NCBI RefSeq assembly: GCF_000023445.1
Contig: NC_012881.1
Coordinates: 563,501-627,500, forward strand
Length of the DNA: 64,000 nucleotides
Source: Maridesulfovibrio salexigens DSM 2638
GTDB lineage: Bacteria > Desulfobacterota > Desulfovibrionia > Desulfovibrionales > Desulfovibrionaceae
Direction of reading: 5' to 3'
The notes under the pieces were generated by a model. The model saw only the letters and a program-made list of their open reading frames with translations, was not told the origin of the DNA and did no database searches. Both the position numbers and the translations under genes were made by a program. This document shows positions 1 to 64,000 of this stretch, one piece after another (the stretch's first letter is position 1; each line of letters opens with the position of its first letter).

Positions 1-1
1 G

Positions 2-1363
2 GAGTATATGCTCAAGACTTCCCGCTACTTGCCGGTGTCCATCTTTTTTATGTTTCCTTCCTGCGTTCCGGCTACTGCATTGGAGGATTCCGGTGCCCGG
101 TTAAATTCTGTTGATGTGGAGCACTTCCTGCGTCTCTATCCAGACAGGATTCTAGGACTGGCCGAGATGATGAATTTTCCCGGAGTTCTTGCCGGGGATG
201 AAGTGGTTCTTTCCAAGTTGAAAGCCGCCGCAGGCAAGGTGATTGACGGTCATGCGCCGCTTCTTTCCGGCATGGACCTGAATGGATATGTCCTTGCCGG
301 ACCGCGCAGTGACCACGAATGTTCAAATATTTCTGAAGCATTGGAGAAAATGCGTGCGGGAATGCATTTGATGATGCGTGAAGGTTCCCTTGAACGGAAT
401 ATGGAAGACCTGCTCGGTGTGGTTAATGATTTCAATTCCCAGAATATTTCAATAGTTACTGACGACCGCAATGTGCTGGACCTGCGTGAAAACGGGCATC
501 TTGATTACGGCCTGCGTCGGGCGGTTGCTCTGGGCATGGACCCGATCAGGGCGGTACAGATGGTTTCCATCAATCCGGCCCGTTACTTTGGATTGAACGG
601 TTACGGGGCCATCGGACCGGGGTTCAAGGCTAATTGCTTTCTGGTGGATGATCTTAAGGATTTCACTATCCATGATGTCTTCTTGAGCGGATTGCAGTTA
701 GATGAACATGATTTTGAATCCGGCAATGGCTTGCCTGTGCGCAGCTCCATGAATATCGGTGCTGAAATTAATGAATCAATGTTTGAGCCGGAAAAAGGCA
801 GTGGTAAAATTCGGGTTATCGGAACTTCTCACGGTCAATTGTTGACTGAAAATCTGGTAATGGAACCGCTTCTCGAAGATGGCATACCCATTGCCGATCC
901 CGCACGAGATATCTGCAAGCTTACTGTTATCGAACGGCATCGGGCCACAGGTCACTACGCTACCGGTTTTGTGCGCGGATTGGGAATTACCGATGGCGCT
1001 ATTGCCGGAACAGTAGCCCATGACTCCCATAACCTGATCGTTGCCGGGATGAATGATGCTGACATGGTGTTGGCGGCGCAGGAAGTGGTGCGTATGGGCG
1101 GCGGGTTTGTGGTTGTACGTGAAGGCAGTATCGTAGCTACCTTGCCATTGCCTATTGCAGGTCTGATGAGTGACAAGGGACTTGTTGAAGTGGCTGATGG
1201 GGTGCGCGAACTTAATCGGGCCACACAAAAGCTGGGCTGTTCTTACAATCCCTTCATGCTTATCTCCTTTTTGGCCCTCCCGGTAATCCCCAGCCTGAAA
1301 CTTACCGACCGGGGATTAGTGGATGTGGATGCATTTGATTTTACCGGGCTGTGGACTGATTAG
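2..1363 (+). CDS. ade: Adenine deaminase, 5' end missing at window edge
   Basis: Amidohydrolase that converts adenine to hypoxanthine and ammonia in purine salvage, in the cytoplasm. The reading frame is open to the left edge, so the metal-binding N-terminal part lies outside the window; about 450 codons remain of a family that is usually near 580 residues. Visible family blocks are PSCVPAT, MNFPGV, DGHAP and RSDHEC in the first 110 residues, then TDDRN and the C-terminal domain with HDSHN. The first in-window ATG (position 8) is followed by a hydrophobic stretch that looks like a signal peptide. It is internal sequence of the TIM barrel, so ATG 8 is not the start. The gene converges on the aldehyde oxidoreductase gene, and the stop codons overlap by 4 bp. 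Family identity is confident. Confidence 0.93.
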   Translation, partial: EYMLKTSRYLPVSIFFMFPSCVPATALEDSGARLNSVDVEHFLRLYPDRILGLAEMMNFPGVLAGDEVVLSKLKAAAGKVIDGHAPLLSGMDLNGYVLAGPRSDHECSNISEALEKMRAGMHLMMREGSLERNMEDLLGVVNDFNSQNISIVTDDRNVLDLRENGHLDYGLRRAVALGMDPIRAVQMVSINPARYFGLNGYGAIGPGFKANCFLVDDLKDFTIHDVFLSGLQLDEHDFESGNGLPVRSSMNIGAEINESMFEPEKGSGKIRVIGTSHGQLLTENLVMEPLLEDGIPIADPARDICKLTVIERHRATGHYATGFVRGLGITDGAIAGTVAHDSHNLIVAGMNDADMVLAAQEVVRMGGGFVVVREGSIVATLPLPIAGLMSDKGLVEVADGVRELNRATQKLGCSYNPFMLISFLALPVIPSLKLTDRGLVDVDAFDFTGLWTD

Positions 1364-3303
1364 CAGCGCTTTCCTCCGCAGGGATAATCTTCCAGTTCGC
1401 ACATGGGCGGACCATCCCATTCCTTGCGGGCCGGGGTGTCTGCCAGACCTTGGCATACAAACTCAAGCTCCAGTTCCTTAAGCCGTTCCGGAGTGGGACA
1501 GCCGTGCTGATCATAGCCGCGTAATTCATAGTAGCGGCTTAGGTGCTGTTCGTGCTTTCTGAGATCGGCCTTTCCTTCTTCAGTGTCGCGGATTTCCGGC
1601 TTCTGCGGCATGCGGTCATCCCTGCGGGTGGTTCCCTGCCGGATGTTGAAGGCATGTTCCAGCGCATAGACCCTGTCTGCCGCCTGTTCCAGCTTTTCGG
1701 CAGTGTAATCCTCTCCGGTTGCTGCGCTGAGCAGTTCAGCCAAGCCTTCGAATATTGGTTTCTTCCAGACCAGCGGCATGGCGCTAATCCAATTGTTCAC
1801 TGCTCCCTTACAGCGACCGATACAATCAGTCAGGGTGGTCATGCGTTCTCCGACAATTACAGCCGGGGCCGGATCGTCATCCACATTTTCCATTAGTAGC
1901 CCCTGTTCTTTCAAAATGGGAAACATGTCCGGGTCCGGCTGGCTGAAGGCCCATGAACGACCGCGCAGATGGTCGGCACCACGGGTGGAGGTGGCGTGTG
2001 CCAATGAGAAAACTCCGCTGGGGTAGGGCCCGCGCGAGAGTCCTTTGACGTGGTAGCAATAATCCATAGCCTGACCGCCCAGCCGTTTGGCAAGGGTGTA
2101 CATGCCTTCCGCCACAAGGTTGCCCAGCCCTTGGCGCATGGCTGTGCGGTGCAGGAGCTCAATCTGGTCAGTGTGGTTTTCCCAGCTTAGGTCAAGTCCA
2201 TCGCTTAATTCTTTACTTACCATTCCCCGGCTGTACAGGTCCTTAAGCATTGCCACAGTATTGCCGAGGGCCAGAACATCCATGCCGTAAGCATCGCAGA
2301 TGTTTTCCATTTCCATGATCGCTACCGGATCGGTTATCCCGCAATTGGTGCCGAGACAGAAGATGCATTCGTATTCCATTGCCTTGCCGCTTTCTCCGGC
2401 ACGCGAGCCTGATGGAATGCGATAATAATCCTTGCAGCGGACATGGCAGCCGTGACAGCCGTGCCTGCCGATCGAAAATTCTTTCCACGCTTCCGGTCGT
2501 AGATTGTCCGGCACATCTGCGCCCCGCCAATACTTTTCATAGTTTCGGAAGCCCGGTTCCCACATCAGCATTCCGATGTGAGTTCCGTACTGTCCGACTA
2601 TATCGCGCTGGAAATCAGATTCCTTGAAAAAATTCCGGTCTTCGGCAGCAAGTTCTTTAAATTTATCAGCATCAGCGAGAGATATCCGTCCGCTACCTTT
2701 AACCACTACGGCCTTGAGCTTTTTGGAGCCGAGTACCGCACCGGATCCCCGAGCGGCGGAAGCATATTTATCCACCATAGTGGTCGCCACACGGACAAGA
2801 TTTTCACCGGCCTGACCTATGCAGGCTACGCTTGAGGATTTACCGTGTTTTTCTTGCAATTTGTCTGTGGTTTCCCAGACGGACAGTCCCCAGAGCTCTT
2901 CTGCGCTATGCAGTTTAGCCCGTCCATCTTCCACCAGCAGGTAGCAGGGAGCCTCTGCCTGACCGCTGATGATAATCTGATCCAACCCGGCGCGTTTCAT
3001 CATGAATGCAAGAGAACCTCCTGCATTACCGTCACCGAGGATTCCGGAATATGAGGAAAGGGTGCTGACTTCGACTCTGCTGGTAAGTCCCAAAGGTGTG
3101 CCGGAAAGGGGGCCTGCTCCGAAGCAATATACATTCTCAGGGGAAAGAGGATCGATATGCGGCCCGACTTCATTGAATAAGGTCAGTGAATTTAATCCAC
3201 GACCTCCGATGAATTTCTGCGCAATGTCGGGATTAAGGGGGATTTTGTTTATGGCACCACTACCCAGATCAACCCGTAAAATCCATCCTGCCCAGCCGTG
3301 CAT
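1360..3303 (-). CDS. Aldehyde:ferredoxin oxidoreductase (tungstopterin family)
   Basis: Member of the AOR family, which oxidises aldehydes to carboxylic acids with ferredoxin as electron acceptor, using a tungsten (or molybdenum) bis-pterin and one 4Fe-4S cluster. At 647 residues it is full length. The N-terminal AOR block (LRVDLGSG, FIGGRGLN) is intact. Cluster cysteines are C283, C286 and C290 (a CX2CX3C motif), with a fourth at C494 in DCIGRC; this is the same arrangement as in the archaeal enzyme. No signal peptide is seen, so it is cytoplasmic. The start is supported by a GAGGAGG ribosome site just upstream. The divergent sigma-54 activator is the obvious candidate regulator, but I found no clear -24/-12 element facing this gene in the 210-bp gap. 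The exact aldehyde substrate cannot be told from sequence. Confidence 0.93.
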   Translation of the reverse strand: MHGWAGWILRVDLGSGAINKIPLNPDIAQKFIGGRGLNSLTLFNEVGPHIDPLSPENVYCFGAGPLSGTPLGLTSRVEVSTLSSYSGILGDGNAGGSLAFMMKRAGLDQIIISGQAEAPCYLLVEDGRAKLHSAEELWGLSVWETTDKLQEKHGKSSSVACIGQAGENLVRVATTMVDKYASAARGSGAVLGSKKLKAVVVKGSGRISLADADKFKELAAEDRNFFKESDFQRDIVGQYGTHIGMLMWEPGFRNYEKYWRGADVPDNLRPEAWKEFSIGRHGCHGCHVRCKDYYRIPSGSRAGESGKAMEYECIFCLGTNCGITDPVAIMEMENICDAYGMDVLALGNTVAMLKDLYSRGMVSKELSDGLDLSWENHTDQIELLHRTAMRQGLGNLVAEGMYTLAKRLGGQAMDYCYHVKGLSRGPYPSGVFSLAHATSTRGADHLRGRSWAFSQPDPDMFPILKEQGLLMENVDDDPAPAVIVGERMTTLTDCIGRCKGAVNNWISAMPLVWKKPIFEGLAELLSAATGEDYTAEKLEQAADRVYALEHAFNIRQGTTRRDDRMPQKPEIRDTEEGKADLRKHEQHLSRYYELRGYDQHGCPTPERLKELELEFVCQGLADTPARKEWDGPPMCELEDYPCGGKRC

Positions 3304-3486
3304 AAGCCCTCCTCTTTTACAGGAACCGGTTTCCGCTATTGAATATATATCATGGCTGAAGAACGGGTGGCAACTTTTCCATTAATGTTCATTGTCTTGG
3401 TGTAATTTACATAAATGTGAATAACTTAATGAAGTGTGTTTTTGATAAGAGTTCGAAATGTATTGAGTTTTCTTGTTTTGTCGTGC

Positions 3487-3502
3487 TGGCACTTACTTTG
3501 CT
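3487..3502 (+). promoter_or_regulatory. Sigma-54 (-24/-12) promoter-like element
   Basis: TGGCAC, five bases, then TTGCT: both invariant dinucleotides (GG and GC) are present with the required 10-base spacing and nearly all flanking consensus bases match. The predicted transcription start falls at about 3513, one base before the ATG at 3514. If used, it gives an almost leaderless transcript of the activator gene. No enhancer site was identified. Confidence 0.5.
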
Positions 3503-3513
3503 TAACTGCAAAT

Positions 3514-5106
3514 ATGTATCCTTCACTGCATGGACTTAAGCTTTCCGCGCTGTTGGCCATTTGTCAGGCCATTGAGCAGGCGCTTGATCTGGAGTCCGCC
3601 CTTGATGGAGTGCTCAGTATTCTATCGGAAAATCTGAGCATGAAGCGGGCGACAGTGACCCTCTACGACCCGGAAACCAAGCAGCTTTCAATTAATGCCT
3701 CCTACGGTTTATCCATAGAAGAAAAGCAGCGCGGGGTTTACCGTCTTGATGAGGGGGTCACCGGTCGTATTTTCCAGACCGGGGAACCTTACTATGTGCC
3801 GGATATCAGTAAGGAACCGCTTTTTCTTGATAAAACCGGGGCCAGAAAGATTGAACGTGCTAAAGTAGGATTTATCGGGGTACCGATTATCCTGCATAGT
3901 GAACCTATCGGCGTTCTGAATGTGGACCGTATTTTCGGTGATCACGTTGCTGCAGAAGAAGATATTGATTTCCTGAAAATTGTAGCCACTCTTATCGGCC
4001 AGTTCATCAGTCTTAATGAGAAGATCCTTGAACGTGAAGCAGCACTCAAACGTGAAAACACCTCGCTGAAATATCAGATCTCTAAAAAGTCCAAGGGGCT
4101 TTATATCGTTGGTCAGAGTTCGGCTATGGTCGAGGTCCAGCGGCAATTGGAAAAGGTGGCCCCGACAAAGGCTACAGTATTGTTACTGGGCGAGTCCGGC
4201 GTTGGTAAAACTCTCATGGCCAAGATTATCCATGAGCTTTCCGACCGCAGCAGTCATCCTTTTATTAAGGTTAACTGTGCTTCAATTCCGGAAAACCTTC
4301 TTGAATCCGAACTTTTTGGTCATGAGAAGGGGGCTTTTACCGGGGCTGCCTCCACCCGTCCGGGCCGTTTTGAAGAAGCTGACGGCGGGACAATTTTTCT
4401 TGATGAGATCGGGGAATTCCCCATGAGTTTGCAGGCCAAGCTCTTGCGGGTATTGCAGGAAAAAGAGCTGGAGCGGATCGGTTCAAACAAGACCCGAAAT
4501 ATTGATGTGCGAATTCTGGCTGCAACCAACCGTGACCTTGGAGTGCTGGTGGAGAGGAGTGAATTCCGTCTTGATCTCTATTACCGGTTGAATATCTTCC
4601 CCATCACCGTTCCTCCTTTACGGGATCGTAAAGAGGATATTACCGGACTGCTCAACTATTTTATTCAGAAAATGGCCGATGACTACGGGCGCAAGATGTT
4701 TTTTACCCCTGCGGCCCTTGATTCGCTTATGCTCTATGATTGGCCGGGTAATGTGCGTGAGATGCAGAACCTGCTGGAGCGGTTGGTGATCATGTCCGAC
4801 TCCGAATACATCACCCTTGAATTTTTGAAATCATATCTCGCACCGGGACAGCGCGGAACTTCGAGTAATTCTTCCGGTTCAAGTGCTCCTGCGCCTAATG
4901 ATGAATTGCCTCATTGTACTTCTCTGAAGGAAGTTGAACGCAATGAAGTTGTCGCCGCTTTGGAGCGCAGCGGTTGGATTCAGTACAAGGCAGCGGAAAC
5001 GTTGGGCCTTTCCGCCCGTCAGATGGGCTACCGGGTAAAACGTTACGGTCTTGAATCCATGATTGCCGAAGGACGGGCCCGCCTGCGGCGGATGAAAAAC
5101 AATTAA
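3514..5106 (+). CDS. Sigma-54-dependent transcriptional activator (GAF, AAA+, Fis HTH), NifA-like architecture
   Basis: Bacterial enhancer-binding protein that drives sigma-54 RNA polymerase. Counting from the chosen ATG, a GAF sensor domain covers about residues 20-170. The AAA+ domain carries Walker A GESGVGKT near 227-233, the sigma-54 contact loop GAFTGA near 273-278, and Walker B with LDEIGE near 295-301. A Fis-type helix-turn-helix follows near 480-515. An upstream GTG at 3436 would add 26 hydrophobic residues, but it has no ribosome site and those residues do not belong to the GAF family. The ATG at 3514 also lacks a ribosome site, in keeping with a promoter ending at that codon. It is divergent from the aldehyde oxidoreductase gene, which suggests that gene as a target. 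The effector of the GAF domain is unknown. Confidence 0.9.
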
Positions 5107-5126
5107 AAATTTCCTGACTGGCTAGT

Positions 5127-5149
5127 GTCTTGATCACTGGGATCAAGAC
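5127..5149 (+). terminator. Perfect 9-bp hairpin downstream of the activator gene
   Basis: GTCTTGATC and GATCAAGAC flank a 5-base loop about 20 bases after the stop codon. No T-tract follows. It sits just before a stronger terminator and may stabilise the mRNA 3' end. Confidence 0.4.
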
Positions 5150-5156
5150 CACGCAT

Positions 5157-5190
5157 AAAGGCTTTTCACATTGGGTGAAAAGCCTTTTTT
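5157..5190 (+). terminator. Intrinsic terminator of the sigma-54 activator gene
   Basis: A 13-bp stem (AAAGGCTTTTCAC with GTGAAAAGCCTTT), a 5-base loop and a run of T. It lies 50 bases after the activator stop codon, between convergent genes. Confidence 0.85.
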
Positions 5191-5232
5191 AACGCCTTGT
5201 ATCTGGCGCATTCTATGCCGTTTGATATGTTT

Positions 5233-6093
5233 TTAATGATGGCAGGCTTTAAATGCCTTGCCTTTGTAGCTGTATTCCCATGAATCACGGATGAGTATCT
5301 GCCTTGCTTCAGGGAATTCTTCTTGAATGATTACATCATGTCGTCCTTCGGGATGGGTCCACATGGCGCTTCCACCACCCCATTTGCCGGGAATTTCCAT
5401 GATGATTGTGTCTTTTGTAGTGGGTCGCCAGTGTTTCAAGGTCTGCCCGTCAAAAATTGCCCGACCGTCCGGGAGGATAACAACCGATGCGCCTGAAGGA
5501 GCTTTCCACAGTCCCCATGCCCAGCAGCCTCCGATATTTTTGAAACTGCCGCTGGTTCCGGCATTTTTCGGGGAGTCGTAAGGAGTATCTTCTTTGGTGC
5601 TGTCTTCAGAAAAATTCCACGTGTTCAAAGAGTGTCTGACAAGCTGTTCGGCTTCGCGGTCCGTATCTGGATAACGGCCCTGAAAGATGTAATTTACACC
5701 GTTATGACGGCTGGCAGCCAGCAGCGATTCATAAGTGGTCACATCGGCTTTTCCTTCATATTCACGGAAAATGGCAGGTGCACCGGAGACATGTCCATTC
5801 TTGCTGGAAACCAGTCTATCCAGAGGGAATCCCTGTTGTCTCAAGGCAGTGATCCAATTATCCAGCAGCTTGTCTATGGGTATTTTGCCACCGGGGGTTA
5901 CGTAAAGCTCGATGCTTGAATCAAGTGAGGGCGATATGCACTGCTTGACCCGGTTGTCGCCGCGGGCAACCTGATTGTCGCTCCATCCGGGAGGACAGTT
6001 GACGCCTTTTGCTATGTCTTCGGCATGGGCGGCTGAGATACTGAAAAGAGAGAGTAAAAAGAATAGAAATATGGTTTTGTGCGGGATTTTCAT
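5233..6093 (-). CDS. Exported protein of unknown function
   Basis: I do not recognise a family. The N-terminus is a typical signal peptide (basic KIPHK, a hydrophobic core of leucine and phenylalanine, then a SAAHA cleavage region), so the mature protein is probably periplasmic. Two cysteines follow early in the mature protein (in VNCPPGW and KQCIS) and two more later (GGCWAW and KACHH near the end). The C-terminal third is rich in W and G and has the look of a small beta-sandwich domain. Two ATGs lie six bases apart. The second (6093) has GGAG at proper spacing, so it is chosen over 6099. The gene stands alone, convergent with the sigma-54 activator and downstream of the repeat protein gene. 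Confidence 0.75.
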   Translation of the reverse strand: MKIPHKTIFLFFLLSLFSISAAHAEDIAKGVNCPPGWSDNQVARGDNRVKQCISPSLDSSIELYVTPGGKIPIDKLLDNWITALRQQGFPLDRLVSSKNGHVSGAPAIFREYEGKADVTTYESLLAASRHNGVNYIFQGRYPDTDREAEQLVRHSLNTWNFSEDSTKEDTPYDSPKNAGTSGSFKNIGGCWAWGLWKAPSGASVVILPDGRAIFDGQTLKHWRPTTKDTIIMEIPGKWGGGSAMWTHPEGRHDVIIQEEFPEARQILIRDSWEYSYKGKAFKACHH

Positions 6094-6171
6094 TGGCATG
6101 CTCCAGTCTAATTTTTCAGCAAATATAATCGTTTTTGCTGACTTTTTCCAGAGAATGCAGTGAATAGATTA

Positions 6172-7989
6172 TTATTCAATCTTAACGCTGAAATGGCCGT
6201 TTTTATTCTTTCCGAACCCTGAAACGTAGGTATCTATTTTGTTTTTATTCTGTTCGGTGTCTTTTTCAGGCTGACCGCTCTCGACCAGATAGTTTGCCAT
6301 CTTGCTGGATTTGAAAAGATCTGTGCTTGAGCCCGTGTTCACGTTTACCTGAGCATTGTCTGAAAGAAAGCTGGCTACCCAACTGGAAGAAAAGGAATCC
6401 TTTCCTGCTCCTGCATTGATGTTCAGGCTTGAGTTCTCCTGCATCTTAAATCCTGCCCAGTGGATATTGATGCCGTCGTTTCCGTTTCCTGTGTTGATGT
6501 TTACCTGTGAGTTCCCATTTTGGTTAACTCCGGCCCATGAGATGGTCAAATTGTCATCTCCGTCACCGGTATTTATATTGGTCTGGGAGTTGCCGGAGGA
6601 ATCAACCCCTGCCCACGAGATGTTAACTTCGTCATCGCCGCTTCCGGTATCGAGATTTGCCTGTGCATTCCCGCTCAACCCTAATCCAAGCCATGAAATG
6701 GAGACTTTATCGTCGTCATCTCCAGTTTCAATAGAGGTTTTAGCATTGTCCGTACTGCCGATACCGGCCCATGAGATATCTACAAAGTCGCGACCGCTGC
6801 CTGTGGATGCCCGTGTAGTTGCATTTCCGGAGTTGGCAATACCCATCCAACTGACTGAAAGTTTGTCGCCATCGTCTCCCATTTCAAGGTCTACTTCTGA
6901 ATTGCCACTGGAAAAACTTCCCATGTGTACTGCATGCAGACTGTCTCTTCCTTTGCCTGTTGTGATGGAAACGGTTGCATTGCCATAGTTGCCTGTCCCA
7001 ATAGATATGGCATCGATATTGTCGTTACCGTTTCCGGTAGCTATTTCCATAGTTGTATTACCGTAGTTGTCCGTTCCTATGGATTTAGCATTGATAGTGT
7101 CGTTACCGTCTCCAGTCTCTATTCTTGTAGTTGTATTGCCGTAGTTGTGTGAACCTATATCTCTTGCTTTTATACTGTCATCTCCATCTCCTGTATTAAT
7201 TGTCGTGCTGCCGGTTATTGTTTCTGATTTGATTTTATCATCTCCGCTTCCGGTATCAACTTTGCTGTGTTCTATACGTCTGGCCTCGATGCTGTCATTA
7301 CCTGCTCCTGTGTCCAGATTGCTGCTTACAATCCATGAAGCCACAATACGGTCATCGCCTTCTCCCGTATTGATATCTACTGAGGCCAGGTCATTCAGCA
7401 CAACTACAGTGTCGTCGCCGTCGCCGCTGTTTATCTTGGCCTCATAAGCATTTGTAATGATGATATCGTTACCGGATGTATTGCTTTCGTTTGTATACAT
7501 CCCCACGCGGAGTTTTCCGTCTTCATTTTCATTTACAATTGTAGTGCCATGGATGATAAACTTTTTGTCCCCTTCCCCTTCATGGCCTGAAATAGAAAGT
7601 AGATAACCGGATTTTTCAGTCCCGTCTTCGTTTACTGATTTGTAGGAACTTACATTGACCTTTCGTCCGGAAGAAGTTGTGCTTTCGGCAACGGTTTGCA
7701 GTTCATTGACTTCAAATGTTGTATCTGCGGTAAAAGCTTCCGGCTCTCGTGTAATCATTTCGTCCGGTATATAGTCAGGATAGTAGTCTTCATGCGCAGC
7801 CAACTCGGTCGCCTTTTTTGCAAGCTGCCTGCCTTCTTCTGATATCTCTACCTGATCTTTGGCTGTTCTCTGATCTTCCGGGGTTGGTGTGGTTTGATCT
7901 TCTTTAAGGTACTTGCTGGTTTTAGCGTCTTTTTCCAAACTAAATGTGGCAGTTTGCGGAAATGCTTCTTGTACAGCTGTGGAGGTCAT
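6172..7989 (-). CDS. RTX-like repeat protein with exact 26-residue repeats, possibly flagellar regulon
   Basis: 605 residues with no signal peptide and no membrane segment. Residues 1-185 are a unique region; residues 44-65 (KDQVEISEEGRQLAKKATE) resemble the short amphipathic motif seen in FlgM-like proteins. From residue 188 on, TGxGxDxI/V turns recur. Four units of 19-20 residues start at 188, 208, 227 and 246. Eleven units of exactly 26 residues start at 266 and every 26 residues up to 526, and a twelfth begins at 552. Late units carry ISWAG after the turn. TGxGxD resembles the calcium-binding GGxGxDxUx repeat of RTX proteins, so a beta-solenoid is likely; calcium binding is inference. A sigma-28-type promoter lies upstream, and AAGG precedes the ATG. 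Secretion by a type I system is possible, but no transporter gene is nearby. Function unknown. Confidence 0.8.
   Translation of the reverse strand: MTSTAVQEAFPQTATFSLEKDAKTSKYLKEDQTTPTPEDQRTAKDQVEISEEGRQLAKKATELAAHEDYYPDYIPDEMITREPEAFTADTTFEVNELQTVAESTTSSGRKVNVSSYKSVNEDGTEKSGYLLSISGHEGEGDKKFIIHGTTIVNENEDGKLRVGMYTNESNTSGNDIIITNAYEAKINSGDGDDTVVVLNDLASVDINTGEGDDRIVASWIVSSNLDTGAGNDSIEARRIEHSKVDTGSGDDKIKSETITGSTTINTGDGDDSIKARDIGSHNYGNTTTRIETGDGNDTINAKSIGTDNYGNTTMEIATGNGNDNIDAISIGTGNYGNATVSITTGKGRDSLHAVHMGSFSSGNSEVDLEMGDDGDKLSVSWMGIANSGNATTRASTGSGRDFVDISWAGIGSTDNAKTSIETGDDDDKVSISWLGLGLSGNAQANLDTGSGDDEVNISWAGVDSSGNSQTNINTGDGDDNLTISWAGVNQNGNSQVNINTGNGNDGINIHWAGFKMQENSSLNINAGAGKDSFSSSWVASFLSDNAQVNVNTGSSTDLFKSSKMANYLVESGQPEKDTEQNKNKIDTYVSGFGKNKNGHFSVKIE
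6337..7194 (-). repeat. Eleven 78-bp coding repeats (26 residues each)
   Basis: The TGxGxD turn starts at residues 266, 292, 318, 344, 370, 396, 422, 448, 474, 500 and 526, with no insertions or deletions. DNA between units is diverged, so the period is kept by protein structure and not by recent duplication. Residue-level conservation is highest in units 7-10 (ISWAG, SGNxQ). Confidence 0.85.
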
Positions 7990-8072
7990 TTCTTGTAACC
8001 TTCTTTAATAGATAGAAAATTGTCTTTGCATATAATGATGAATGCTTGCGTTATGATTCATTGATAAGTGTT

Positions 8073-8099
8073 ATATCGACACTCTATGATATTTCTTTA
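8073..8099 (-). promoter_or_regulatory. Sigma-28 (FliA) promoter-like element upstream of the repeat protein gene
   Basis: On the minus strand TAAAGAAA, 11 bases, then GTCGATAT. The known consensus is TAAAGTTT-N11-GCCGATAA, so the spacing is exact and 11 of 16 positions match, including TAAAG and CGATA. It would give a leader of roughly 80 nt for the gene starting at 7989. Confidence 0.55.
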
Positions 8100-8141
8100 A
8101 GCCTGAAATAATTGTCATGGTGCAGGTAGTTAAGGGCAGCA

Positions 8142-8185
8142 AATTTAAAGTCCCGATGAGAATTTCTCCGTCGGGACTTTAAATT
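8142..8185 (-). terminator. 15-bp perfect hairpin at the end of the lipid operon
   Basis: AATTTAAAGTCCCGA and its exact complement flank a 14-base loop, 65 bases after the stop of the last operon gene (8250). The T-tract is short on the minus strand. It probably ends transcription of the long operon and insulates the repeat protein gene. Confidence 0.6.
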
Positions 8186-8249
8186 ATGAAAAAAGAGCAT
8201 TCATCCATGCTCGGAAGATTGCTGTTATGCGTATTTGTTTTTGTGACTG

Positions 8250-9410
8250 CTACCAGTCGCTGAGCTTTCCCATTTCCGAAAGCGGTAGGGAAGATCCGAA
8301 ATCGTATTTTCCGGGTTTTTCATGGCGAGTGAGTTCGTTTGCTGCAAGTTCCCGTAATTCTTTTTCAATAGTTGCGTACTCAACGCTATCTGCGGGGACA
8401 ATAAAGGCTTTTAACCTTTCCCCTTCTTCTGGGCGCATCATCCTTACTGCGCATTCACGGACGTGCGGATTATTTTTGAAAGCAGCTTCCACACGTGCGG
8501 GGTAAACATTGATTCCCCCGACTTGGACGGCTTTATCTGACCGTTTAAGGGGCTTAAATTTATTGCCCTGCCATTCAAGATTATCTTGCAGGGTGTACAG
8601 CTGTTTTTCCCCTTCTGTCGAGGTCCTCTCGATTGTGGAATCCCCGGTCTGTTTCCAGTGTCCCAGCAAAGTGTACATGCCAGATGGGTCATGGCGGAAT
8701 CCCACTCCTCCGGTCTCGGATGATCCGTAGACCTCAGTCATGCGGTCCAGTCCCTGTGCTTGCAGGCTGTTGATGGTTTCTGCGGGACATGGTCCGGTAG
8801 AGGTCACTCCGTAGACGTTTTCCGGGAATCGGCAATTAAGTTTTTCAAGTTTTTTCCAAAGCAGGGGGAAAGCGATGATCAGGTCACCGGGGAGCATTGT
8901 TTTAATCTGCTCTGTTCCGGGCAGTGCGGCCCTGTACTCAATTGGAATATCGAGAGCTTTGGGCAGCAGGATAGAGAAAAGAAATCCGTATATATGGTGA
9001 CGGGGAACAAAGCTGACCACCCGTTTGCGTTCGTTAAAGAGCGCAGCAAGTGAATGGATTTCCTGCTCAAGATCAGAATAGCTGGAAACGGCAGGAACAG
9101 GAGTTCCGGTGCTGCCGGAGGTGAAAAATGTCAGTTGCTGCGGTCTGCCGTTAGTCTGCTTAAAAATCAGCTCAGCCATTTGAGCAATACTGCGTTTTGT
9201 CAGTTTGTTAGAATTAATGGCGAACTGGGTTCCGATTCGTTCAATAATTTTTTCCGGTTCCTGAATATTCTTTGAGTCGGGGATGAAATTATCGGCAAGG
9301 GAGTTTTCCTGACAATGGGTCAGCTTCTGGTTGTAATCCATTTCCGCAAGAAGGGCTGAGGAAATGATCTCCCTGATATCATGGGCATTCAGCTTCAGCT
9401 TGGTAGACAT
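8250..9410 (-). CDS. Short AMP-dependent acyl/aryl ligase (ANL family)
   Basis: Adenylating enzyme that would activate a carboxylic acid starter as acyl-AMP and load it onto CoA or a carrier protein. The P-loop TSGSTGTP is at residues 97-104, YGSSETGG near 228, and the C-terminal catalytic lysine motif EMGKLSD is at the end. At 386 residues it is shorter than the usual 500 or more, yet both ends of the fold are present, so it is a compact form of the kind seen in aryl polyene clusters and not a fragment. It is the last gene of the operon, 2 bases after the chain-length-factor-like gene. Substrate unknown: an aryl starter would fit an aryl polyene, but no ammonia lyase gene is present to make one. 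Confidence 0.85.
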   Translation of the reverse strand: MSTKLKLNAHDIREIISSALLAEMDYNQKLTHCQENSLADNFIPDSKNIQEPEKIIERIGTQFAINSNKLTKRSIAQMAELIFKQTNGRPQQLTFFTSGSTGTPVPAVSSYSDLEQEIHSLAALFNERKRVVSFVPRHHIYGFLFSILLPKALDIPIEYRAALPGTEQIKTMLPGDLIIAFPLLWKKLEKLNCRFPENVYGVTSTGPCPAETINSLQAQGLDRMTEVYGSSETGGVGFRHDPSGMYTLLGHWKQTGDSTIERTSTEGEKQLYTLQDNLEWQGNKFKPLKRSDKAVQVGGINVYPARVEAAFKNNPHVRECAVRMMRPEEGERLKAFIVPADSVEYATIEKELRELAANELTRHEKPGKYDFGSSLPLSEMGKLSDW

Positions 9411-9412
9411 GA

Positions 9413-10297
9413 TCAGTCCATCGCTTTTATGGAAATAAGCCCGAAATTTTTTCCGGCCTGTTCAATACAGCTGCTGTCACTTGGCTGTTTAGCAGCGGCA
9501 ACTAGAGCAGGGCCAGCAGCGCAGATCATATCCGTCTGCTGCGCGGCAGTTGCAGTAATGCCGAGTTCAGTCAGTCTGCGCAGTGATCTGGCAGCGCAAA
9601 AGTTGTGCTCTGGCAGTTCTGCCTGCTGCAATTCTTGAGAGGAAAGGGTTTCAAATTCCAGCGCGCCGTATTGTGCGCTTTCAGCGTCTTCAGCAGGACC
9701 GAGTAGAAAAAAACAGGCCCCTTCACTAAGCGGAATCAGATCCTCCGCAACTCCCTTTCTTTCAAGTAAACGGCGGGTGTTGGTTTCCAGAAGGGCGGTT
9801 TTTTCATCCACCATACCAAGAAGCAACTTTTTCGCTCTGCCTTCGCTCAGCCAGCATCCGGCAGTCTGCAATGCCGCCAGCAAAGGGCCGTGTAACTGGC
9901 AGATGGTGGTGTACGGCTTGGGATTATTCAGGAAAAGAGACATGGTTGCCGCTGGGATATTGTGCACTGAATGGGAAAAAGACAGCGGTGAAGCACAGCC
10001 TGCACCGTGATCAATGATGGAGTCCAGAAATTCAAAAACAGTTTGCGAAGGGCCGTATCCAGTGCTGATGACTATTCCCATGTCTTCGGGCAGTGGGATC
10101 TCGGTTTTCAGGTCTTCCTGTACCGTTCCGGCTGCATCGTGTAAGGCGCGGCATCCGGCGAGCATTGTCATGCGGGTAAAGTGGTCAACTCTGCGCAAAC
10201 GGCGCGGTGCAAAATATGAATTGAGATCGGAAGTATCTACTGTTCCAGCACCTTCAGGCAGTGCTGTTCCGATTCCGTGTAAGGCAAGGCGGATCAT
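9413..10297 (-). CDS. Short ketosynthase-like protein, candidate chain-length factor
   Basis: 294 residues resembling only the N-terminal half of a beta-ketoacyl synthase. The nucleophile region reads TTICQLHGP, so a cysteine sits where TACSSG normally does but the surrounding motif is lost. The histidine motifs of the C-terminal half (HGTGT, GHTLGAAGA) are absent because that half is missing. Proteins of this shape (Ketoacyl-synt_2 type, from memory) occur beside ketosynthases in aryl polyene clusters, where they act as the partner subunit. It overlaps the complete ketosynthase gene upstream by 4 bp, which implies coupled, stoichiometric synthesis. A role as a non-catalytic partner is inference. 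Confidence 0.75.
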   Translation of the reverse strand: MIRLALHGIGTALPEGAGTVDTSDLNSYFAPRRLRRVDHFTRMTMLAGCRALHDAAGTVQEDLKTEIPLPEDMGIVISTGYGPSQTVFEFLDSIIDHGAGCASPLSFSHSVHNIPAATMSLFLNNPKPYTTICQLHGPLLAALQTAGCWLSEGRAKKLLLGMVDEKTALLETNTRRLLERKGVAEDLIPLSEGACFFLLGPAEDAESAQYGALEFETLSSQELQQAELPEHNFCAARSLRRLTELGITATAAQQTDMICAAGPALVAAAKQPSDSSCIEQAGKNFGLISIKAMD

Positions 10298-11484
10298 GCT
10301 GCCCCCTTTTTGAAAACAAGGGCGGAGTTGTTGCCGCCGAAGGCCAGTGAATCGCTGAGGGCGTATTCGGCTGTGATTTCCATGCGCTTGGTAACAGGGA
10401 TTGCAGGCGATTCCGCAACGGCTTCACTGAATCCACTGGTGGGCATGAGCAAACCGTTTTGCAGAGACATGACCGACATCACCGCTTCTATGGCTCCGGC
10501 TGCACCCAAGGTGTGTCCGGTAAAACCTTTGGTTCCGGTAAATGGGATGCCGGGGAAAATTTCGCTGATGACCTGGCCTTCAACGCGATCATTGTTCTCG
10601 GTTCCGGTACCGTGAACATTAATGAATCCGATTTCGCGGGCATTGATTCCGCTGCGTTCAAGAGCATCGTTAATCGCCTGTTTCAGTCCGGTCCCTTCTG
10701 GATGCGGTGCAGTCAGATGGTAGGCATCACAGCAGGTGCCGTAACCCATTACTTCGGCAATGGAATCGAGCCCCAGCTCCTGTTTTGCCTCTTCGCTTGC
10801 AAGAATAAGAACTGCCGCGCCTTCACCGAGGTTCAAACCCTGCCTGTCCTTGTCAAAGGGACGGCATTTTTCAGTACTGGTGATCATCAGCCGGGAGAAT
10901 CCGGTATAGGAAATTCCGCTCAGCGCGTCTGCACCCCCGGCAATAACCAGATCACACAGCCCCTGTCTGATCCATGAAGCAGCAATACCGATGGCGTCGG
11001 TGCCGGAAGAGCAGGCGTTGGTCACTGTTTGAACCGGACCGTTTAAACTGTAGTTCTCAGCCAGAGCCGTAGCAGGATTGCAATGGATATAGCTTTCGAT
11101 AACTTCAAGATCAGACTCGTTGCCTTCGCGCCATTGCTGGTAGAATGATTTGAAGTTGAGCGAAGCTCCGGTTGATGAACCGATGCAGGATCCTACTTTC
11201 AGGCCGGACAGTTTTTCTGTATTTAGCGCGGCTTGGGTCAGAGCTTCATCCACAGCAGGAAAAAGCAGGTGCATGGTTTCGGTCAGTGCGGGAGTCCGGT
11301 CCTGTTTTTCCAGCCATTCCTGCGGCACCGCAAATACAGGCGAGTGCATGGGCTGGTCGTAGGAAAAATCGGGTTCAAAAGTCGGCTGGACATCTCCGTT
11401 CAGCATGGTTTCTAAACATGTACGGGGGTCTTTTCCGGCGGCACAGATGCAGCCGCAAGCACAAATGCTGACGGGACGGTCCAT
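10294..11484 (-). CDS. Beta-ketoacyl-ACP synthase (complete, active-site triad present)
   Basis: Condenses malonyl-ACP with a growing chain. The catalytic residues are all visible: cysteine in NACSSGTD, histidine in NVHGTGTEN, and lysine plus histidine in GTKGFTGHTLG. Length (396) is normal for a FabF-type enzyme. It lies between a carrier protein gene (3-bp gap) and the short partner ketosynthase gene (4-bp overlap), so the likely working unit is ACP, this enzyme and the partner. One of three complete ketosynthases in the operon, suggesting distinct initiation and elongation tasks. Confidence 0.92.
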   Translation of the reverse strand: MDRPVSICACGCICAAGKDPRTCLETMLNGDVQPTFEPDFSYDQPMHSPVFAVPQEWLEKQDRTPALTETMHLLFPAVDEALTQAALNTEKLSGLKVGSCIGSSTGASLNFKSFYQQWREGNESDLEVIESYIHCNPATALAENYSLNGPVQTVTNACSSGTDAIGIAASWIRQGLCDLVIAGGADALSGISYTGFSRLMITSTEKCRPFDKDRQGLNLGEGAAVLILASEEAKQELGLDSIAEVMGYGTCCDAYHLTAPHPEGTGLKQAINDALERSGINAREIGFINVHGTGTENNDRVEGQVISEIFPGIPFTGTKGFTGHTLGAAGAIEAVMSVMSLQNGLLMPTSGFSEAVAESPAIPVTKRMEITAEYALSDSLAFGGNNSALVFKKGAA

Positions 11485-11487
11485 GAA

Positions 11488-11733
11488 TTAGGCCTGTCTT
11501 TCCTTGATGAAATCAACAAGACTGTTCACGGACTGGAAGGCAGTCTTGCCCTCTTCCATGTTCTTGATTTCCACATTGAAATTTTTCTGAACCAGAACCA
11601 CGATTTCAACCGCGTCCAGTGAATCAAGTCCCAGCCCCTCGCCGAACAGGGGGGCGTCATCTTCAATCTCGTCCACGGTTACGTCGACAAGATTCAGTTC
11701 ATCAATAAGCAGTTCTTTTAGTTTAGTATGCAA
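11488..11733 (-). CDS. Acyl carrier protein (second of the operon)
   Basis: Carrier for the growing chain. The phosphopantetheine serine is in LGLDSLDAVE, and the acidic, helical character is typical. Two starts are possible. A GTG at 11766 overlaps the upstream acyltransferase gene and has no ribosome site. A TTG at 11733 has GAGG five bases upstream and gives an 81-residue protein of normal carrier length, so it is preferred. Directly followed by a ketosynthase gene. Confidence 0.85.
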   Translation of the reverse strand: MHTKLKELLIDELNLVDVTVDEIEDDAPLFGEGLGLDSLDAVEIVVLVQKNFNVEIKNMEEGKTAFQSVNSLVDFIKERQA

Positions 11734-11756
11734 TTTTACCTCGTTATCAATTTTTG

Positions 11757-12695
11757 TCAGTTCCACAGATTATAAAAATTGTAGAACTGGTATGGATTGT
11801 CCTGACAATATTTTTCCAGTTCAGTGGAAAATTTCTGGGCATAGGGAATAAATGCCTCAGCTCCGCGCACTTCCCCTTTACCTGTGTCCGCAGGTACGTA
11901 AATAACTTTTGCTACCCGGAAGAGTCCTTCCCCGGCTTTGTTGCGGCTGGAAAAAACTATAGCTATAGGCGTATCAGTTGTCGCTGCAATTTTGAACGGG
12001 GTTATCGGCAGTTCAATTTTTCCGCCCAGAAAATCAACCTGAACATTATGTCTGCTCTCACTCATGGTCCTGTCTCCGTTGATACAGAGTACAGAATTAT
12101 CACGCAGGGCAGAGAGCATTTCCAGAGTGCCGCCCATGGGGGCAGCGGGGTTGATTACAGTGATTTCCTCGACTTTACTTTCACTTCCTTGGCCGTTTCC
12201 GCCGGAGACCTTCCATTTGAAGGAATGTTTGTCCACATCTCCGCGTTCCATGAGCATGACAACAGCCTTCGGTGCATCCAGAAAGCCGAGGTATGAAAAG
12301 CCCATCTGCCAGCAGCCCACATGACCGGTGAGCAGGATCAGCCGTTTATGTTCGGCGTAAAGTTCTTGCAGCTTATTTTTGTCTTCTCCGGAACCGCTGC
12401 CTTTAAAATCACCCAGAATGCGCAGCACAGCCCGGTCGACCAGCATTTTTCCGAAATTCCAGTAAAGCAGAAATGTATGGCGTAATTCGCTCAACCTGTT
12501 TTGCGGCTTGAACCTGCGGCGGATATATTCAGCAGGCCTTTTGCCTACTCCGGGCAGCAGAGTGTAAAAACCGACTACAAAAAACAGGAGGAAATATGCT
12601 CCCGGTCTGCCCAATATACGGATCAGTCCGTAAAAGATATGATGGAAAAATGCGGGGGCCAGACTTCTGCTGGACCATTTTTTGTCGCGATTCAT
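11757..12695 (-). CDS. LpxL/HtrB-like lysophospholipid acyltransferase
   Basis: Predicted inner-membrane acyltransferase of the lipid A late-acyltransferase family. A hydrophobic segment lies near residues 30-55. The family HX4(D/E) box appears as HVGCWQ near residue 124, with glutamine where the acidic residue is usual, and NGDRT follows near residue 208. The catalytic pair may therefore be altered. In an operon that builds an acyl chain it may transfer that chain to a lipid or glycerol backbone. A ribosome site is not obvious; the gene follows the glycosyltransferase gene by 15 bp. Confidence 0.82.
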   Translation of the reverse strand: MNRDKKWSSRSLAPAFFHHIFYGLIRILGRPGAYFLLFFVVGFYTLLPGVGKRPAEYIRRRFKPQNRLSELRHTFLLYWNFGKMLVDRAVLRILGDFKGSGSGEDKNKLQELYAEHKRLILLTGHVGCWQMGFSYLGFLDAPKAVVMLMERGDVDKHSFKWKVSGGNGQGSESKVEEITVINPAAPMGGTLEMLSALRDNSVLCINGDRTMSESRHNVQVDFLGGKIELPITPFKIAATTDTPIAIVFSSRNKAGEGLFRVAKVIYVPADTGKGEVRGAEAFIPYAQKFSTELEKYCQDNPYQFYNFYNLWN

Positions 12696-12710
12696 AAGGC
12701 CAGCCCCGAT

Positions 12711-13865
12711 CTACTGCGGTTTCATATCTAAAAACCGTTTAATGGTAAACGCCATAATGTAGATCGTAATGCCGATAATTGCTGCGAATGACGGCCCTAA
12801 AACCAGTGAACCCAAGACCCATTCATAGAAGCGATCCAGTGCTTCGTAGCCTAGTGTCTGCAATGATATTTCGGTCAGGAACTGGTTGTAGCGCATATAG
12901 TGCCCGACCTCGATACACAGGGCCGGAACCAGCGGCGGAATGCAGAGCTGGCTTACGGCAAGTCCGGTAATCTTGCTAAGCCTGAAAAATCCGCAAAGAA
13001 GAAGGATCGCAATTGAGTGCATGGCTATGAGCGGCAAGGTGCCCAGCAGCATACCCATGGCCCCGGCAATTGCCAGATTAAGCGGTGTCTCATCTTTGGA
13101 GAGCAGGATGCGCAGTGAACGCAGGGGGTGGATGGGGGTTATTTTCCCCTCTTCATCCTTGTCGTACTGGCGGTGGGGCACAGGCATAAACGAACGCATG
13201 GTCAGCTTTGTATTCAAAAGTGAAATGCGTACATTATCCTTGATGGTATCAAAATGCGAAACCCGTTCGTCCGGTGAAGGGTAGTGCACTTCAATGGGCA
13301 GGTCTTTCAGCTCGTATCCGGCCCATGCTGATTTTACCAGAATCTCTACCTCAAAGGCGTAGCGGGTTTCAGAAGTTTTTATCACGGAGAAAATTTCCAG
13401 CGGGTAGGCGCGGAATCCGCTTTGCACATCACTGAGTTTTGATCCGGTCTGAACCCTCAGCCAGAAATTGGAAAAGCTGCGTCCGAACTTGGAGGCTCCA
13501 GGCACATTCTGCCCTTCGAAATTCCTGCTGCCAACGAAAATAGCTTCAGGGCTTTGCTCGATTGCTTCCAGAAAAATCGGGAGATCTTCAGGGAAATGTT
13601 GTCCATCGGCATCAATGGTGATTATGTGGGTCTTGCCCAACTCACGAGCTTTGTCCGCGGCGGTAAGGATAGCCTGACCTTTGCCGAGATTTTCCTTGTG
13701 GCTGACCACAGTAAGTTCAAGGTCGCTGATTTTATCAGAACCGCCGTCAGTGCTGCCGTCATCAATAATCAGCACTTCACCGTAGTTCAGAGCTCGTCTG
13801 GCAACATCGCGTAAAGTTGCACCGTGGTTATATACGGGGATAACGATTAGCGGCTTAACCTGCAT
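12711..13865 (-). CDS. GT2 glycosyltransferase fused to a DUF2062 membrane domain
   Basis: The N-terminal domain is of the dolichol-phosphate-mannose-synthase type: VIPVYNHG near residue 8, DDGSTD near 37, DADGQH near 84. The C-terminal third has several hydrophobic segments typical of the DUF2062 domain. It probably transfers a sugar to the lipid product or its carrier at the inner membrane. The ATG at 13865 puts the start right before the GT2 fold and overlaps the upstream gene by 11 bp. An earlier in-frame ATG at 13916 (with a TTG just before it) is possible, but neither has a good ribosome site. Similar proteins occur in aryl polyene clusters. Confidence 0.85.
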   Translation of the reverse strand: MQVKPLIVIPVYNHGATLRDVARRALNYGEVLIIDDGSTDGGSDKISDLELTVVSHKENLGKGQAILTAADKARELGKTHIITIDADGQHFPEDLPIFLEAIEQSPEAIFVGSRNFEGQNVPGASKFGRSFSNFWLRVQTGSKLSDVQSGFRAYPLEIFSVIKTSETRYAFEVEILVKSAWAGYELKDLPIEVHYPSPDERVSHFDTIKDNVRISLLNTKLTMRSFMPVPHRQYDKDEEGKITPIHPLRSLRILLSKDETPLNLAIAGAMGMLLGTLPLIAMHSIAILLLCGFFRLSKITGLAVSQLCIPPLVPALCIEVGHYMRYNQFLTEISLQTLGYEALDRFYEWVLGSLVLGPSFAAIIGITIYIMAFTIKRFLDMKPQ

Positions 13866-15249
13866 AAGCGGAATCTGCGGCTGACTTAGTAGATGTTTTA
13901 TTTCCGGGCTGGTCATCAAATTTTATCAACTGGTCCCAGAGAATCCCCCGGAATCCAAATTTTTTCATAATGTTAATGCGTTGCTGGCCTTCGTCAGGCG
14001 GGAATAGTCGATCCCTGCGTTTCTTGAATCCTTCGGTCAGGGTCGCATTCATCTCATCTTTATCGAGCCGGGGGGAGAAGTAATAAAAAGGTTCAAGCAG
14101 CGATTGGTTGGGGCGGATTAAACCCTCTTTAACGGCTCTTGTAAAGAGCGGGGTTCCCTCATGCAGCCGTATGCCTGAAAATGGAAAAACTACACAGTTA
14201 CGCAAAGAGTTAATGTTATCTATCCCTTCACGCACTGTATCCATAGTTTCATCAGGTCCGCCGAAAATTACAAAATGGGCGCATGGAATGTGTTGCTGCA
14301 CACATTTTTCGTTAAATTCCATGACCTCATCGAAAGTGAAGCTTTTCCGCAACCCTTTGAGAGTGGTGTCGCTGGCGGCGTCAGTTCCTACTTCCATGGC
14401 TTGCAGGCCGGAACGTTTTAGCAGGGCCAGTTCATCTTGTTCAATAGGACCGGGCTGGAAAAATCCGCACCAGCTGATTTTAATTTCGCGGCGTATAATT
14501 TCTTCGGCCATTTGCAGGTAATGACCTGCGCGGTCATTGAACACAGAGTCGGTAAAGAAAATATTATCCGCACCGCAATTGCAGAGCATTTCAAGCTCAT
14601 CTGCAATCTCATTTACCGGACGGACCCGCATTTTATGCCCTTCAAGGTGAGGATAAGTACAGTAGGAGCAGCAATGTTCGCAACCACGCTTGGTCTGCAC
14701 ATTAATAACCCCGCTTTCTTTGAGGTAATAGCGCAGTAGCTGCGGGTCCCAGTGCGGAACCTGTATTTCGTGGCCGGGAATTCCTTTTTCCTTGCCGTAA
14801 ATATGTCTTGTCTTTTTACCCTGTTCCAGCTGTGCAATAAGCTCGACCATTTTGCGCTCACCCTCGCCGACAATACCGTAGTCCGCCCCGGTGAAATCAA
14901 GGATTTCCTCCGGCAGCAGGGAGAAACCTGCGCCCCCGGCAATGACCGGAATTTTGGCTTCTTTCAGTACGTCCACAATGTTTTTTGCTTTTTGGATGAA
15001 CTTGTTGGTGTGGGAGGTGAAGGAGTCTACGTTATCCACATTGCGGATTGATATTCCGGCGTAATCCGGTTTTGCCTCAGCAAGCGCAGCCCGCAGGAGA
15101 TCAAGGGAGTTGCCCGCCGCAAGCATGTCATATTGGATTACTTCGTGTCCGGCATCATGCAAGGCACCTGCAATAACCGACATGCCGATGGGGTAAATCG
15201 GGTACGGTTCTACATTGGTGTTGCTTGAAATGAGAAAAACAATGGGCAT
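13855..15249 (-). CDS. B12-binding radical SAM enzyme of lipid biosynthesis type
   Basis: Residues 1-140 form a cobalamin-binding-like domain (YPIGMSVIAGAL, PVIAGGAGFSLLPEE, GEGERKMVEL). The radical SAM core has the cluster motif CX3CX2C at C190, C194 and C197, next to YP and HLEG. Such enzymes often methylate or rearrange unactivated carbons. From memory, close relatives are named lipid biosynthesis B12-binding/radical SAM proteins and are linked to ladderane gene sets; this needs a search. The protein lies mid-operon, 7 bp after the thioesterase gene. It has no counterpart in the standard aryl polyene cluster and is one of the key unusual enzymes here. Confidence 0.88.
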   Translation of the reverse strand: MPIVFLISSNTNVEPYPIYPIGMSVIAGALHDAGHEVIQYDMLAAGNSLDLLRAALAEAKPDYAGISIRNVDNVDSFTSHTNKFIQKAKNIVDVLKEAKIPVIAGGAGFSLLPEEILDFTGADYGIVGEGERKMVELIAQLEQGKKTRHIYGKEKGIPGHEIQVPHWDPQLLRYYLKESGVINVQTKRGCEHCCSYCTYPHLEGHKMRVRPVNEIADELEMLCNCGADNIFFTDSVFNDRAGHYLQMAEEIIRREIKISWCGFFQPGPIEQDELALLKRSGLQAMEVGTDAASDTTLKGLRKSFTFDEVMEFNEKCVQQHIPCAHFVIFGGPDETMDTVREGIDNINSLRNCVVFPFSGIRLHEGTPLFTRAVKEGLIRPNQSLLEPFYYFSPRLDKDEMNATLTEGFKKRRDRLFPPDEGQQRINIMKKFGFRGILWDQLIKFDDQPGNKTSTKSAADSAYAG

Positions 15250-15256
15250 GGTGCGT

Positions 15257-15736
15257 TTAGAAAGTCCTGTCTATGGGATTAAGAGTGCCATTCTTCCATT
15301 TCTCGCAGAGCTCGGCAAAGAAGTCCGGTTGGAACATCATCAGTTCATCGTTTTGGACGAAGAGCTGGACAGTGCAGCCGGTGGTCGCTTTTTCTCCGGC
15401 AGCATCGCGGATGATGAATTCGTAATTCATGCGTGCGGCCTCGGTCCAGTGCAGCAGGGTTTCAATACTGAAAGTTTCCCCGAAACGGAGCGGTTTGATG
15501 TAATCCACCTGCATTTTTTTGATCGGCGCGGCTACTTTGTAACGGTAAAAATCCATATACCCAACACCGTACAAATCACCGAGTGCAGTGCGTCCGTCTT
15601 CAAAATAACTGGAGTAGCGCCCGTGCCAGACAATATTCATGGGGTCCACTTCTTCAAAACGGACTTTGCGTTTCACAATATGGCGCAATGGTTCAGGCGC
15701 GCCTTCAATTTTCGGAAAATATGATTTGCGTGCCAT
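15257..15736 (-). CDS. Acyl-CoA/ACP thioesterase, 4HBT hot-dog family
   Basis: Hydrolyses a thioester to release or edit chains. The 4HBT signature is EEVDPMNIVWHGRYSSYFEDGR, with the catalytic aspartate in VDPMN. The start at 15736 has GGAGG upstream and overlaps the stop of the dehydratase gene by one base (TAATG), a sign of translational coupling. An upstream in-frame start at 15805 would add 23 residues that do not match the family and is rejected. Confidence 0.88.
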   Translation of the reverse strand: MARKSYFPKIEGAPEPLRHIVKRKVRFEEVDPMNIVWHGRYSSYFEDGRTALGDLYGVGYMDFYRYKVAAPIKKMQVDYIKPLRFGETFSIETLLHWTEAARMNYEFIIRDAAGEKATTGCTVQLFVQNDELMMFQPDFFAELCEKWKNGTLNPIDRTF

Positions 15737-16122
15737 TATAGTTCCTCCGGTCCGAATATTAGCTGGTAGGTTGCCGCGGTTTCCCCATCTACTGTCAGTG
15801 AACATATGGAGATGTGGTTCAGTCCTTTGGCCTTGAGGGAAAATGTGAGATCCAGCTTTTCCATCGGTTTGACCGGACGCAGGAATTTACAGCGGGTAAT
15901 TGATTGCATGATTAATTTTTCCGCAGGGTATTCGCGTTCAAGGGCTTCCATTGAAGAATTCTGTCCGAGCAGGGTCTGGATTACTCCGGGCAGGATGGGA
16001 TTGCCGGGGAAATGTCCATCAAATCCCGGAAAAGATTCCTTGAAAATATATGAACGTTTGTAGCCGGATTCTGTTTTCTCAAGATCGCTACAGCTGTTTG
16101 AAATATGTTCGTTCAGTTCCAT
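15736..16122 (-). CDS. ApeI-like (FabZ/FabA-type) hot-dog dehydratase
   Basis: Predicted 3-hydroxyacyl-ACP dehydratase. The active-site block reads FDGHFPGNPILPGVIQ, with the catalytic histidine. The acidic partner seen in FabZ (E) or FabA (D) is not at the usual place, where glutamines stand (GVIQTLLGQ). The same feature is seen in aryl-polyene-type dehydratases, as far as I recall. 128 residues. The gene is 4 bp after the DUF3261-type lipoprotein gene and coupled to the thioesterase gene. Confidence 0.82.
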   Translation of the reverse strand: MELNEHISNSCSDLEKTESGYKRSYIFKESFPGFDGHFPGNPILPGVIQTLLGQNSSMEALEREYPAEKLIMQSITRCKFLRPVKPMEKLDLTFSLKAKGLNHISICSLTVDGETAATYQLIFGPEEL

Positions 16123-16126
16123 ATGC

Positions 16127-16648
16127 TTAAAAATCCTTTATCGATCCGGAATTAAGGAAAAGTTCCAGAGTATATCTGCCCTGCGGATCGTTGATGATGG
16201 TATGGGCTGCAAATTCACGTTTGCCGATTATTTTTTTGCCTTTAGTAATGATATTTGCCTTTTTGAGAGCTGACTGCTGCGGGGCGAGAAATATTTCATA
16301 AATGCAATGCATGGATTCATCATAAAAATGCGGAATCATACGCAGGAAAGGGGAGCTGAAGAGTTCTTTTGATTCAAATCCTCCGGCATCATCTGCAGTA
16401 ATTTCAGCCACCAGAAGTTTCATGCCCATGTCGTTTAACATGACCACCCGTGCGTGTTGCTGGGCAGGATTGAGTTGCAGCATGCCGCGTAAGGGCATCC
16501 TTTTATCCGCAATAGTAAGCACACCTGAATGTTGCAGCAGATAGGACGATGAAATCACAGAGGGCTCAGTATTAACTACGCTGCGCGATGAACATCCTCC
16601 CAGTATCATGAAGACCAATAAAGGTATCAGGAATTTTAATTTACGCAT
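16127..16648 (-). CDS. DUF3261-like lipoprotein of the export module
   Basis: A lipoprotein signal peptide ends in ILGGC, with the lipidated cysteine at residue 19. The rest is a beta-rich domain of about 150 residues. The start overlaps the end of the MMPL exporter gene by 8 bp. In aryl polyene clusters a DUF3261 lipoprotein accompanies the MMPL exporter and LolA-like carrier, and this gene has the same position. Probably an outer-membrane or periplasmic acceptor for the exported lipid (inference). Confidence 0.75.
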   Translation of the reverse strand: MRKLKFLIPLLVFMILGGCSSRSVVNTEPSVISSSYLLQHSGVLTIADKRMPLRGMLQLNPAQQHARVVMLNDMGMKLLVAEITADDAGGFESKELFSSPFLRMIPHFYDESMHCIYEIFLAPQQSALKKANIITKGKKIIGKREFAAHTIINDPQGRYTLELFLNSGSIKDF

Positions 16649-19031
16649 GCTTGTCCTCGCTCAAGCGCAACAGTTGCGGAAGTATAAAAATCGCGCAGCA
16701 GAGGGCCGCCGTGATCCCGATGGAAACTGTTGCTCCTAATGAATTGAGCGAGGGATGCTTGGCAAAAACAAGAACTCCGAAGCCCGCCAAGGTGGTCAGA
16801 CCCGAAATTTTTACAGCTTTGATGGTCCACGCAGAAGGTGTTTTAATTTCCTGAAAAACCATAAATATTCCGTAATCGGCTCCAAGGCCGATGACAAGCG
16901 GCAGGGCCACGATGTGGAAAATGTTAAGCGGTATCTGCAAAACGCCCAGCAGGCCAAAGGTTACAGTTACCCCGAAAATTGCCGGGAAAAGTGCCAGAAT
17001 CGCCCGGCGAAGATTTCGGAATAATCCTAAAATTAGCAGTGCCACCATAATTCCCGAGCAGCTGATGAATTTGATAATGTCCAGCTTCATTTCCTGTTCA
17101 AGGTTTGCTTTGAAGCGGGATTGGGAAACGAGGCGGACGCCCAGTTCCATTTCTTTCTGCGCTGAATAGTATCCATCCACCTGCTTGTTATCCGGGAGCA
17201 GGGTCATGACCAGTTTTTCCTGTCCGTCATTGCTCGGCGGTACAAGTAAATCATAGATGAAGCTCAGTGGTCCGGTTCTGTATATCTCTGCGCTAAGGGC
17301 AGGTGCTGGAGCTGCGAGTAGGTCCATAGCCGGGGTAAATGCGCCGGATGCAAACCCTAACTTCTTGCCGCTTTCCAGAACGGTTTGCTCGGTATCTTCT
17401 TTTCTGCCATCCCAAAATGATGCCCAGCGATTTCTATTCTCGGCAATAGTTGCAAGTGAAGGCAAGGTCTCGGCAATGCTGACCGCTTTAATGTTGACCA
17501 GATTTTTATTGATATCGGCCCATGCTTTTTCATTGGTTTGCAAGGCTGTTTCCATATCTTTTCCTGTAGCAAAAAGCATGGATTGGGCGTGCATCTGGCT
17601 CCAATTGTTCTGAAAATGTTTTTCCGCATGGGAAAGTTCTTTTGAAATGTAGCCCAGATTTTTCAGTTCCGTGTCGAAATTGTTGCTCAATGCGCCTGCA
17701 ATTGAAATCGCAAAGATAATTCCTGTGCTCCAAAGTATGAGTTTTTTGTTCCCGTTAATCTGGAAAATGGACTTACTCTTTCCTGCTTCAGGAAATGAAT
17801 TGCAGAACCGGGGTACAAAGAGCAGGGCGTAAGCGCAGGCCGCAATTATTCCGGCAACAGAGAATATGGAAAGTTGTTTGATGCCCGGAATGCCTGATAC
17901 ATAGAGGGCGGCAAAGGACGCGCATGAAGTCGCGGCACCGAAAAGCACAGGCTTGCTTATTTTGCGCATGGCTGCGGCTTTGTCCTCAGGGTTTTCAGCC
18001 AAGGAAAAATAGGTGTGTACAGCAAAGTCGATGGAAATGCCCATTAGAACAGCACCGAATCCGATGACTATTGCGGACATGTCATTATAAAAAAATGCGC
18101 AAAAGCCCAGTCCGGCCATGATTGCAACGCCCGGAGCAAGGAAGACGCTAAGAGCTCCTTTACTGCGGAATCCAAAGAAAAACAGCAGGATTAATGCGCC
18201 AATGGAGATAATTGAAACCGTCAGGATATCTTTTTTTATGACCGAAGCATTGGCGGTTGTGTAGCAATGCCCGCTCAGCATTTCGATATAAATGTCAGAT
18301 TGTTTGAGATTGTTTTCCGTCAATGCTGCTTTTTTTATTTCCTTGAAACGTTCCAACAGCAGAATCCCGTTTTTAGAATCAGTCATGGAAACATTGGTTT
18401 TGGCAATGAGCAGCAGTCCATTTTTTCCGGCTACAAAATATCTATTACCAATCCTCTTGGTGCGAGGAAGGTTCTGCATGGATGCAATTTTTGGGAGATA
18501 GATAGTGCGTAAATTAAGCGGGTCAGCGGCTATAATTCCGCGCATACCAATACCTGCCGGAGACATAAGCCGTCTTTTTGCGTCACTTAAGCTCCTGTCT
18601 ATTGCCGCTTCGCCGGTAAGTTTTTGCAGCTTCTTCAGATCATTTTGTGTGGTCAGATTTGGTGCCTGTTTGAGCAGATAGTCCATTATCTGCTGCGGAG
18701 TTGTTTCCAGTGAATTGGAATCCTCAAGCAACGGGGTATTCATCTTGGCTGCCATGCTTTGGGCAACAGCACCGATTTTATCTTCGTCTAAAGAATTGCT
18801 GGAGATGGAAATAAGTATTTTTCCGGCCAATGGAGCTTTTTGGAGCAACGCGAAATCGCGCTTGATATTGCCGTTTTCTCCGCTGGGAAGCATGGCTGAA
18901 ATGTCTTCAGAAAAAGAAACTGAAAGCAGCGGGATGACGAAGAGCAGGATGAAAAGAATAAGAAACAGCGCGCTTTTTGTTTGATGTCTTCTGTTTTCTG
19001 CTGCGGGAGTATTCAACTTGTTGAAAAACAT
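16641..19031 (-). CDS. MMPL/RND-family lipid exporter
   Basis: 796 residues with the two-repeat layout of RND-superfamily pumps. There is an N-terminal membrane segment, a large periplasmic loop, a block of helices near residues 245-405, a second loop, and a final helix block from about 640 to the end. GFGAVLMGISIDFAVH in the first block and GLGADYGIFMVF in the second are the conserved helix-4-type motifs with acidic residues. MMPL proteins move lipids and lipid conjugates across the inner membrane. It is 2 bp after the LolA-like gene, so exporter, carrier and lipoprotein form one module. Confidence 0.9.
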   Translation of the reverse strand: MFFNKLNTPAAENRRHQTKSALFLILFILLFVIPLLSVSFSEDISAMLPSGENGNIKRDFALLQKAPLAGKILISISSNSLDEDKIGAVAQSMAAKMNTPLLEDSNSLETTPQQIMDYLLKQAPNLTTQNDLKKLQKLTGEAAIDRSLSDAKRRLMSPAGIGMRGIIAADPLNLRTIYLPKIASMQNLPRTKRIGNRYFVAGKNGLLLIAKTNVSMTDSKNGILLLERFKEIKKAALTENNLKQSDIYIEMLSGHCYTTANASVIKKDILTVSIISIGALILLFFFGFRSKGALSVFLAPGVAIMAGLGFCAFFYNDMSAIVIGFGAVLMGISIDFAVHTYFSLAENPEDKAAAMRKISKPVLFGAATSCASFAALYVSGIPGIKQLSIFSVAGIIAACAYALLFVPRFCNSFPEAGKSKSIFQINGNKKLILWSTGIIFAISIAGALSNNFDTELKNLGYISKELSHAEKHFQNNWSQMHAQSMLFATGKDMETALQTNEKAWADINKNLVNIKAVSIAETLPSLATIAENRNRWASFWDGRKEDTEQTVLESGKKLGFASGAFTPAMDLLAAPAPALSAEIYRTGPLSFIYDLLVPPSNDGQEKLVMTLLPDNKQVDGYYSAQKEMELGVRLVSQSRFKANLEQEMKLDIIKFISCSGIMVALLILGLFRNLRRAILALFPAIFGVTVTFGLLGVLQIPLNIFHIVALPLVIGLGADYGIFMVFQEIKTPSAWTIKAVKISGLTTLAGFGVLVFAKHPSLNSLGATVSIGITAALCCAIFILPQLLRLSEDKHA

Positions 19032-19033
19032 TT

Positions 19034-19666
19034 TTACTCTTTCAGGAAAATATCCTGATCCAGTTTTTGATTTAACAGCACGTTGCTAAAAATTATTTTT
19101 GTGTAATCACCACTCGGTTCATGCAGTTCGATAGACTCAAGGTGAGTCTCATCGGGAGCAAAAAAGATGCGGATCAGATTTAAAAAATGTTTCGTTTTGC
19201 TCGATTTCGGAGTCAATTCCATCACTGCCGGGGAATAGTTGGTAACTTTGATTGAATAAAGGGATTGCAACCATGGGATATCCATGGTTGTCCAAGCCAG
19301 AATCTGTTCCGAAATTATAGCCATTTCCGGTGAGGTTTCGGTGTTGAATTGAGTTGATTCTTTGCTTGCCCCGTCCCATTTCAAGCCTTTCTGACCTTTC
19401 AGCAGGAAGCCGGATACAAATGGAGCAGTGTATTCCCAGCGTAAATTATTCGGGCGGGCAAAACAGAATTTACCCTTGGCTTCCATTACTTCTGCGAAAA
19501 GAGTGATATGGCTTTGCTGGGTAAAATCGCTGCTGATGGATTTTATGGATTGCGAACGGGTTTGCAGTTCCTTTAGGAAATCAGACTGCCTGTCTGCAAT
19601 TGCGTTGCTTGCTGAAATGACCAGAAGCAGAAAAGTGAGCAGAATTGTTTTTTTTACAATTGCCAT
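19034..19666 (-). CDS. LolA-like periplasmic carrier
   Basis: Signal peptide (KKTILLTFLLLVISASNAIA) followed by an outer-membrane-lipoprotein-carrier-like domain. FTQQSHITLF and the LRWEYTAPF block are typical of LolA-like proteins in lipid export clusters. It probably shuttles the finished lipid from the MMPL pump across the periplasm. It overlaps the dehydratase gene by 13 bp. A GAGAG stretch about 10 bases upstream may serve as ribosome site. Confidence 0.85.
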   Translation of the reverse strand: MAIVKKTILLTFLLLVISASNAIADRQSDFLKELQTRSQSIKSISSDFTQQSHITLFAEVMEAKGKFCFARPNNLRWEYTAPFVSGFLLKGQKGLKWDGASKESTQFNTETSPEMAIISEQILAWTTMDIPWLQSLYSIKVTNYSPAVMELTPKSSKTKHFLNLIRIFFAPDETHLESIELHEPSGDYTKIIFSNVLLNQKLDQDIFLKE

Positions 19667-20148
19667 GAGGATGCACTCTCACCGGTTTTTGCCTGTGTAA
19701 ACAGTTCTGCAATAGATTCGTCCTGCGGCACAAAGAGCTTAATTTTGCCCTCGGCTAAAGTTCTACCTTCACAGCTGATAGTCCCTTCTACTACTGCGAA
19801 TCCGTCAAAGTCACCTACAGTCTGAACGCTGATCAGCAATTCGTTACTGGTAAATTTTTCGGCCTTTTGGGGATGAATCTGGAATTTCTGCACTCCGACA
19901 AGATAACCTTCCGGCACTGGCTGACCGAGTGATTTAAGACGGTAACCACACACTGCGGCGTATGTCTGGGCCACCAGTTCTATATAAAAAGGTGCCAAAA
20001 CATTGCCTTCTTTTCCTTTGGCTATGCTCTTTGTGGAAAGGTCTGCCAGCGCTGTTCCTGCCCCTTCTTCGACAGTAAGCACACTGTCCAAGAGCAGCAT
20101 CTGCCCGCGATGGGGCAGCAGTTTTTCAGCCTGCATGGGAAGATTCAT
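19654..20148 (-). CDS. ApeP-like hot-dog dehydratase
   Basis: 164 residues. The opening block LLPHRGQMLLLDSV and FYIELVAQTYAA match the ApeP-like 3-hydroxyacyl-ACP dehydratase group. Together with the ApeI-like enzyme it gives two dehydratases, as in aryl polyene pathways, where the pair makes the conjugated double bonds. It lies 14 bp after the SPASM radical SAM gene and overlaps the LolA-like gene. Confidence 0.85.
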   Translation of the reverse strand: MNLPMQAEKLLPHRGQMLLLDSVLTVEEGAGTALADLSTKSIAKGKEGNVLAPFYIELVAQTYAAVCGYRLKSLGQPVPEGYLVGVQKFQIHPQKAEKFTSNELLISVQTVGDFDGFAVVEGTISCEGRTLAEGKIKLFVPQDESIAELFTQAKTGESASSWQL

Positions 20149-20162
20149 TAAAAACTCCGAGA

Positions 20163-21194
20163 TTAATTGCGCCAGCAGAGCGGGTCGGATGAGAGATAGT
20201 CACCGTTCAGGTGATGGGCCATGCCACGGCAGCCGTAACATTCTGCGCTTAAATCGCATGTCTTGCATGGTCCGGTAATGGTCTGGCGGATGTTGCGCAG
20301 ATTATTGAATACGTCGCTCTGCGAAATAATATTTTCAAGTGTGTCAAACCGCAGGTTGCCTGCGGAAATATCCACGCCCGGGCAGGGAATAACTTCCCCG
20401 GTGGTGGTTATGGTGCAGGAATAAAAATGCCGTTTGCAGGAAAATGCAGCAACAGGTGGTTTCGGCTCCCATTCTATTCCGAATTCTTCACGGTCAATGT
20501 GTGAAAGCTCATCGAATAATTCCCCGATCTGCTCAGGATTGAGAGCCAGCTCCATGTGATCCTTGGCCCTTCCCTGATCGGTAATGGTTTCAAAGTAGGG
20601 AATTATTTTACGGGTGCGCAGCCAGCGCCACATTTCCGGGATTTCTGCATAGTTCTGTCGGCAGATGATGGTCTGGGCACCGATGGGGATATCACCTTTG
20701 CTGTATCCGGCTTCAAGGAGATTGTTGAGGCCTTGGCGAATGGCTTTGTGGGCGTCTTTTTTACCGGCCAGCATATCCTGAATCTGCGGGTCAAGGCTGT
20801 TGAATTTAATCACCGGCTGTACTCCCATGGAATACAGTTCAGATGCTATTTCAGGGGTGATTCTGGTTCCGTTGCTGAACAATTCAATTTCCAGACCGAG
20901 TTCATGAATATAACGGATCACATCCATAATGCGGGGGTAGAGCATAGGCTCTCCCCCGCCAAGGATAATTATCTTACGCGCGCCGAGGTCCCGGCACTGA
21001 TCCACCGCATCGGTAATCTCTTCGAAATCCAGCTCATTATTGAGCTTTTCTCCGGATGAGGCATAGCAGTAGATACAGCGCAGGTCACAAACCCTGCTCA
21101 GTTCAAGCTCTGCTGTGAGCAATTGCTTGTTTTGGAGGGTATGTTCAATTTCAGCCGTGGTAAATGGGCTTCCCCAGCAGCGGTTTGAATTCAT
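20163..21194 (-). CDS. Radical SAM protein with SPASM domain
   Basis: The radical SAM motif CX3CX2C is at C36, C40 and C43 (VCDLRCIYC), followed by the glycine-rich ILGGGEP. The C-terminal SPASM region supplies extra cluster cysteines (FSCKRHFYSC, IPCPG, GPCKTCDLSAECYGC, PLCW). SPASM enzymes usually oxidise or cross-link peptides or modify small molecules. Here the context is lipid biosynthesis, so a chain modification is possible. It is the second radical SAM enzyme in the operon and is not part of the standard aryl polyene set. The ribosome site is weak; the spacing to the upstream lipoprotein gene is 16 bp. Confidence 0.85.
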   Translation of the reverse strand: MNSNRCWGSPFTTAEIEHTLQNKQLLTAELELSRVCDLRCIYCYASSGEKLNNELDFEEITDAVDQCRDLGARKIIILGGGEPMLYPRIMDVIRYIHELGLEIELFSNGTRITPEIASELYSMGVQPVIKFNSLDPQIQDMLAGKKDAHKAIRQGLNNLLEAGYSKGDIPIGAQTIICRQNYAEIPEMWRWLRTRKIIPYFETITDQGRAKDHMELALNPEQIGELFDELSHIDREEFGIEWEPKPPVAAFSCKRHFYSCTITTTGEVIPCPGVDISAGNLRFDTLENIISQSDVFNNLRNIRQTITGPCKTCDLSAECYGCRGMAHHLNGDYLSSDPLCWRN

Positions 21195-21210
21195 GTTTCC
21201 GATATTCCGT

Positions 21211-21609
21211 TTAGTTCAGACGACTAAGTTCGAGGTTAATGGAGTTGGCAAGGTTTTTAATCCAGGCATTGTAGTTGCTGTGGATCATGTTGCCTTTATG
21301 TTTCAGGTTAGTACTGTCTTTGTAATTAATACTGTAGTTCTCAGGGGTGTAGGTGATATCTACGACGGCCTGATGGGAACGGAGGTTCAGGGTTGCAACC
21401 AGATGTCCGGGAGCAACATCACTCATCTGCCAGCCACGGTCGTAGCCACCTCTGATAATGGCTTTTTTTACTTCGTCCATTGAGTGGTGCTTCTCGCTGG
21501 TGTACGCGATCGGAGCCAGTTCAATGTTCTGGATAGGAGCGGTTCTGCATCCGCCGAGAAAAAGTGCGCAGGCAACAAGTACAAAAGCAACGATACGGAG
21601 ATTCTTCAT
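21211..21609 (-). CDS. Small lipoprotein of unknown function
   Basis: 132 residues with a lipoprotein signal (LFLGGC, cysteine at residue 21). The mature part has a conserved-looking core (IIRGGYDRGW and VDITYTPENYSINY) ending in a helical segment. It is inside the lipid operon between the acyltransferase and SPASM genes, so a role in product handling at the envelope is plausible but unproven. Confidence 0.75.
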   Translation of the reverse strand: MKNLRIVAFVLVACALFLGGCRTAPIQNIELAPIAYTSEKHHSMDEVKKAIIRGGYDRGWQMSDVAPGHLVATLNLRSHQAVVDITYTPENYSINYKDSTNLKHKGNMIHSNYNAWIKNLANSINLELSRLN

Positions 21610-21653
21610 CTGTAGTTTCCTCGTTTTGAAAGTTAAATTTGTGAAAAATGCTG

Positions 21654-22406
21654 TTACGCTTCCTGATTCATTCCCTTAATGTAATCAACCATAGTTGTTT
21701 TAACCACTCGGCGCAATTCAATATGCGGATTCTGCATGTTCTTGAATTGTTCCGGGTAGATGGGGGGAAGTATTCTAGTACGAACTTTTGCAGGACATAT
21801 TAACATGTGTCCACGGGGGAGCATATTATAAGTCCCGGTAATGCACAGAGGTACAATGGGCAGCCCTGTCTGCATTGCAATATGAAAAGGACCGGAATGG
21901 AAGCGGTTCAGGTTGCCGTCTTTGCTGCGGGTTCCTTCAGGGAAAAACATGAGAGAACTTTTTTGCTCCACTGCTTTTTCCGCCTGTTCAATGATTGTAT
22001 CCAGATCATCTTTTTCCACATTAATGTAGCCCGCAAGTTTCATATAAAATCCGTAAAATGGTATTTTAAAGGGCCAGTTGCGCACTGCCATGCAAATGTT
22101 GCGTTGTGGCTGCAAGGAGACCAGATAGGGGTCAAAGAAAGATTCGTGGTTGGCAATGATGATGCATGGCTCGGGGAGTTTTCGTTGTTCCGGCCACTTG
22201 ATATCAATGAACAAGGATATCAGTTTTGAACTGGTCCAGCCGTAGTACCAGATCATTTTGCGCAGGGTTTCCGGTTTTTCCCATTTCAGGATGCGGGTAA
22301 AGAACAGGTAGCAGAGCGGCGAGAGAATGACCCCGGTCAGGGTCCAGAGGATGATGCTAAGGTATATACCGGTGTTAATCCAGATGAGTTTAAGAAGTCT
22401 GGGCAT
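21654..22406 (-). CDS. PlsC-type 1-acylglycerol-3-phosphate acyltransferase family protein
   Basis: Contains the HX4D box (NHESFFDPY) and FPEGTRS, the two hallmark acyltransferase motifs, plus an N-terminal hydrophobic segment. 250 residues is normal. It would esterify an acyl chain to a glycerol-phosphate-like acceptor at the inner membrane. It is the first gene after an intrinsic terminator located at the end of the carrier protein gene, so its expression may depend on read-through. Confidence 0.9.
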   Translation of the reverse strand: MPRLLKLIWINTGIYLSIILWTLTGVILSPLCYLFFTRILKWEKPETLRKMIWYYGWTSSKLISLFIDIKWPEQRKLPEPCIIIANHESFFDPYLVSLQPQRNICMAVRNWPFKIPFYGFYMKLAGYINVEKDDLDTIIEQAEKAVEQKSSLMFFPEGTRSKDGNLNRFHSGPFHIAMQTGLPIVPLCITGTYNMLPRGHMLICPAKVRTRILPPIYPEQFKNMQNPHIELRRVVKTTMVDYIKGMNQEA

Positions 22407-22425
22407 CGGACAATAAGGGAAGTGG

Positions 22426-22450
22426 AAAAAGCCGCTTGTATTAAGCGGCT
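22426..22450 (-). terminator. Intrinsic terminator/attenuator at the first carrier protein stop codon
   Basis: On the minus strand AGCCGCTT, a 5-base loop, AAGCGGCT, then TTTT. The stop codon of the carrier protein gene lies within the structure. The operon continues 20 bases beyond, so this may lower expression of the genes that follow. Confidence 0.65.
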
Positions 22451-22695
22451 TCGTCTTTTTTGCTCAGGATGAACTTATGCAGGTCACCGAGAGTACGGAT
22501 AGCCTTGAAGGCTTCGTCTTTCTTGATTTTGATCCCGAATTCCTGCTCCAGAACGATGACCATATCCACAGCATCAAGGCTGTCGAGATCAAGGTCATCC
22601 TTGAAGACTGCTTCGGGGACCATTTCATCAAGCTCCAGCTCGAATTCTTCGGCAAGCGCAGAGTTGATTCTTTTTATGAGTTCTTCATCTGTCAT
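22441..22695 (-). CDS. Acyl carrier protein (first of the operon)
   Basis: 84 residues. The phosphopantetheine attachment site is LDLDSLDAVD. The start ATG overlaps the stop of the ketosynthase gene (TAATG), with GAGGAG as ribosome site inside that gene. It pairs naturally with the ketosynthase directly upstream. An intrinsic terminator at its stop codon suggests this protein and the genes before it are made in larger amount than the later genes. Confidence 0.92.
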   Translation of the reverse strand: MTDEELIKRINSALAEEFELELDEMVPEAVFKDDLDLDSLDAVDMVIVLEQEFGIKIKKDEAFKAIRTLGDLHKFILSKKDEAA

Positions 22696-23921
22696 TATGA
22701 TCTCCTCAAAACCAGCGATGTATTTATACCGCCAAGGGCGAAATTATTTTTCAGCGCATATGTAATTGGTCTTTTCTGCAAATGCAAGGCGTTGTTTATT
22801 GCAGAACATTCCTCGGATGGATTCGTGAGATTTGCTGTGGGAATTATTGTACTTTCCTGCATCATGCGTACTGTTGCGATGGTTTCTATGGCTCCACTGG
22901 CAGCCATAGTATGCCCAAGATGTCCTTTTAAACTGCTGACCGGGGGAGTAGTGCCGAACAGGTTTGCCACAGCCTGTGCTTCGGAAGCGTCTCCCTGCAA
23001 GGTTCCGGTGGCATGGGCGTTCACATAGTCAATTTCAGATTCAGCAATTCCGGCATCTTTCAAAGCGTCTTTCATGCAGAGGTTGATGGCATCAGCACTG
23101 GGGGAAGCCATGTTGCTGCTGTCGCAAAGGGAGGAAAAACCTGTGATTTCAGCAAGAATTTCAGCCCCGCGTTCTCTGGCATGTTCATAGCTTTCCAGCA
23201 GGAGTATGCCCGCTCCTTCGGAACAGACAATGCCGTCCCGGTCGGCATCAAATGGCCGAGATGCACTGGCGGGATCGTCTGCACCGGAAGTGGAGGCCGC
23301 TTCGATAATATCGAAAGTGCCCACGGTCAGGGGATGTAATTCATCTGTTCCGCCGCAGAGCATCGCATCCTGTTTGCCGGAAGCAATGGCTTCTGCAGCC
23401 AGTCCGATGTTCTGACATCCGGTGGAACAGGCAGCCGAAGCTGCAATAACCCGTCCGCTGATTCCAAGAAACTGAGCAAGGTTGGCGGCGGCGCTATGGT
23501 TCATAATCTTGAAAAATTCAGTACTGCGGATTGCCTCAAGGGAATTTTCAGGAAGATAGAGCTTGAAAAATTGTTCAAGGGCCTGCGAACTACCTGTTGT
23601 GGAACCTACGGAAAGTCCGGTCCGGCCTCCGGTCAAAGTGTCTGTGTCCAGTCCCGCCTGTTCAATGGCTTCAAGAGCAGCCAGCGCAGCGAAAATAGAA
23701 AGATTGGACATTGTTCGGCGAGCTTTGCGGGGAATAGCCTTGGCGTTAACTTCCGGGACCCGTCCGGCAATGCGCGGACGCAATCCTTTTACGTGCTCAA
23801 GTTCTTCCATATGGCTGATGCCGGAGCGACCTTCAACAAGACCGTTCCAAAGAGCTTCCACTCCGCTGCCCAGTGGAGAAATTGCGCCCATTCCGGTGAT
23901 AACTACGCGCTGTAAATGCAT
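22695..23921 (-). CDS. Beta-ketoacyl-ACP synthase (complete)
   Basis: 408 residues, FabF type. The active-site residues are the cysteine in SAACSTGC, the histidine in NAHATGTLQGD, and lysine plus histidine in SLKGHLGHTMAASGA. GAGGA precedes the ATG. It overlaps the flavoprotein gene upstream by 19 bp and the carrier protein gene by one base. Presumably it elongates chains carried by that protein. Confidence 0.92.
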   Translation of the reverse strand: MHLQRVVITGMGAISPLGSGVEALWNGLVEGRSGISHMEELEHVKGLRPRIAGRVPEVNAKAIPRKARRTMSNLSIFAALAALEAIEQAGLDTDTLTGGRTGLSVGSTTGSSQALEQFFKLYLPENSLEAIRSTEFFKIMNHSAAANLAQFLGISGRVIAASAACSTGCQNIGLAAEAIASGKQDAMLCGGTDELHPLTVGTFDIIEAASTSGADDPASASRPFDADRDGIVCSEGAGILLLESYEHARERGAEILAEITGFSSLCDSSNMASPSADAINLCMKDALKDAGIAESEIDYVNAHATGTLQGDASEAQAVANLFGTTPPVSSLKGHLGHTMAASGAIETIATVRMMQESTIIPTANLTNPSEECSAINNALHLQKRPITYALKNNFALGGINTSLVLRRS

Positions 23922-25399
23922 TTCAGTTCCTCGTGAATCTTTTCATGTCCGTATATGAAACCGCAGGTCAGATAGGCGGAAACCACCGCACCCATGACTC
24001 CGGGGGCGATAATGGATTGTCCGGCCAGCAGCAGCCCTTTTATTTTGGTGGCCGGCAGGGGATTGTACTGAGAAATAGTATGAGCCGCTCCGTACATGCT
24101 GCCGTATGGTGACTGGCAGTAATCGCGTAAGCTCAGCGGGGTTGCCGCATCAATAAATTCAACCTGTCCGTTTAATTCCGGGCAGCGTGCATATACCTGC
24201 TGCGCAAATTTAGCCATAAGTTCGGCTTTGAAAGCAAGGTAGTCCTGCGGTCTGTTGCGTAGGCTTGAGTCCTGCCACTTGCTGAATTTATCAAAACTGT
24301 AGGGCATGATGGCGGTAACGCTCTGCTTGCCGTCCCGTCCGAGGGTTTGTCCGGCGGAAAGGAATATGGCGTTATCAGACATCCCGGTCCTGCCGGAAAG
24401 GACTTCGCTGTAATCTGATTCCGGCCAGAGGTAGATATTTCGGCCTTGCAGTGCTTCCACCGGAGTTTCGGCTATCCCGAAAAGAATCAGTGCGGATACG
24501 GTTTCCTGCAATTCACTGATCCTACGTTTAAATACCGGACGGAACACACCGTCTTCAACGCAGCTGAGCATGGCCGCGGGATGAGCGGACCAGATGCAGA
24601 TTTCGCCCTGTAATTCGTTCCCGTCATCCAGCAGCAATCCCGTGAAATTTTTGTCTGCGTCATGGTTGATGCGTACTGCTTTCTCTCCGCAGAAAATCTC
24701 TACCCCGTGCTCCTTGAGATGTTTCTGGTAAGCGTCTACGAGAGCTTTGCCGCCGCCATCAATGGTTTGTGATGACCGGAAATATGATCCGGCTACAAGG
24801 GCGTGAGTGGAGAGCATGGCCTGTTCCGGGGGGGTGCCGTATAGCAGTGAGTGGCAGCAGAGCAGGTCCTTGAGATCCTGATTGTCAGTGATGGAATCTA
24901 GGTACTCAAGCAGGGATTCTGTCTCGTCATGGGCAAGGGAATCCAGACTGAAATCCAGATCAAAATTCAGGAAAGCGGATGAGTCGAAAATTGTCCTGAT
25001 CCGTTTCAGATATGTATCAATGGCAGTTTTTTCAGAAGGGAAAGCCTGTTCTAAAGTCTGGCGGACCTGTTCATAGCCATAGGGCAGGCAGATCTGGCTC
25101 TTCTTTTTTTCAAAGCGGAAGCAGTCGCAGCCGCCCTCATTGAAAGGGATTTTGACCAGATCATCGTTGATACCCAGATGTTTGAAATAAGTATCGAGCG
25201 GATCGCCGTCACCCATCCCGCCGATGAGGTGGATGCCGGTTTCGAAATGAACTCCTTTCCTGCTGAAGCCGCGTACTGTCGGGCCGGGCAGGGGAAAGGA
25301 TTCCACCAGTGCGACCTTATATCCCTGTTTAGCCAGCAGCAGGGCTGAGGTCATGCCCGAAATACCTGCTCCGACAACTATGTGGTTGTAAGCAGTCAT
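23903..25399 (-). CDS. Phytoene desaturase/CrtISO-like FAD-dependent oxidoreductase
   Basis: 498 residues. The N-terminal dinucleotide-binding fold is GAGISGMTSALLLAKQGYKVALVE, and the C-terminal FAD segment is LLLAGQSIIAPGVMGAVVSAYLTCG. Such flavoproteins desaturate, saturate or isomerise polyene chains. Its place between two ketosynthase genes (TGATG overlap upstream, 19-bp overlap downstream) ties it to the pathway. It is not a usual aryl polyene component, whereas desaturase-like genes have been noted in proposed ladderane gene sets (from memory). The substrate is likely an unsaturated acyl chain (inference). Confidence 0.88.
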   Translation of the reverse strand: MTAYNHIVVGAGISGMTSALLLAKQGYKVALVESFPLPGPTVRGFSRKGVHFETGIHLIGGMGDGDPLDTYFKHLGINDDLVKIPFNEGGCDCFRFEKKKSQICLPYGYEQVRQTLEQAFPSEKTAIDTYLKRIRTIFDSSAFLNFDLDFSLDSLAHDETESLLEYLDSITDNQDLKDLLCCHSLLYGTPPEQAMLSTHALVAGSYFRSSQTIDGGGKALVDAYQKHLKEHGVEIFCGEKAVRINHDADKNFTGLLLDDGNELQGEICIWSAHPAAMLSCVEDGVFRPVFKRRISELQETVSALILFGIAETPVEALQGRNIYLWPESDYSEVLSGRTGMSDNAIFLSAGQTLGRDGKQSVTAIMPYSFDKFSKWQDSSLRNRPQDYLAFKAELMAKFAQQVYARCPELNGQVEFIDAATPLSLRDYCQSPYGSMYGAAHTISQYNPLPATKIKGLLLAGQSIIAPGVMGAVVSAYLTCGFIYGHEKIHEELKCIYSA

Positions 25400-26613
25400 C
25401 AGAATTCAAGCACAAGGCAGGAGTTGGTGCCGCCGAATCCTGCGGAATTGAGCAGGGCTTTTTGCGGAGGGCGGCTGTCGGTTTCGGTGAGAATGTTCAG
25501 GCCGGAAGTCTCGTCATCGCCTTCGGTGAAATTTATGTTCGGCGCAGTGAATCCGTATCGGTTCATGAGAGTTGTATAAACAACCTGACTTGCACCGGAC
25601 ATCCAGAGTTCGTGTCCGGTCATGGATTTGGTTGAGGAAATGCGCGGGGAATTATCCCCGAAAAGTGTGTGGATGTTGGCTGCTTCAGCTCCATCTCCAG
25701 CCGGAGTGGAGGTGGCATGGGCGCAGATGTAATCGATATCTGCCGGAGTCAGTCCCGCTAGTTTGAGAGCCTTGGATCCTGCTCTTGCTAGGCCGTCTCT
25801 GCCGGGAACTGAAATATGTTCTCCGTCTGATGAAAAACCGTACCCGCTGACTACGCCGAGAATTTCTGCTCCGCGTTCCTTTGCCAGATCGTAGCGTTCA
25901 AGCACTATGGCTGCTGCGCCTCCGCTGGGAACAAGTCCGTCACGGTTCTTATCAAAGGGTCTGCTGGCCTGCGAGGGATTAGCTGTGTGATTGGAGAATG
26001 CACCTAGGCCGTCAAAGCTGCACATGGATTGCCAGTTCAGTTCCTGCGCGCCTCCGCAGATGATCCGTTCCTGCTGGCCTGTGGCTATAAGATTAAAGGC
26101 CTGACCCACTGCATGTCCGCCGCTGGAACAGGCTGAGCTGATGGTCCATGACGCCCCGCGGGTTTTGAAAAGTGTATTGAGGTTCATGGTTACACAGGAG
26201 GTCATGGAACGGAATACCGCGCCGCTGCCGATAAGTGAGGTCTCACCCCGTTCTTTGAGCAATTCTACCTGATCAAGGGCGGCAATACAGCTGGAATCAC
26301 AACCGAAAATTAGTCCGCTTTCATCGTTGTGCAGATCTTCTTCTGTGAGGCCGGAGAGCTCAAGGGCTTGTTTGGCGGCAGCGTAGGCCTGTACTGCAAA
26401 ATCGGGCATGGTTTTGCGTTGCTTGCGGGCCAGCCATTTTTTGGGTGCAAAATCTTTGATTACCCCTGTCAGCGGGCTTTCAAAGCCGAGCTTGATTCGT
26501 TCCTCATCCACCTCAATACCTGAATGCCCTTGCTTGAGGGCATCGGCAATGGTTTCAAGGTCTACACCCAGAACGGATATGGCTCCGATTCCTGTGATTG
26601 CCACTTTATACAA
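25399..26613 (-). CDS. Beta-ketoacyl-ACP synthase (complete), TTG start
   Basis: 404 residues. The active-site residues are SACSSGGH, HATSTPAGD, and STKSMTGHELWMSGA. In the second motif the usual GTGT/GTST is ATSTPAGD, a form common in ketosynthases of non-primary pathways. It begins with TTG, preceded by GGGAG at good spacing. It overlaps the flavoprotein gene by one base (TGATG). It is the first gene after a 139-bp gap from fabG, so a promoter may lie in that AT-rich gap, although none stands out. Confidence 0.9.
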   Translation of the reverse strand: MYKVAITGIGAISVLGVDLETIADALKQGHSGIEVDEERIKLGFESPLTGVIKDFAPKKWLARKQRKTMPDFAVQAYAAAKQALELSGLTEEDLHNDESGLIFGCDSSCIAALDQVELLKERGETSLIGSGAVFRSMTSCVTMNLNTLFKTRGASWTISSACSSGGHAVGQAFNLIATGQQERIICGGAQELNWQSMCSFDGLGAFSNHTANPSQASRPFDKNRDGLVPSGGAAAIVLERYDLAKERGAEILGVVSGYGFSSDGEHISVPGRDGLARAGSKALKLAGLTPADIDYICAHATSTPAGDGAEAANIHTLFGDNSPRISSTKSMTGHELWMSGASQVVYTTLMNRYGFTAPNINFTEGDDETSGLNILTETDSRPPQKALLNSAGFGGTNSCLVLEF

Positions 26614-26752
26614 AAGAAAAGCTCCCGGATACTAGGTCTGGTGTTCTCAAATTGAGTCCACAACGGACAAACCGATACTTATTTTAAGATAAAATTAAAT
26701 ATATTATTATTTATTTACCCAATTCATATTGATGAATCTGGGCGTTGTAATA

Positions 26753-27475
26753 TTAGGTATGAATGCCGCCGTTAACTGCAATTGTCTGTCCGGTGATGTA
26801 AGATGCCTTGTCCGAACAGAGGAAGGATACAACCCCGGCAACTTCCTGCGGTGTTCCCAGTCTTTTAAGGGGGATCTGGCCTTTGATCTGATCTACAGGC
26901 AGCTCGGCAACCATGTCGGTCTCGATAAATCCGGGGGTAACCGCATTTACCAGAATATTGCGTTTAGCAACTTCCACCGCAAGGGAGCGGGTAGCACCGA
27001 TGAGTCCGGCCTTGGCTGCGGAGTAATTGGTCTGTCCGGCAACGCCTGTTTCGCCGGAAGTGGAAGCTATGTTGATGATTCTTCCGGTCCGTTTACGCAG
27101 CATACGGGAAACAACGGGCTTGGTTACATTGAAAAAACCGGTCAGGTGTACTTGCAGCACTTTGTTCCAGTCATCGGAAGACATCATCATCATGATTGAA
27201 TCACGTGCGAATCCTGCATTATTAACCACAATGTAGGGTACTTCTTCCTGTAAGAGCGGAGCAAGTGCGTTCTCGACAGCCTCTTCATCGGTGACATCAA
27301 ATTTAAGCGGGGTGCATTCCCGGCCAGCCTCGCGGATGGCGGCAGCGGTCTTTTCTGCTCCTTCATCATCACTGCGGTAGTTGAGCCAGATATCGTAGCC
27401 GTCTTCAGCCAGTTGCAGGGCGATAGCTGCGCCGATGCCCTTGCTGGCTCCGGTAATTAAAGCAATTTTCGACAT
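26753..27475 (-). CDS. fabG: 3-ketoacyl-ACP reductase, FabG-like
   Basis: Short-chain dehydrogenase that reduces the beta-keto group after each condensation. The NAD(P)-binding motif is TGASKGIG, with NNAG near residue 88. The catalytic set is serine in IASTSGETG with YSAAK. At 240 residues it is full length. It stands upstream of the first ketosynthase gene on the same strand and supplies the reductase the pathway needs. Upstream an intrinsic terminator leaves only a 30-bp leader, so its promoter must be very close or it depends on read-through. The ribosome site is weak (GGA). Confidence 0.9.
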   Translation of the reverse strand: MSKIALITGASKGIGAAIALQLAEDGYDIWLNYRSDDEGAEKTAAAIREAGRECTPLKFDVTDEEAVENALAPLLQEEVPYIVVNNAGFARDSIMMMMSSDDWNKVLQVHLTGFFNVTKPVVSRMLRKRTGRIINIASTSGETGVAGQTNYSAAKAGLIGATRSLAVEVAKRNILVNAVTPGFIETDMVAELPVDQIKGQIPLKRLGTPQEVAGVVSFLCSDKASYITGQTIAVNGGIHT

Positions 27476-27504
27476 GTTTTGTCCGGGGGAAATTCGTTTA
27501 ATGC

Positions 27505-27524
27505 AAAAAGGGGCTCAAGGCCCC
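27505..27524 (-). terminator. Intrinsic terminator between the small lipoprotein gene and fabG
   Basis: GGGGC, a 5-base loop, GCCCC, then five T on the minus strand. It lies 25 bases after the small lipoprotein stop codon and about 30 bases before the fabG start. Confidence 0.75.
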
Positions 27525-27548
27525 TGTCTGCGGAATTATCGGTTTAAA

Positions 27549-27722
27549 TTAAATTGCGTCTTCTTCAGAAGTTCTGCCATCTTTGTAGCCCTTTTTGAAT
27601 TCTCCGGGCATTTCTTTAACTTCTTTGACGGCTTGACCTGTGGCTTTGCCGATTTTCGCACAGCCAAGGGAAGAAATCATAAGTGCTGCAATGATCAGTG
27701 CAGCGGCAATTCTGGTGATCAT
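27549..27722 (-). CDS. 57-residue lipoprotein, unknown function
   Basis: The ATG at 27722 has a strong ribosome site (GGAGGAGAT). The product has a lipoprotein signal ending in SLGC (cysteine at residue 21), then about 36 mostly charged residues rich in K, E and G, ending EEDAI. An intrinsic terminator follows directly, which supports a real gene. It is similar in size and character to entericidin-like lipoproteins, but the sequence match is loose. It lies downstream of the diguanylate cyclase gene by 67 bp, on the same strand. Confidence 0.7.
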   Translation of the reverse strand: MITRIAAALIIAALMISSLGCAKIGKATGQAVKEVKEMPGEFKKGYKDGRTSEEDAI

Positions 27723-27789
27723 ATCTCCTCCAGCTTTTATTTTTTGTTGTGAATAACTAATCCAGTCTTTTCTGAAAAGTCAAATTCGC

Positions 27790-29277
27790 TTAACGCAGCA
27801 GGCAGCCTGTGAGAGTTTCCAGTCTGTTTCGGCCCCTTTGTTTTGCTTCATAAAGGGCGGTGTCGGCCCGCTCTATTAAACGTGCCGGGGTGGTCAGGCG
27901 ACCGTCGTTGCTGGCCAGCCCAATACTGATAGTCATGCGGTGTATTTTGCCGTCATATTCAAATGGAGTCGATTTCACGGCATCGAGAAGTCTTTTGCCG
28001 ATAGCAGATGCAGTTTTCGGGTCTGTCTTTGGCAGGAGCAGGACGAATTCGTCTCCGCCCAAACGGGCCAAAATGTCGTTGTGGCGAAGGTATGATTCAC
28101 AAATCTTAGCCAAATGGCGTAGGCCTTTGTCTCCAGCTTGATGGCCGTATTTGTCGTTAAGCTCTTTGAAATGATCAATATCAAAGAATAGAACTGATAG
28201 CTCAGTCCCTTCATTGATGGAATGGTCAATGAATTCCTGAAGGCGGTGTTCAAATAAACGGCGGTTGGTTACTCCGGTAAGCGGATCAGTGATAGCTTCT
28301 GCACGCAACCGTTCTTCTTCGCGTTTTCGTTTGCGGATATCGATCAGGATCCCCGCCAGCTGCTCTGGCTTGCCGCTGTCATTGCTGCGGATGTTTCCGA
28401 TCAGCTCTACCCAGCGGAGGTCGCCGCAGTCAGTGAACAGGCGCATATCAAAGCGGAATACTTTTTTTCTATCTCCTTTGAGATATCTGCTGATTGAGGA
28501 GATCAGAGGGCGGCGGTCGTCCGGATGAATCAGGTGCATGGCTTTATGTAGGGAAAAGCGAATATTATCAGTCGGCACAGGGACAGAATGCAGAAGTTCC
28601 GGGGAGCACCATATCTGTCCGGTTTTGAAATCAAATTCCCAGACACTGCTATCTGTTAATTCTTTAAGAATACTGAATTGCCGCCGCTTGGCGCTTAGGC
28701 GGTCACGGAGTACTGCATTGGAAATAAGATATCCGGCGGTCTTCAGCAGAGCGATTTCAACATCGGACCAGTCGTAGGCTCGTTCACAATCGTCAAAGCC
28801 CAAAGTCCCCCACCAGTTATCCTCTACCATGACCGGGATGGTCAGCATGGATTTTATTTTCTGCACTTCAAGGGTGTCTTTGAGCCAGCCCGGTTCAAGT
28901 TGGTCAATGACCATTTTCTGCCATTCACCGCGTAATCTGCTTTGGACGGTTTCACGGTATTCCGGTCGATTAATTTTGTTGGTGAACATACTGAACATGG
29001 GCATGCCCAGTTGTTTGTAGCGGGGGGCGGCAGCCCACTCAAAAGTATAGTTCTGGGTAATATGAGTATCGGTGACTTTTATAGTCTGGAAAATCCAGAC
29101 ACGGCTCACTCCTGTTGCCTGCCCGAGTGCAGCCAGAAGATCGTTTACCCCGTCCGGCCAGCCTTTGCCGGATGTGAGCTCTTCTGCGCTTCGTGCAATT
29201 GCAGAGAGCAAGGCAGCGTTTGACCCCTCTTCATAAGAGTTGCCAAGATTTTTGAAATTCCCCGTTTTTATACCCAT
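27790..29277 (-). CDS. Diguanylate cyclase with GAF and PAS sensor domains
   Basis: Makes cyclic di-GMP. A GAF-type domain covers about residues 30-195 and a PAS/PAC region about 200-320. The GGDEF domain follows, with the exact motif GGDEF at 407-411. The product-inhibition site RxxD is present five residues before it (RHND). No membrane segment. It lies 33 bp after the hybrid kinase gene and is probably co-transcribed with it, linking the two signals. No clear ribosome site precedes the ATG. Confidence 0.9.
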   Translation of the reverse strand: MGIKTGNFKNLGNSYEEGSNAALLSAIARSAEELTSGKGWPDGVNDLLAALGQATGVSRVWIFQTIKVTDTHITQNYTFEWAAAPRYKQLGMPMFSMFTNKINRPEYRETVQSRLRGEWQKMVIDQLEPGWLKDTLEVQKIKSMLTIPVMVEDNWWGTLGFDDCERAYDWSDVEIALLKTAGYLISNAVLRDRLSAKRRQFSILKELTDSSVWEFDFKTGQIWCSPELLHSVPVPTDNIRFSLHKAMHLIHPDDRRPLISSISRYLKGDRKKVFRFDMRLFTDCGDLRWVELIGNIRSNDSGKPEQLAGILIDIRKRKREEERLRAEAITDPLTGVTNRRLFEHRLQEFIDHSINEGTELSVLFFDIDHFKELNDKYGHQAGDKGLRHLAKICESYLRHNDILARLGGDEFVLLLPKTDPKTASAIGKRLLDAVKSTPFEYDGKIHRMTISIGLASNDGRLTTPARLIERADTALYEAKQRGRNRLETLTGCLLR

Positions 29278-29310
29278 AAGAGATTGTATTTCACGTATAA
29301 GTCTATTTCG

Positions 29311-31269
29311 TCAACCTGAGGCTCGAGAGGATTGGTTTAAGTGTATGGTTCTCGTAATGGTCTTATATAGTTCTTCTTTTATTACCGGTTTGGCAATGTA
29401 GTCGTTCATGCCTTGTTCAATGAATTGCTCCCGGTCTCCCTGCATGGCGTAAGCGGTAATGGCAATTATCGGAATGCGTTTGTTGTGTGCGCCGGCTTCA
29501 CCTTTCCTGATTGCTTTTGTTGCCTCGATACCGTTTATTATTGGCATTTGTACATCCATAAGAACAAGGTCGAAATCTTCATAGAACAATTTATCAAGAA
29601 CTTGCTGGCCGTTGGCTACTGTTTCTACTGTGAATCCCTGTTGCTCAAGGTACTGTTTGGTGTAGAGCCTGTTTATTTTTTCATCTTCAGCTACGAGGAT
29701 TCGGTATTCAGCAAATGAATTCTTTGTTTCAGGGTTAGCCTTATGATGATCCCGGTAGAGGGCTTTGCAGTCTGGTATGTTAAAAGGAATAGATATGTAA
29801 AATGTTGTTCCCTGTTCAACATTGCTTTCCACGGCAATAGTACCACCCATGAGTTCAGTAAGTCGTTTGCATATGGATAAGCCCAGTCCTGCTCCCTGAT
29901 ATTGGCGGGTATATCCTTCGCTGGCTTGAGTGAAGGATTGAAAAAGCAGGTTCATTTTATCGTCTGCAATTCCGACTCCGGTGTCTTCAACAGTAAACAG
30001 AATATGGCAGTTGCCGGGGGTGCTGCGGGGTAGCAGTTGCGCCGTAATTAATACGTGCCCTTCATGGGTGAACTTCAAGGCATTACCGACAATGTTCGTC
30101 AGGATTTGCTGCAAACGAGCCGGATCGCCGGTGACAGTTAGGGGAAGTTCCGGTGGTAATTTGAGTTTGAGGTTGACCCCGGAATGTCTGGATGTGACTT
30201 CGAAAAGTTCAAACACATGCTTAAGTTCATCTGCCGGATTAAATTCTTTGTTGTAAAGATTCAGTTTACCCGCTTCCACCCGCGCCAGATCGAGTATGTC
30301 AGACAACACATTGTTCAGCCGTTTGGAGGCTTGCATTGCCGCATTGACATATTCTCCTTGCTTGGGTGTTTGTGTCTCCGACTCCATCAGTTGCAGCATG
30401 CCCATTATCCCGTTCAACGGGGTGCGTATTTCATGGCTCATGTTGGCTAGAAATTCGGATTTGGTCCGGCTGGCAGTCTCAGCTTTTGCTTTTTCATGCT
30501 CAACACGTTCAAGAGCGTTCTTCAGCTCTGTTACATCGCGGACAATACCCTCAACCCTAATGGGATTACCCTCTTCATCGTAAAATGGAACATTACTTTG
30601 CTGCAGCCATTTTGTTTTTCCGTAACGGTCTATAATCTGATACTCCACAAGTGGGGACATCTTGCCGTGGGCCATGTCCATCCATTGCTGGTGCATGAAT
30701 TCCTGCCATTCCGGGTGGACCATATCAAAGAAGAATTGTGAGTCGGCGTAAAATGTTCCCGGAGGATATCCAGTGACATCAAGACAGGCCGGACTGACAT
30801 ATTTGAATGTTTTATCGGGTACTGAAAAGTAATAGATAAGATCTTTGGTGTTCTCAGCCATGATTTTAAAGCGGGCTTCAGTCTTAGCCAGTTCTTCTTC
30901 AACTCTCTTGCGTTCGGAAATGTCTTCGAGGGTGGCGATAACTTCGGTTGGATTTTTCCCTTTTTCAATCGGGTTGAATACGGCGCGGATATAGGTGGTC
31001 TTATTACCGGTAACGGAGGTGTAGATATCTTCGTATTCAGACGTAGCTCCCTCAACAGCCTGCTTTACAGCGGCGCTCATTTTAGGAGTGGTTCTAGTTA
31101 TCGTATTGAATCCGATAAGCTTTTCTCTGCTTGATCCCATCAGATCGATGAATTTCTGATTGCAGTCAATAATGGTTCCGGTTTTATCAAAGCGGATCAT
31201 TGCCAGCGGCGAAAATTCAAAAATCAATCTGTAATGATCTATGTCCTTTTGTCTTTCCCTGGTTTTCAT
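29311..31269 (-). CDS. Hybrid histidine kinase (PAS-PAS-HisKA-HATPase-REC)
   Basis: Cytoplasmic sensor kinase. PAS domains lie at about residues 10-125 and 130-250, the phospho-accepting histidine is H279 in NMSHEIRTPLNG, and the ATPase region has GAGLGLSICKRL. A C-terminal receiver begins near 523 with the phosphorylated aspartate D572 (LMDVQMP). There is no membrane segment, so it senses an internal signal. GGAGAA precedes the ATG. It stands first in a two-gene unit with the diguanylate cyclase gene. Confidence 0.92.
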   Translation of the reverse strand: MKTRERQKDIDHYRLIFEFSPLAMIRFDKTGTIIDCNQKFIDLMGSSREKLIGFNTITRTTPKMSAAVKQAVEGATSEYEDIYTSVTGNKTTYIRAVFNPIEKGKNPTEVIATLEDISERKRVEEELAKTEARFKIMAENTKDLIYYFSVPDKTFKYVSPACLDVTGYPPGTFYADSQFFFDMVHPEWQEFMHQQWMDMAHGKMSPLVEYQIIDRYGKTKWLQQSNVPFYDEEGNPIRVEGIVRDVTELKNALERVEHEKAKAETASRTKSEFLANMSHEIRTPLNGIMGMLQLMESETQTPKQGEYVNAAMQASKRLNNVLSDILDLARVEAGKLNLYNKEFNPADELKHVFELFEVTSRHSGVNLKLKLPPELPLTVTGDPARLQQILTNIVGNALKFTHEGHVLITAQLLPRSTPGNCHILFTVEDTGVGIADDKMNLLFQSFTQASEGYTRQYQGAGLGLSICKRLTELMGGTIAVESNVEQGTTFYISIPFNIPDCKALYRDHHKANPETKNSFAEYRILVAEDEKINRLYTKQYLEQQGFTVETVANGQQVLDKLFYEDFDLVLMDVQMPIINGIEATKAIRKGEAGAHNKRIPIIAITAYAMQGDREQFIEQGMNDYIAKPVIKEELYKTITRTIHLNQSSRASG

Positions 31270-31406
31270 CTATTCTCCGAAAATATATTATTTGTCTTTT
31301 AGATATGAAAACTAAAAAACAATACAAGAAAATTAATCTATTGTGAATTGGTTGATAGTTTTTTTATAAAGGTTTCGCGCTTCGTTTTTAAAAATAATGA
31401 TTGTAA

Positions 31407-31435
31407 TTGAAACAGTTGCTTAAGGATTGTATAAA
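31407..31435 (+). promoter_or_regulatory. Sigma-70-type promoter of the RND efflux operon
   Basis: TTGAAA, 17 bases, TATAAA. Each hexamer differs from consensus at one position and the spacing is ideal. It lies about 54 bases before the membrane fusion protein start, in the gap facing away from the hybrid kinase gene. Confidence 0.6.
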
Positions 31436-31488
31436 ACCTGTAATAATATCTTTCACATATTTCTTTTTTATCCTTTCTGGAGTGATGT

Positions 31489-32646
31489 ATGACAAAAAAA
31501 TGTATTCTGGTAGCCATGCTTGGTGCTGCGATAATGTTTCTGGTGCTCTGGATGACCGGTTCTTTTGAGTCCGCAGTGATTGAAGAGGGGCGAGTTGTCT
31601 CGATTCGCAGGGCAGAAGTTCCGGCAGGTATTGCCATAGCAGAATTAGTTGATGTTCCTGTTGTTTATGAAGCAGTCGGAACCGTCCGCCCTGAAACGGA
31701 AGCTTCCATTGAGGCACAGGTGACCGGAAAAGTTCTTAATGTCATGGTTCGCTCCGGTCAGAAGGTCCGTAAAGGCGATAAACTCATTGTGCTGGATTCC
31801 CGCGAATTCAAGACACGGCTTGAGAGTGCCCAGCAGGGACTTAAATCCGCTCAGGCCGCAGAACGTCAGGCTCGCGAAGCCATTAATGCGGCTAAGGCTG
31901 AATCCGGCACGGCTACAGCTACATGGAAGAGGATGAAGAAACTTTTTGCGGATGAGGTTGCTACACAGGATGAACTTGATCGCGTTGAAGCGGCTTATCT
32001 TAAAGCCCGAGCAGCTCTGGCGCAGGCTGAGGATGGTCTGGACGCAGCCTCAGCAGGCGTCCGGCAGGCCAGAAAAGGAGTTGAAGCAGCCCTAATTAAC
32101 CTCGATTATACAACAATCACAGCTCCGGCAGATGGCGAAGTTGCCAAGCGTATGGTTGAACCCGGCGACCTTGCTTTTCCCGGCAAGCCGCTCATGATGA
32201 TTCAGACCGGAGGAACATTACGTCTGGAAGCCCTTGTGCGTGAGGGCGTCATCGGACAGGTGCGTATCGGACAGAAACTTGATGTGGATATTCAGGCTCT
32301 TGGAGAGAAAGGGGAGGCTGTAGTTGAGGAGGTCGTTCCTTCCGCTGATCCTTTGACCCGTACTTTTTTGGTCAAAGCCGGACTGGAACCCTTGCCCGGA
32401 CTTTATCCCGGTATGTTCGGACGTCTGCTTATACCTGTAGGGAAAAAACAGACTGTATTCATTCCGGCAAGGGCAGTGTCCCGTGTAGGGCAGCTTGAGA
32501 CCGTGCTGGTTAAAGTCAATGATAGCTGGGAGCCGGTCTACGTCCGTAGCGGTGCGCGATACGGAGATAAGCTGGAGATACTCTCCGGTCTGAGCGGTAA
32601 TGAAACGGTGGGCTTTGACCTTTCCTCCACTGGAGGTAAGCAATAA
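31489..32646 (+). CDS. RND efflux periplasmic adaptor (membrane fusion protein)
   Basis: 385 residues. A single N-terminal membrane segment is near residues 5-23, with a lipoyl-like half near VTGKVLNVMVRSGQKVRKGDKL. A long alpha-helical hairpin rich in A, E and K spans about 105-200, followed by the second lipoyl half (ITAPADGEVAKRMVEPGD) and beta-barrel domains. It joins the inner-membrane pump to an outer-membrane channel. GGAG precedes the ATG, and the stop overlaps the pump start (TAATG). No outer-membrane channel gene is adjacent. Confidence 0.92.
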   Translation: MTKKCILVAMLGAAIMFLVLWMTGSFESAVIEEGRVVSIRRAEVPAGIAIAELVDVPVVYEAVGTVRPETEASIEAQVTGKVLNVMVRSGQKVRKGDKLIVLDSREFKTRLESAQQGLKSAQAAERQAREAINAAKAESGTATATWKRMKKLFADEVATQDELDRVEAAYLKARAALAQAEDGLDAASAGVRQARKGVEAALINLDYTTITAPADGEVAKRMVEPGDLAFPGKPLMMIQTGGTLRLEALVREGVIGQVRIGQKLDVDIQALGEKGEAVVEEVVPSADPLTRTFLVKAGLEPLPGLYPGMFGRLLIPVGKKQTVFIPARAVSRVGQLETVLVKVNDSWEPVYVRSGARYGDKLEILSGLSGNETVGFDLSSTGGKQ

Positions 32647-35600
32647 TGTCTGCCCCATTGAATCCTGAACAGACTCAAGGGCTGATAGCTTCGGCAGTCC
32701 GTTTCTTTCTGCATTCCAAGCTGACAGTGGTGCTGGTTATCGGTGCTTTGTTACTCGGTATTGCTGCTGTCCAGCTTACCCCCCGAGAGGAAGAACCGCA
32801 GATCGTGGTTCCGATGGCCGATATTATGGTGCAGGTTCCCGGCGCTGGGGTGGAGGAGGTTGAAAAACTGATTACCACTCCGTTGGAACGTATTCTCTGG
32901 CAGATTGACGGGGTGGAGTATGTCTATTCCGTTTCCCGGCGTGATTCATCCATGGTCACCGTCCGTTTCTACGTGGGTGAGGATCGTGAGGAATCCTTAA
33001 TTAAGCTGCACAATGCAATTGCCAAGAATACGGACATGGCTCCGGGAATTGCTGCCGGCTGGGTCATTAAGCCTGTTGAGATTGACGATGTTCCTATCGT
33101 AGCCCTGACTCTTTATCCGGCTGAGGGACGCGAAGATATTTCCGATTATGAATTACGCAGGGTGGCTGAAGAACTTTCTTCCCGTCTGGCAGAGGTGGAA
33201 GACCTTTCCCGCGTGTCCCTCGTTTCAGGGCGTTCCCGTGAAGTGCGGGTGGAGTTACAGCCCGAACGCATGGCCGGATTCAATGTCTCTCCGCTGGAAA
33301 TAGCCGCTGCACTTAAGGGTGCGGACCAGTCTGCTGTTGCCGGTACAGTGCTTTCGGGAAATCGCGAGATTGTCATTTCCGCCAACTCTTTTTTGGAAGA
33401 TGCTGCTGATGTGCGCAATCTTGTGGTCGGGGTCTTTAACTCCCGTCCGGTATACCTGCGCGATGTGGCTGAGGTGTTCGACGGTCCGCAAGAGGTTGAT
33501 TCTTATTCACGGATCGGGTTTTCCCGCATGTATCTGACCAGTAACGGACAAGACCCCGAACAAGGCTCCCGTCCGGCGGTCACCATTGCCTTTTCCAAGA
33601 AAAAAGGGACCAACGCGGTCAAGGTTGCCGAGGCCGTTCTTGAACGCATGGAACAGCTTAAGCAAGCCATTCTTCCTGCCGGAATCGAAGTTCAGGTGAC
33701 CCGTGATTACGGCAAGACTGCTGATGCCAAGGTCGATGAATTGCTCGGCTCATTGGGCTTTGCGGTGGTTACCGTGGTCATCCTGTTGGCCCTGACTCTC
33801 GGATGGCGCGAGGCAGCGGTCGTGGCACTTGCGGTCCCCATCAGTTTTTCACTGGCCCTGTTCGTCAACTATATGCTTGGCTACACTATTAATCGGGTAA
33901 CTCTGTTCGCGCTTATTCTCTCTCTTGGATTAGTGGTGGATGACCCGATCACTAATGTGGATAATATTCAGCGGCATATTCTCATGAAAAAGAAGAAGCC
34001 TTCCGAGGCAACTCTTGCTGCGGTTTCCGAGGTTTTGCCGCCGGTAATCATGTCCACACTGGCGATTATTGTTTCATTTGTTCCGCTCTTTTTCATTACC
34101 GGAATGATGGGACCGTACATGGCTCCCATGGCCGCAAATGTGCCGCTGACAGTGACTTTTTCAACTGTTTGCGCCCTGACCATTGTGCCTTGGCTGGCTT
34201 TTCGTCTGCTCAAGGATTTGCAGCCCAAAGCTGCGGCAGCAGCTTCCGGTCCGGGGCGTGTAGAAGCGATGTATACCCGGATAATTACGCCTTTTCTTGA
34301 ATCCCGTGTCCGCCGTTGGCTTCTGGTGGGAGTGATCGTAATCGGGTTGGTCTTTTCTATGGCTTTGGCCGGGATGAGGCTGGTACCGCTTAAGATGCTG
34401 CCTTTTGACAACAAGAATGAATTCCAGATTGTTATCGACATGGATGAAGGCACACCTCTTGAGCAGACTGACCGTGTGGTCCGCGAAATGGAACAGGTTC
34501 TTAAAACCGTGCCTGAAGTGACCAGTTTCATTACCTATGCCGGAGAGCCTTCTCCTATGGATTTTAACGGGCTGGTTCGCCATTACTATTGGCGCGAAGG
34601 CGGGCATATGGCTGATATACGGGTTAATCTGGCTGACAAGTCTCTGCGTGAGGAGCAAAGCCATGCCATTGTGCTCCGTTTACGCAATGAGTTGGAGCAG
34701 GTTGCTGCGCACAACAATGCCAATATCAAGATCGTGGAATCTCCGCCCGGACCTCCGGTAATCTCCACTATCACTACGGAGGTCTACGGTGCCGAGGACC
34801 GGCCTTATTCTGCTCTTATAGAAGGAGCACAGCAGATCTTAGCGACCATGAAGCAGGAGCCCGGAGTGGTGGACATCGACACTTCCACCGAAGCGGATCA
34901 GGCTATGATCGATTTTGTGCTCGATAAGGAAAAAGCGGCCCTTCATGGAGTTAGTGCCCGTGATGTTGTCAGTACCTTGCAGATGGCTTTGTCCGGTATG
35001 GTTCCGGCTAACATTCATGAACAGGGTGAACGAAATCCGCTTCCTGTGCGGCTTATTCTGCCGCTGCTGCGAAGGGCGGACGTTTCCTCCCTTGAACAGC
35101 TCAAGGTGCGCACTTCAGAAGGTAAGAGTGTGCCTCTGGCGGAGCTTGGAAGTCTGGTTGAAATCAGCCGCGAGCAACCTGTTTACCACAAGAATCTCAA
35201 ACGTGTGGTTTACGTGTTCGCGGAAATGGCCGGACGCGCACCGGGAGAAGCTATTATCGATATGCAGGGCAAGCTTGCCAAGGACCCGCTGCCCCCGTTT
35301 ATCTGGGCAGATTGGGCCGGAGAAGGTGAATGGCAGATTACTCTGGATGTTTTCCGCGACCTCGGCCTTGCATTTGGTGCGGCTTTGCTGGGTATTTATA
35401 TCCTGCTTATTGTGGAAACAGGATCATTTACCATGCCTTTGCTGATCATGTGCGCTATTCCATTGACTTTGCTGGGTATCATGCCCGGATTCTGGCTGCT
35501 TAATCTAATAAGTGCCGGAACTGTTCAAGGAGCAGTGGGTGAGGCTTTTGCCGATCCGGTCTTCTTCACAGCAACAGGAATGATCGGCATGATCGCGTTG

Positions 35601-35885
35601 GGCGGAATAGTTATCCGTAATTCGTTGGTGCTTATCGATTTTATCCGCCAGTCCGTTGCTCAGGGTATGGAATTGAAGGATGCAATTATCAAGTCCGGTT
35701 CGGTTCGCCTCAGACCTATTGCCCTGACTGCGGCTACTACCGCGCTAGGGGCATGGCCTATCACCCTTGATCCGATCTTTTCCGGTCTGGCTTGGGCGTT
35801 GATTTTCGGATTGTTTGCGTCAACTATTTTCACGCTGCTGGTCATTCCGGTGGGATATTATGTTTTTGAGAAAGAAAATAAGTAG
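32646..35885 (+). CDS. RND efflux pump permease
   Basis: 1079 residues, full length for the RND family, with an N-terminal membrane helix, two large periplasmic loops and helix blocks near 365-530 and 890-1075. The proton-relay pair is visible as GLVVDDP near residue 430. The substrate cannot be read from sequence. It is translationally coupled to the adaptor gene. A trimeric complex would need an outer-membrane channel encoded elsewhere. Confidence 0.93.
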   Translation: MSAPLNPEQTQGLIASAVRFFLHSKLTVVLVIGALLLGIAAVQLTPREEEPQIVVPMADIMVQVPGAGVEEVEKLITTPLERILWQIDGVEYVYSVSRRDSSMVTVRFYVGEDREESLIKLHNAIAKNTDMAPGIAAGWVIKPVEIDDVPIVALTLYPAEGREDISDYELRRVAEELSSRLAEVEDLSRVSLVSGRSREVRVELQPERMAGFNVSPLEIAAALKGADQSAVAGTVLSGNREIVISANSFLEDAADVRNLVVGVFNSRPVYLRDVAEVFDGPQEVDSYSRIGFSRMYLTSNGQDPEQGSRPAVTIAFSKKKGTNAVKVAEAVLERMEQLKQAILPAGIEVQVTRDYGKTADAKVDELLGSLGFAVVTVVILLALTLGWREAAVVALAVPISFSLALFVNYMLGYTINRVTLFALILSLGLVVDDPITNVDNIQRHILMKKKKPSEATLAAVSEVLPPVIMSTLAIIVSFVPLFFITGMMGPYMAPMAANVPLTVTFSTVCALTIVPWLAFRLLKDLQPKAAAAASGPGRVEAMYTRIITPFLESRVRRWLLVGVIVIGLVFSMALAGMRLVPLKMLPFDNKNEFQIVIDMDEGTPLEQTDRVVREMEQVLKTVPEVTSFITYAGEPSPMDFNGLVRHYYWREGGHMADIRVNLADKSLREEQSHAIVLRLRNELEQVAAHNNANIKIVESPPGPPVISTITTEVYGAEDRPYSALIEGAQQILATMKQEPGVVDIDTSTEADQAMIDFVLDKEKAALHGVSARDVVSTLQMALSGMVPANIHEQGERNPLPVRLILPLLRRADVSSLEQLKVRTSEGKSVPLAELGSLVEISREQPVYHKNLKRVVYVFAEMAGRAPGEAIIDMQGKLAKDPLPPFIWADWAGEGEWQITLDVFRDLGLAFGAALLGIYILLIVETGSFTMPLLIMCAIPLTLLGIMPGFWLLNLISAGTVQGAVGEAFADPVFFTATGMIGMIALGGIVIRNSLVLIDFIRQSVAQGMELKDAIIKSGSVRLRPIALTAATTALGAWPITLDPIFSGLAWALIFGLFASTIFTLLVIPVGYYVFEKENK

Positions 35886-35913
35886 GATTGACTTACATCA
35901 TATAAATCCTACT
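35881..35913 (+). terminator. Weak terminator-like hairpin at the RND stop codon
   Basis: AGTAGGATT and AATCCTACT pair around a 15-base loop; the stop codon is in the left arm. Only CTCTTT follows, so termination would be weak. Confidence 0.4.
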
Positions 35914-35992
35914 CTCTTTGTGTGAAATATAAGCCGTAGCGGTTGAGAAATTCAACCTGAATCCCAAACCCGACCTTTACATGGAGGTTGAT

Positions 35993-36355
35993 ATGGCTAA
36001 CTTGGAACTCAAGAATCTTAAGGACGTAACTATAAAGAATATTGACCATAATAAGGTACTGAACCTGACCGATCTGGTTGTTTATCAGGAAGGGCAGGTG
36101 GTCAGCAGAACCCTTTCACAGGTCAAGCAGATTTCCCTGACTTTGTTTGCTTTTGATGCCGGGGAAGGAATCAGCACTCACAGCGCACCGGGTGATGCCA
36201 TGGTGCAGGTGCTGGACGGAGTTGCCGAAGTCACCATCGGCGATGAAGTATTTAATGTGGCAGCAGGAGAATCTATTGTCATGCCTGCCAATATCCCACA
36301 CGGCCTTGAGGCCCGGGAGCGGTTCAAGATGCTGCTGACTTTGATTAAGCAGTAG
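35993..36355 (+). CDS. Small cupin-domain protein
   Basis: About 120 residues forming one cupin barrel: the GEGISTHSAPGDAMVQVLDG block and PANIPHGLEA match the two cupin motifs. Histidines in both could bind a metal, though the first motif has a single clear histidine. Such proteins are often small-molecule sensors or isomerases; no substrate can be assigned. The ATG at 35993 has GGAGG just upstream, which is itself preceded by an in-frame ATG at 35981 that lacks a ribosome site, so the later start is chosen. Monocistronic, with a terminator. Confidence 0.85.
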   Translation: MANLELKNLKDVTIKNIDHNKVLNLTDLVVYQEGQVVSRTLSQVKQISLTLFAFDAGEGISTHSAPGDAMVQVLDGVAEVTIGDEVFNVAAGESIVMPANIPHGLEARERFKMLLTLIKQ

Positions 36356-36372
36356 ATTTTATGAATAAAGTT

Positions 36373-36399
36373 AAAAGCCCGGTTATCCGGGCTTTTTTT
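36373..36399. terminator. Bidirectional intrinsic terminator
   Basis: AAAAGCCCGG, a 4-base loop, CCGGGCTTTT and further T. It ends the cupin gene on the plus strand; on the minus strand the stop codon of the kinase gene touches it and a T-rich end follows. Confidence 0.85.
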
Positions 36400-37798
36400 A
36401 TTGTATATTGCAGCAATCGCAACTGCCTTCCGGCAGGGTGATAATGAACTTTGTTCCCTTGTCTAAGGTGCTTTGTACTTCCATTCTTCCTTTGTGCTGC
36501 TCTGTAATGATAAAATAAGATATTGATAATCCCAGCCCTGTCCCCTTTCCTACATCTTTGGATGTGTAGAAAGGTTCGAAAACTTTTTTCAGCCTGTCTT
36601 GCGGAATTCCCGGTCCGTTGTCCTCTACCTCGATGAAAACCAGATGCTTGCCGTTTTTGACCCGTAGCTGCAGTTGCGGGAAATCTTCGGCATGGTATTC
36701 CTTCTCTGTCATGGCTTCACATGCATTTTTTATCAGATTCATTAATACCTGCTGTATTTCACTTCGGATGCAGCATACGGATAACGGTTGTTCAGGATAG
36801 TCTTTTGAGATTTTTATCTGGTTGAATTTGGTATTGCTGCTGAAACTGAAATCAGACCTGATCAGGTCAATGCTCTCATCTATTAATGCCGTGGTCTGGC
36901 AGGTATGCATTTTCTTTGAACCGCCACGGCTGAAATTAAGCATACTTGAAACTATTTGAGAAGCGCGTTTACCGGCATCAGAGATGGTGCCTATCATACG
37001 CAATATGTCTCTTTTGCGCATATATTCCCGCATGGACTCCAAGTCAGCATTGCATTCTTTGGCAATATGCAGATTTTTCGGGGTGTCGTTAAAAATACGG
37101 TTGGTTACATTTTGGCATGCACCAAGTATCGCCGAGAGCGGATTATTGATTTCATGGGCTATGCCGGCAGCCATTGCACCCAAAGAACTCATCTTCTCAT
37201 TTTCAACAAGTAGTTCAAGTGTCTGAATTCTATGGGATATATCCCGTGCCACCCCAAGGTAGAAGATTTGCCCATTATCTTCAAAAACACAAGCGACCAC
37301 TTCAACCGGAAAGCACGTTCCGTCCTTGCGCTTGTGTCTGCTTTCCAATGCAAAGCGTTGATCAAGCGGGCTATTGATAACTGTTTTGCTCCAGTCTTCA
37401 AGGTCAACATTAGGGTCGAGATCTGCCACTGTAAGTTCTTTGAATTCATATCTGCTGTATCCAAGTGTTGTCAGAGCAGATTCATTAACGTCCATTATTC
37501 GGCCGGAGGAGTTTGCCAGATAAATGGGGTCGGCAATATTTTCGAGTAGTCTAATGTAGTCCTGCTGGCTCTTTTGCACGGAACGGTCATATTTGTTTAC
37601 CAGAAGGTATATTATTGCAGCACTGATCAAGACATAGAACCATCCCTTGAAAGTCTGCATTTTATTGATCAGGTCTGTGTCGCGAACGAGAAGGAGCAGC
37701 AGCTTATCTGAGAATAAAATCCAGAAAAACCCGAATAGCGCATATACAGTTGCGATAAGCAGGGCAATGTGTGGATGTTTATCTCTACGTTTTGGCAT
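36398..37798 (-). CDS. Membrane PAS sensor histidine kinase
   Basis: Two membrane segments near residues 10-30 and 52-68 enclose a short periplasmic loop of about 20 residues. A PAS/PAC domain covers about 78-195, the histidine is H215 in AGIAHEINNPLSA, and the ATPase domain ends with VGKGTGLGLSIS. The type is HisKA with ATPase and no receiver, so a separate response regulator is needed; none is next to it. The short outside loop suggests sensing by the PAS domain or the membrane itself. Confidence 0.9.
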   Translation of the reverse strand: MPKRRDKHPHIALLIATVYALFGFFWILFSDKLLLLLVRDTDLINKMQTFKGWFYVLISAAIIYLLVNKYDRSVQKSQQDYIRLLENIADPIYLANSSGRIMDVNESALTTLGYSRYEFKELTVADLDPNVDLEDWSKTVINSPLDQRFALESRHKRKDGTCFPVEVVACVFEDNGQIFYLGVARDISHRIQTLELLVENEKMSSLGAMAAGIAHEINNPLSAILGACQNVTNRIFNDTPKNLHIAKECNADLESMREYMRKRDILRMIGTISDAGKRASQIVSSMLNFSRGGSKKMHTCQTTALIDESIDLIRSDFSFSSNTKFNQIKISKDYPEQPLSVCCIRSEIQQVLMNLIKNACEAMTEKEYHAEDFPQLQLRVKNGKHLVFIEVEDNGPGIPQDRLKKVFEPFYTSKDVGKGTGLGLSISYFIITEQHKGRMEVQSTLDKGTKFIITLPEGSCDCCNIQ

Positions 37799-37911
37799 TA
37801 AATTTTATCCGGTATGTTTAAAAATCAGAACATGCACTAATGCAGCTGATCTACCATACCATGCCCTGTCTGATGAGTACAGAATTGAACAGAGTTGTGA
37901 TTCCACATAGG

Positions 37912-37944
37912 CCCCCCTTCCTGAGATAATAACAGGAAGGGGGG
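37912..37944 (-). terminator. 12-bp perfect hairpin after the aldo/keto reductase gene
   Basis: CCCCCCTTCCTG and its complement surround a 9-base loop, starting 6 bases after the stop at 37951. There is no T-tract; it may act as an RNA 3' end stabiliser or a factor-dependent stop. Confidence 0.55.
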
Positions 37945-37950
37945 ACTGTC

Positions 37951-38943
37951 TTATACGTTTACTCCTTTCATGCCTTCATCAGTATAGCGGTTTCCTTGGA
38001 CTGTGCTGGTATTGAGGATTGTTTCAATGGCTGCAAGGTCGTCATTGCTCAGGTTGACTTGTGTGGCCCCGATGTTGGAATCAAGGTTTTTGATCTTAGT
38101 GGTTCCCGGAATAGGAATGATGTTGTCTGCCTGTGCGCAGACCCATGCCAGCGAGAGCTGGGCCAGCGAGCAGCCTTTTTCCTCAGCTATCCGGGCTAGG
38201 GCATCGGCGATGGCTTTGTTGCTATTATATGCTTCACCTTGAAATCGGGGCAGCATGTTCCTGAAATCAGTTTTGTCCTCGGACGGCTTCCAGTTGCTGA
38301 GTAGCCCTCGGCAGATGGGGCTGTATGGAACAAAGCTGATGCCCAGTTCGCGGGTCAGGTCCAGTATTTCTGTTTCAGGGCCGCGGGTAAGCATGGAGTA
38401 TTCTGATTGCAGAGCGGAAATCGGGTGGACCGCATGAGCACGACGAAGGGTTTCTGCGGAAGCTTCAGAGATACCGATGGCCTTGATTTTACCTTCTGCC
38501 ACAAGTCTGGACATTTCTCCGATGGTCTCTTCAATGGGAGTATCTGTGTCCACCCTATGGATATAGTAAAGGTCTATGTAATCCGTTTCCAGACGGCGCA
38601 GGCTTTCGTGGCAGGCTTTGCGCACATATTCAGGCTTGCCGCTGATGGTCCGGGCGTACTCGCCGTTCTCGCGCACAATGCCGAACTTGGTGGCAATCAC
38701 GGCTTCTTCCCGGCGTCCTTGCAGGGCTTTTGCCAACAGTTTTTCATTGTGCCCATCGCCGTACATGTCGGCGGTATCAAAGAAATTTACTCCCTGATCA
38801 AGGGCATGGTTGATTAGTGCGCAGCCCTGCTTTTCAGATGCGGGCTTTCCGTAGAATTCACTCAGTCCCATGCAACCGAGGCCGATAGGTGAAATTTTGA
38901 TGTCACTATTGCCGAGTGTTTTCATGGTCATTTTTACAGACAT
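37951..38943 (-). CDS. Aldo/keto reductase
   Basis: NAD(P)H-dependent carbonyl reductase of the AKR superfamily, 330 residues. The catalytic tetrad is visible: aspartate and tyrosine in FDTADMYGDG, lysine in VIATKFG, histidine in YYIHRVD. The C-terminal cofactor-binding block IPIPGTTKIKNLDSN is present. GGAG precedes the ATG. It is divergent from a LysR regulator gene, the probable controller. Resembles the YajO/Tas-like group used in detoxification; substrate unknown. Confidence 0.92.
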   Translation of the reverse strand: MSVKMTMKTLGNSDIKISPIGLGCMGLSEFYGKPASEKQGCALINHALDQGVNFFDTADMYGDGHNEKLLAKALQGRREEAVIATKFGIVRENGEYARTISGKPEYVRKACHESLRRLETDYIDLYYIHRVDTDTPIEETIGEMSRLVAEGKIKAIGISEASAETLRRAHAVHPISALQSEYSMLTRGPETEILDLTRELGISFVPYSPICRGLLSNWKPSEDKTDFRNMLPRFQGEAYNSNKAIADALARIAEEKGCSLAQLSLAWVCAQADNIIPIPGTTKIKNLDSNIGATQVNLSNDDLAAIETILNTSTVQGNRYTDEGMKGVNV

Positions 38944-39027
38944 AATTATCTCCGGTTATTTGGTGTTGGTGGATGAGTGATAATTATGACTACCTAATAA
39001 ATATGTCGAATATATCTTTAGAGTCAG

Positions 39028-39050
39028 AGTAATATCTGTTAGGTATTACT
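39028..39050 (+). promoter_or_regulatory. Palindrome at the LysR start, possible autoregulatory site
   Basis: AGTAATA, nine bases, TATTACT, ending two bases before the LysR ATG. A further TACCTAA at 38991-38997 is inverted relative to TTAGGTA at 39039-39045, inside the divergent gap with the aldo/keto reductase gene. LysR proteins usually bind such dyads. Confidence 0.45.
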
Positions 39051-39051
39051 A

Positions 39052-39957
39052 ATGGAAACACGACAGCTTAAATATTTTCTGGCGGTGGCAGAAGAACTGC
39101 ATTTCGGACGTGCTGCCAAGCGGCTCTTTATTTCGCAACCCCCCTTAAGTCAGCAGATTAAGAAGTTTGAGGATGAACTCGGGGTTAAACTTTTCCAGCG
39201 CAATAAGCGTTCGGTTGCCTTGACTGCTGCAGGAGTTTCATTGCTTAGAGATGCTCCCGGAATCATGAGGGCCATCGGTCGGGCAAAGTCAAATTTACTT
39301 GATGCTGCAACCGGAGAGGGCGGTCAATTTACTCTGGGGTATATAGGGCCTGCTCTTGAGACTACGCTCACTGAGATTATTCGTGATTTCAAAGGGCAGT
39401 ATCCCTCTGTGCGGCTGGATCTGCGGGAAATGTTTACCACCGATCAGCTCAAGGCCATCAGAAGCGGTGATATTGATGCCGGAATTGTCCGTTTGTTTCG
39501 GCATGATGTTTCAGACCTTGAACGCGAATTGTTCCACCGCGAATCTTATGCGCTGGTAGTGCCGGATGGTCATCCACTCGCTGACAGGGCAGCGGTGGAT
39601 GTTTCGGAATTGGCAGGTGAACAGTTCATTTTTTTTCCGCGTGAAGGACAGCCCAGATTATATGACGAATGGATGAGAGTGTTTTCCGAAGCCGGATTTG
39701 TTCCCGATGTGGTGCAGGAGGCAACCCGCAAGAGTGCGACAGTAGCTCTTGTGGCTGCTAATATGGGAATCGGTATTGTGCCGGAAAGCATGGCCCGCAT
39801 AAAACCGCAAGGTGTTGTATTTAAAAGGTTGAGCGGAGATTTTCCGGTAATTGAGATGTCTTTGATTTACAGAAGCACAAATGGCTTCCCGGCGGTGGAT
39901 AATTTTATAGCCGCGGTCCGGCAGAATTGGGCTGACCGGAAGCAGGATAAAAATTGA
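39052..39957 (+). CDS. LysR-family transcriptional regulator
   Basis: 301 residues. The N-terminal winged helix-turn-helix reads LKYFLAVAEELHFGRAAKRL with SQPPLSQQIKKFEDELG, close to the family consensus. The C-terminal part is a periplasmic-binding-protein-like effector domain. It is divergent from the aldo/keto reductase gene, 108 bp away, and probably controls it and itself. The effector is unknown. Confidence 0.93.
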   Translation: METRQLKYFLAVAEELHFGRAAKRLFISQPPLSQQIKKFEDELGVKLFQRNKRSVALTAAGVSLLRDAPGIMRAIGRAKSNLLDAATGEGGQFTLGYIGPALETTLTEIIRDFKGQYPSVRLDLREMFTTDQLKAIRSGDIDAGIVRLFRHDVSDLERELFHRESYALVVPDGHPLADRAAVDVSELAGEQFIFFPREGQPRLYDEWMRVFSEAGFVPDVVQEATRKSATVALVAANMGIGIVPESMARIKPQGVVFKRLSGDFPVIEMSLIYRSTNGFPAVDNFIAAVRQNWADRKQDKN

Positions 39958-40040
39958 GAGTGATATTTGCCTTCAGGCTTTGCACTGTAATTATGAGAGG
40001 TATAAATTAAGCTCTAACAGTGAAAACATAGGAGGTCATT

Positions 40041-40295
40041 ATGGCTCTTGGAAGAATAGTAATTTTCGCAGCCGGTGCCACGGCCGGAATTTTGGCCGGA
40101 TATGCTTTAAAGTCTGAAAAAGTTCGTCCGGCAGCTGTCTGCACTGTCAAAGCGGGATTGAAGGCTAAGGATTGGACCGTCAAACAGTATGAAGGCATCA
40201 AGGGTGATGTCAAATCGCTGGTTGAGCAGGCCCGGGAAAAAGGGAATGCTCTCGTTGCCAAAGAAGTTGAAGAAACTGCGGAGGAATCGGCATGA
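40041..40295 (+). CDS. Small membrane-anchored protein of unknown function
   Basis: 84 residues. A glycine- and alanine-rich hydrophobic segment covers residues 4-22, followed by a charged, helical tail. A cysteine lies in AAVCTVKAG. It is preceded by GGAGG and its stop overlaps the next small gene (ATGA), so the pair is an operon. The layout resembles small helical-tail membrane proteins such as the YtxH type, but I make no family claim. Confidence 0.7.
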   Translation: MALGRIVIFAAGATAGILAGYALKSEKVRPAAVCTVKAGLKAKDWTVKQYEGIKGDVKSLVEQAREKGNALVAKEVEETAEESA

Positions 40296-40447
40296 GCACT
40301 TTAGCCAGACTTGCTCTTTTCGGTGCGATCGGCACTCTATTATTTTTGCCGCTGGTGGTTAAGCGTAAACATCGCCATCGTCATCGCCACGGCAGCCCTG
40401 TCCTTGTCCGTGCCGGCGGCAGTGGAGGAAAGAAGGGCCGCAAGTAG
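40292..40447 (+). CDS. 51-residue membrane protein with a histidine/arginine tail
   Basis: Starts within the stop region of the preceding gene (ATGA overlap). One hydrophobic segment near residues 5-23 is followed by KRKHRHRHRHG and a glycine- and lysine-rich end. The alternating H/R run could bind metal or nucleic acid; this is inference. An intrinsic terminator lies 29 bases after the stop, supporting a genuine two-gene unit. No family recognised. Confidence 0.65.
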   Translation: MSTLARLALFGAIGTLLFLPLVVKRKHRHRHRHGSPVLVRAGGSGGKKGRK

Positions 40448-40475
40448 CTTTCGGCCTGTGGTATTTATTAACATT

Positions 40476-40509
40476 AAGACCTGCTTTTGGATAAGAGCAG
40501 GTCTTTTTT
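40476..40509 (+). terminator. Intrinsic terminator of the two small membrane protein genes
   Basis: AAGACCTGCT and AGCAGGTCTT around a 10-base loop, then TTTT. Confidence 0.85.
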
Positions 40510-40519
40510 ATTCCCGTGA

Positions 40520-41362
40520 CTAATGCCGATTATTGCGGGGTAGTACCAATCTCTCAACAACCTGCTTTGGATCGGGAAATTTAAACTGGATCATTTCTTC
40601 GGTTGCTTTGGAACCAAGACCGCAATGCGGCGTGCGGTAGTCAATGATCCCTTTGCAACTGGCAGCTTTGACAAGTTCGGGATTGAAGCCGGATCGTTCA
40701 CAGAGCATTCGTCCGAATTCAAGATAGCTGATTTCCTGAGGCCCGGAGCAATGGAAAATGCCATTGCCACCTTTTCCCATTATCTTACAGCAGGCAAAGG
40801 CTGCATCCTCAAAAAGAATCGGGGCGATGCTCAGGTCCTTGAATGGGGTGATTTCCTGTTCGATGGCGAGCTTTTCCAGCCAGCCGGCAATGAGCGGTGT
40901 ATTGCGTTCGATGAGTTTAGTCAGGCGTACTATGGCAGTCTGGTCCGGGTATTGGTGCAGGAACTCTTCAACCTCCATTTTCTGTCGTCCATATTCTGTA
41001 TTGGGACAGGTGGGAGCATCCGGTTCTGGAAATGCTGCCTGTCCGTCAAAGACCGCTGTGCTGGAAGGAAATAGAATTTTAGTTCCGCGATTAAGCAAAA
41101 AACGGCAAAGTTTGATTGTGCGGTTCACGTTTACCAAGCGTGATTCTGGATTTTCAGCACATTCTTTGTAGCCGGAAATTCCGGCAGAAATTACAGCCCA
41201 ATCAGCTTCTGGAAGATTAGTGAACTTATGTTCATTTTTTAGATCAAACGGGATGAGTTGTTGATTCTTGCGCGAGGTCTGAAATATTTCGTGACCGCAT
41301 TTTCCTGCCTGCTGTGCGATTGCTGTGCCCAGCGCACCGTCACCAATTACCAGAATTTTCAT
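40520..41362 (-). CDS. RmlD-like NAD(P)-dependent sugar reductase (extended SDR)
   Basis: 280 residues. The Rossmann motif is GDGALGTAIA, and the catalytic YxxxK is YGRQK. The layout matches dTDP-4-dehydrorhamnose-reductase-like proteins that finish a nucleotide sugar. It is the last gene of the large glycan operon and lies 12 bp after the radical SAM gene. The actual substrate is unknown; no rmlABC genes are in the window, so dTDP-rhamnose is not assumed. Confidence 0.82.
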   Translation of the reverse strand: MKILVIGDGALGTAIAQQAGKCGHEIFQTSRKNQQLIPFDLKNEHKFTNLPEADWAVISAGISGYKECAENPESRLVNVNRTIKLCRFLLNRGTKILFPSSTAVFDGQAAFPEPDAPTCPNTEYGRQKMEVEEFLHQYPDQTAIVRLTKLIERNTPLIAGWLEKLAIEQEITPFKDLSIAPILFEDAAFACCKIMGKGGNGIFHCSGPQEISYLEFGRMLCERSGFNPELVKAASCKGIIDYRTPHCGLGSKATEEMIQFKFPDPKQVVERLVLPRNNRH

Positions 41363-41374
41363 GGCTTATACCGT

Positions 41375-42442
41375 TTAGACAAATGGCAGGTGGTCAGGGT
41401 TTACATTGAGGTACTCATGGATGAGTTTATTGGTCCTGTTAGCCACGCAGTGGTGTTGGCAGTGCCGTATCGGGTTAATCTCATAGAATTTGTCCTGGTT
41501 GCTAAACCAGAAGTCTTTGAAACTTTGGTCTTTAATGGAACCCAAGACTCCGGCATCAAGGTTGTAAGCTTTATCGTGGCAGGTGTAGACCCGTTGGTCA
41601 GCAGCGATAACGGGCTGTATTTGAAGGTTGGGACACCATGTGTATTGTTTGTCGAACTTTTCATCCAGCTCATGGTAGGCGTCAAATACCTCGAAACCAT
41701 CTGATTGCAGTTCCGCTTTAGCTCGCTGGGTTTGTTCTTTTATCCGTCCGAAAACCGGCGCGTGGTAGCGGTTATTCTCATGACCGTCATTACTGACAAC
41801 ACAGCCGGAAAACTTGATACTGTCTACTCCCGCATCTTTAAGCTTTTGGCCCATTTCAAAAACGTGGTCTGCATTGTCGCGGTTGATTACGTAGCTCACT
41901 CCCAGAAAGCATTTTCCGTTCAGCTTTTTGAAATTTTTAATGTTGGTCATGATCTTGGAAAATTCATCCCCCCCCACGGAGCGAAAGCGGGCGTAACTGG
42001 GACCGTCCCAGCCGTCCATGGAAATCCTGATCCATGTACCCAGAGAGGAAAATACTTCAGCTACTTCACCATGCAGTAGAGCGCCGTTGGTCAGAGTGGC
42101 GATGCTGACTCCGCCTTCGGCCAGATTGCGGGCAGTTGTTGCCAGTTGCGGATAACAAAGCGGTTCCCCGCCGCCGCTGAAAGTTACTGCTTTAACACCC
42201 ATTTCAATGCAATCTGACACAATCTCTTCCATCTTTTGCGCAGGGATGCGGTCTGCAATGGACATATCCTGCCCCAATTGCAGATCCTTGTTAAGGTATG
42301 CGCAGTAGGAACAGTTGTGATTGCATGCATTGGTGGGCTTTATTCGAATATGAATAGGAGCTTCGATGGTGTTAGATTCCTGTGGCAGGGAGTCAAGCTT
42401 GTCTTGATAGTGAAAAATTTTCAGGTTGGTATAGAGTTGCAT
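41375..42442 (-). CDS. Radical SAM/SPASM-type protein of the glycan operon
   Basis: The cluster motif CX3CX2C is at C40, C44 and C47 from the chosen start (ACNHNCSYC), followed by FSGGGEP. A short C-terminal cysteine set (TWCPN, YTCHDKAY, RHCQHHC) suggests an auxiliary cluster. The ATG at 42442 has GGGAG five bases upstream; the ATG four codons earlier has none and is rejected. It is in a run with methyltransferase and sugar reductase genes, so it may modify a sugar or a carrier-bound intermediate. Precise reaction unknown. Confidence 0.82.
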   Translation of the reverse strand: MQLYTNLKIFHYQDKLDSLPQESNTIEAPIHIRIKPTNACNHNCSYCAYLNKDLQLGQDMSIADRIPAQKMEEIVSDCIEMGVKAVTFSGGGEPLCYPQLATTARNLAEGGVSIATLTNGALLHGEVAEVFSSLGTWIRISMDGWDGPSYARFRSVGGDEFSKIMTNIKNFKKLNGKCFLGVSYVINRDNADHVFEMGQKLKDAGVDSIKFSGCVVSNDGHENNRYHAPVFGRIKEQTQRAKAELQSDGFEVFDAYHELDEKFDKQYTWCPNLQIQPVIAADQRVYTCHDKAYNLDAGVLGSIKDQSFKDFWFSNQDKFYEINPIRHCQHHCVANRTNKLIHEYLNVNPDHLPFV

Positions 42443-42454
42443 AGTTTCTCCCAT

Positions 42455-43114
42455 TTATTCGAAGTAGATTAATTCGTAGTCGCCGGAGTAATTGAATTCT
42501 TTGAATATCCATCCCCATTCATCTTTACTGAAAAAAGATTCACAGGTCAGGGCCCAGCATTGGAGGTTAAACAATTCCTGTTCATTGCGGTAGCTTTCCA
42601 CACAAAGATATTTATTTCGCCCTACACGCTCTATCTCGCCCAGTGCTTTTTTGAGATTGAAGATGGGCAGGTTGTGCAGGGAATTGATGGAAATGACCAG
42701 ATCGAATTTGTTGTCAGTGTATGGGAAAGGTTCTTCGGCTCGCTGGATAAACAGATTCTCTCTGATTTCCTCTTTTGCTCCTTCGAGTCCGTGACAGGAA
42801 ATATCAAATCCATGCACTTCCATACCCAGCCTGTACAGTTCATAGAGCAGGAAAGCCTTTCCGCAGCCCACATCCAGAATACGCGCTCCTTTTTCAAGGC
42901 CGTAGGTCTCAATTAGAGCTTTGGCTACCGGAGTCCAGTAATCTTCCAGATAACGATAACCGCCGTAACCATAGCGGCGTTCACCATCCCAGTAATCGAA
43001 TTCGTATTCCTTCGCTTTAAGCATGCATTCGACTTTACTGTCGACCATGCGCGGCAGGTATTCGCGATTGCTGGAGGTATGCAGCGGGGTAACCAGATTG
43101 AGCAATTTTCCCAT
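42455..43114 (-). CDS. Class I SAM-dependent methyltransferase
   Basis: 219 residues. Motif I is ILDVGCGKAFLLYEL near residue 101, and the post-motif block is LVISINSLHNL. The N-terminal 90 residues are family-specific. GAGGAT precedes the ATG. It is one of three consecutive methyltransferase-like genes and probably methylates a sugar or a glycolipid. Acceptor unknown. Confidence 0.85.
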   Translation of the reverse strand: MGKLLNLVTPLHTSSNREYLPRMVDSKVECMLKAKEYEFDYWDGERRYGYGGYRYLEDYWTPVAKALIETYGLEKGARILDVGCGKAFLLYELYRLGMEVHGFDISCHGLEGAKEEIRENLFIQRAEEPFPYTDNKFDLVISINSLHNLPIFNLKKALGEIERVGRNKYLCVESYRNEQELFNLQCWALTCESFFSKDEWGWIFKEFNYSGDYELIYFE

Positions 43115-43125
43115 GAAAGATCCTC

Positions 43126-43731
43126 TTAGCAGGCCAGAATGATGGTTGCGTTTGCCGGTGTGATCAGTGGATGTTGCTGACCTTTGCCGAAAGTAAAAAC
43201 GTGGTTGAAATATTTTCCGGCAACTTTCTTTATAAAAGTGAACTCTTTTTCACTTTTTCCCCCGGCTATCAACACACCCCCATCTCGTAGCATATTTGCG
43301 CTGTCTGCGATAAACCTTTCCCATTGCGCTTCGGTCATTTCTCCACCGGCATCAAAGCGGATCAGACCTTCAAATTCGTTAGCAGCAGAACGCAGTATCT
43401 CATCGTGTTTTTCAAATATGATTTTTTCATCCGGCCACGCAGCGCGTATCTCATCCAACGGATCAGAGGAGTCGAGAACAGCCACCACCGGACCTGTTTC
43501 ACAGGCCACGGTCCATCCTCCCATTCCTTCCAGATGGTCATAGACCAGAACCCTTTCTTTTTTACCTACCATTTTTCCAGCAAACTTGAACCAAGAACAT
43601 TGCTCCATCAATCCGAAGGGATCATGGGTAAAAGCTTGGGCCAGTTTCGGAGTCAGCGGACCATGATCATTCCCAAATTCATTGATCATATCGGCCCATA
43701 TTTTTTCTGGATTTTTATTAGAATTTGTCAT
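43126..43731 (-). CDS. Methyltransferase-like protein lacking a clear SAM motif
   Basis: 201 residues. The C-terminal half (RFDAGGEMTEAQWERFIADSANMLRDGGVLIAGG) resembles the end of a class I methyltransferase fold, where a chain follows the pattern LRDGGVLI. The usual glycine-rich motif I is replaced by GMGGWTVACETGP, which is weak. It may be a degenerate enzyme, a divergent family or a non-catalytic partner of its neighbours. Function uncertain. Confidence 0.6.
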   Translation of the reverse strand: MTNSNKNPEKIWADMINEFGNDHGPLTPKLAQAFTHDPFGLMEQCSWFKFAGKMVGKKERVLVYDHLEGMGGWTVACETGPVVAVLDSSDPLDEIRAAWPDEKIIFEKHDEILRSAANEFEGLIRFDAGGEMTEAQWERFIADSANMLRDGGVLIAGGKSEKEFTFIKKVAGKYFNHVFTFGKGQQHPLITPANATIILAC

Positions 43732-43739
43732 GGTTATTT

Positions 43740-44351
43740 CTAGGTTATTTTGTTGCAGCCCACAGCGAACAGATAATGAGCCATGGAATGAAATCCGGTG
43801 TGGACCATTTCATCGTTCATGGAAAAAATGAATACGTTTTTAAAGTAGTTTTCCAAAGTTGATTTTAACCTCATCGCATCGAACATATTCACATGACCGC
43901 GCATACTTTCCGGGGATGCGTATGGGGTGCTGGTAATGTTCGGGGTGCCGATGACGCAGACTCCGTTCTCGGTGATGTTGTCGTGTATCGTTTTGAAAAA
44001 GGCATCTTCGTCTGCGCCTTTAGAAATATGCTCGACAACATCAAGGCTGACCACTGCTTCAAATTTGCCTTCATCCATGTTCAGGAAATTTTCATTTTTA
44101 AAACAAACCTTATCACTGGCAAAATTGTTCCGGGCTGCTTCAATAGCCGGGGTGTCGAGGTCCATACCGAGATACTGTTTCGTTCCGCCGTGCAGCATAG
44201 CAGCGCCAATTCCCTCGCTACAGCCCAGTTCGAGAATGCTCCCGCAGTCTGCTGTCATCTGGGCGGCAAAGGAGTAACGGGCCAGCACGAATGCCAGTCG
44301 CTTAGGGTCCTTCTTCAGGTTGTGGGCCATGTGTGGTGATAGTCTGATCAT
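43740..44351 (-). CDS. Class I SAM-dependent methyltransferase
   Basis: 203 residues. Motif I is ILELGCSEGIGAAML near residue 40, followed by LGMDLDTPAIE and VVSLDVVEHI. It follows an intergenic palindrome that separates it from the transketolase genes. Same operon direction as its neighbours. The acceptor may be a sugar in the glycan being built; not determined. Confidence 0.88.
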   Translation of the reverse strand: MIRLSPHMAHNLKKDPKRLAFVLARYSFAAQMTADCGSILELGCSEGIGAAMLHGGTKQYLGMDLDTPAIEAARNNFASDKVCFKNENFLNMDEGKFEAVVSLDVVEHISKGADEDAFFKTIHDNITENGVCVIGTPNITSTPYASPESMRGHVNMFDAMRLKSTLENYFKNVFIFSMNDEMVHTGFHSMAHYLFAVGCNKIT

Positions 44352-44371
44352 TTAATTTTGCCCCCGGCGGC

Positions 44372-44397
44372 TTAAACCCTTTTGCAAAAGGGTTTAA
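44372..44397. repeat. 26-bp perfect palindrome between transketolase and methyltransferase genes
   Basis: TTAAACCCTTTTG followed directly by its exact complement, centred at 44384/44385. It lies in the 95-bp gap after the transketolase C-subunit stop. It may form a hairpin with a minimal loop, as in REP-type elements. The flanks are rich in GGC and CCC blocks. No other copy was noticed in the window. Confidence 0.6.
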
Positions 44398-44446
44398 AAA
44401 TCCCAAAACCTTTTATTATGGCTTCGCCGCTATGTCCGGCTGGTTT

Positions 44447-45367
44447 TTAAGTTAGCAGTTTGCGGGCTTCGTTAACGATATTCTCGGCAGTCAGCCCGTT
44501 GTGCGCGAAGTGCTGGAGTTGTGAGCCGTAGTTTTCGCTGAATGAGTCCGGCAATCCTATCCGTTTCATGCGCAGAGGATTGGGCAGGCAGGCTTCAGCG
44601 AGGATTTCTGCTATTGCGCTGCCGAGACCGCCGAGCGTGGTGTTTTCTTCCACAGTGATGACCGCCCGTGTTTTCCGTGCCCGTGAAATAATTGCTTCGG
44701 TGTCCAGCGGTTTGATAGTCGGAAGGTGTAGGATTGAGGCTTCGATTCCAGCCTTCTCCAGCAGTTCTCCGGCCTGTTTCATAATGCCCAGCATTACTCC
44801 GCAACCGATAAGCAGCATGTCCCCGCCTTCGCGGTAGGGATAGGCTTTACCTATTTTGAAAGAATCCTCTTCGGTGACAATGGGGTCGTAACCCTTAGCC
44901 AGCCGGATAAAGATAGGTCCTTGGTGATTCAAGGTGTGCGGCATGAGACGGTCCATTTCTTCAGCGTCCGCCGGGGAAAGTACTGTCAGGTTGGGCATAA
45001 CCCGCAGGATGGAAATATCTTCAGTGGCCCAGTGGGTGGTGCCGAGCGGGGCATAGACCAGTCCTCCGCCGTTGCCGATAAAGCGCACATTCAAATTATG
45101 CAGGCAGGCATCAAGCAGCAATTGCTCGTAGCAGCGCCGGGTCAGGAAACTCTGGATGGTGTTGACGTAGACAACTTTGCCCTCATGGGCCATACCGCAA
45201 GCCATGCCCACGGCGTGAGCTTCGGCAATACCTTCCATGAAAAAACGTTCCGGCATCTCCTCTTGGAAATGGGAAAGAGTGCCCGCTCCAAGGTCGGAAC
45301 CCACAAAGACAACCCGTTCATCTTTTTTTGCCAGTTGATATACCTGTTCCAGACAAGCTTTACGCAT
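44447..45367 (-). CDS. Transketolase, C-terminal subunit
   Basis: 306 residues, pyrimidine-binding and C-terminal domains of a split thiamine-diphosphate transketolase. The catalytic glutamate is in EGIAEAHAVG. It overlaps the N-terminal subunit gene by 8 bp, so the two chains are made together. In a sugar cluster such a pair usually feeds or makes unusual ketoses by two-carbon transfer; not the housekeeping enzyme, which is normally one chain (inference from context). Confidence 0.9.
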   Translation of the reverse strand: MRKACLEQVYQLAKKDERVVFVGSDLGAGTLSHFQEEMPERFFMEGIAEAHAVGMACGMAHEGKVVYVNTIQSFLTRRCYEQLLLDACLHNLNVRFIGNGGGLVYAPLGTTHWATEDISILRVMPNLTVLSPADAEEMDRLMPHTLNHQGPIFIRLAKGYDPIVTEEDSFKIGKAYPYREGGDMLLIGCGVMLGIMKQAGELLEKAGIEASILHLPTIKPLDTEAIISRARKTRAVITVEENTTLGGLGSAIAEILAEACLPNPLRMKRIGLPDSFSENYGSQLQHFAHNGLTAENIVNEARKLLT

Positions 45368-46166
45368 GGTAATCCTCGATGCTTTTGATCATCCGGGCAT
45401 GGTCTTCGTCAGACATTTTTGTTTTGTGATGCCAGTTGGGATTGCCCTCGGCAAAAGGGATACCCTTTCCTTTGACCGTATGGCAGATGATGGCCGAAGG
45501 TTTGTCTGCGTCAAAGGGCAGGTCTGCGAAAGCCTGTTCAAGTGCTTCAACGTCATGTCCGTCAACCTCGCGCACTGCAAAGCCGAAAGCTTTCCATTTA
45601 TCGGCAAAAGGTTCCAGTCCGGAAATATCTTCAGTGGGACCATAAGATTGCAGCTTGTTGTAATCCACAATGGCGGTAAGGTTGCCGAGTTTCTGGCGGG
45701 CTGCGCTCGTGGCTGCTTCCCAGACAGATCCTTCACCGCATTCCCCGTCACCGAGCACTGTGAATACACGGCTTTTCGATTTGTCGATTTTAAGCGCGGC
45801 TGCAACTCCCACTGCAAGTGATAATCCGTGCCCAAGGCTTCCGGTGGCGAATTCCACTCCCGGTGTCTTGGTAGTGGGATGTCCTCCCACCAATCCGTCA
45901 AAGGAGCAGAAGCTGAACAGTTCTTCCTCACTTATAAAACCTTTCTCAGCCAGCAGAACATAGAGGGCAAGGCAGCCGTGTCCTTTGCTGAGGATGAAGC
46001 GGTCCCGTTGTGGTGATTGCGGGTCGGTGGGGTCATATTCTAAAACCGAATCATAAAGTACGCGCAACATTTCCACCAAGGACATGGATGGGCCTATATG
46101 ACCGCGTCCGGCATGGTGAAGCACATCCACAATTTTCTTTCTGAGTTGTTTAGAACGCTGGTCCAA
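45360..46166 (-). CDS. Transketolase, N-terminal (thiamine diphosphate-binding) subunit
   Basis: 268 residues. The diphosphate-binding motif is GDGECGEGSVWEA with DYNKLQSYG. The substrate and cofactor histidines are in SKGHGCLALY and GSLGHGLS. It begins with TTG, with GGAG six to seven bases upstream. Partner of the following gene. Together they carry out two-carbon ketol transfer, for example to make a sedoheptulose-phosphate-type intermediate for the heptose-like enzymes in this operon (inference). Confidence 0.9.
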   Translation of the reverse strand: MDQRSKQLRKKIVDVLHHAGRGHIGPSMSLVEMLRVLYDSVLEYDPTDPQSPQRDRFILSKGHGCLALYVLLAEKGFISEEELFSFCSFDGLVGGHPTTKTPGVEFATGSLGHGLSLAVGVAAALKIDKSKSRVFTVLGDGECGEGSVWEAATSAARQKLGNLTAIVDYNKLQSYGPTEDISGLEPFADKWKAFGFAVREVDGHDVEALEQAFADLPFDADKPSAIICHTVKGKGIPFAEGNPNWHHKTKMSDEDHARMIKSIEDYHA

Positions 46167-46182
46167 AATTATCTCCGCTGTA

Positions 46183-47214
46183 TTAATTTCGTAAATTCAG
46201 TACGGTTAGTATCTGTTGATCTTTATTAAGGAAATTTTCGGCCTTATCAAGTTGTTGTGAGCGCAAGGTTTTATGTTCGCCAACCTCTCCACTGGCAAAT
46301 TTCCGCCGTTCAAGGTGGTGGTTAATGAACTCATTAAGCAGAATCATAGACCACTTCAGGCGAAACAGGGGCAGGTAGCTTTTGAAGCGAAGAACGAAAT
46401 TCTCATCGCTTTTAAAAATATTTTTCATGCCCGCGAAGAAAGCTGCCATCTGTTGCGCACTTAAATCCATAGCCGGATGAAGCAGGAAATCCGAGGTTGC
46501 TTTAACCGGATCATCCCAGCCGAAATATTCAAAATCTACAAAGGCGAGTCCTTTTTCAGTGCGTAACGCATTGTGAAAACCAAAGTCGGACGGGCTGAGC
46601 GTTCTATTTCGCTGGGCGAGCGGAGCGGTCCACAATTCAGCTGGGAAATGTTGTTTTGCATTGCCGCTGCATTCTTCAAGTGCTGGCCGAAATTTGTTTT
46701 CAAGGAAAGAATGCATGCTTTGGTAGACTTCGTCTTTTGCGGGGAGGGCTTGTAGCTTTTTAAGTCTTTGTCTGATGCTTTCCACCAGTTCAGCAGGTGA
46801 GAAACAAGCTTCGGCAGCGCGGGGCAATTCTATCGCGGCTGGAAGTCTGGAAATGTCTTTAAGCTTGGCTAGAAATGATACGACTTCGTCAATGTCTTTA
46901 ACCGTAGTCTCTTTGACAGGATTTCCCGAGATGAAAGAATAAATTGCCCCTTGAACGGATTCATCAAATTTCAGCGGGCGAGGAATATTAGTTATTCCTG
47001 ATCCGGTCATGAAATTCAGAGCGGTCCATTCCTGTTTAAGTCTGCTGCGACCATCTGCAGTAGGCTGGAGGTAGAACTTAGCCAGCAGGCACCTGCCGGA
47101 CTTACAATCAACGCGGTAAACCCTGCTGTTACGTCCGGCGCGGATGTGTTCCGCTTTAAGCGGAGTCTCATCAGTCAGACGTTGGATAAGTTTTTTGGGA
47201 TCAGAATTTTCCAT
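46183..47214 (-). CDS. Aminoglycoside/choline-kinase-like phosphotransferase
   Basis: 343 residues of the APH/choline-kinase fold. The catalytic loop reads SPSDFGFHNAL (D as base, N as metal ligand) and the following metal site is FVDFEYFGWDDP. An N-terminal nucleotide-binding segment has a lysine in LLAKFYL. It probably phosphorylates a small sugar or alcohol. It lies between a HAD phosphatase gene and the transketolase genes, fitting a sugar kinase/phosphatase set. Substrate unknown; antibiotic resistance is not implied. Confidence 0.85.
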   Translation of the reverse strand: MENSDPKKLIQRLTDETPLKAEHIRAGRNSRVYRVDCKSGRCLLAKFYLQPTADGRSRLKQEWTALNFMTGSGITNIPRPLKFDESVQGAIYSFISGNPVKETTVKDIDEVVSFLAKLKDISRLPAAIELPRAAEACFSPAELVESIRQRLKKLQALPAKDEVYQSMHSFLENKFRPALEECSGNAKQHFPAELWTAPLAQRNRTLSPSDFGFHNALRTEKGLAFVDFEYFGWDDPVKATSDFLLHPAMDLSAQQMAAFFAGMKNIFKSDENFVLRFKSYLPLFRLKWSMILLNEFINHHLERRKFASGEVGEHKTLRSQQLDKAENFLNKDQQILTVLNLRN

Positions 47215-47217
47215 TCT

Positions 47218-47826
47218 CTATCCCTTAAATACGAAATCGCTGATCTGGGCAAAATCCGGCAGTACGATCACGCCGGAAATATCGAGGTTTTGTTCTGAAG
47301 AGAGAAGTATCTTAGCGGTCTGCTGTGGGAAATCCGGCTCGAGATAGAGTTCTTTGAGATCGTCAATAAAGAGGAAACATTGCAATCTATTAATGGTCGC
47401 GATTTTATCTGCTCGCGTAGGCAGGAAGAAAACATCATCCGCAGTCAGTCCTAAACCGGACTCGGAGAAAAAATTATGCTGACGCAGGAATTCTATTGCC
47501 GCCGCGCGCAGATCAACTTTGCTTTCTCCGTAATTTGGGTAACGGGTTTTGTGGCTGATAATCTGGAATTTGATTTCGCGTTCCTTTAGTCCTTCCAGAA
47601 AATTCCAGACTCCGGGCATCAATTCCGCGCGACTCATGTGAGTCCCGTAAATGGCTATCTGCAATTTCTGCCATTCAATATCACCATACGCTGAACGGAC
47701 TTTATCACGAATAACTCTTTTTATTCTGGGAGTATCCTTTGGAATAAAACCACGTTCCACGGCAATTCCATACAAGGAATTGTCATAGCGGATAATGGTA
47801 TTATCAAGGTCGATTCCAATTAGCAT
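47218..47826 (-). CDS. HAD-family phosphatase/hydrolase
   Basis: 202 residues. The nucleophile motif is IDLDNTI at residues 4-10, motif II is SHKT near 94, and the acidic motif is FIDDLK near 152. The cap is short. It probably removes phosphate from a sugar intermediate, as the KDO-8-phosphate or heptose bisphosphate phosphatases do. It lies 4 bp before the kinase gene in transcription order. Confidence 0.85.
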   Translation of the reverse strand: MLIGIDLDNTIIRYDNSLYGIAVERGFIPKDTPRIKRVIRDKVRSAYGDIEWQKLQIAIYGTHMSRAELMPGVWNFLEGLKEREIKFQIISHKTRYPNYGESKVDLRAAAIEFLRQHNFFSESGLGLTADDVFFLPTRADKIATINRLQCFLFIDDLKELYLEPDFPQQTAKILLSSEQNLDISGVIVLPDFAQISDFVFKG

Positions 47827-47871
47827 AAGTAATTTCCAACTGGGGATTACAAAAGCGCGAAGCGCATCAAC

Positions 47872-48942
47872 TTAAATAAAATTTACATGAGCACCGGGAT
47901 TTTTTAGTTCCCAGAGATAAGCGTTAATCTTGTCCATACGGCAGTTAACGCGGCAGGATGACGGATCAAGCTGAGAATTACACCACTTGAGTGAGTTCAT
48001 GCGTTTTTCTCCGGCCCAAAGCTCTTCAAAACTCTGTTCGGCAAGATTTCCATAATGAAAACGTTCATCGCCGATGTAGATTCCGCAGCCCCAGATATTC
48101 ATATCCACGTCCATGTATGACCAGAAAGGCAGAGCGTGACAACGTTCATATCCACGCTCCTGATCCTGCAAACGGTCCATGGTTTTTTCGCGGAAAATGA
48201 CATTGAAAGAATCTGTGGAAATTTTGCGCAACTCCCGTCCTAATTCTTTGAATTCATCGTAGGTGAGACCATCAAATTCCTTAGTAATCCCCTGCGGATG
48301 CTGGGAATAAGGTTTGATCACCATGTAATCCAGTCCCATTTCGCGGCAGCGTAGGGCTATTGCTTTCATCTCGTGCGCATTTTCCGGCAAGAGCAGGCTT
48401 TGCAATCCGAGGGTGCAGTTTGAACTAAGCTCTCTGCGCATGGCAACGGCATCATCTAGATTCTGCATGACTCTTTGGAAATCGCCTTTAGGTCCACGTT
48501 GCACAGAGTCGTATGAACCGGGGCTTATTCCATTGCAGCTGACTTTGATCCATGAAATCCGGTCAAGGATGGGACGCAATTTTTCGGGGTTCATGAGCGT
48601 GCCGTTAGTAGTTATGCCCACATCAATTCCAGCATCAAGGGTGGCGGTACATATTTCAGCGAAATTACAATTCATGAACGGTTCGCCTTCGCCGGAAAAC
48701 ATGATGCTTTTTACTCCGGTTGCAGCGATGCCGGGGATGCGCTGGCGGTAAATTTCAAGGTCCAGATACTTGGGTACGTAATTCATGAAATCGTATCCGC
48801 AGAAGCGGCAGCGGTGGTTACAGGCCACGCTGGGACTGACCTCCATGAAAATCGGGCCGATGTTCTCGCCAGCAAGCCATTTGGCAACACGGTTTGGGTG
48901 CAGATGCAGCTTATGGGAATCTATGCGTAAATTATCACTCAT
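47872..48942 (-). CDS. Radical SAM protein with C-terminal cysteine domain
   Basis: Cluster motif CX3CX2C at C41, C45 and C48 from the chosen start (ACNHRCRFC), then FSGEGEP. The C-terminal region supplies further cysteines (ERCHAL, WGCGIY, KWCNSQ, SSCRVNC), of SPASM type. The ATG at 48942 has TAAGG upstream and leaves an 8-bp gap to the SIS gene. An upstream start at 49044 would overlap the SIS gene by about 95 bp with no family match and is rejected. Substrate unknown. Confidence 0.87.
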   Translation of the reverse strand: MSDNLRIDSHKLHLHPNRVAKWLAGENIGPIFMEVSPSVACNHRCRFCGYDFMNYVPKYLDLEIYRQRIPGIAATGVKSIMFSGEGEPFMNCNFAEICTATLDAGIDVGITTNGTLMNPEKLRPILDRISWIKVSCNGISPGSYDSVQRGPKGDFQRVMQNLDDAVAMRRELSSNCTLGLQSLLLPENAHEMKAIALRCREMGLDYMVIKPYSQHPQGITKEFDGLTYDEFKELGRELRKISTDSFNVIFREKTMDRLQDQERGYERCHALPFWSYMDVDMNIWGCGIYIGDERFHYGNLAEQSFEELWAGEKRMNSLKWCNSQLDPSSCRVNCRMDKINAYLWELKNPGAHVNFI

Positions 48943-48950
48943 GAAAAACC

Positions 48951-49517
48951 TTACGGGGCAGGAATGGAAACTGAATCCATCCAATAATGGAGAATGCAGG
49001 AATGCCCGGTTTCTGCCATGCCGTAGGTCTCGGCAGGCAGCCAAAAATTTATATCGCCTATGGAGCGTAGGCTGTTCTCCGCAGACATGGCACTGAGGGT
49101 AACTACCGATGCTCCGGTTTGAGCAGCAAAGTTACAGGCCTTGAGCACATTGGGCGAGTTGCCGGAACTGCTGATTGCCACCAGCATGTCATCCGGAGTC
49201 AGCCTGCGCTTCAGCGGTTCCACAAAGACCTGATCATATGAAATATCGTTGGCAAGGGCGGTAATAAGTGCCAGATCGGTAAAAACCTGCGTGTGCACAT
49301 GGGCATTTTTTGCAAGGTCAGCGGAAAAATGACTGGCCATGGATGCGCTGGCCCCGTTGCCGATGAGATAGATAATCTTACCCTGCTGACGCAGTCTTTC
49401 GGTCATCTCCTTCCAGACGGAGAAAGCTTCATCGCAACCGTCTTTACAGCAATCGATTCCGCTTACTTCTATGGAACTAAGGCAGTTCTGTAATTTTTCC
49501 GTGTGTTTATTCCACAA
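48951..49517 (-). CDS. SIS-domain phosphosugar isomerase, GmhA-like
   Basis: 188 residues. The SIS phosphosugar-binding block is LIGNGASASMASHFSADLAKN, and SSSGNSPNV is the second serine loop. This is the size and shape of sedoheptulose-7-phosphate isomerase. It begins with TTG, with GGAAAG upstream. Next to a reversed-order heptose-type kinase/nucleotidyltransferase gene, this points to an NDP-heptose-like sugar. The exact substrate is not certain. Confidence 0.87.
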   Translation of the reverse strand: MWNKHTEKLQNCLSSIEVSGIDCCKDGCDEAFSVWKEMTERLRQQGKIIYLIGNGASASMASHFSADLAKNAHVHTQVFTDLALITALANDISYDQVFVEPLKRRLTPDDMLVAISSSGNSPNVLKACNFAAQTGASVVTLSAMSAENSLRSIGDINFWLPAETYGMAETGHSCILHYWMDSVSIPAP

Positions 49518-49533
49518 AGCTTCTTTCCGGTGC

Positions 49534-50484
49534 TTAAAGTTTTATGGCAGCAGTATAGAGCTGGGGGATGGTCTGGTCATGAAATCCCCGGACATAATAA
49601 CTCTTACCCCCGTCAGCTACAGTACGTACCAGCATGGTTTTCCAAGGTCTGAAATAGTACTGGGCATCGCTTTTGGGAGCTTCGCTGCCAACCTGTTCGG
49701 GTAGGTCATGCAAATCACATACTAATGTTGTGAAGTTACGGATAGGTCTTGGCGCGGCATTGCGAACCATTGCCAGAGCCTTGAGGTAAATCTCCGGTGC
49801 CATAATGGCACTGCCGAAATTCATGACTACCCCGTTTTCAAGTTGTTCAAGCTGCGCGGCAAAAATCAGAAAATCTCGATAGCTGGCCTCACCTATGGCT
49901 GCCCCGTCACAATTCGGATGCTCGTGGATGATGTCGTAGCCGATTCCGGCATGCACAGTTACAGGGATTCCCAATTCGTAAGCTTTGGCAAAAAGGCTGA
50001 TATCAGCGTGAGGCAGTTTGTTTTCACAGATGTATTTGCCAACAGCTTCACCGAATCCAAGCCCCTGCGTGTTACCTTTAGAAACTATCTCATTGAGCTG
50101 TCCGGTCTCCTGCCAGAGGCCGAATTGACCGTTGGAAATGTAGGTTGCAACGCATTCCGTGGTCTGCCCAAGGAGGGCGAATTCAAAATCGTGGATGGCG
50201 CATGCTCCGTTGACCGCAATGCAGCTGATCAGCTCTTTTTCCATTAGTTTGAAAAGGTAACGTTGAACACCGGAGCGAATCACATGTGCCCCGATCATAA
50301 GCACGCGGGCACTGTTTTTATCCCGCGCTATGGTTAATTCTTTGGCTATATCTTCAAGAGACGGGTGAAATTTGGAACAGGGCTGAACCGTTTTAATAAT
50401 CCCTGTATCAATCAGGCTTTTGCGTTTTTCTAGAGGAAGAACGGTCAACCTACTGCGGTCGAATTGATTGTATTTGCTGCTCAT
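49534..50484 (-). CDS. Deoxyhypusine-synthase-like protein
   Basis: 316 residues, recognised by the block GAHVIRSGVQRYLFKLM with NGACAIHDFEFAL and by HAGIGYDIIHEHP, which resemble the NAD-binding fold of deoxyhypusine synthase. A possible catalytic lysine lies in RPWKTMLVRT or DGGKSYYVRG. Bacteria lack the eIF5A target, and bacterial relatives act in polyamine chemistry or are unassigned. Here it lies in a heptose/nonulosonate-like operon, one base from the kinase/nucleotidyltransferase gene. Its job here is unknown. Confidence 0.78.
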   Translation of the reverse strand: MSSKYNQFDRSRLTVLPLEKRKSLIDTGIIKTVQPCSKFHPSLEDIAKELTIARDKNSARVLMIGAHVIRSGVQRYLFKLMEKELISCIAVNGACAIHDFEFALLGQTTECVATYISNGQFGLWQETGQLNEIVSKGNTQGLGFGEAVGKYICENKLPHADISLFAKAYELGIPVTVHAGIGYDIIHEHPNCDGAAIGEASYRDFLIFAAQLEQLENGVVMNFGSAIMAPEIYLKALAMVRNAAPRPIRNFTTLVCDLHDLPEQVGSEAPKSDAQYYFRPWKTMLVRTVADGGKSYYVRGFHDQTIPQLYTAAIKL

Positions 50485-50485
50485 T

Positions 50486-52015
50486 TTATTTCATGGTTGC
50501 GGTTATGTATTTACGCATGGATTGCTTATCTATGGCCCGGTCATTTCCCATGATCTGCACTGCCAGTGATCCGGCAATATTTCCGAGAAAACCGACTAGT
50601 TCCTCATGTAATCCCATACAGGCGGACATTGCTGCAATGGAAAACAAAGCGTCTCCGGCTCCGACACGATCCACAACATTGGACAGGAAGGAGGGGATGC
50701 GTACAAATTCACTTGTCGGATTGTAAAGCGAACAGCCTCTGCTGCCTTGGGTCACCAGACACATTTGGGTTTTCAGGCGGTATCCGGTTTCAATGAGCAG
50801 GGGCCGCAGTTCGTTGATCTGGTCGCGCGTTTCCAATCGCAGCTCGTGTTCAGCAAGTGAGAAAAAGTCCATCTGCGAATATTTGCCTATGGTGTTGAAT
50901 CCACGGTTTCCGGCATTGGCCTGCGTATTTACCGCAAGATAGGGAGCTTTTTTTACCAGCATGTCCACAACAGCGGGACTGATCAGGCCGTGCCCGAAGT
51001 CCGCAGCCAGCACGAGATCGTATTCGGAAATGATCTTGTCCAATTCAGAGCAGATTTCCTGTTCCACATGCTCCGGTAGCGGACTGTCGTCCATGACGTA
51101 TATTTCCATGACTTTGTTCAGGGAATAGCTGTCAATGAACCTGCGTTTAAGAGTGGTTGGACCTTTGGGGCGAGTAAAAAAATGGGGCCTAACTTTTGAG
51201 TCCAGCTTTTTACGGATGAAATCTTCGTAGCGTTCGTTCTCACCGAGTATGGTCAAAAGGGTCACTTTCCCGGCAAAGTTGGCAACGTGATTGGCTACAG
51301 CCAGCGCGCCCCCGGCATAGAGTTCGCGGGACTGGTATTTAAGGGCAAGGATGGGGTCCTTGGATGATTTACCCAGTGTGGAGGCGATTTGGTATTCATC
51401 AAGGATGGTGTCCCCGATGATGAGTACCTTGAGATTCTGCATGCGTTCAAGATGATCTAGGACTTCGTCCAACTGGTAGCGCTTGCGGAACATTTTCAGA
51501 TATTCGTCCAATTCTTCGCTGTTGCGGTTAAGGTAGCGGTTGATCAGGTTGGATGAGCTGTAGACGATGTCTGAGGTGAAGATCAATTCTGCCCCGATCT
51601 CGCGGACTACGTCAGCTTCCTTACCTATCTTGCCCAGCGGATCGTTATCGATGTCCTTGAATTCATCCCCCTTGGCATAAACGTGCGGGCGGATGGCACG
51701 CAAGGTCTCTTCGGCAGTAGGCCATTCATTGATGGCCACGTAATCAGTCTCACCAAGTGAGGCCAATGCTTCAGCACGCAGGATTTCGGTGAATGCAGGA
51801 CGATCCGGGCCTTTGTCTACATAATGGTCAGGGGTTAGGGTGACTATTAAGACATCCCCATGGCTTTTGGCCTGATTGAAATAACGGATGTGTCCGATGT
51901 GTAGCAAATCGAAAACTCCGTGGCAGAGCACTATCCGTTTGCCGTTTTCGCGCAGTTTCTTCGCGATTCTAGCAAGTTCTGAAATATTTTTTATTTTACT
52001 GTCTGCATTGACCAT
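50486..52015 (-). CDS. HldE-like bifunctional nucleotidyltransferase/PfkB kinase, reversed domain order
   Basis: 509 residues. Residues about 25-165 are a cytidylyltransferase-like nucleotidyltransferase (HGVFDLLHIGH with the HxGH-type motif). From about residue 190 a PfkB carbohydrate kinase follows, ending with VDRVGAGDALFS. In the classical HldE the kinase comes first, so this is a circularly swapped fusion. It would phosphorylate a heptose-phosphate-like sugar and activate it with a nucleotide. The SIS isomerase and a phosphatase are in the same operon. Confidence 0.88.
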   Translation of the reverse strand: MVNADSKIKNISELARIAKKLRENGKRIVLCHGVFDLLHIGHIRYFNQAKSHGDVLIVTLTPDHYVDKGPDRPAFTEILRAEALASLGETDYVAINEWPTAEETLRAIRPHVYAKGDEFKDIDNDPLGKIGKEADVVREIGAELIFTSDIVYSSSNLINRYLNRNSEELDEYLKMFRKRYQLDEVLDHLERMQNLKVLIIGDTILDEYQIASTLGKSSKDPILALKYQSRELYAGGALAVANHVANFAGKVTLLTILGENERYEDFIRKKLDSKVRPHFFTRPKGPTTLKRRFIDSYSLNKVMEIYVMDDSPLPEHVEQEICSELDKIISEYDLVLAADFGHGLISPAVVDMLVKKAPYLAVNTQANAGNRGFNTIGKYSQMDFFSLAEHELRLETRDQINELRPLLIETGYRLKTQMCLVTQGSRGCSLYNPTSEFVRIPSFLSNVVDRVGAGDALFSIAAMSACMGLHEELVGFLGNIAGSLAVQIMGNDRAIDKQSMRKYITATMK

Positions 52016-52897
52016 TTAGTCTGCTTTCCATTTTTTTCTTATTGATTTCAAAGGGCGAAGCCCGTCCACAGGATCAGCCCGCCATTCACGGTCCGGCAAC
52101 TCAGCTTCAACTGGTTTCTTAATCCCGTCACCGTCAGCAGCAAAGCCATTTTGAATGCTTTTGATCATCCGTTTTACCTGATCCGGTAGCCAGCAATGTC
52201 CGAATCTATATTCTTCACCAGCTTCATCAAGATCAAGATGTAGCTCAATCATCTGTGCGTCATACCTATGAATTGCCCGCTGGATGACAGCTTCACTCAC
52301 TGTATGGTCAGACCAGCCGATTTTGCAATTGAATTTATCTTTCATGGTCTGCATGGCAGCAAGATTGGCCTGTTCCACAGGGGCAGGATAGCCGGATACA
52401 CAGTGCAGCAGGGTCAGGTCAACACATCCTGCTTCGTGTAAAGTTAGTACCGCTTCCTCGATTTCATTCATATCAGCCATCCCGGTGGAAAGAACTACCG
52501 GTTTACCGCTAGATGCACATTTTTTAAGCAGATCGGTCCAGAGAAGCTCGTAAGATGCTATTTTAAAGAAGTCCACATGCGGCGTCAGAATATCGACTGC
52601 ATCAAGATAAAATGGAGTGCAGGAAAAAAGAATCCCATGCTCCCGGCAGCGATCTGCTATGAGCGGCACAAAGTCTTCAGGCAGTTCCCAGCGCTTACGA
52701 TTACAATGTTCGGCGCTCTGGGCAAGAATATCCGGGGCGAAAAGTTCCTTGATTTTGAAAAGCTGGAACTTGACTGCCCCGCAGCCGATGCGCGCGGCAG
52801 TGTCGATGAATTCATAGCAACGTTCAAGGTTGCAGCTGTGGTTGCTGGATACTTCGGCTATGAAGAGGGGGGGGCTGTAATTTGCGTTGTTGGGCAA
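52016..52897 (-). CDS. NeuB-like sugar acid synthase without the SAF domain
   Basis: 293 residues covering the TIM barrel of the N-acetylneuraminate synthase family: IAEVSSNHS, GCGAVKFQLFK, FKIASYE, LSTGMADMNEIE, LHCVSGYPAP, IGWSDHT. It would condense phosphoenolpyruvate with an aldose to give a 2-keto-3-deoxy acid. The usual C-terminal antifreeze-like (SAF) domain of about 60 residues is absent. The start is TTG, with a poorly spaced AGG. It is the first gene of the large operon, whose promoter should lie in the 238-bp gap to manC. Confidence 0.85.
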   Translation of the reverse strand: MPNNANYSPPLFIAEVSSNHSCNLERCYEFIDTAARIGCGAVKFQLFKIKELFAPDILAQSAEHCNRKRWELPEDFVPLIADRCREHGILFSCTPFYLDAVDILTPHVDFFKIASYELLWTDLLKKCASSGKPVVLSTGMADMNEIEEAVLTLHEAGCVDLTLLHCVSGYPAPVEQANLAAMQTMKDKFNCKIGWSDHTVSEAVIQRAIHRYDAQMIELHLDLDEAGEEYRFGHCWLPDQVKRMIKSIQNGFAADGDGIKKPVEAELPDREWRADPVDGLRPLKSIRKKWKAD

Positions 52898-53135
52898 AAC
52901 GTGGCTACCTTTTTTAACATGAATTCGAATGCTGCCGTCAGACTATTTCCCGGAAGAGGACAAGTCAATCTATGACAGCTAATTATAGGCCTTTCCTAGG
53001 CAAAATCCTTTTTTTGTAGTAGTCAGGTGATGAAAATGATTTTGGTATAAATATAGCATTGTTCCATGCTGTTGAGTGCTGAATGTCATTTTTTTACCAA
53101 GATTTTTATCCAGAGCGGGCTAAAAGGGAGAGGGT

Positions 53136-54566
53136 ATGATTCCAGTTATTTTGGCAGGAGGGACAGGGTCCCGGTTGTGGCCACTTTCCAGAAAGAATTT
53201 TCCTAAACAGTTAATGCCTGTTCTGGGCAGCGAATATTCCTTGCTTCAAGAGACCGTGCGCCGGGTCATGCGTCTCCCGGAAATGGGACGTCCCGTTGTG
53301 GTTACTAATGAAAAATACAGGTTTATCATTGCCTCTCAATTGCAGGCCATCGGAGTGGAACCGGAATCTATCGTTTTGGAACCTGTGGGCCGGAGCACCG
53401 CTCCTGCTGCGGCCATCGGTTCTCTATTAGCCTTGCAGTCAGGTGGAAATCCTGATGTTTTACTCTTGCCAGCTGATCACTATGTCCAGAATGTGGAATC
53501 TTTTTTGGCTTGTCTTTCTATGGCCTCAGGGTTCACTGAAAATTCCGGGTTGGTTACCTTCGGAATTGTCCCGGATAAGCCGGAAACAGGATATGGATAC
53601 ATCAAGCGTGATGCGGGTGTGCCGGATAGTTCCGGGGAAGGATTTTTCATCGACAGCTTTGTGGAAAAACCGGATCTTGCGCGGGCTGAAGAGTATGTTG
53701 CTTCGGGGAATTATTACTGGAACAGCGGCATGTTTTTGTTTAAGGCTGAAACTTACTTAAAAGAGTTGGATAAATTTGAGCCGGAAATGGTTCGCTGCTG
53801 CAAAGGGGCAATTGATAAGGCACATGAAGACCTTGATTTCTTGCGGTTGGATAAAGACTCTTTTGCCCGTTGCCCGGAAGATTCTATCGACTACGCAGTG
53901 ATGGAAAAGACTTCTAAGGGTATCGTGGTGCCTCTTGATTGCGGCTGGAGTGATGTTGGATCATGGTCTTCTCTTTATGAGGTTCGGGATAAGGACGAAA
54001 GTTCTAATGTCAGCATCGGTGATGTTATGCTGGAGGATTCAACCAATTGTTACATGCACTCATCGGAACGGCTTGTTGCGGGAGTCGGACTTGATAATAT
54101 TGCGGTGGTTGAATCTAAAGACGCGGTGCTTGTGTCTCGTCTGGACAAGGTACAGGATGTTAAGAAAATTTTCAGCCGATTGAAGAAAGATGGTCGCAAT
54201 GAGTATGAATCTCATACAAAGGTTTATCGACCGTGGGGCAACTACGAGTCCATAGGTAAGGGTGATAGATATCAGGTTAAACGGATTATTGTCTTTCCGG
54301 GGCAGACTTTGTCATTACAAAAACATTACCACAGGGCTGAGCATTGGGTTGTGGTCAAAGGAACGGCCGTGGTCACTCGAGATGATGAAGAGATGGTCCT
54401 TACCGAAGACCAGTCTACCTATATCCCTCTGTGTTCCGTGCACCGTTTGCATAATCCCGGCAAGGTCGATCTTGAGTTGATCGAGGTCCAGACAGGAAGT
54501 TATCTCGGCGAGGATGATATAGAGCGTATGGAAGATTTATACGGTCGTATGTACCAAGATAGCTAG
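53136..54566 (+). CDS. manC: Mannose-1-phosphate guanylyltransferase / mannose-6-phosphate isomerase
   Basis: Makes GDP-mannose from mannose-1-phosphate, with an isomerase cupin domain. The N-terminal nucleotidyltransferase signature is GGTGSRLWPLSR with KQLMPV at residues 8-28. FVEKPD and YYWNSGMF are further family blocks. The C-terminal cupin (RPWGNYESI, KHYHRAEHWVVV, residues about 345-476) is the isomerase half. GGGAGAGGG precedes the ATG. Divergent from the NeuB-like gene and convergent with the GT2 gene. Supplies GDP-mannose or precursors for fucose-type sugars to the region. Confidence 0.94.
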   Translation: MIPVILAGGTGSRLWPLSRKNFPKQLMPVLGSEYSLLQETVRRVMRLPEMGRPVVVTNEKYRFIIASQLQAIGVEPESIVLEPVGRSTAPAAAIGSLLALQSGGNPDVLLLPADHYVQNVESFLACLSMASGFTENSGLVTFGIVPDKPETGYGYIKRDAGVPDSSGEGFFIDSFVEKPDLARAEEYVASGNYYWNSGMFLFKAETYLKELDKFEPEMVRCCKGAIDKAHEDLDFLRLDKDSFARCPEDSIDYAVMEKTSKGIVVPLDCGWSDVGSWSSLYEVRDKDESSNVSIGDVMLEDSTNCYMHSSERLVAGVGLDNIAVVESKDAVLVSRLDKVQDVKKIFSRLKKDGRNEYESHTKVYRPWGNYESIGKGDRYQVKRIIVFPGQTLSLQKHYHRAEHWVVVKGTAVVTRDDEEMVLTEDQSTYIPLCSVHRLHNPGKVDLELIEVQTGSYLGEDDIERMEDLYGRMYQDS

Positions 54567-54610
54567 TTTGACAACGGTTAACAGATTACTTGTCTCCGAT
54601 ACTGTCCGTT

Positions 54611-56491
54611 TTAATCAGTTTTTTGTGACCTTACCCCGAAAAGCTTTTCTCGGGCATCCAGATAGCTGTCGTCGTTATCGCTTTGCCAACGGGAAGGTTT
54701 CTCCATTGCTGGGTGTTTAGATTTTATTTCTTCAATTACTTCAAGATATTTGTCGCGATCATCGAAAGATTTTACAGCTTTTTTTACGTTCTCCCAGTTT
54801 ATAAACCAGTCGGAAAAGCGGTAGACAGGGTACTCCATGAAAGCTCTTTCTTTTAATTCCGGTGTTAGATCCTGCCTGAACCACCAAGGATGCAGAGATG
54901 TGATTTCCTCCTTGCTGGACATATTGAAAATATTAGTGATTCCGGGACGGCGACAAGCATGCCTATAGAGGAAAAGAGGTTCTTTGGTCGTAACTGATGT
55001 CCAGCCCTTTTCAATAAAACGCAGCCAGAATTCTGCATCTTCCCGGTCGGTCAGATCTTCCCGGAACAAACCGACTTCTTCAAGAGCTGATCGCCGGACA
55101 ATGGAAGAGCTGGGAGATGGACATGCCCGGATTGTTTCTAGAAAATTGAATTCTTCGCCCCAAGCGATGTGGTTGTCTTTTCCAAAGACAAGTGTCTTTG
55201 GGGTAACCCAACCGACTCTTGGGTTTTTCCTCATCATCCTTACTGCTGAAGCCAGATAGTCTGGGGTAATCATGTCATCCGAATCAAGGGTGGTTACAAA
55301 TTCGCCGTCAGTTTCGTTAAGTCCCCGGTTACGAGTGGCTCCTTTGCCTCGGTTTTCCTGAGTTAGTAACCGAATACGATTATCGTTGATTCTTTCAATC
55401 AGTTCTTTGGCTACTTCATAAGAGTTGTCCGTGGAGCCGTCATTGATGATGCATATTTCCCAGTTAGTGTAAGTCTGGTTGAGCACTGAACGTACGGCCT
55501 CTTCAAGGTAGTGCCCCTGATTGAAAAGCGGGATGACAATGCTTACTTTTTCAGGTCCGTCAATAGGTCCCTTTTCAATAGGGAAGTTCATTACAAGCTG
55601 TTTGTAAATACGCATCAGGGCTGGGCGTTCACCGACAACACTGAAACTCGTATCCAGCATCTGGCGGGCACTGTCCACTTCTCCGGAGTAAATAGCCAGC
55701 AGTGAGTAGCGGAACAGACTGCGGTCATACTCCTCTATGGATTCAATTCTTCCGCCTTTCAATTGCTCGAAAAGATCGACAACTTTGTTGATACGCAAAG
55801 AGAGCTCTGATGTGATTTCTTTGATTGGAATCCAGTTGAAAGAGCGGCTGAAGAAGAGTCTTTGATATTCTTCCAGAATGGAATTTTCTTCATCCATGGC
55901 TCGCTGTTCATCATCAGGATTTTGGCGGTGCTCCGGTGTCGAGGTTATTATTTCCGGCGGTAGGGCGGCTGGAGGAGCAGATACGGAAAGTTGTAAAAGA
56001 ATTTCCGGCAGAGCAAAAAAGTGTAGATTCTCTCTGAGTTCATTGCTGGATTTGAGTAGTTTGTTGCGTAAGATTATTAGTGGTGGATAGTGTGGGTCTT
56101 GAAGCATATTCAAAACCATTTCTAGTGCTGATTTAGCTGTGCTTGGAACGGCAAACCCACAGGTCTCATCGTCCTCCATGATTTTAATAGCAGTGGGCAC
56201 GGCTTCATCTGCAAAACTGGTGCGAGCATCAATGATTAGAGTCAGTTCGTCTTTTGAAGCTTTAGCTTCTTTAAGAGCTGCTTCAATACAAGGAGTTGAA
56301 TTGCGATCTTCAGATAGAATAAGGTTCAGACGGCCAGTTTCTGCTGCAACTTTTTCCAGCATGGCTACCGAACGGGCAGAGATCTGGGCGGCAGCCACAG
56401 TCAGCATTGCTCCTCCGCTATACTCCAGTAATTCTCTTATACGTGGTTCCGGGATGTATGCTTTTGTTGGGGCTGTAATGATGAAATGCAT
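54611..56491 (-). CDS. GT2 glycosyltransferase with a long N-terminal region
   Basis: 626 residues. The GT2 domain is near residues 325-560: VSIVIPLFNQG, INDGSTD, TLDSDDM, and a later acidic motif EDLTDREDAEFW. The first 320 residues are not recognised; they start with a region that looks like a small alpha/beta fold, then a helical part. Predicted inverting glycosyltransferase for the surface glycan. Last gene of the operon that enters from the right edge. Confidence 0.88.
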   Translation of the reverse strand: MHFIITAPTKAYIPEPRIRELLEYSGGAMLTVAAAQISARSVAMLEKVAAETGRLNLILSEDRNSTPCIEAALKEAKASKDELTLIIDARTSFADEAVPTAIKIMEDDETCGFAVPSTAKSALEMVLNMLQDPHYPPLIILRNKLLKSSNELRENLHFFALPEILLQLSVSAPPAALPPEIITSTPEHRQNPDDEQRAMDEENSILEEYQRLFFSRSFNWIPIKEITSELSLRINKVVDLFEQLKGGRIESIEEYDRSLFRYSLLAIYSGEVDSARQMLDTSFSVVGERPALMRIYKQLVMNFPIEKGPIDGPEKVSIVIPLFNQGHYLEEAVRSVLNQTYTNWEICIINDGSTDNSYEVAKELIERINDNRIRLLTQENRGKGATRNRGLNETDGEFVTTLDSDDMITPDYLASAVRMMRKNPRVGWVTPKTLVFGKDNHIAWGEEFNFLETIRACPSPSSSIVRRSALEEVGLFREDLTDREDAEFWLRFIEKGWTSVTTKEPLFLYRHACRRPGITNIFNMSSKEEITSLHPWWFRQDLTPELKERAFMEYPVYRFSDWFINWENVKKAVKSFDDRDKYLEVIEEIKSKHPAMEKPSRWQSDNDDSYLDAREKLFGVRSQKTD

Positions 56492-56584
56492 TCTATCTTA
56501 ATCCTTGATCTTGGCTTGCTAATTTAAATTACCGGGTAACAATACGTAAGAAAAGAAGGCTCTTCAATATCAATTCTTGATAAT

Positions 56585-57601
56585 TCATACCCCAAGCACC
56601 ATCCGTTCCACAACAGGCCCTTCATGCTTGCGCGAAATATAGTAGACGGCAATAACCTGCCCTTTTTTGTTAACGGCCAAATCACCGTAACCGCCGTGAA
56701 ATCTGCCACCTTTGTACCATGCTAATGTTTGAGGATGGCTCCATGTTTCGCCACCGTCTTCGGAGACGGTCAGGGCTACGCGACATCTTTTGTTTTTGCG
56801 GATCATGCCCCGGTAGATTGCCAGCACCCGTCCGTCCGGCAAGAGCTTGATGGAAGGTGCTTCTCCGTAAATTCCGATAGGTTCAGGGCTGGACCATGTC
56901 TTGCCGTCATCATCGGAATGGGCTTTGAATAATCCGTCCATGCAAGGGGCCTGACGCATCAAAGCTAAAATTCGGCCTGAAGGCAGGCGGGCGATGGATG
57001 TTTCATTTAGCCTGTATTCCGGGAAATATTCGTAGATGTATGACTGTTCGGAAATTTTGCCGTTTTCAGGATTAAGGCGGAAGGTTCCGCAGCCCGGACC
57101 GTTGTAAAATGTTCCGATGAATGTGTGTTCATCATCCAGAGCTGGAATGAAGTGTCCGAATGAGGCCCATTCCCCTCCGGGTAGGTCCAGTGGCTGACGG
57201 TCAGGAAAGGTTTTGCCGCCGTCCGTGCTCAGGGAGAAATAGTTGCGGCGCAGTTCTGAACTATGGGTGCGCGTAATGAGCAGCACCTTGTCATTACCCA
57301 GATGAGTAACAAGGGCATCGTGCTCGTTTGTCTGGTTTTCCGCGTGGCTGATGATTAGTTGCGGTCGATCAAAGGTCTGGCCGCCATCTTTGGAACGGGT
57401 GGTGTAGATGTCTCCTGCCATACCGTGGTCCATTCTCTGGCGCAGGTCTTCGCTGATGTTTACCGCTCTGCGAAAGCCTACAAGCAGTTCTCCGTCCACA
57501 TCGGTAATGGTCGGGAAGGATTGATAACCGTCCCATTCCTCCGGGGTTATTCTCGTGGTGTCGATAATTGAGACAGAAAGTTTGGGCCGTCTTTTTACCA
57601 T
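56585..57601 (-). CDS. Sialidase-like BNR-repeat protein without signal peptide
   Basis: 338 residues forming a likely six-bladed beta-propeller. Four Asp-box (BNR) motifs are visible: SKDGGQTF, STDGGKTF, SDDDGKTW and SEDGGETW. There is an N-terminal FRRA and an arginine in GRMI-type positions, but the full arginine triad was not confirmed. No signal peptide, so it is cytoplasmic unless exported otherwise, which is odd for a sialidase. It starts one base after the GH57-like gene. It might trim or sense a glycan intermediate. Confidence 0.78.
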   Translation of the reverse strand: MVKRRPKLSVSIIDTTRITPEEWDGYQSFPTITDVDGELLVGFRRAVNISEDLRQRMDHGMAGDIYTTRSKDGGQTFDRPQLIISHAENQTNEHDALVTHLGNDKVLLITRTHSSELRRNYFSLSTDGGKTFPDRQPLDLPGGEWASFGHFIPALDDEHTFIGTFYNGPGCGTFRLNPENGKISEQSYIYEYFPEYRLNETSIARLPSGRILALMRQAPCMDGLFKAHSDDDGKTWSSPEPIGIYGEAPSIKLLPDGRVLAIYRGMIRKNKRCRVALTVSEDGGETWSHPQTLAWYKGGRFHGGYGDLAVNKKGQVIAVYYISRKHEGPVVERMVLGV

Positions 57602-57602
57602 T

Positions 57603-59543
57603 CTATTCTCCGGACCGTGGTTTTATGCTGAATCCGGTGCTGAAATTAAATTTTGGATCCGGGCCGCATCCTCGCGTGCTGGTCTCGTCCATTTCCTGCA
57701 TGGAGAAGAATACCCGCACAAAAGGCGAAGGCGTAGCCTGTCTGCATTTGATCATGCCGATGAAACCATGTTCCGGGTATATGGGACTGATTTCCAAGGC
57801 CCGTTCAGCTCCGCCCAGCACTATTTTTGAATCAGTCATGCCCAGCCCTTGTGAAGCTGAGACAGCAAATGAAATGTTATCACTATGGTCAAAGGTCTGC
57901 CCGTTCAGGTGGAAGTGTTCTTCACGCCCCCCGTTGCTGCTGCAATAGAAAAGTCTGGCCGGGTCCATATCTGCGGTGAGCAGGGTCACATGCCCGATAC
58001 GGGCAAATCCCGGAGGTCTGCAAGCCAGCGCAAAGCGGTATAAAATATCTATCTGTTCCTTGTGCTTGTGGATGCGCACAGCTTTGTCGAGCATGCCTTG
58101 ATATAGGTCGATGGAGCAGGCTGCGGTGATGAATTCATCGCTTTCGGAAATAAGCGGCGTGATCCTGGCTAGATCGGTGTCTTTTGGAATCCCCGGACCT
58201 TCCATGATGATATGACCGGAAAAAAAATCCGCACCTAGGTCGATTTCTTCAAAGTAACCATGCCCAAGCGTCCCGAATGCGGGAATGTTATCGTGTGAGA
58301 GGAATGATGCTTCCTGTACAGCCAGACCCTTGGCGGTATTCAGGGTCACGTTTGCGTATTCACTTTTCAAGCTGAGCATGCGTCCATGATTGCGGGCAGG
58401 AGTTCCGGAGACTTGAAAATATGGTTCGCGGACTGCTGTCTTGGTTTCAAAGGCCAGCTGTTCCAGTTTTGTCAGGGATTCATTGTAGCGTTTTCCGGTG
58501 ATGTGGGTACGCAGGTCACTGGACCAGCAGAAACAGAGATCTCGCCACTTGTCTTCATTTTCAGCGCAGAGAGGGAAATCCTTTTCAAGCTTATGGCAGA
58601 CAGCACGGCAAAGTGAATTTAGCTGAAAATCGTCGCGCCCACTGAGGGCCCAGCGGGTGATATTGTATTTGCTTTGTTTTTTGACCGGGATGGGTTGGCT
58701 GGCACAGCTCAGTTCAAGTTCCTTGCCGCCATATTTGTGCTCCAGCCCGTTTAGTACTGTGCTGGGAAGCTGGAATTCATGCCCGCGTTTCAGCAGGATT
58801 TCAAATACCTGTTCAATCAGTTTCCACTCACTTTCCGCTTCCTGCACGGCTTCATTTTTGTAACGGCGGGGGCGGAAATCAAAAATCTCAGCATCATTGC
58901 CGTAGATGGGCAACCAGCCCTCTCCAGTTCCGAGATCTTCCACATAACTGAGGTATTCATCCAGTTCTAGCTCCCGGTGAGCGAATCGCTGCAATTTCTG
59001 GAAGACCATGGAACGGCTCCAGATTACGGGGATGGATTCGCCGTTGGTTCCCTTGGCCCGCTGAGGGAAATGCTGGATATGCTCATCCCAGTCTGCGTAA
59101 CGGGCGGGGTTGTCGTAATCCATGAAAATAGCACTGTATCCGGCATCAAGATAATGGTCTGCCATTCCTGCCGACCATGCCTGTTCATTGATCAAGGCAA
59201 TTTGGGGGATCGTTTCAAGAATTTGCTCCCCGGTTGTTCTGCCTAACGCAAGGTTGGCCCTGTTCAATGCCGAAGGAACAAGTGGGCCGATGATCTGCCC
59301 GTAGCCGCTGCCGATGAATTCGGCTTTGCCGGAGCGCAGCAGGGCTTTGAAATTTTTAATCCACAGAGGATCTATATCGCGGATGATTTCAAGGGTGATT
59401 CCCGAAGCCTCAATACCCAGAGGATAGCCTTTTTCGACCAGCTTCAAGAGCGGCCAATAGCAGCGTTTGATAACCTCCGGGCGGCTCTCTTCGGGAATGG
59501 AAGAGAACATGAGGTTGAGGTGGAATATGGCAAAAATTTTCAT
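57603..59543 (-). CDS. GH57-like glycoside hydrolase/transferase
   Basis: 646 residues. The N-terminal region (FHLNLMFSSI, GYPLGIEASG, AEFIGSGYGQIIGP, INEQAWS) resembles the (beta/alpha)7 barrel of family 57, with NEQAW as a candidate for the nucleophile region. The C-terminal half is beta-rich. GH57 members are amylases, branching enzymes and glucanotransferases. The gene lies in a biosynthetic operon between an ATP-grasp gene and a sialidase-like gene, so it may act on a cytoplasmic oligosaccharide. Assignment to GH57 needs a profile search. Confidence 0.7.
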   Translation of the reverse strand: MKIFAIFHLNLMFSSIPEESRPEVIKRCYWPLLKLVEKGYPLGIEASGITLEIIRDIDPLWIKNFKALLRSGKAEFIGSGYGQIIGPLVPSALNRANLALGRTTGEQILETIPQIALINEQAWSAGMADHYLDAGYSAIFMDYDNPARYADWDEHIQHFPQRAKGTNGESIPVIWSRSMVFQKLQRFAHRELELDEYLSYVEDLGTGEGWLPIYGNDAEIFDFRPRRYKNEAVQEAESEWKLIEQVFEILLKRGHEFQLPSTVLNGLEHKYGGKELELSCASQPIPVKKQSKYNITRWALSGRDDFQLNSLCRAVCHKLEKDFPLCAENEDKWRDLCFCWSSDLRTHITGKRYNESLTKLEQLAFETKTAVREPYFQVSGTPARNHGRMLSLKSEYANVTLNTAKGLAVQEASFLSHDNIPAFGTLGHGYFEEIDLGADFFSGHIIMEGPGIPKDTDLARITPLISESDEFITAACSIDLYQGMLDKAVRIHKHKEQIDILYRFALACRPPGFARIGHVTLLTADMDPARLFYCSSNGGREEHFHLNGQTFDHSDNISFAVSASQGLGMTDSKIVLGGAERALEISPIYPEHGFIGMIKCRQATPSPFVRVFFSMQEMDETSTRGCGPDPKFNFSTGFSIKPRSGE

Positions 59544-59548
59544 ATCAA

Positions 59549-60778
59549 CTACGAGGTGATGATTTTAATGGCAGCGACTGCCGCTTCTACCTGTTTAATG
59601 GCTTTTTCGCGGGTTTCGGCTTTTGCCATGACCACTCCGGCGCGTGCGGGATGGCTGGTTGCGGGGGCAATCGTTTCGCCGACAGCTGTGCGGATTTCCA
59701 CCATGCATATTCCGTACATGACCAGTGCTGTTTCCACACCCTCAATAGCAACTACTTTTCCAGGCTTTGGGAAAAGGTAACGCTGCGCTACCCCTTTTTG
59801 GAAGGACGGGGTCATAGCTTCGGGATCTGGTCTTTCGCCAAGGGCCAGTCTTATGGCCGTGCCGGTGAAATCCACCCCGGTATTCCATGGAATTTCATGT
59901 GAGCAGAAGTAACCACCGGAAAGACGGGCAGCCATTTCAATTACATAGGGCTTGCCGTTATGCACAACCATGTCGCCTTTGAACATGGAATTTTCAATGC
60001 CGAGAGCTATCGCCGCTTTGCCGGAAAGATCTTTTACCGCTTGTTGCGTATCCTGATCCAGAAAAGAGGGCAGGTCTCCGCCGTTCTCAATGATGTTGGG
60101 TGCGAAGCGGTCCAGAAATTCATAGTTGCGGTCCGAGAAGCCGGGACAGAAAGTCTGACCGTTGACCACAAATCCCTCAGTGCTGATCTGCGGGCCGTCG
60201 AGGTGTTTCTCGACCATGACCCGACCTGTCGGGGATTCTATTTTTGCGCATTCAAATGCCCATGCGGGATCAGGCATATCTGCCGATCCATAAACAAGAC
60301 GCAGCACCCCGCGTGCCCCACGGCTGTCCACAGGCTTGATGACCAGTGTTTCCCGGCATTCATCCAGAATCCGGGATAGTTCACCGGCGCTGAAAATTTC
60401 CTGATACCACGGGATGGGGATGCCCATTTCCGAGAAACGGTCCTTCATGGCTTTTTTATCTGTAGCCAGACGGGCTGTTTCCGCGCTGACCGCTGTTAGC
60501 CGGAAATGATCAGCCACTGCCGCCACAGTTCCCGGTGCATCCACCGCAGCACAGATGACCCCATGCGGTTTGCCGCCCTGTCGTGACCATTCGGTCAGGG
60601 CGGCAACCGTTATTTCCGGGGTGTAGACACAACCTATGACCGATTCATGGGCGTGAGCGAATCCGGGAGCCTGCGGGTTGGCATCAACTGCCACCACATG
60701 CAGCCCCATTTCATTTGCTCTTTGCAGTACTGGAATGGATTCCAATCCAGCCCCGATCACGATTAGTGTCTTTTGCAT
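59549..60778 (-). CDS. ATP-grasp ligase
   Basis: 409 residues. The N-terminal domain starts VIGAGLESIPVLQRA (a Rossmann-like pre-ATP-grasp domain). The ATP-grasp core has VIKPVDSRGARGV and the metal-binding end VIEMAARLSGGYF. Members join a carboxylate to an amine or thiol through an acyl phosphate. In a glycan operon it may link an amino acid or similar group to a sugar. 5 bp before the GH57-like gene. Confidence 0.88.
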   Translation of the reverse strand: MQKTLIVIGAGLESIPVLQRANEMGLHVVAVDANPQAPGFAHAHESVIGCVYTPEITVAALTEWSRQGGKPHGVICAAVDAPGTVAAVADHFRLTAVSAETARLATDKKAMKDRFSEMGIPIPWYQEIFSAGELSRILDECRETLVIKPVDSRGARGVLRLVYGSADMPDPAWAFECAKIESPTGRVMVEKHLDGPQISTEGFVVNGQTFCPGFSDRNYEFLDRFAPNIIENGGDLPSFLDQDTQQAVKDLSGKAAIALGIENSMFKGDMVVHNGKPYVIEMAARLSGGYFCSHEIPWNTGVDFTGTAIRLALGERPDPEAMTPSFQKGVAQRYLFPKPGKVVAIEGVETALVMYGICMVEIRTAVGETIAPATSHPARAGVVMAKAETREKAIKQVEAAVAAIKIITS

Positions 60779-60783
60779 TTTTG

Positions 60784-61989
60784 CTAAGCCGGTTTACGGC
60801 AGACCATGAAGGTATTCTGCCCTTTAGGATCATCAGGGAAGACAATGCGTCCCTGTTTTATGCCTGTGGTCTGCATGATTTCAAAATGTTCGGAACAAAG
60901 CCCGCTGATTTCCTGCAGTGAAAATTCATGCAGATGCTGGGAATTCACCGGAATATGTCCGAGGCTGTTCTGAGGAGTACTCAGGATTAGCAAGCCGCCC
61001 GGTTTGAGCACCCGTTCCATTTCCTTGAAGAAAGGCGCGGGGTTGACGTGCTCCACTGTTTCAAAGCTGGTTACTGCGTCAAAGGAACCGTCTTCAAAGC
61101 TGAGCGAGGTCGCATCCCCGGTCTGGAAGGTGATGTTATCGAAATACTTGCCGGATGAAGCCAGACGCACGGTTTCAATGTCGAGGTCGGCGGCGATTAC
61201 TTTTTCAGCTTTGGCTGCCAGCATCCTTGCCCCGTATCCGGGGCCGCAGGCACAATCAAGAACCTGCGCCTCGGGACTGATGTAGTCTAAGGCCAGTTCA
61301 TAATGAAAGCTGAGCTGGTCTCCGGAGCTTATCGGTGTGTGCTGACCGACATTCATGTTCCCGGCTATATATACCTGTTCTGCGGTTTCGCGGCATTCTT
61401 TGAGCCACTGTTCGCTCACGGCAGGTCCGGCTACGCGGGCACACTTGAATTCTTCAGCTTCATTGAACATGAAGAATTTTGGATGGATACAATACGGCGC
61501 GCAGTTGGGCCGTTCCCCAAGAAGGGAGTGTGCTTTTTTTAGTGCCCCCAGCCTGTAGATATCTGAGGTAAGTTGAATGGGGAAGTCGTCTTCGGTCTTG
61601 ACGCAGTCCAGTCCTTCTTTTTCAGCCTGTTCGAGCATGGTCCGTGCGTGTCCGGGCAGCCAGCCGAAGTGCAGCCCATCCACCCTGATGAACAGGCTTT
61701 GTTCATCAATATCTTCAAGGGCCGCGATCATGCGTTCCAGCGGGCTGTCGTCCTGCCCGTAAAAAACGGAAATTTTATGCTCCGGGAACATGGCCGGAAT
61801 TTCATCCAGTTTGCCGCCACGGTCAAACTCCGGTGCAATGATTCGAATATCCGCTGCGGGAAATTCCTTTAGTGCGCTTTCAACAGTCAGGGCCACTACC
61901 GGGCGTCCGTCTACATCGTTCATGCACCAGTCAGGTGCGCCGCTCCAAGCTCTTGATGCTGCCTGTACCAGAATAATCGGAGTATCCAT
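60784..61989 (-). CDS. Fused nucleotidyltransferase-like domain and class I methyltransferase
   Basis: 401 residues. Residues about 1-200 look like a degenerate NeuA/SpsF-type cytidylyltransferase (opening IILVQAASRAW, then DVDGRPVVALTVESA, RVDGLHFGW), but the usual glycine-rich signature is altered. Residues about 225-400 are a class I methyltransferase: VLDCACGPGYGARML, TSFETVEHV, LKPGGLLILSTP. The two functions on one chain suggest activation and methylation of the same sugar, or a regulatory domain. It overlaps the upstream gene by one base (TGATG). Confidence 0.8.
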   Translation of the reverse strand: MDTPIILVQAASRAWSGAPDWCMNDVDGRPVVALTVESALKEFPAADIRIIAPEFDRGGKLDEIPAMFPEHKISVFYGQDDSPLERMIAALEDIDEQSLFIRVDGLHFGWLPGHARTMLEQAEKEGLDCVKTEDDFPIQLTSDIYRLGALKKAHSLLGERPNCAPYCIHPKFFMFNEAEEFKCARVAGPAVSEQWLKECRETAEQVYIAGNMNVGQHTPISSGDQLSFHYELALDYISPEAQVLDCACGPGYGARMLAAKAEKVIAADLDIETVRLASSGKYFDNITFQTGDATSLSFEDGSFDAVTSFETVEHVNPAPFFKEMERVLKPGGLLILSTPQNSLGHIPVNSQHLHEFSLQEISGLCSEHFEIMQTTGIKQGRIVFPDDPKGQNTFMVCRKPA

Positions 61990-63533
61990 CAGCTGTCCTT
62001 CGAGTTAAAGAGTTTGTCCGCGTGTTTTTTCAGGAAATATGAACTGATCGGGGTTTCAAACCGGGTGTTGTAGTTTGAAACTTTCAGGTAAGAACGGTAG
62101 TGCTGCTGCAGCCTTGTCTCGGCAGCAGTAGTTTTCCATTCTCCGTTCATCCGCAGATGCATTTCCTTAATAGCTTCCAGCAGTTCGTCTTCTGTATTGT
62201 CAATAACCGTAAAATCGGAATCTGCAAAGTTTTCAATGGGACATTTACTGATTCCGGCGTTGATTATTTCAGGAATGCTTAAAATTCGTCCTGATGATTC
62301 TGAGCGAATGAGTTTGAAGAGGGCGAGATCTTCAGGCGAGCAATATTCGATAACTTCCAGACGGACCACGTTGATACGCAGGCATGGGATACGGAAGGTG
62401 TTTGCCACATGCATGGGGCCGCTTTGTGCTCCTGCGAAAAAATAGCAGGTAGCAGGCAGGTAAACGTCCATGAAATCATTTTGCTTACCGCTGCTTGCAT
62501 AATCCGCAAAATTGGGATGTTCTATTTTAAGCGGTTCCTGCACAATGGAGCCGATTCTGATAACGTTGTAGCCGAGCCGCAGCAGTTCTTCAGCTCCTGC
62601 TTTCAGGGTAGAAATATCCATGTTGCGGGGTTCCTGCATATCCCCGTCACTTTCGGGCATGGTCTGGTACAGGAAGGCGGAGTCCCTGCCCAGCAGACAG
62701 ACATGTGGACGATCTGGATCGAGCCCGAGAGTGGCAATTTCCTGTCTGCCTCGTTCTTTTTCCGCTGAAGTGAAACTTACATGTGTATCGGTTTGTTGGA
62801 TCAGGCATTCGTAATCCCGGCCAAGAGAGATTTTCCGTGTGTTCAGTTTAAGGGCGTGCTTATCCGTGAGGTTGAAGAAATTTACAGCTTCCAGCAGGTA
62901 CCGGAAGTTTTTGTTGATATGCATTTTGCGGGAGAAAAGCTTACCAAGTGTCTGGTTAGCAACTTGCCCATCCTTAAAGTAGAAAAGGTCAAGGTAACCG
63001 TCATGGCGGCCCAGCTCTTTTTCAGAGAGGTAGAGTTCGCAATCAAGGGCCAGATGCCCTAGTCTGGAAGAGTAGATTTCGCCTATCCGCACAGGCTTGA
63101 AAATGGATACAGCTTTAATCAACAGGGCAATTGCGCCGAGACCTGCCCATTTGCAAATCTCTTTGATTGGTCCGTGTTTTAGATCCGAATCAGCTGCGAA
63201 GAGTTCATTTCTGATACAGGTTTGAATGCGCAGATTGTAGAAATTTGCGTAAAATAAAACCGCGCGGACCACGTTGTCATGATCGTATGTCATGCCGCAG
63301 ACAATGACGGTTTCATGAGGCCTGAAGCTGATGATTGTTCTCAGTAACGGCAGGAAAAAGGGGTGGAATGCTCCAGAGAAATAAGTGGTCTTTTCATCAT
63401 TAAAAGCACCTCGGTCCCGCTCGGGAAGCAGTAGCTGAACTTCCGTTTTGTTGCGGTCCACGCTGTTAAGGAAGTTTTCGATATGGCACTGCTGTGCAGT
63501 GCCGATTATGAGCAGACGTTTCCGGTCAGCCAT
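61989..63533 (-). CDS. TIGR04372-like putative glycosyltransferase
   Basis: 514 residues. The C-terminal region CLLGRDSAFLYQ, YNVIRIGS, MDVYLPATCYFFAGAQSGPMHVANTF resembles the TIGR04372 glycosyltransferase family (recognised from memory). The N-terminal 200 residues contain a motif LLIIGTAQQCH. No signal peptide. It lies between the transketolase subunit gene and the nucleotidyltransferase fusion gene. Donor and acceptor unknown. Confidence 0.75.
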   Translation of the reverse strand: MADRKRLLIIGTAQQCHIENFLNSVDRNKTEVQLLLPERDRGAFNDEKTTYFSGAFHPFFLPLLRTIISFRPHETVIVCGMTYDHDNVVRAVLFYANFYNLRIQTCIRNELFAADSDLKHGPIKEICKWAGLGAIALLIKAVSIFKPVRIGEIYSSRLGHLALDCELYLSEKELGRHDGYLDLFYFKDGQVANQTLGKLFSRKMHINKNFRYLLEAVNFFNLTDKHALKLNTRKISLGRDYECLIQQTDTHVSFTSAEKERGRQEIATLGLDPDRPHVCLLGRDSAFLYQTMPESDGDMQEPRNMDISTLKAGAEELLRLGYNVIRIGSIVQEPLKIEHPNFADYASSGKQNDFMDVYLPATCYFFAGAQSGPMHVANTFRIPCLRINVVRLEVIEYCSPEDLALFKLIRSESSGRILSIPEIINAGISKCPIENFADSDFTVIDNTEDELLEAIKEMHLRMNGEWKTTAAETRLQQHYRSYLKVSNYNTRFETPISSYFLKKHADKLFNSKDS

Positions 63534-63540
63534 TGTGCTC

Positions 63541-64000
63541 CTATTTCCGTTTCAGGACCCGGCGTACAGCATTCGCAATATCCTCGGGCATGAGGCCGTA
63601 TTCACGGGCAAGGTCTTCCGGCTCTCCGGAGCTGCCGAAAATATCATCAATTGCTACTCGTTCCACCGGAACCGGATGGTTTTCGCAGACTATCTCCATA
63701 ACAGCACCGCCAAGGCCGCCGTACTTGTTGTGGTCTTCGCAGGTCACAATGGCTCCGGTTTCCTGTGCAGCCTTAATGACTGCTTCTTCATCCATCGGTT
63801 TGAGCCAGCTCATGTTTAATACGCGGCAGAAGATACCTTCTTCGGACAGTTTTTGTGCTGCCTGTACTGCCCGATGGACCATAACGCCTACAGCCATGAT
63901 GGTGCAGTCTTCGCCTTCTACCAGCACTTGTGCTTTGCCCGGTTCAAATTTTGTGTTCGCATCAAATACCTCTGGCAGCGGGCTGCGTCCGGTGCGCAGG
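63541..64000 (-). CDS. Transketolase, C-terminal subunit, 5' end beyond the window
   Basis: The frame is open past the right edge, where RSPLPEVFDA continues the reading frame upstream of the first possible in-window start. It covers the C-terminal domain (MAVGVMVHRAV, LNMSWLKPMD, TCEDHNKYGGLGGAV). It is a second, different copy of the C-terminal transketolase chain; the first is at 44447-45367. Its N-terminal partner is expected just outside. It is the most upstream visible gene of the second glycan operon. Confidence 0.88.
   Translation of the reverse strand, partial: LRTGRSPLPEVFDANTKFEPGKAQVLVEGEDCTIMAVGVMVHRAVQAAQKLSEEGIFCRVLNMSWLKPMDEEAVIKAAQETGAIVTCEDHNKYGGLGGAVMEIVCENHPVPVERVAIDDIFGSSGEPEDLAREYGLMPEDIANAVRRVLKRK

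Follow-up and report, generated by a model that had tools for sequence, protein, structure and literature searches.

Aryl polyene (APE) clusters of Proteobacteria combine a ketosynthase (KS) and its inactive partner with a PRK09184-type ACP, ApeI- and ApeP-like dehydratases and an AMP ligase, together with a thioesterase, a GT2 glycosyltransferase, acyltransferases, an MMPL protein, LolA and a DUF3261-like lipoprotein. An ammonia lyase is present in some of these clusters but not in all. Flexirubin/dialkylresorcinol clusters are characterized by the KASIII-type enzyme DarB and the DarA cyclase. In Desulfobacterota, related gene sets occur in Desulfotalea and Geobacter, with no proven product (PMC2649909), and MAGs of the phylum have been reported to contain antiSMASH "ladderane" clusters, likewise with no proven product (PMC9902471). 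The genes proposed for ladderane synthesis in anammox bacteria were chosen from Kuenenia, and their expression in Escherichia coli gave no ladderanes (PMC4790861).

We analyzed a window of 64,000 nucleotides of the marine sulfate reducer Maridesulfovibrio salexigens DSM 2638 (NC_012881.1, positions 563,501 to 627,500), in which a preliminary description had pointed out an operon with mixed APE- and ladderane-like features. Its gene mix is similar to those of the Desulfotalea and Geobacter FASII clusters (PMC2649909) and of the MAG "ladderane" clusters (PMC9902471), all of the same phylum; the likeness is one of description. The notion that the product is new to the group thus calls for caution, as related clusters, if with no proven product, had been reported. 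Celluxanthenes, which are also aryl polyenes of anaerobes, were discarded as kin, being type I PKS products of a different kind according to PMC12144888.

Organization of the operon

Twenty minus-strand open reading frames were verified at positions 8250 to 26613 of the window, with a largest gap of 44 bp, in agreement with the close packing described earlier. A 21st gene had been overlooked. It codes for a FabG-like beta-ketoacyl reductase (26753..27475; Pfam adh_short_C2, 214.6 bits) and lies on the same strand, 139 bp upstream of the run; a FabG-like gene also heads the operon in four relatives (L152, L154, L156, and L197). In the 21-gene set, 9 of the 20 junctions overlap when the longest starts are taken, and the genes are probably transcribed as a single unit. 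Directly after the last gene, a hairpin followed by six T on the minus strand (8195..8212) resembles a terminator by consensus match only; 29 such sites were counted, compared with a mean of 24.7 after shuffling. Family scans agreed with the earlier labels for the core genes and also retrieved the two radical SAM enzymes and the phytoene-desaturase-like flavoprotein.

Recent horizontal import of the operon was discarded, since its GC and GC3 match those of the surroundings and give no sign of such an event. A plasmid origin of the B12-radical SAM gene was also rejected, as all 81 matching plasmid records have less than 60% identity, those listed having 22 to 26%. We considered a flanking gene of 605 aa as a marker of the empty chromosomal site. 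It is present in just 2 of the 12 genus genomes searched, one of them the genome of the window itself, so that an empty site could not be defined.

An aryl-polyene-like core

Three ketosynthases, all of the FabB/F type, retain the catalytic Cys-His-His residues in our alignment: KS1 (25399..26613), which is FabB-like (NCBIfam PRK07967, 342.6 bits; cut-off, 630), KS2 (22695..23921), which is PRK09116-like (396.4 bits; cut-off, 470), and KS3 (10294..11484), which is of the PRK09185 type (NF006618, 286.8 bits; cut-off, 407) and matches PDB 6qsp_A with an E value of 9e-55. The gene that follows KS3 encodes a short KS partner resembling a chain-length factor (9413..10297; Ketoacyl-synt_2, 34.6 bits). 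When aligned with 14 relatives and KS1 to KS3, this partner proved devoid of the catalytic Cys and both His residues. The operon thus contains the KS and inactive-partner pair of APE clusters. Both ACPs pass the cut-offs of specific models: ACP1 (22441..22695; PP-binding, 42.2 bits) scores 68.1 bits against PRK05350 (cut-off, 65), and ACP2 (11488..11766) scores 74.8 bits against NF006617/PRK09184 (cut-off, 70), which we take to be the APE-type ACP.

The remaining core enzymes are an ApeP-like dehydratase (19654..20148; PF22817, 24.5 bits for a cut-off of 27; PDB 6qsr_B, E value of 6e-6), a FabZ/ApeI-like dehydratase (15736..16122; FabA-like, 26.4 bits for a cut-off of 23; ApeI-like, 16.9 bits for a cut-off of 28.5), a 4HBT thioesterase (15257..15805; 4HBT_2, 47 bits) and an AMP-dependent acyl/aryl ligase resembling 4-coumarate-CoA ligase (8250..9410; TIGR02372, 293.5 bits for a cut-off of 334.7). 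Among the models that we presume to be associated with aryl polyenes, those for ApeP, ApeI, PRK09185 and 4-coumarate ligase are thus matched under their cut-offs, and ACP2 alone passes. More generally, the operon has counterparts of the component types outlined above for Proteobacterial APE clusters, while most of its proteins score under the cut-offs of the matching models. It departs from these clusters by the presence of a B12-radical SAM enzyme, a SPASM radical SAM enzyme and a CrtI-type flavoprotein, and by the lack of an ammonia lyase. That lack, noted earlier for the operon, extends to the genome, in which a PF00221 search found no match for an aromatic ammonia lyase; an aryl head is therefore unproven. 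Judged from family matches, the core of the operon is aryl-polyene-like but diverged. The KASIII type expected of a flexirubin cluster had no Pfam match (E ≤ 0.001) among the 21 operon proteins.

Putative lipid assembly and export genes

Two acyltransferases, of the PlsC type (21654..22406; Pfam Acyltransferase, 84.3 bits) and the LpxL type (11757..12695; Lip_A_acyltrans, 32.9 bits), are encoded together with a GT2 glycosyltransferase that has a C-terminal DUF2062 domain (12711..13919; Glycos_transf_2, 77.1 bits; DUF2062, 38.5 bits). Export functions are represented by a putative MMPL/RND (HpnN-like) lipid exporter (16641..19031; MMPL, 45.1 bits; HpnN, 107.1 bits for a cut-off of 751.85) and a putative LolA-like periplasmic carrier (19034..19666; LolA, 71.5 bits), which scores 124.2 bits against the flexirubin-type LolA2 model (cut-off, 125).

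Beside them lies a lipoprotein gene (16127..16648) to which the preliminary description had given a DUF3261 label. The window protein itself has neither a DUF3261 nor a LolB match. In an alignment of 20 sequences including it, DUF3261 is matched by 8 and LolB by 5 (E ≤ 1), and the structural model of the window protein resembles LolB (1iwm; E value of 8e-6, TM score of 0.53). The LolB-like fold of the model, next to the LolA-like and MMPL genes, supports export. A second, small lipoprotein (21211..21609) has an LGGC signal with an invariant Cys21 and a predicted alpha/beta fold (pLDDT of 88); it has no Pfam match, none is consistent across 15 aligned sequences, and its model has no PDB match at E ≤ 0.001.

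Radical SAM enzymes and conservation of the operon

The cobalamin-binding radical SAM enzyme (13855..15249) belongs to TIGR04072, rSAM_ladder_B12, whose cut-off of 360 bits it clears with 700 bits, and its CxxxCxxC motif is invariant across 14 sequences. The second radical SAM enzyme (20163..21194; Pfam Radical_SAM and SPASM) is a relative of the anammox enzyme of the kuste3343 type. The CrtI/CrtD-type flavoprotein (23903..25399) is matched by Pfam Amino_oxidase (68 bits) and by TIGR02733 (96.2 bits; cut-off, 549.7).

Gene order is kept in the genus and in Pseudodesulfovibrio, and in part in loci of Desulfuromonadales, Nitrospirota, Omnitrophota and Lentisphaerota. Conservation over several genera shows that the grouping is far beyond chance. 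Within the genus, 10 of 17 genomes have the B12-radical SAM and glycosyltransferase marker genes, always both together. The B12-radical SAM and CrtI-type genes are both present in all seven fully mapped relatives (L152 to L155 and L197 to L199), a count that leaves out the unmapped G479 and also L032, which has the B12-radical SAM gene on a contig that stops short of the flavoprotein position. In many related loci, the B12-radical-SAM-like genes number two or three and there are additional KS genes; the window operon has one B12-radical SAM gene.

The SPASM gene behaves differently: five of the ten operon-bearing genomes of the genus have no match to it at E ≤ 1e-20, while the other 20 genes are in all five. 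On a tree built from ten operon proteins, the gene switches seven times between presence and absence, and five of these changes are forced by well-supported branches. The SPASM enzyme is thus an optional step of the operon. Because its gene is dispensable, we guess that it acts late.

Proposed pathway and alternatives

We propose, with a probability of roughly 0.6, that the 21-gene operon directs the synthesis of a modified lipid with a conjugated polyene chain, possibly an aryl polyene, whose destination is the outer membrane. This reading builds on gene content and order, families, the missing KS residues of the partner and the optional SPASM gene, all directly seen, and on the modeled LolB-like fold; every chemical step and the product are what we infer from it. 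The AMP ligase would load a starter acid onto ACP2, and KS3 with its inactive short partner as chain-length factor would add malonate units. Acted on by the FabG-like reductase and the pair of hot-dog dehydratases, the chain would be left with conjugated double bonds; priming, or a second chain, may be the task of KS1, KS2 and ACP1. The B12-radical SAM enzyme may form a carbon-carbon bond, by methyl transfer or ring closure, the CrtI-type flavoprotein may desaturate or isomerize the chain, and the SPASM enzyme would add an optional late decoration. The thioesterase, the two acyltransferases and the glycosyltransferase would make the chain part of a polar lipid; for its passage through the periplasm this lipid would rely on the MMPL protein, the LolA-like carrier and the LolB-fold protein. 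A modified, exported lipid, as suggested beforehand, is the most likely product. We know of no product for any relative with this gene set.

Alternatively, the operon might make polyunsaturated hydrocarbons or fatty acids for membrane fluidity, as proposed for Desulfotalea, with neither an aryl head nor export to the outer membrane. The lack of an ammonia lyase would fit, and Desulfotalea, with related CrtI-like and radical SAM gene sets, contains C31:8 and C31:9 hydrocarbons (PMC2649909). However, the export set, the glycosyltransferase and the two acyltransferases suggest a polar exported lipid, and ole or pfa genes were not found among the 21 operon genes, which makes this explanation unlikely. 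We consider it very unlikely that the product is an ordinary aryl polyene to which the radical SAM and CrtI-type genes, idle or unrelated, contribute nothing: the core by itself could make a polyene and the SPASM gene is dispensable, but the B12-radical SAM and CrtI-type genes sit within the overlapping gene run and are maintained together in the mapped relatives.

Relation to the anammox gene sets

The ladderane-like character attributed to the operon holds at the gene level, by the TIGR04072 membership, the SPASM enzyme and the enzyme types shared with proposed ladderane gene sets. The SPASM enzyme shares 51% identity with the copy of the anammox genome G625, a copy that adjoins a TIGR04072 enzyme in a set with the published kuste3335-3352 order. 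In that set (locus L145), similarity to the window extends to the B12-radical SAM enzyme (34% identity), FabG (43%), MMPL (31%), the glycosyltransferase (34%) and the CrtI-type flavoprotein (20%), and ACP and KS genes are found as well. The kuste3335-3352-type set differs from the window operon by its FlxY-like ligase (422 bits for a cut-off of 520), by two SAM methylases (PMC4790861) and by its gene order. In the three anammox loci L143, L145 and L148, we found no match (E ≤ 1e-3) to the ApeP, LolA-like, LolB-fold, LpxL and AMP-ligase genes of the window; a PlsC-like match was found in L143 and L148 only.

We recognized anammox genomes by HZS_alpha, matched in 12 of 14 genomes tested (not in G586 and G548). 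Those 14 were hand-picked from the 44, among 294 genomes, whose match reached E ≤ 1e-60; G729 and G556, in which the HZS_alpha match lies in 1300-aa frames, were left out, and the resulting ten do not cover all anammox genomes. The kuste3335-3352-type set was found in 3 of the 10, two of which are close kin. Among the seven genomes that lack the kuste3342/3343-type pair, three (G754, G785 and G659) have a contig close to the full genome length, and four are drafts. In contrast, nine of the ten genomes contain both of two other KS-pair sets, and the tenth contains one of these. The radical SAM enzymes of these sets, of the kuste3608 and kuste2803 types, are not orthologous to the operon enzyme: in the three genomes inspected, identity is 23 to 27%, those of G625 score 77 to 87 bits against TIGR04072, and those of G625 and G754 fall into a clade of their own. 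One gene with 305 to 339 bits to TIGR04072 occurs in all ten genomes; its identification with kuste2803 was rejected for the two loci checked, L146 and L149, which have no ketosynthase match nearby. L203 shows the kuste2802-2805 layout.

In both trees, the radical SAM enzymes of the kuste3335-3352-type set cluster with those from Desulfobacterota. Together with the restriction of this set to three of ten anammox genomes and its flexirubin-like ligase, this indicates that the link does not point to ladderanes, and the earlier hint at such a product was not sustained. These comparisons suggest that the radical enzymes common to the operon and the kuste3335-3352-type set are not ladder makers. 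A ladderane, or some other lipid of linearly fused cyclobutanes whose rings the radical SAM enzymes would close on a polyene, is a most improbable product of the operon despite the TIGR04072 and SPASM kinships and the presence of a CrtI-type flavoprotein (23 to 24% identity with the one in the kuste3603-3608-type set), as the widely kept sets have other radical SAM enzymes, no ladderanes were found in Desulfotalea despite similar gene sets (PMC2649909), and only kuste2805, 3603 and 3605-3606 were deduced to have been gained at the anammox origin (PMC9387917).

A bolder version of our polyene-lipid proposal, which we regard as rather improbable, is that the B12- and optional SPASM radical SAM enzymes close carbocycles or cross-link chains on an ACP-bound polyene. 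The product would be a new class of cyclized outer-membrane polyene lipid in culturable sulfate reducers, and the same chemistry, laterally acquired by some anammox bacteria, would have been mistaken for ladderane synthesis.

Significance

A radical SAM pair of the kuste3335-3352 kind occurs in sulfate reducers, inside an aryl-polyene-like operon, which makes the open question of the ladderane genes testable. As close relatives differ naturally in having or lacking the SPASM enzyme, a lipid comparison of such pairs would reveal its role. It would also help to focus the search for true ladderane genes on the two sets that almost every anammox genome of our sample has retained.

Gene content and boundaries of the operon

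The operon lies in a genome that forms a single contig of 4,289,847 bases. All 20 open reading frames of the preliminary description were found on the minus strand (8250-26613), and none of the gaps between them exceeds 44 bp, but its gene list had overlooked a FabG-like ketoreductase gene (26753-27475, minus strand). Identified by a family scan, this is also the first gene of the operon in relatives (loci L152, L154, L156 and L197). A terminator-like hairpin followed by six Ts lies directly after the last operon gene (8212-8195, minus strand); consensus matching gave 29 sites of this kind across the region, where shuffling gave 24.7 on average (SD 5.4).

Two other hairpins were observed. One, of 10 pairs including one G-T pair (22429-22451), covers the end of the ACP1 gene and the spacer between it and the PlsC gene, has its T run on the plus strand, and may modulate expression within the operon or the stability of its RNA. 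The other, GC-rich with a T run on the operon's strand (27509-27525, minus strand), precedes the fabG start by about 35 bp and is predicted either to terminate a transcript arriving from upstream or to act as an attenuator in the leader. In the flanks, a 605-residue open reading frame (6172-7989, minus strand) has no Pfam match, a low GC3 of 0.44 (23 non-operon genes average 0.51), and counterparts in only two of the 12 genus genomes searched, including its own. An aldehyde ferredoxin oxidoreductase gene adjoins a divergent sigma-54 activator gene (1360-5106), and HlyD-type and AcrB-type efflux genes are found near the operon on the opposite strand (31489-35885, plus strand).

An aryl-polyene-like system and its proposed pathway

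Family scans identified three FabB/F-type ketosynthases (KS1-3), a short partner, two acyl carrier proteins, two hot-dog dehydratases, a thioesterase, an AMP ligase of the 4-coumarate-CoA-ligase type, PlsC- and LpxL-type acyltransferases, a GT2 enzyme with DUF2062, an MMPL protein, a LolA-like protein, a CrtI-type flavoprotein (23903-25399, minus strand) and two radical SAM enzymes. Alignment with 14 relatives showed that the Cys and the two His of ketosynthases, all retained in KS1-3, are missing from the short partner, which in this respect resembles a chain-length factor. The 173-residue lipoprotein (16127-16648) gave no family match when scanned alone; in its alignment, eight of 20 sequences matched DUF3261 and five matched LolB (E ≤ 1). 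Its predicted structure (pLDDT 87.5) has a LolB-like fold (E 8e-6, TM 0.53, rmsd 8.5). Neither an alignment scan nor a predicted structure assigned the 132-residue lipoprotein (21211-21609) to a family.

Likeness was scored with models that we take to match aryl-polyene clusters. ACP2 passed NF006617 (74.8 bits, cut-off 70), the only such model above its cut-off; window scores for the KS, ApeI, ApeP, ligase and flexirubin-LolA2 models were all below theirs. A profile search that was positive in five of 14 control genomes found no aromatic ammonia lyase in the window's genome, extending to the whole genome the absence noted in the preliminary description. Overall, the operon works like an aryl-polyene system yet is not classed as one.

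In the proposed pathway, the AMP ligase would load a starter, from which KS3 and its short partner, with the reductase and dehydratases, would build a polyene. The B12-radical SAM enzyme might carry out carbon-carbon chemistry, the flavoprotein might desaturate or isomerise the chain, and the SPASM radical SAM enzyme might contribute late decoration. The product would be esterified, glycosylated and exported via the MMPL, LolA-like and LolB-fold proteins.

Such a product had been proposed as not yet described for this group. Within the open-licence PMC literature, we found no title on this operon among the matches listed, none joining aryl polyene, radical SAM and deltaproteobacteria, and none joining ladderane, arylpolyene and Desulfovibrio. 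AntiSMASH-predicted "ladderane" clusters of Desulfobacterota, Omnitrophota and other MAGs are already in print, without a reported product (PMC9902471).

Distribution of the two radical SAM enzymes

The B12-radical SAM enzyme (13855-15249, minus strand) scored 700 bits against TIGR04072, "rSAM_ladder_B12" (cut-off 360). Its closest named match is from "Desulfovibrio sp. UBA2564" (83%), followed by two Pseudodesulfovibrio MAGs (54-55%), matches that place the window in the Desulfovibrionaceae, and its nearest solved structure by sequence is a tryptophan C2-methyltransferase (6wte, E 1.5e-36). The cut-off was passed in 10 of 17 genomes of the genus, 25 of 247 of the family, 63 of 297 sampled from the phylum, and 19 of 294 from the phylum of a Phycisphaerae MAG (L108), anammox genomes included. 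Many relatives (loci L036, L037, L044, L051, L057, L071 and others) have two or three clustered B12-radical-SAM-like genes; the additional ones are 20-31% identical to the window's single gene and are accompanied by extra KS genes.

The B12-radical SAM and glycosyltransferase genes occur in the same 10 of 17 genus genomes, and the operon therefore seems to be gained or lost as a whole. The SPASM gene (20163-21194, minus strand) is optional. It is present in five of these ten genomes (G000, G451, G472, G479 and G488); the other five (G341, G383, G405, G426 and G465) gave no match genome-wide at E ≤ 1e-20, and all five kept the remaining 20 operon genes, with 3-189 bp between the open frames of the SPASM neighbours in the three measured. 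Across the family, 13 of 25 TIGR04072-bearing genomes had a SPASM match, at 55% identity or more in 11; the G397 and G445 copies are 38-39% identical to the window's. The G397 copy, also measured at 36-38%, is located differently, in the ligase-KS3 interval of an operon of the same kind (L200). Mapped onto a tree built from ten concatenated operon proteins (21 rows), SPASM presence switches seven times, five of them forced by well-supported branches, and is no more clustered than with shuffled labels. Repeated transfer of the gene could possibly produce such a pattern. Among family members the SPASM tree has broadly the same shape as the operon tree, so the pattern is most simply read as an ancestral gene that was lost repeatedly.

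In the phylum sample, 16 of 297 genomes have SPASM homologues (E ≤ 1e-60). Twelve of the 16 also pass TIGR04072 (odds ratio 13.5, p 3e-6, kinship ignored), and in eight of the 16 the coordinates place the two genes no more than about 5 kb apart.

Relation to anammox gene sets

Among 14 genomes tested, ten were identified as anammox via HZS_alpha. At the gene level, the ladderane-like label of the preliminary description draws support from the relation of the radical SAM enzymes to the kuste3335-kuste3352-type set of proposed ladderane genes. This set was found in three of the ten (G625, G705 and G795), of which G705 and G795 are near-identical in the SPASM gene. The gene order in G625 (locus L145) fits the published kuste3352-kuste3335 list. 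The SPASM enzyme of these sets is 49-51% identical to the window's, and the adjoining TIGR04072 enzyme 33-34%. Anammox and Desulfobacterota copies form one clade in both the SPASM tree (8 rows, support 99/100) and the B12 tree (7 rows, SH-aLRT 100), the window's enzymes being placed outside; the joint clades suggest lateral sharing of these genes between the two groups.

In the other seven anammox genomes, the search for a close SPASM counterpart gave no match in G690, G659 and G804 and matches only 28-31% identical in the rest, and the best TIGR04072-type matches scored 305-339 bits. B12-radical SAM genes of this latter type are common to all ten genomes; no ketosynthase match lay near them in the two loci inspected (L146 and L149). 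Nine of the ten, by contrast, have two tandem ketosynthase pairs, and the tenth (G804, a 2.3-Mb assembly) has one. In the three genomes inspected in these regions (G625, G754 and G785), the pairs sit in sets with the kuste3603-kuste3608 and kuste2802-kuste2805 layouts. The radical SAM proteins of these sets share 23-27% identity with the window's; the G625 proteins reach 87 and 77 bits against TIGR04072, and those of G625 and G754 form a separate clade. The window flavoprotein is 23-24% identical to that of the kuste3603-kuste3608-type set (E 1e-26 to 1e-30) and 20% to that of L145 (E 1e-14), a difference that is the one point favouring kinship with the widely kept sets.

According to PMC9387917, only kuste2805, kuste3603 and kuste3605-kuste3606, of 34 candidate ladderane genes, were inferred to have been gained at the anammox origin, and the spread of sets among our genomes agrees with that inference. 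In Desulfotalea, whose gene sets are similar, Rattray et al. detected no ladderanes (PMC2649909).

In the position corresponding to kuste3344 ("phenylacetyl-CoA ligase"), L145 encodes a ligase (7485-8807) closest to the flexirubin ligase FlxY (422 bits, cut-off 520), which suggests that the kuste3335-kuste3352-type set is itself an aryl-polyene-like cluster. Taken together, and on the premise that all anammox bacteria make ladderanes, the radical SAM enzymes common to the operon and this set more likely mark a non-ladderane lipid.
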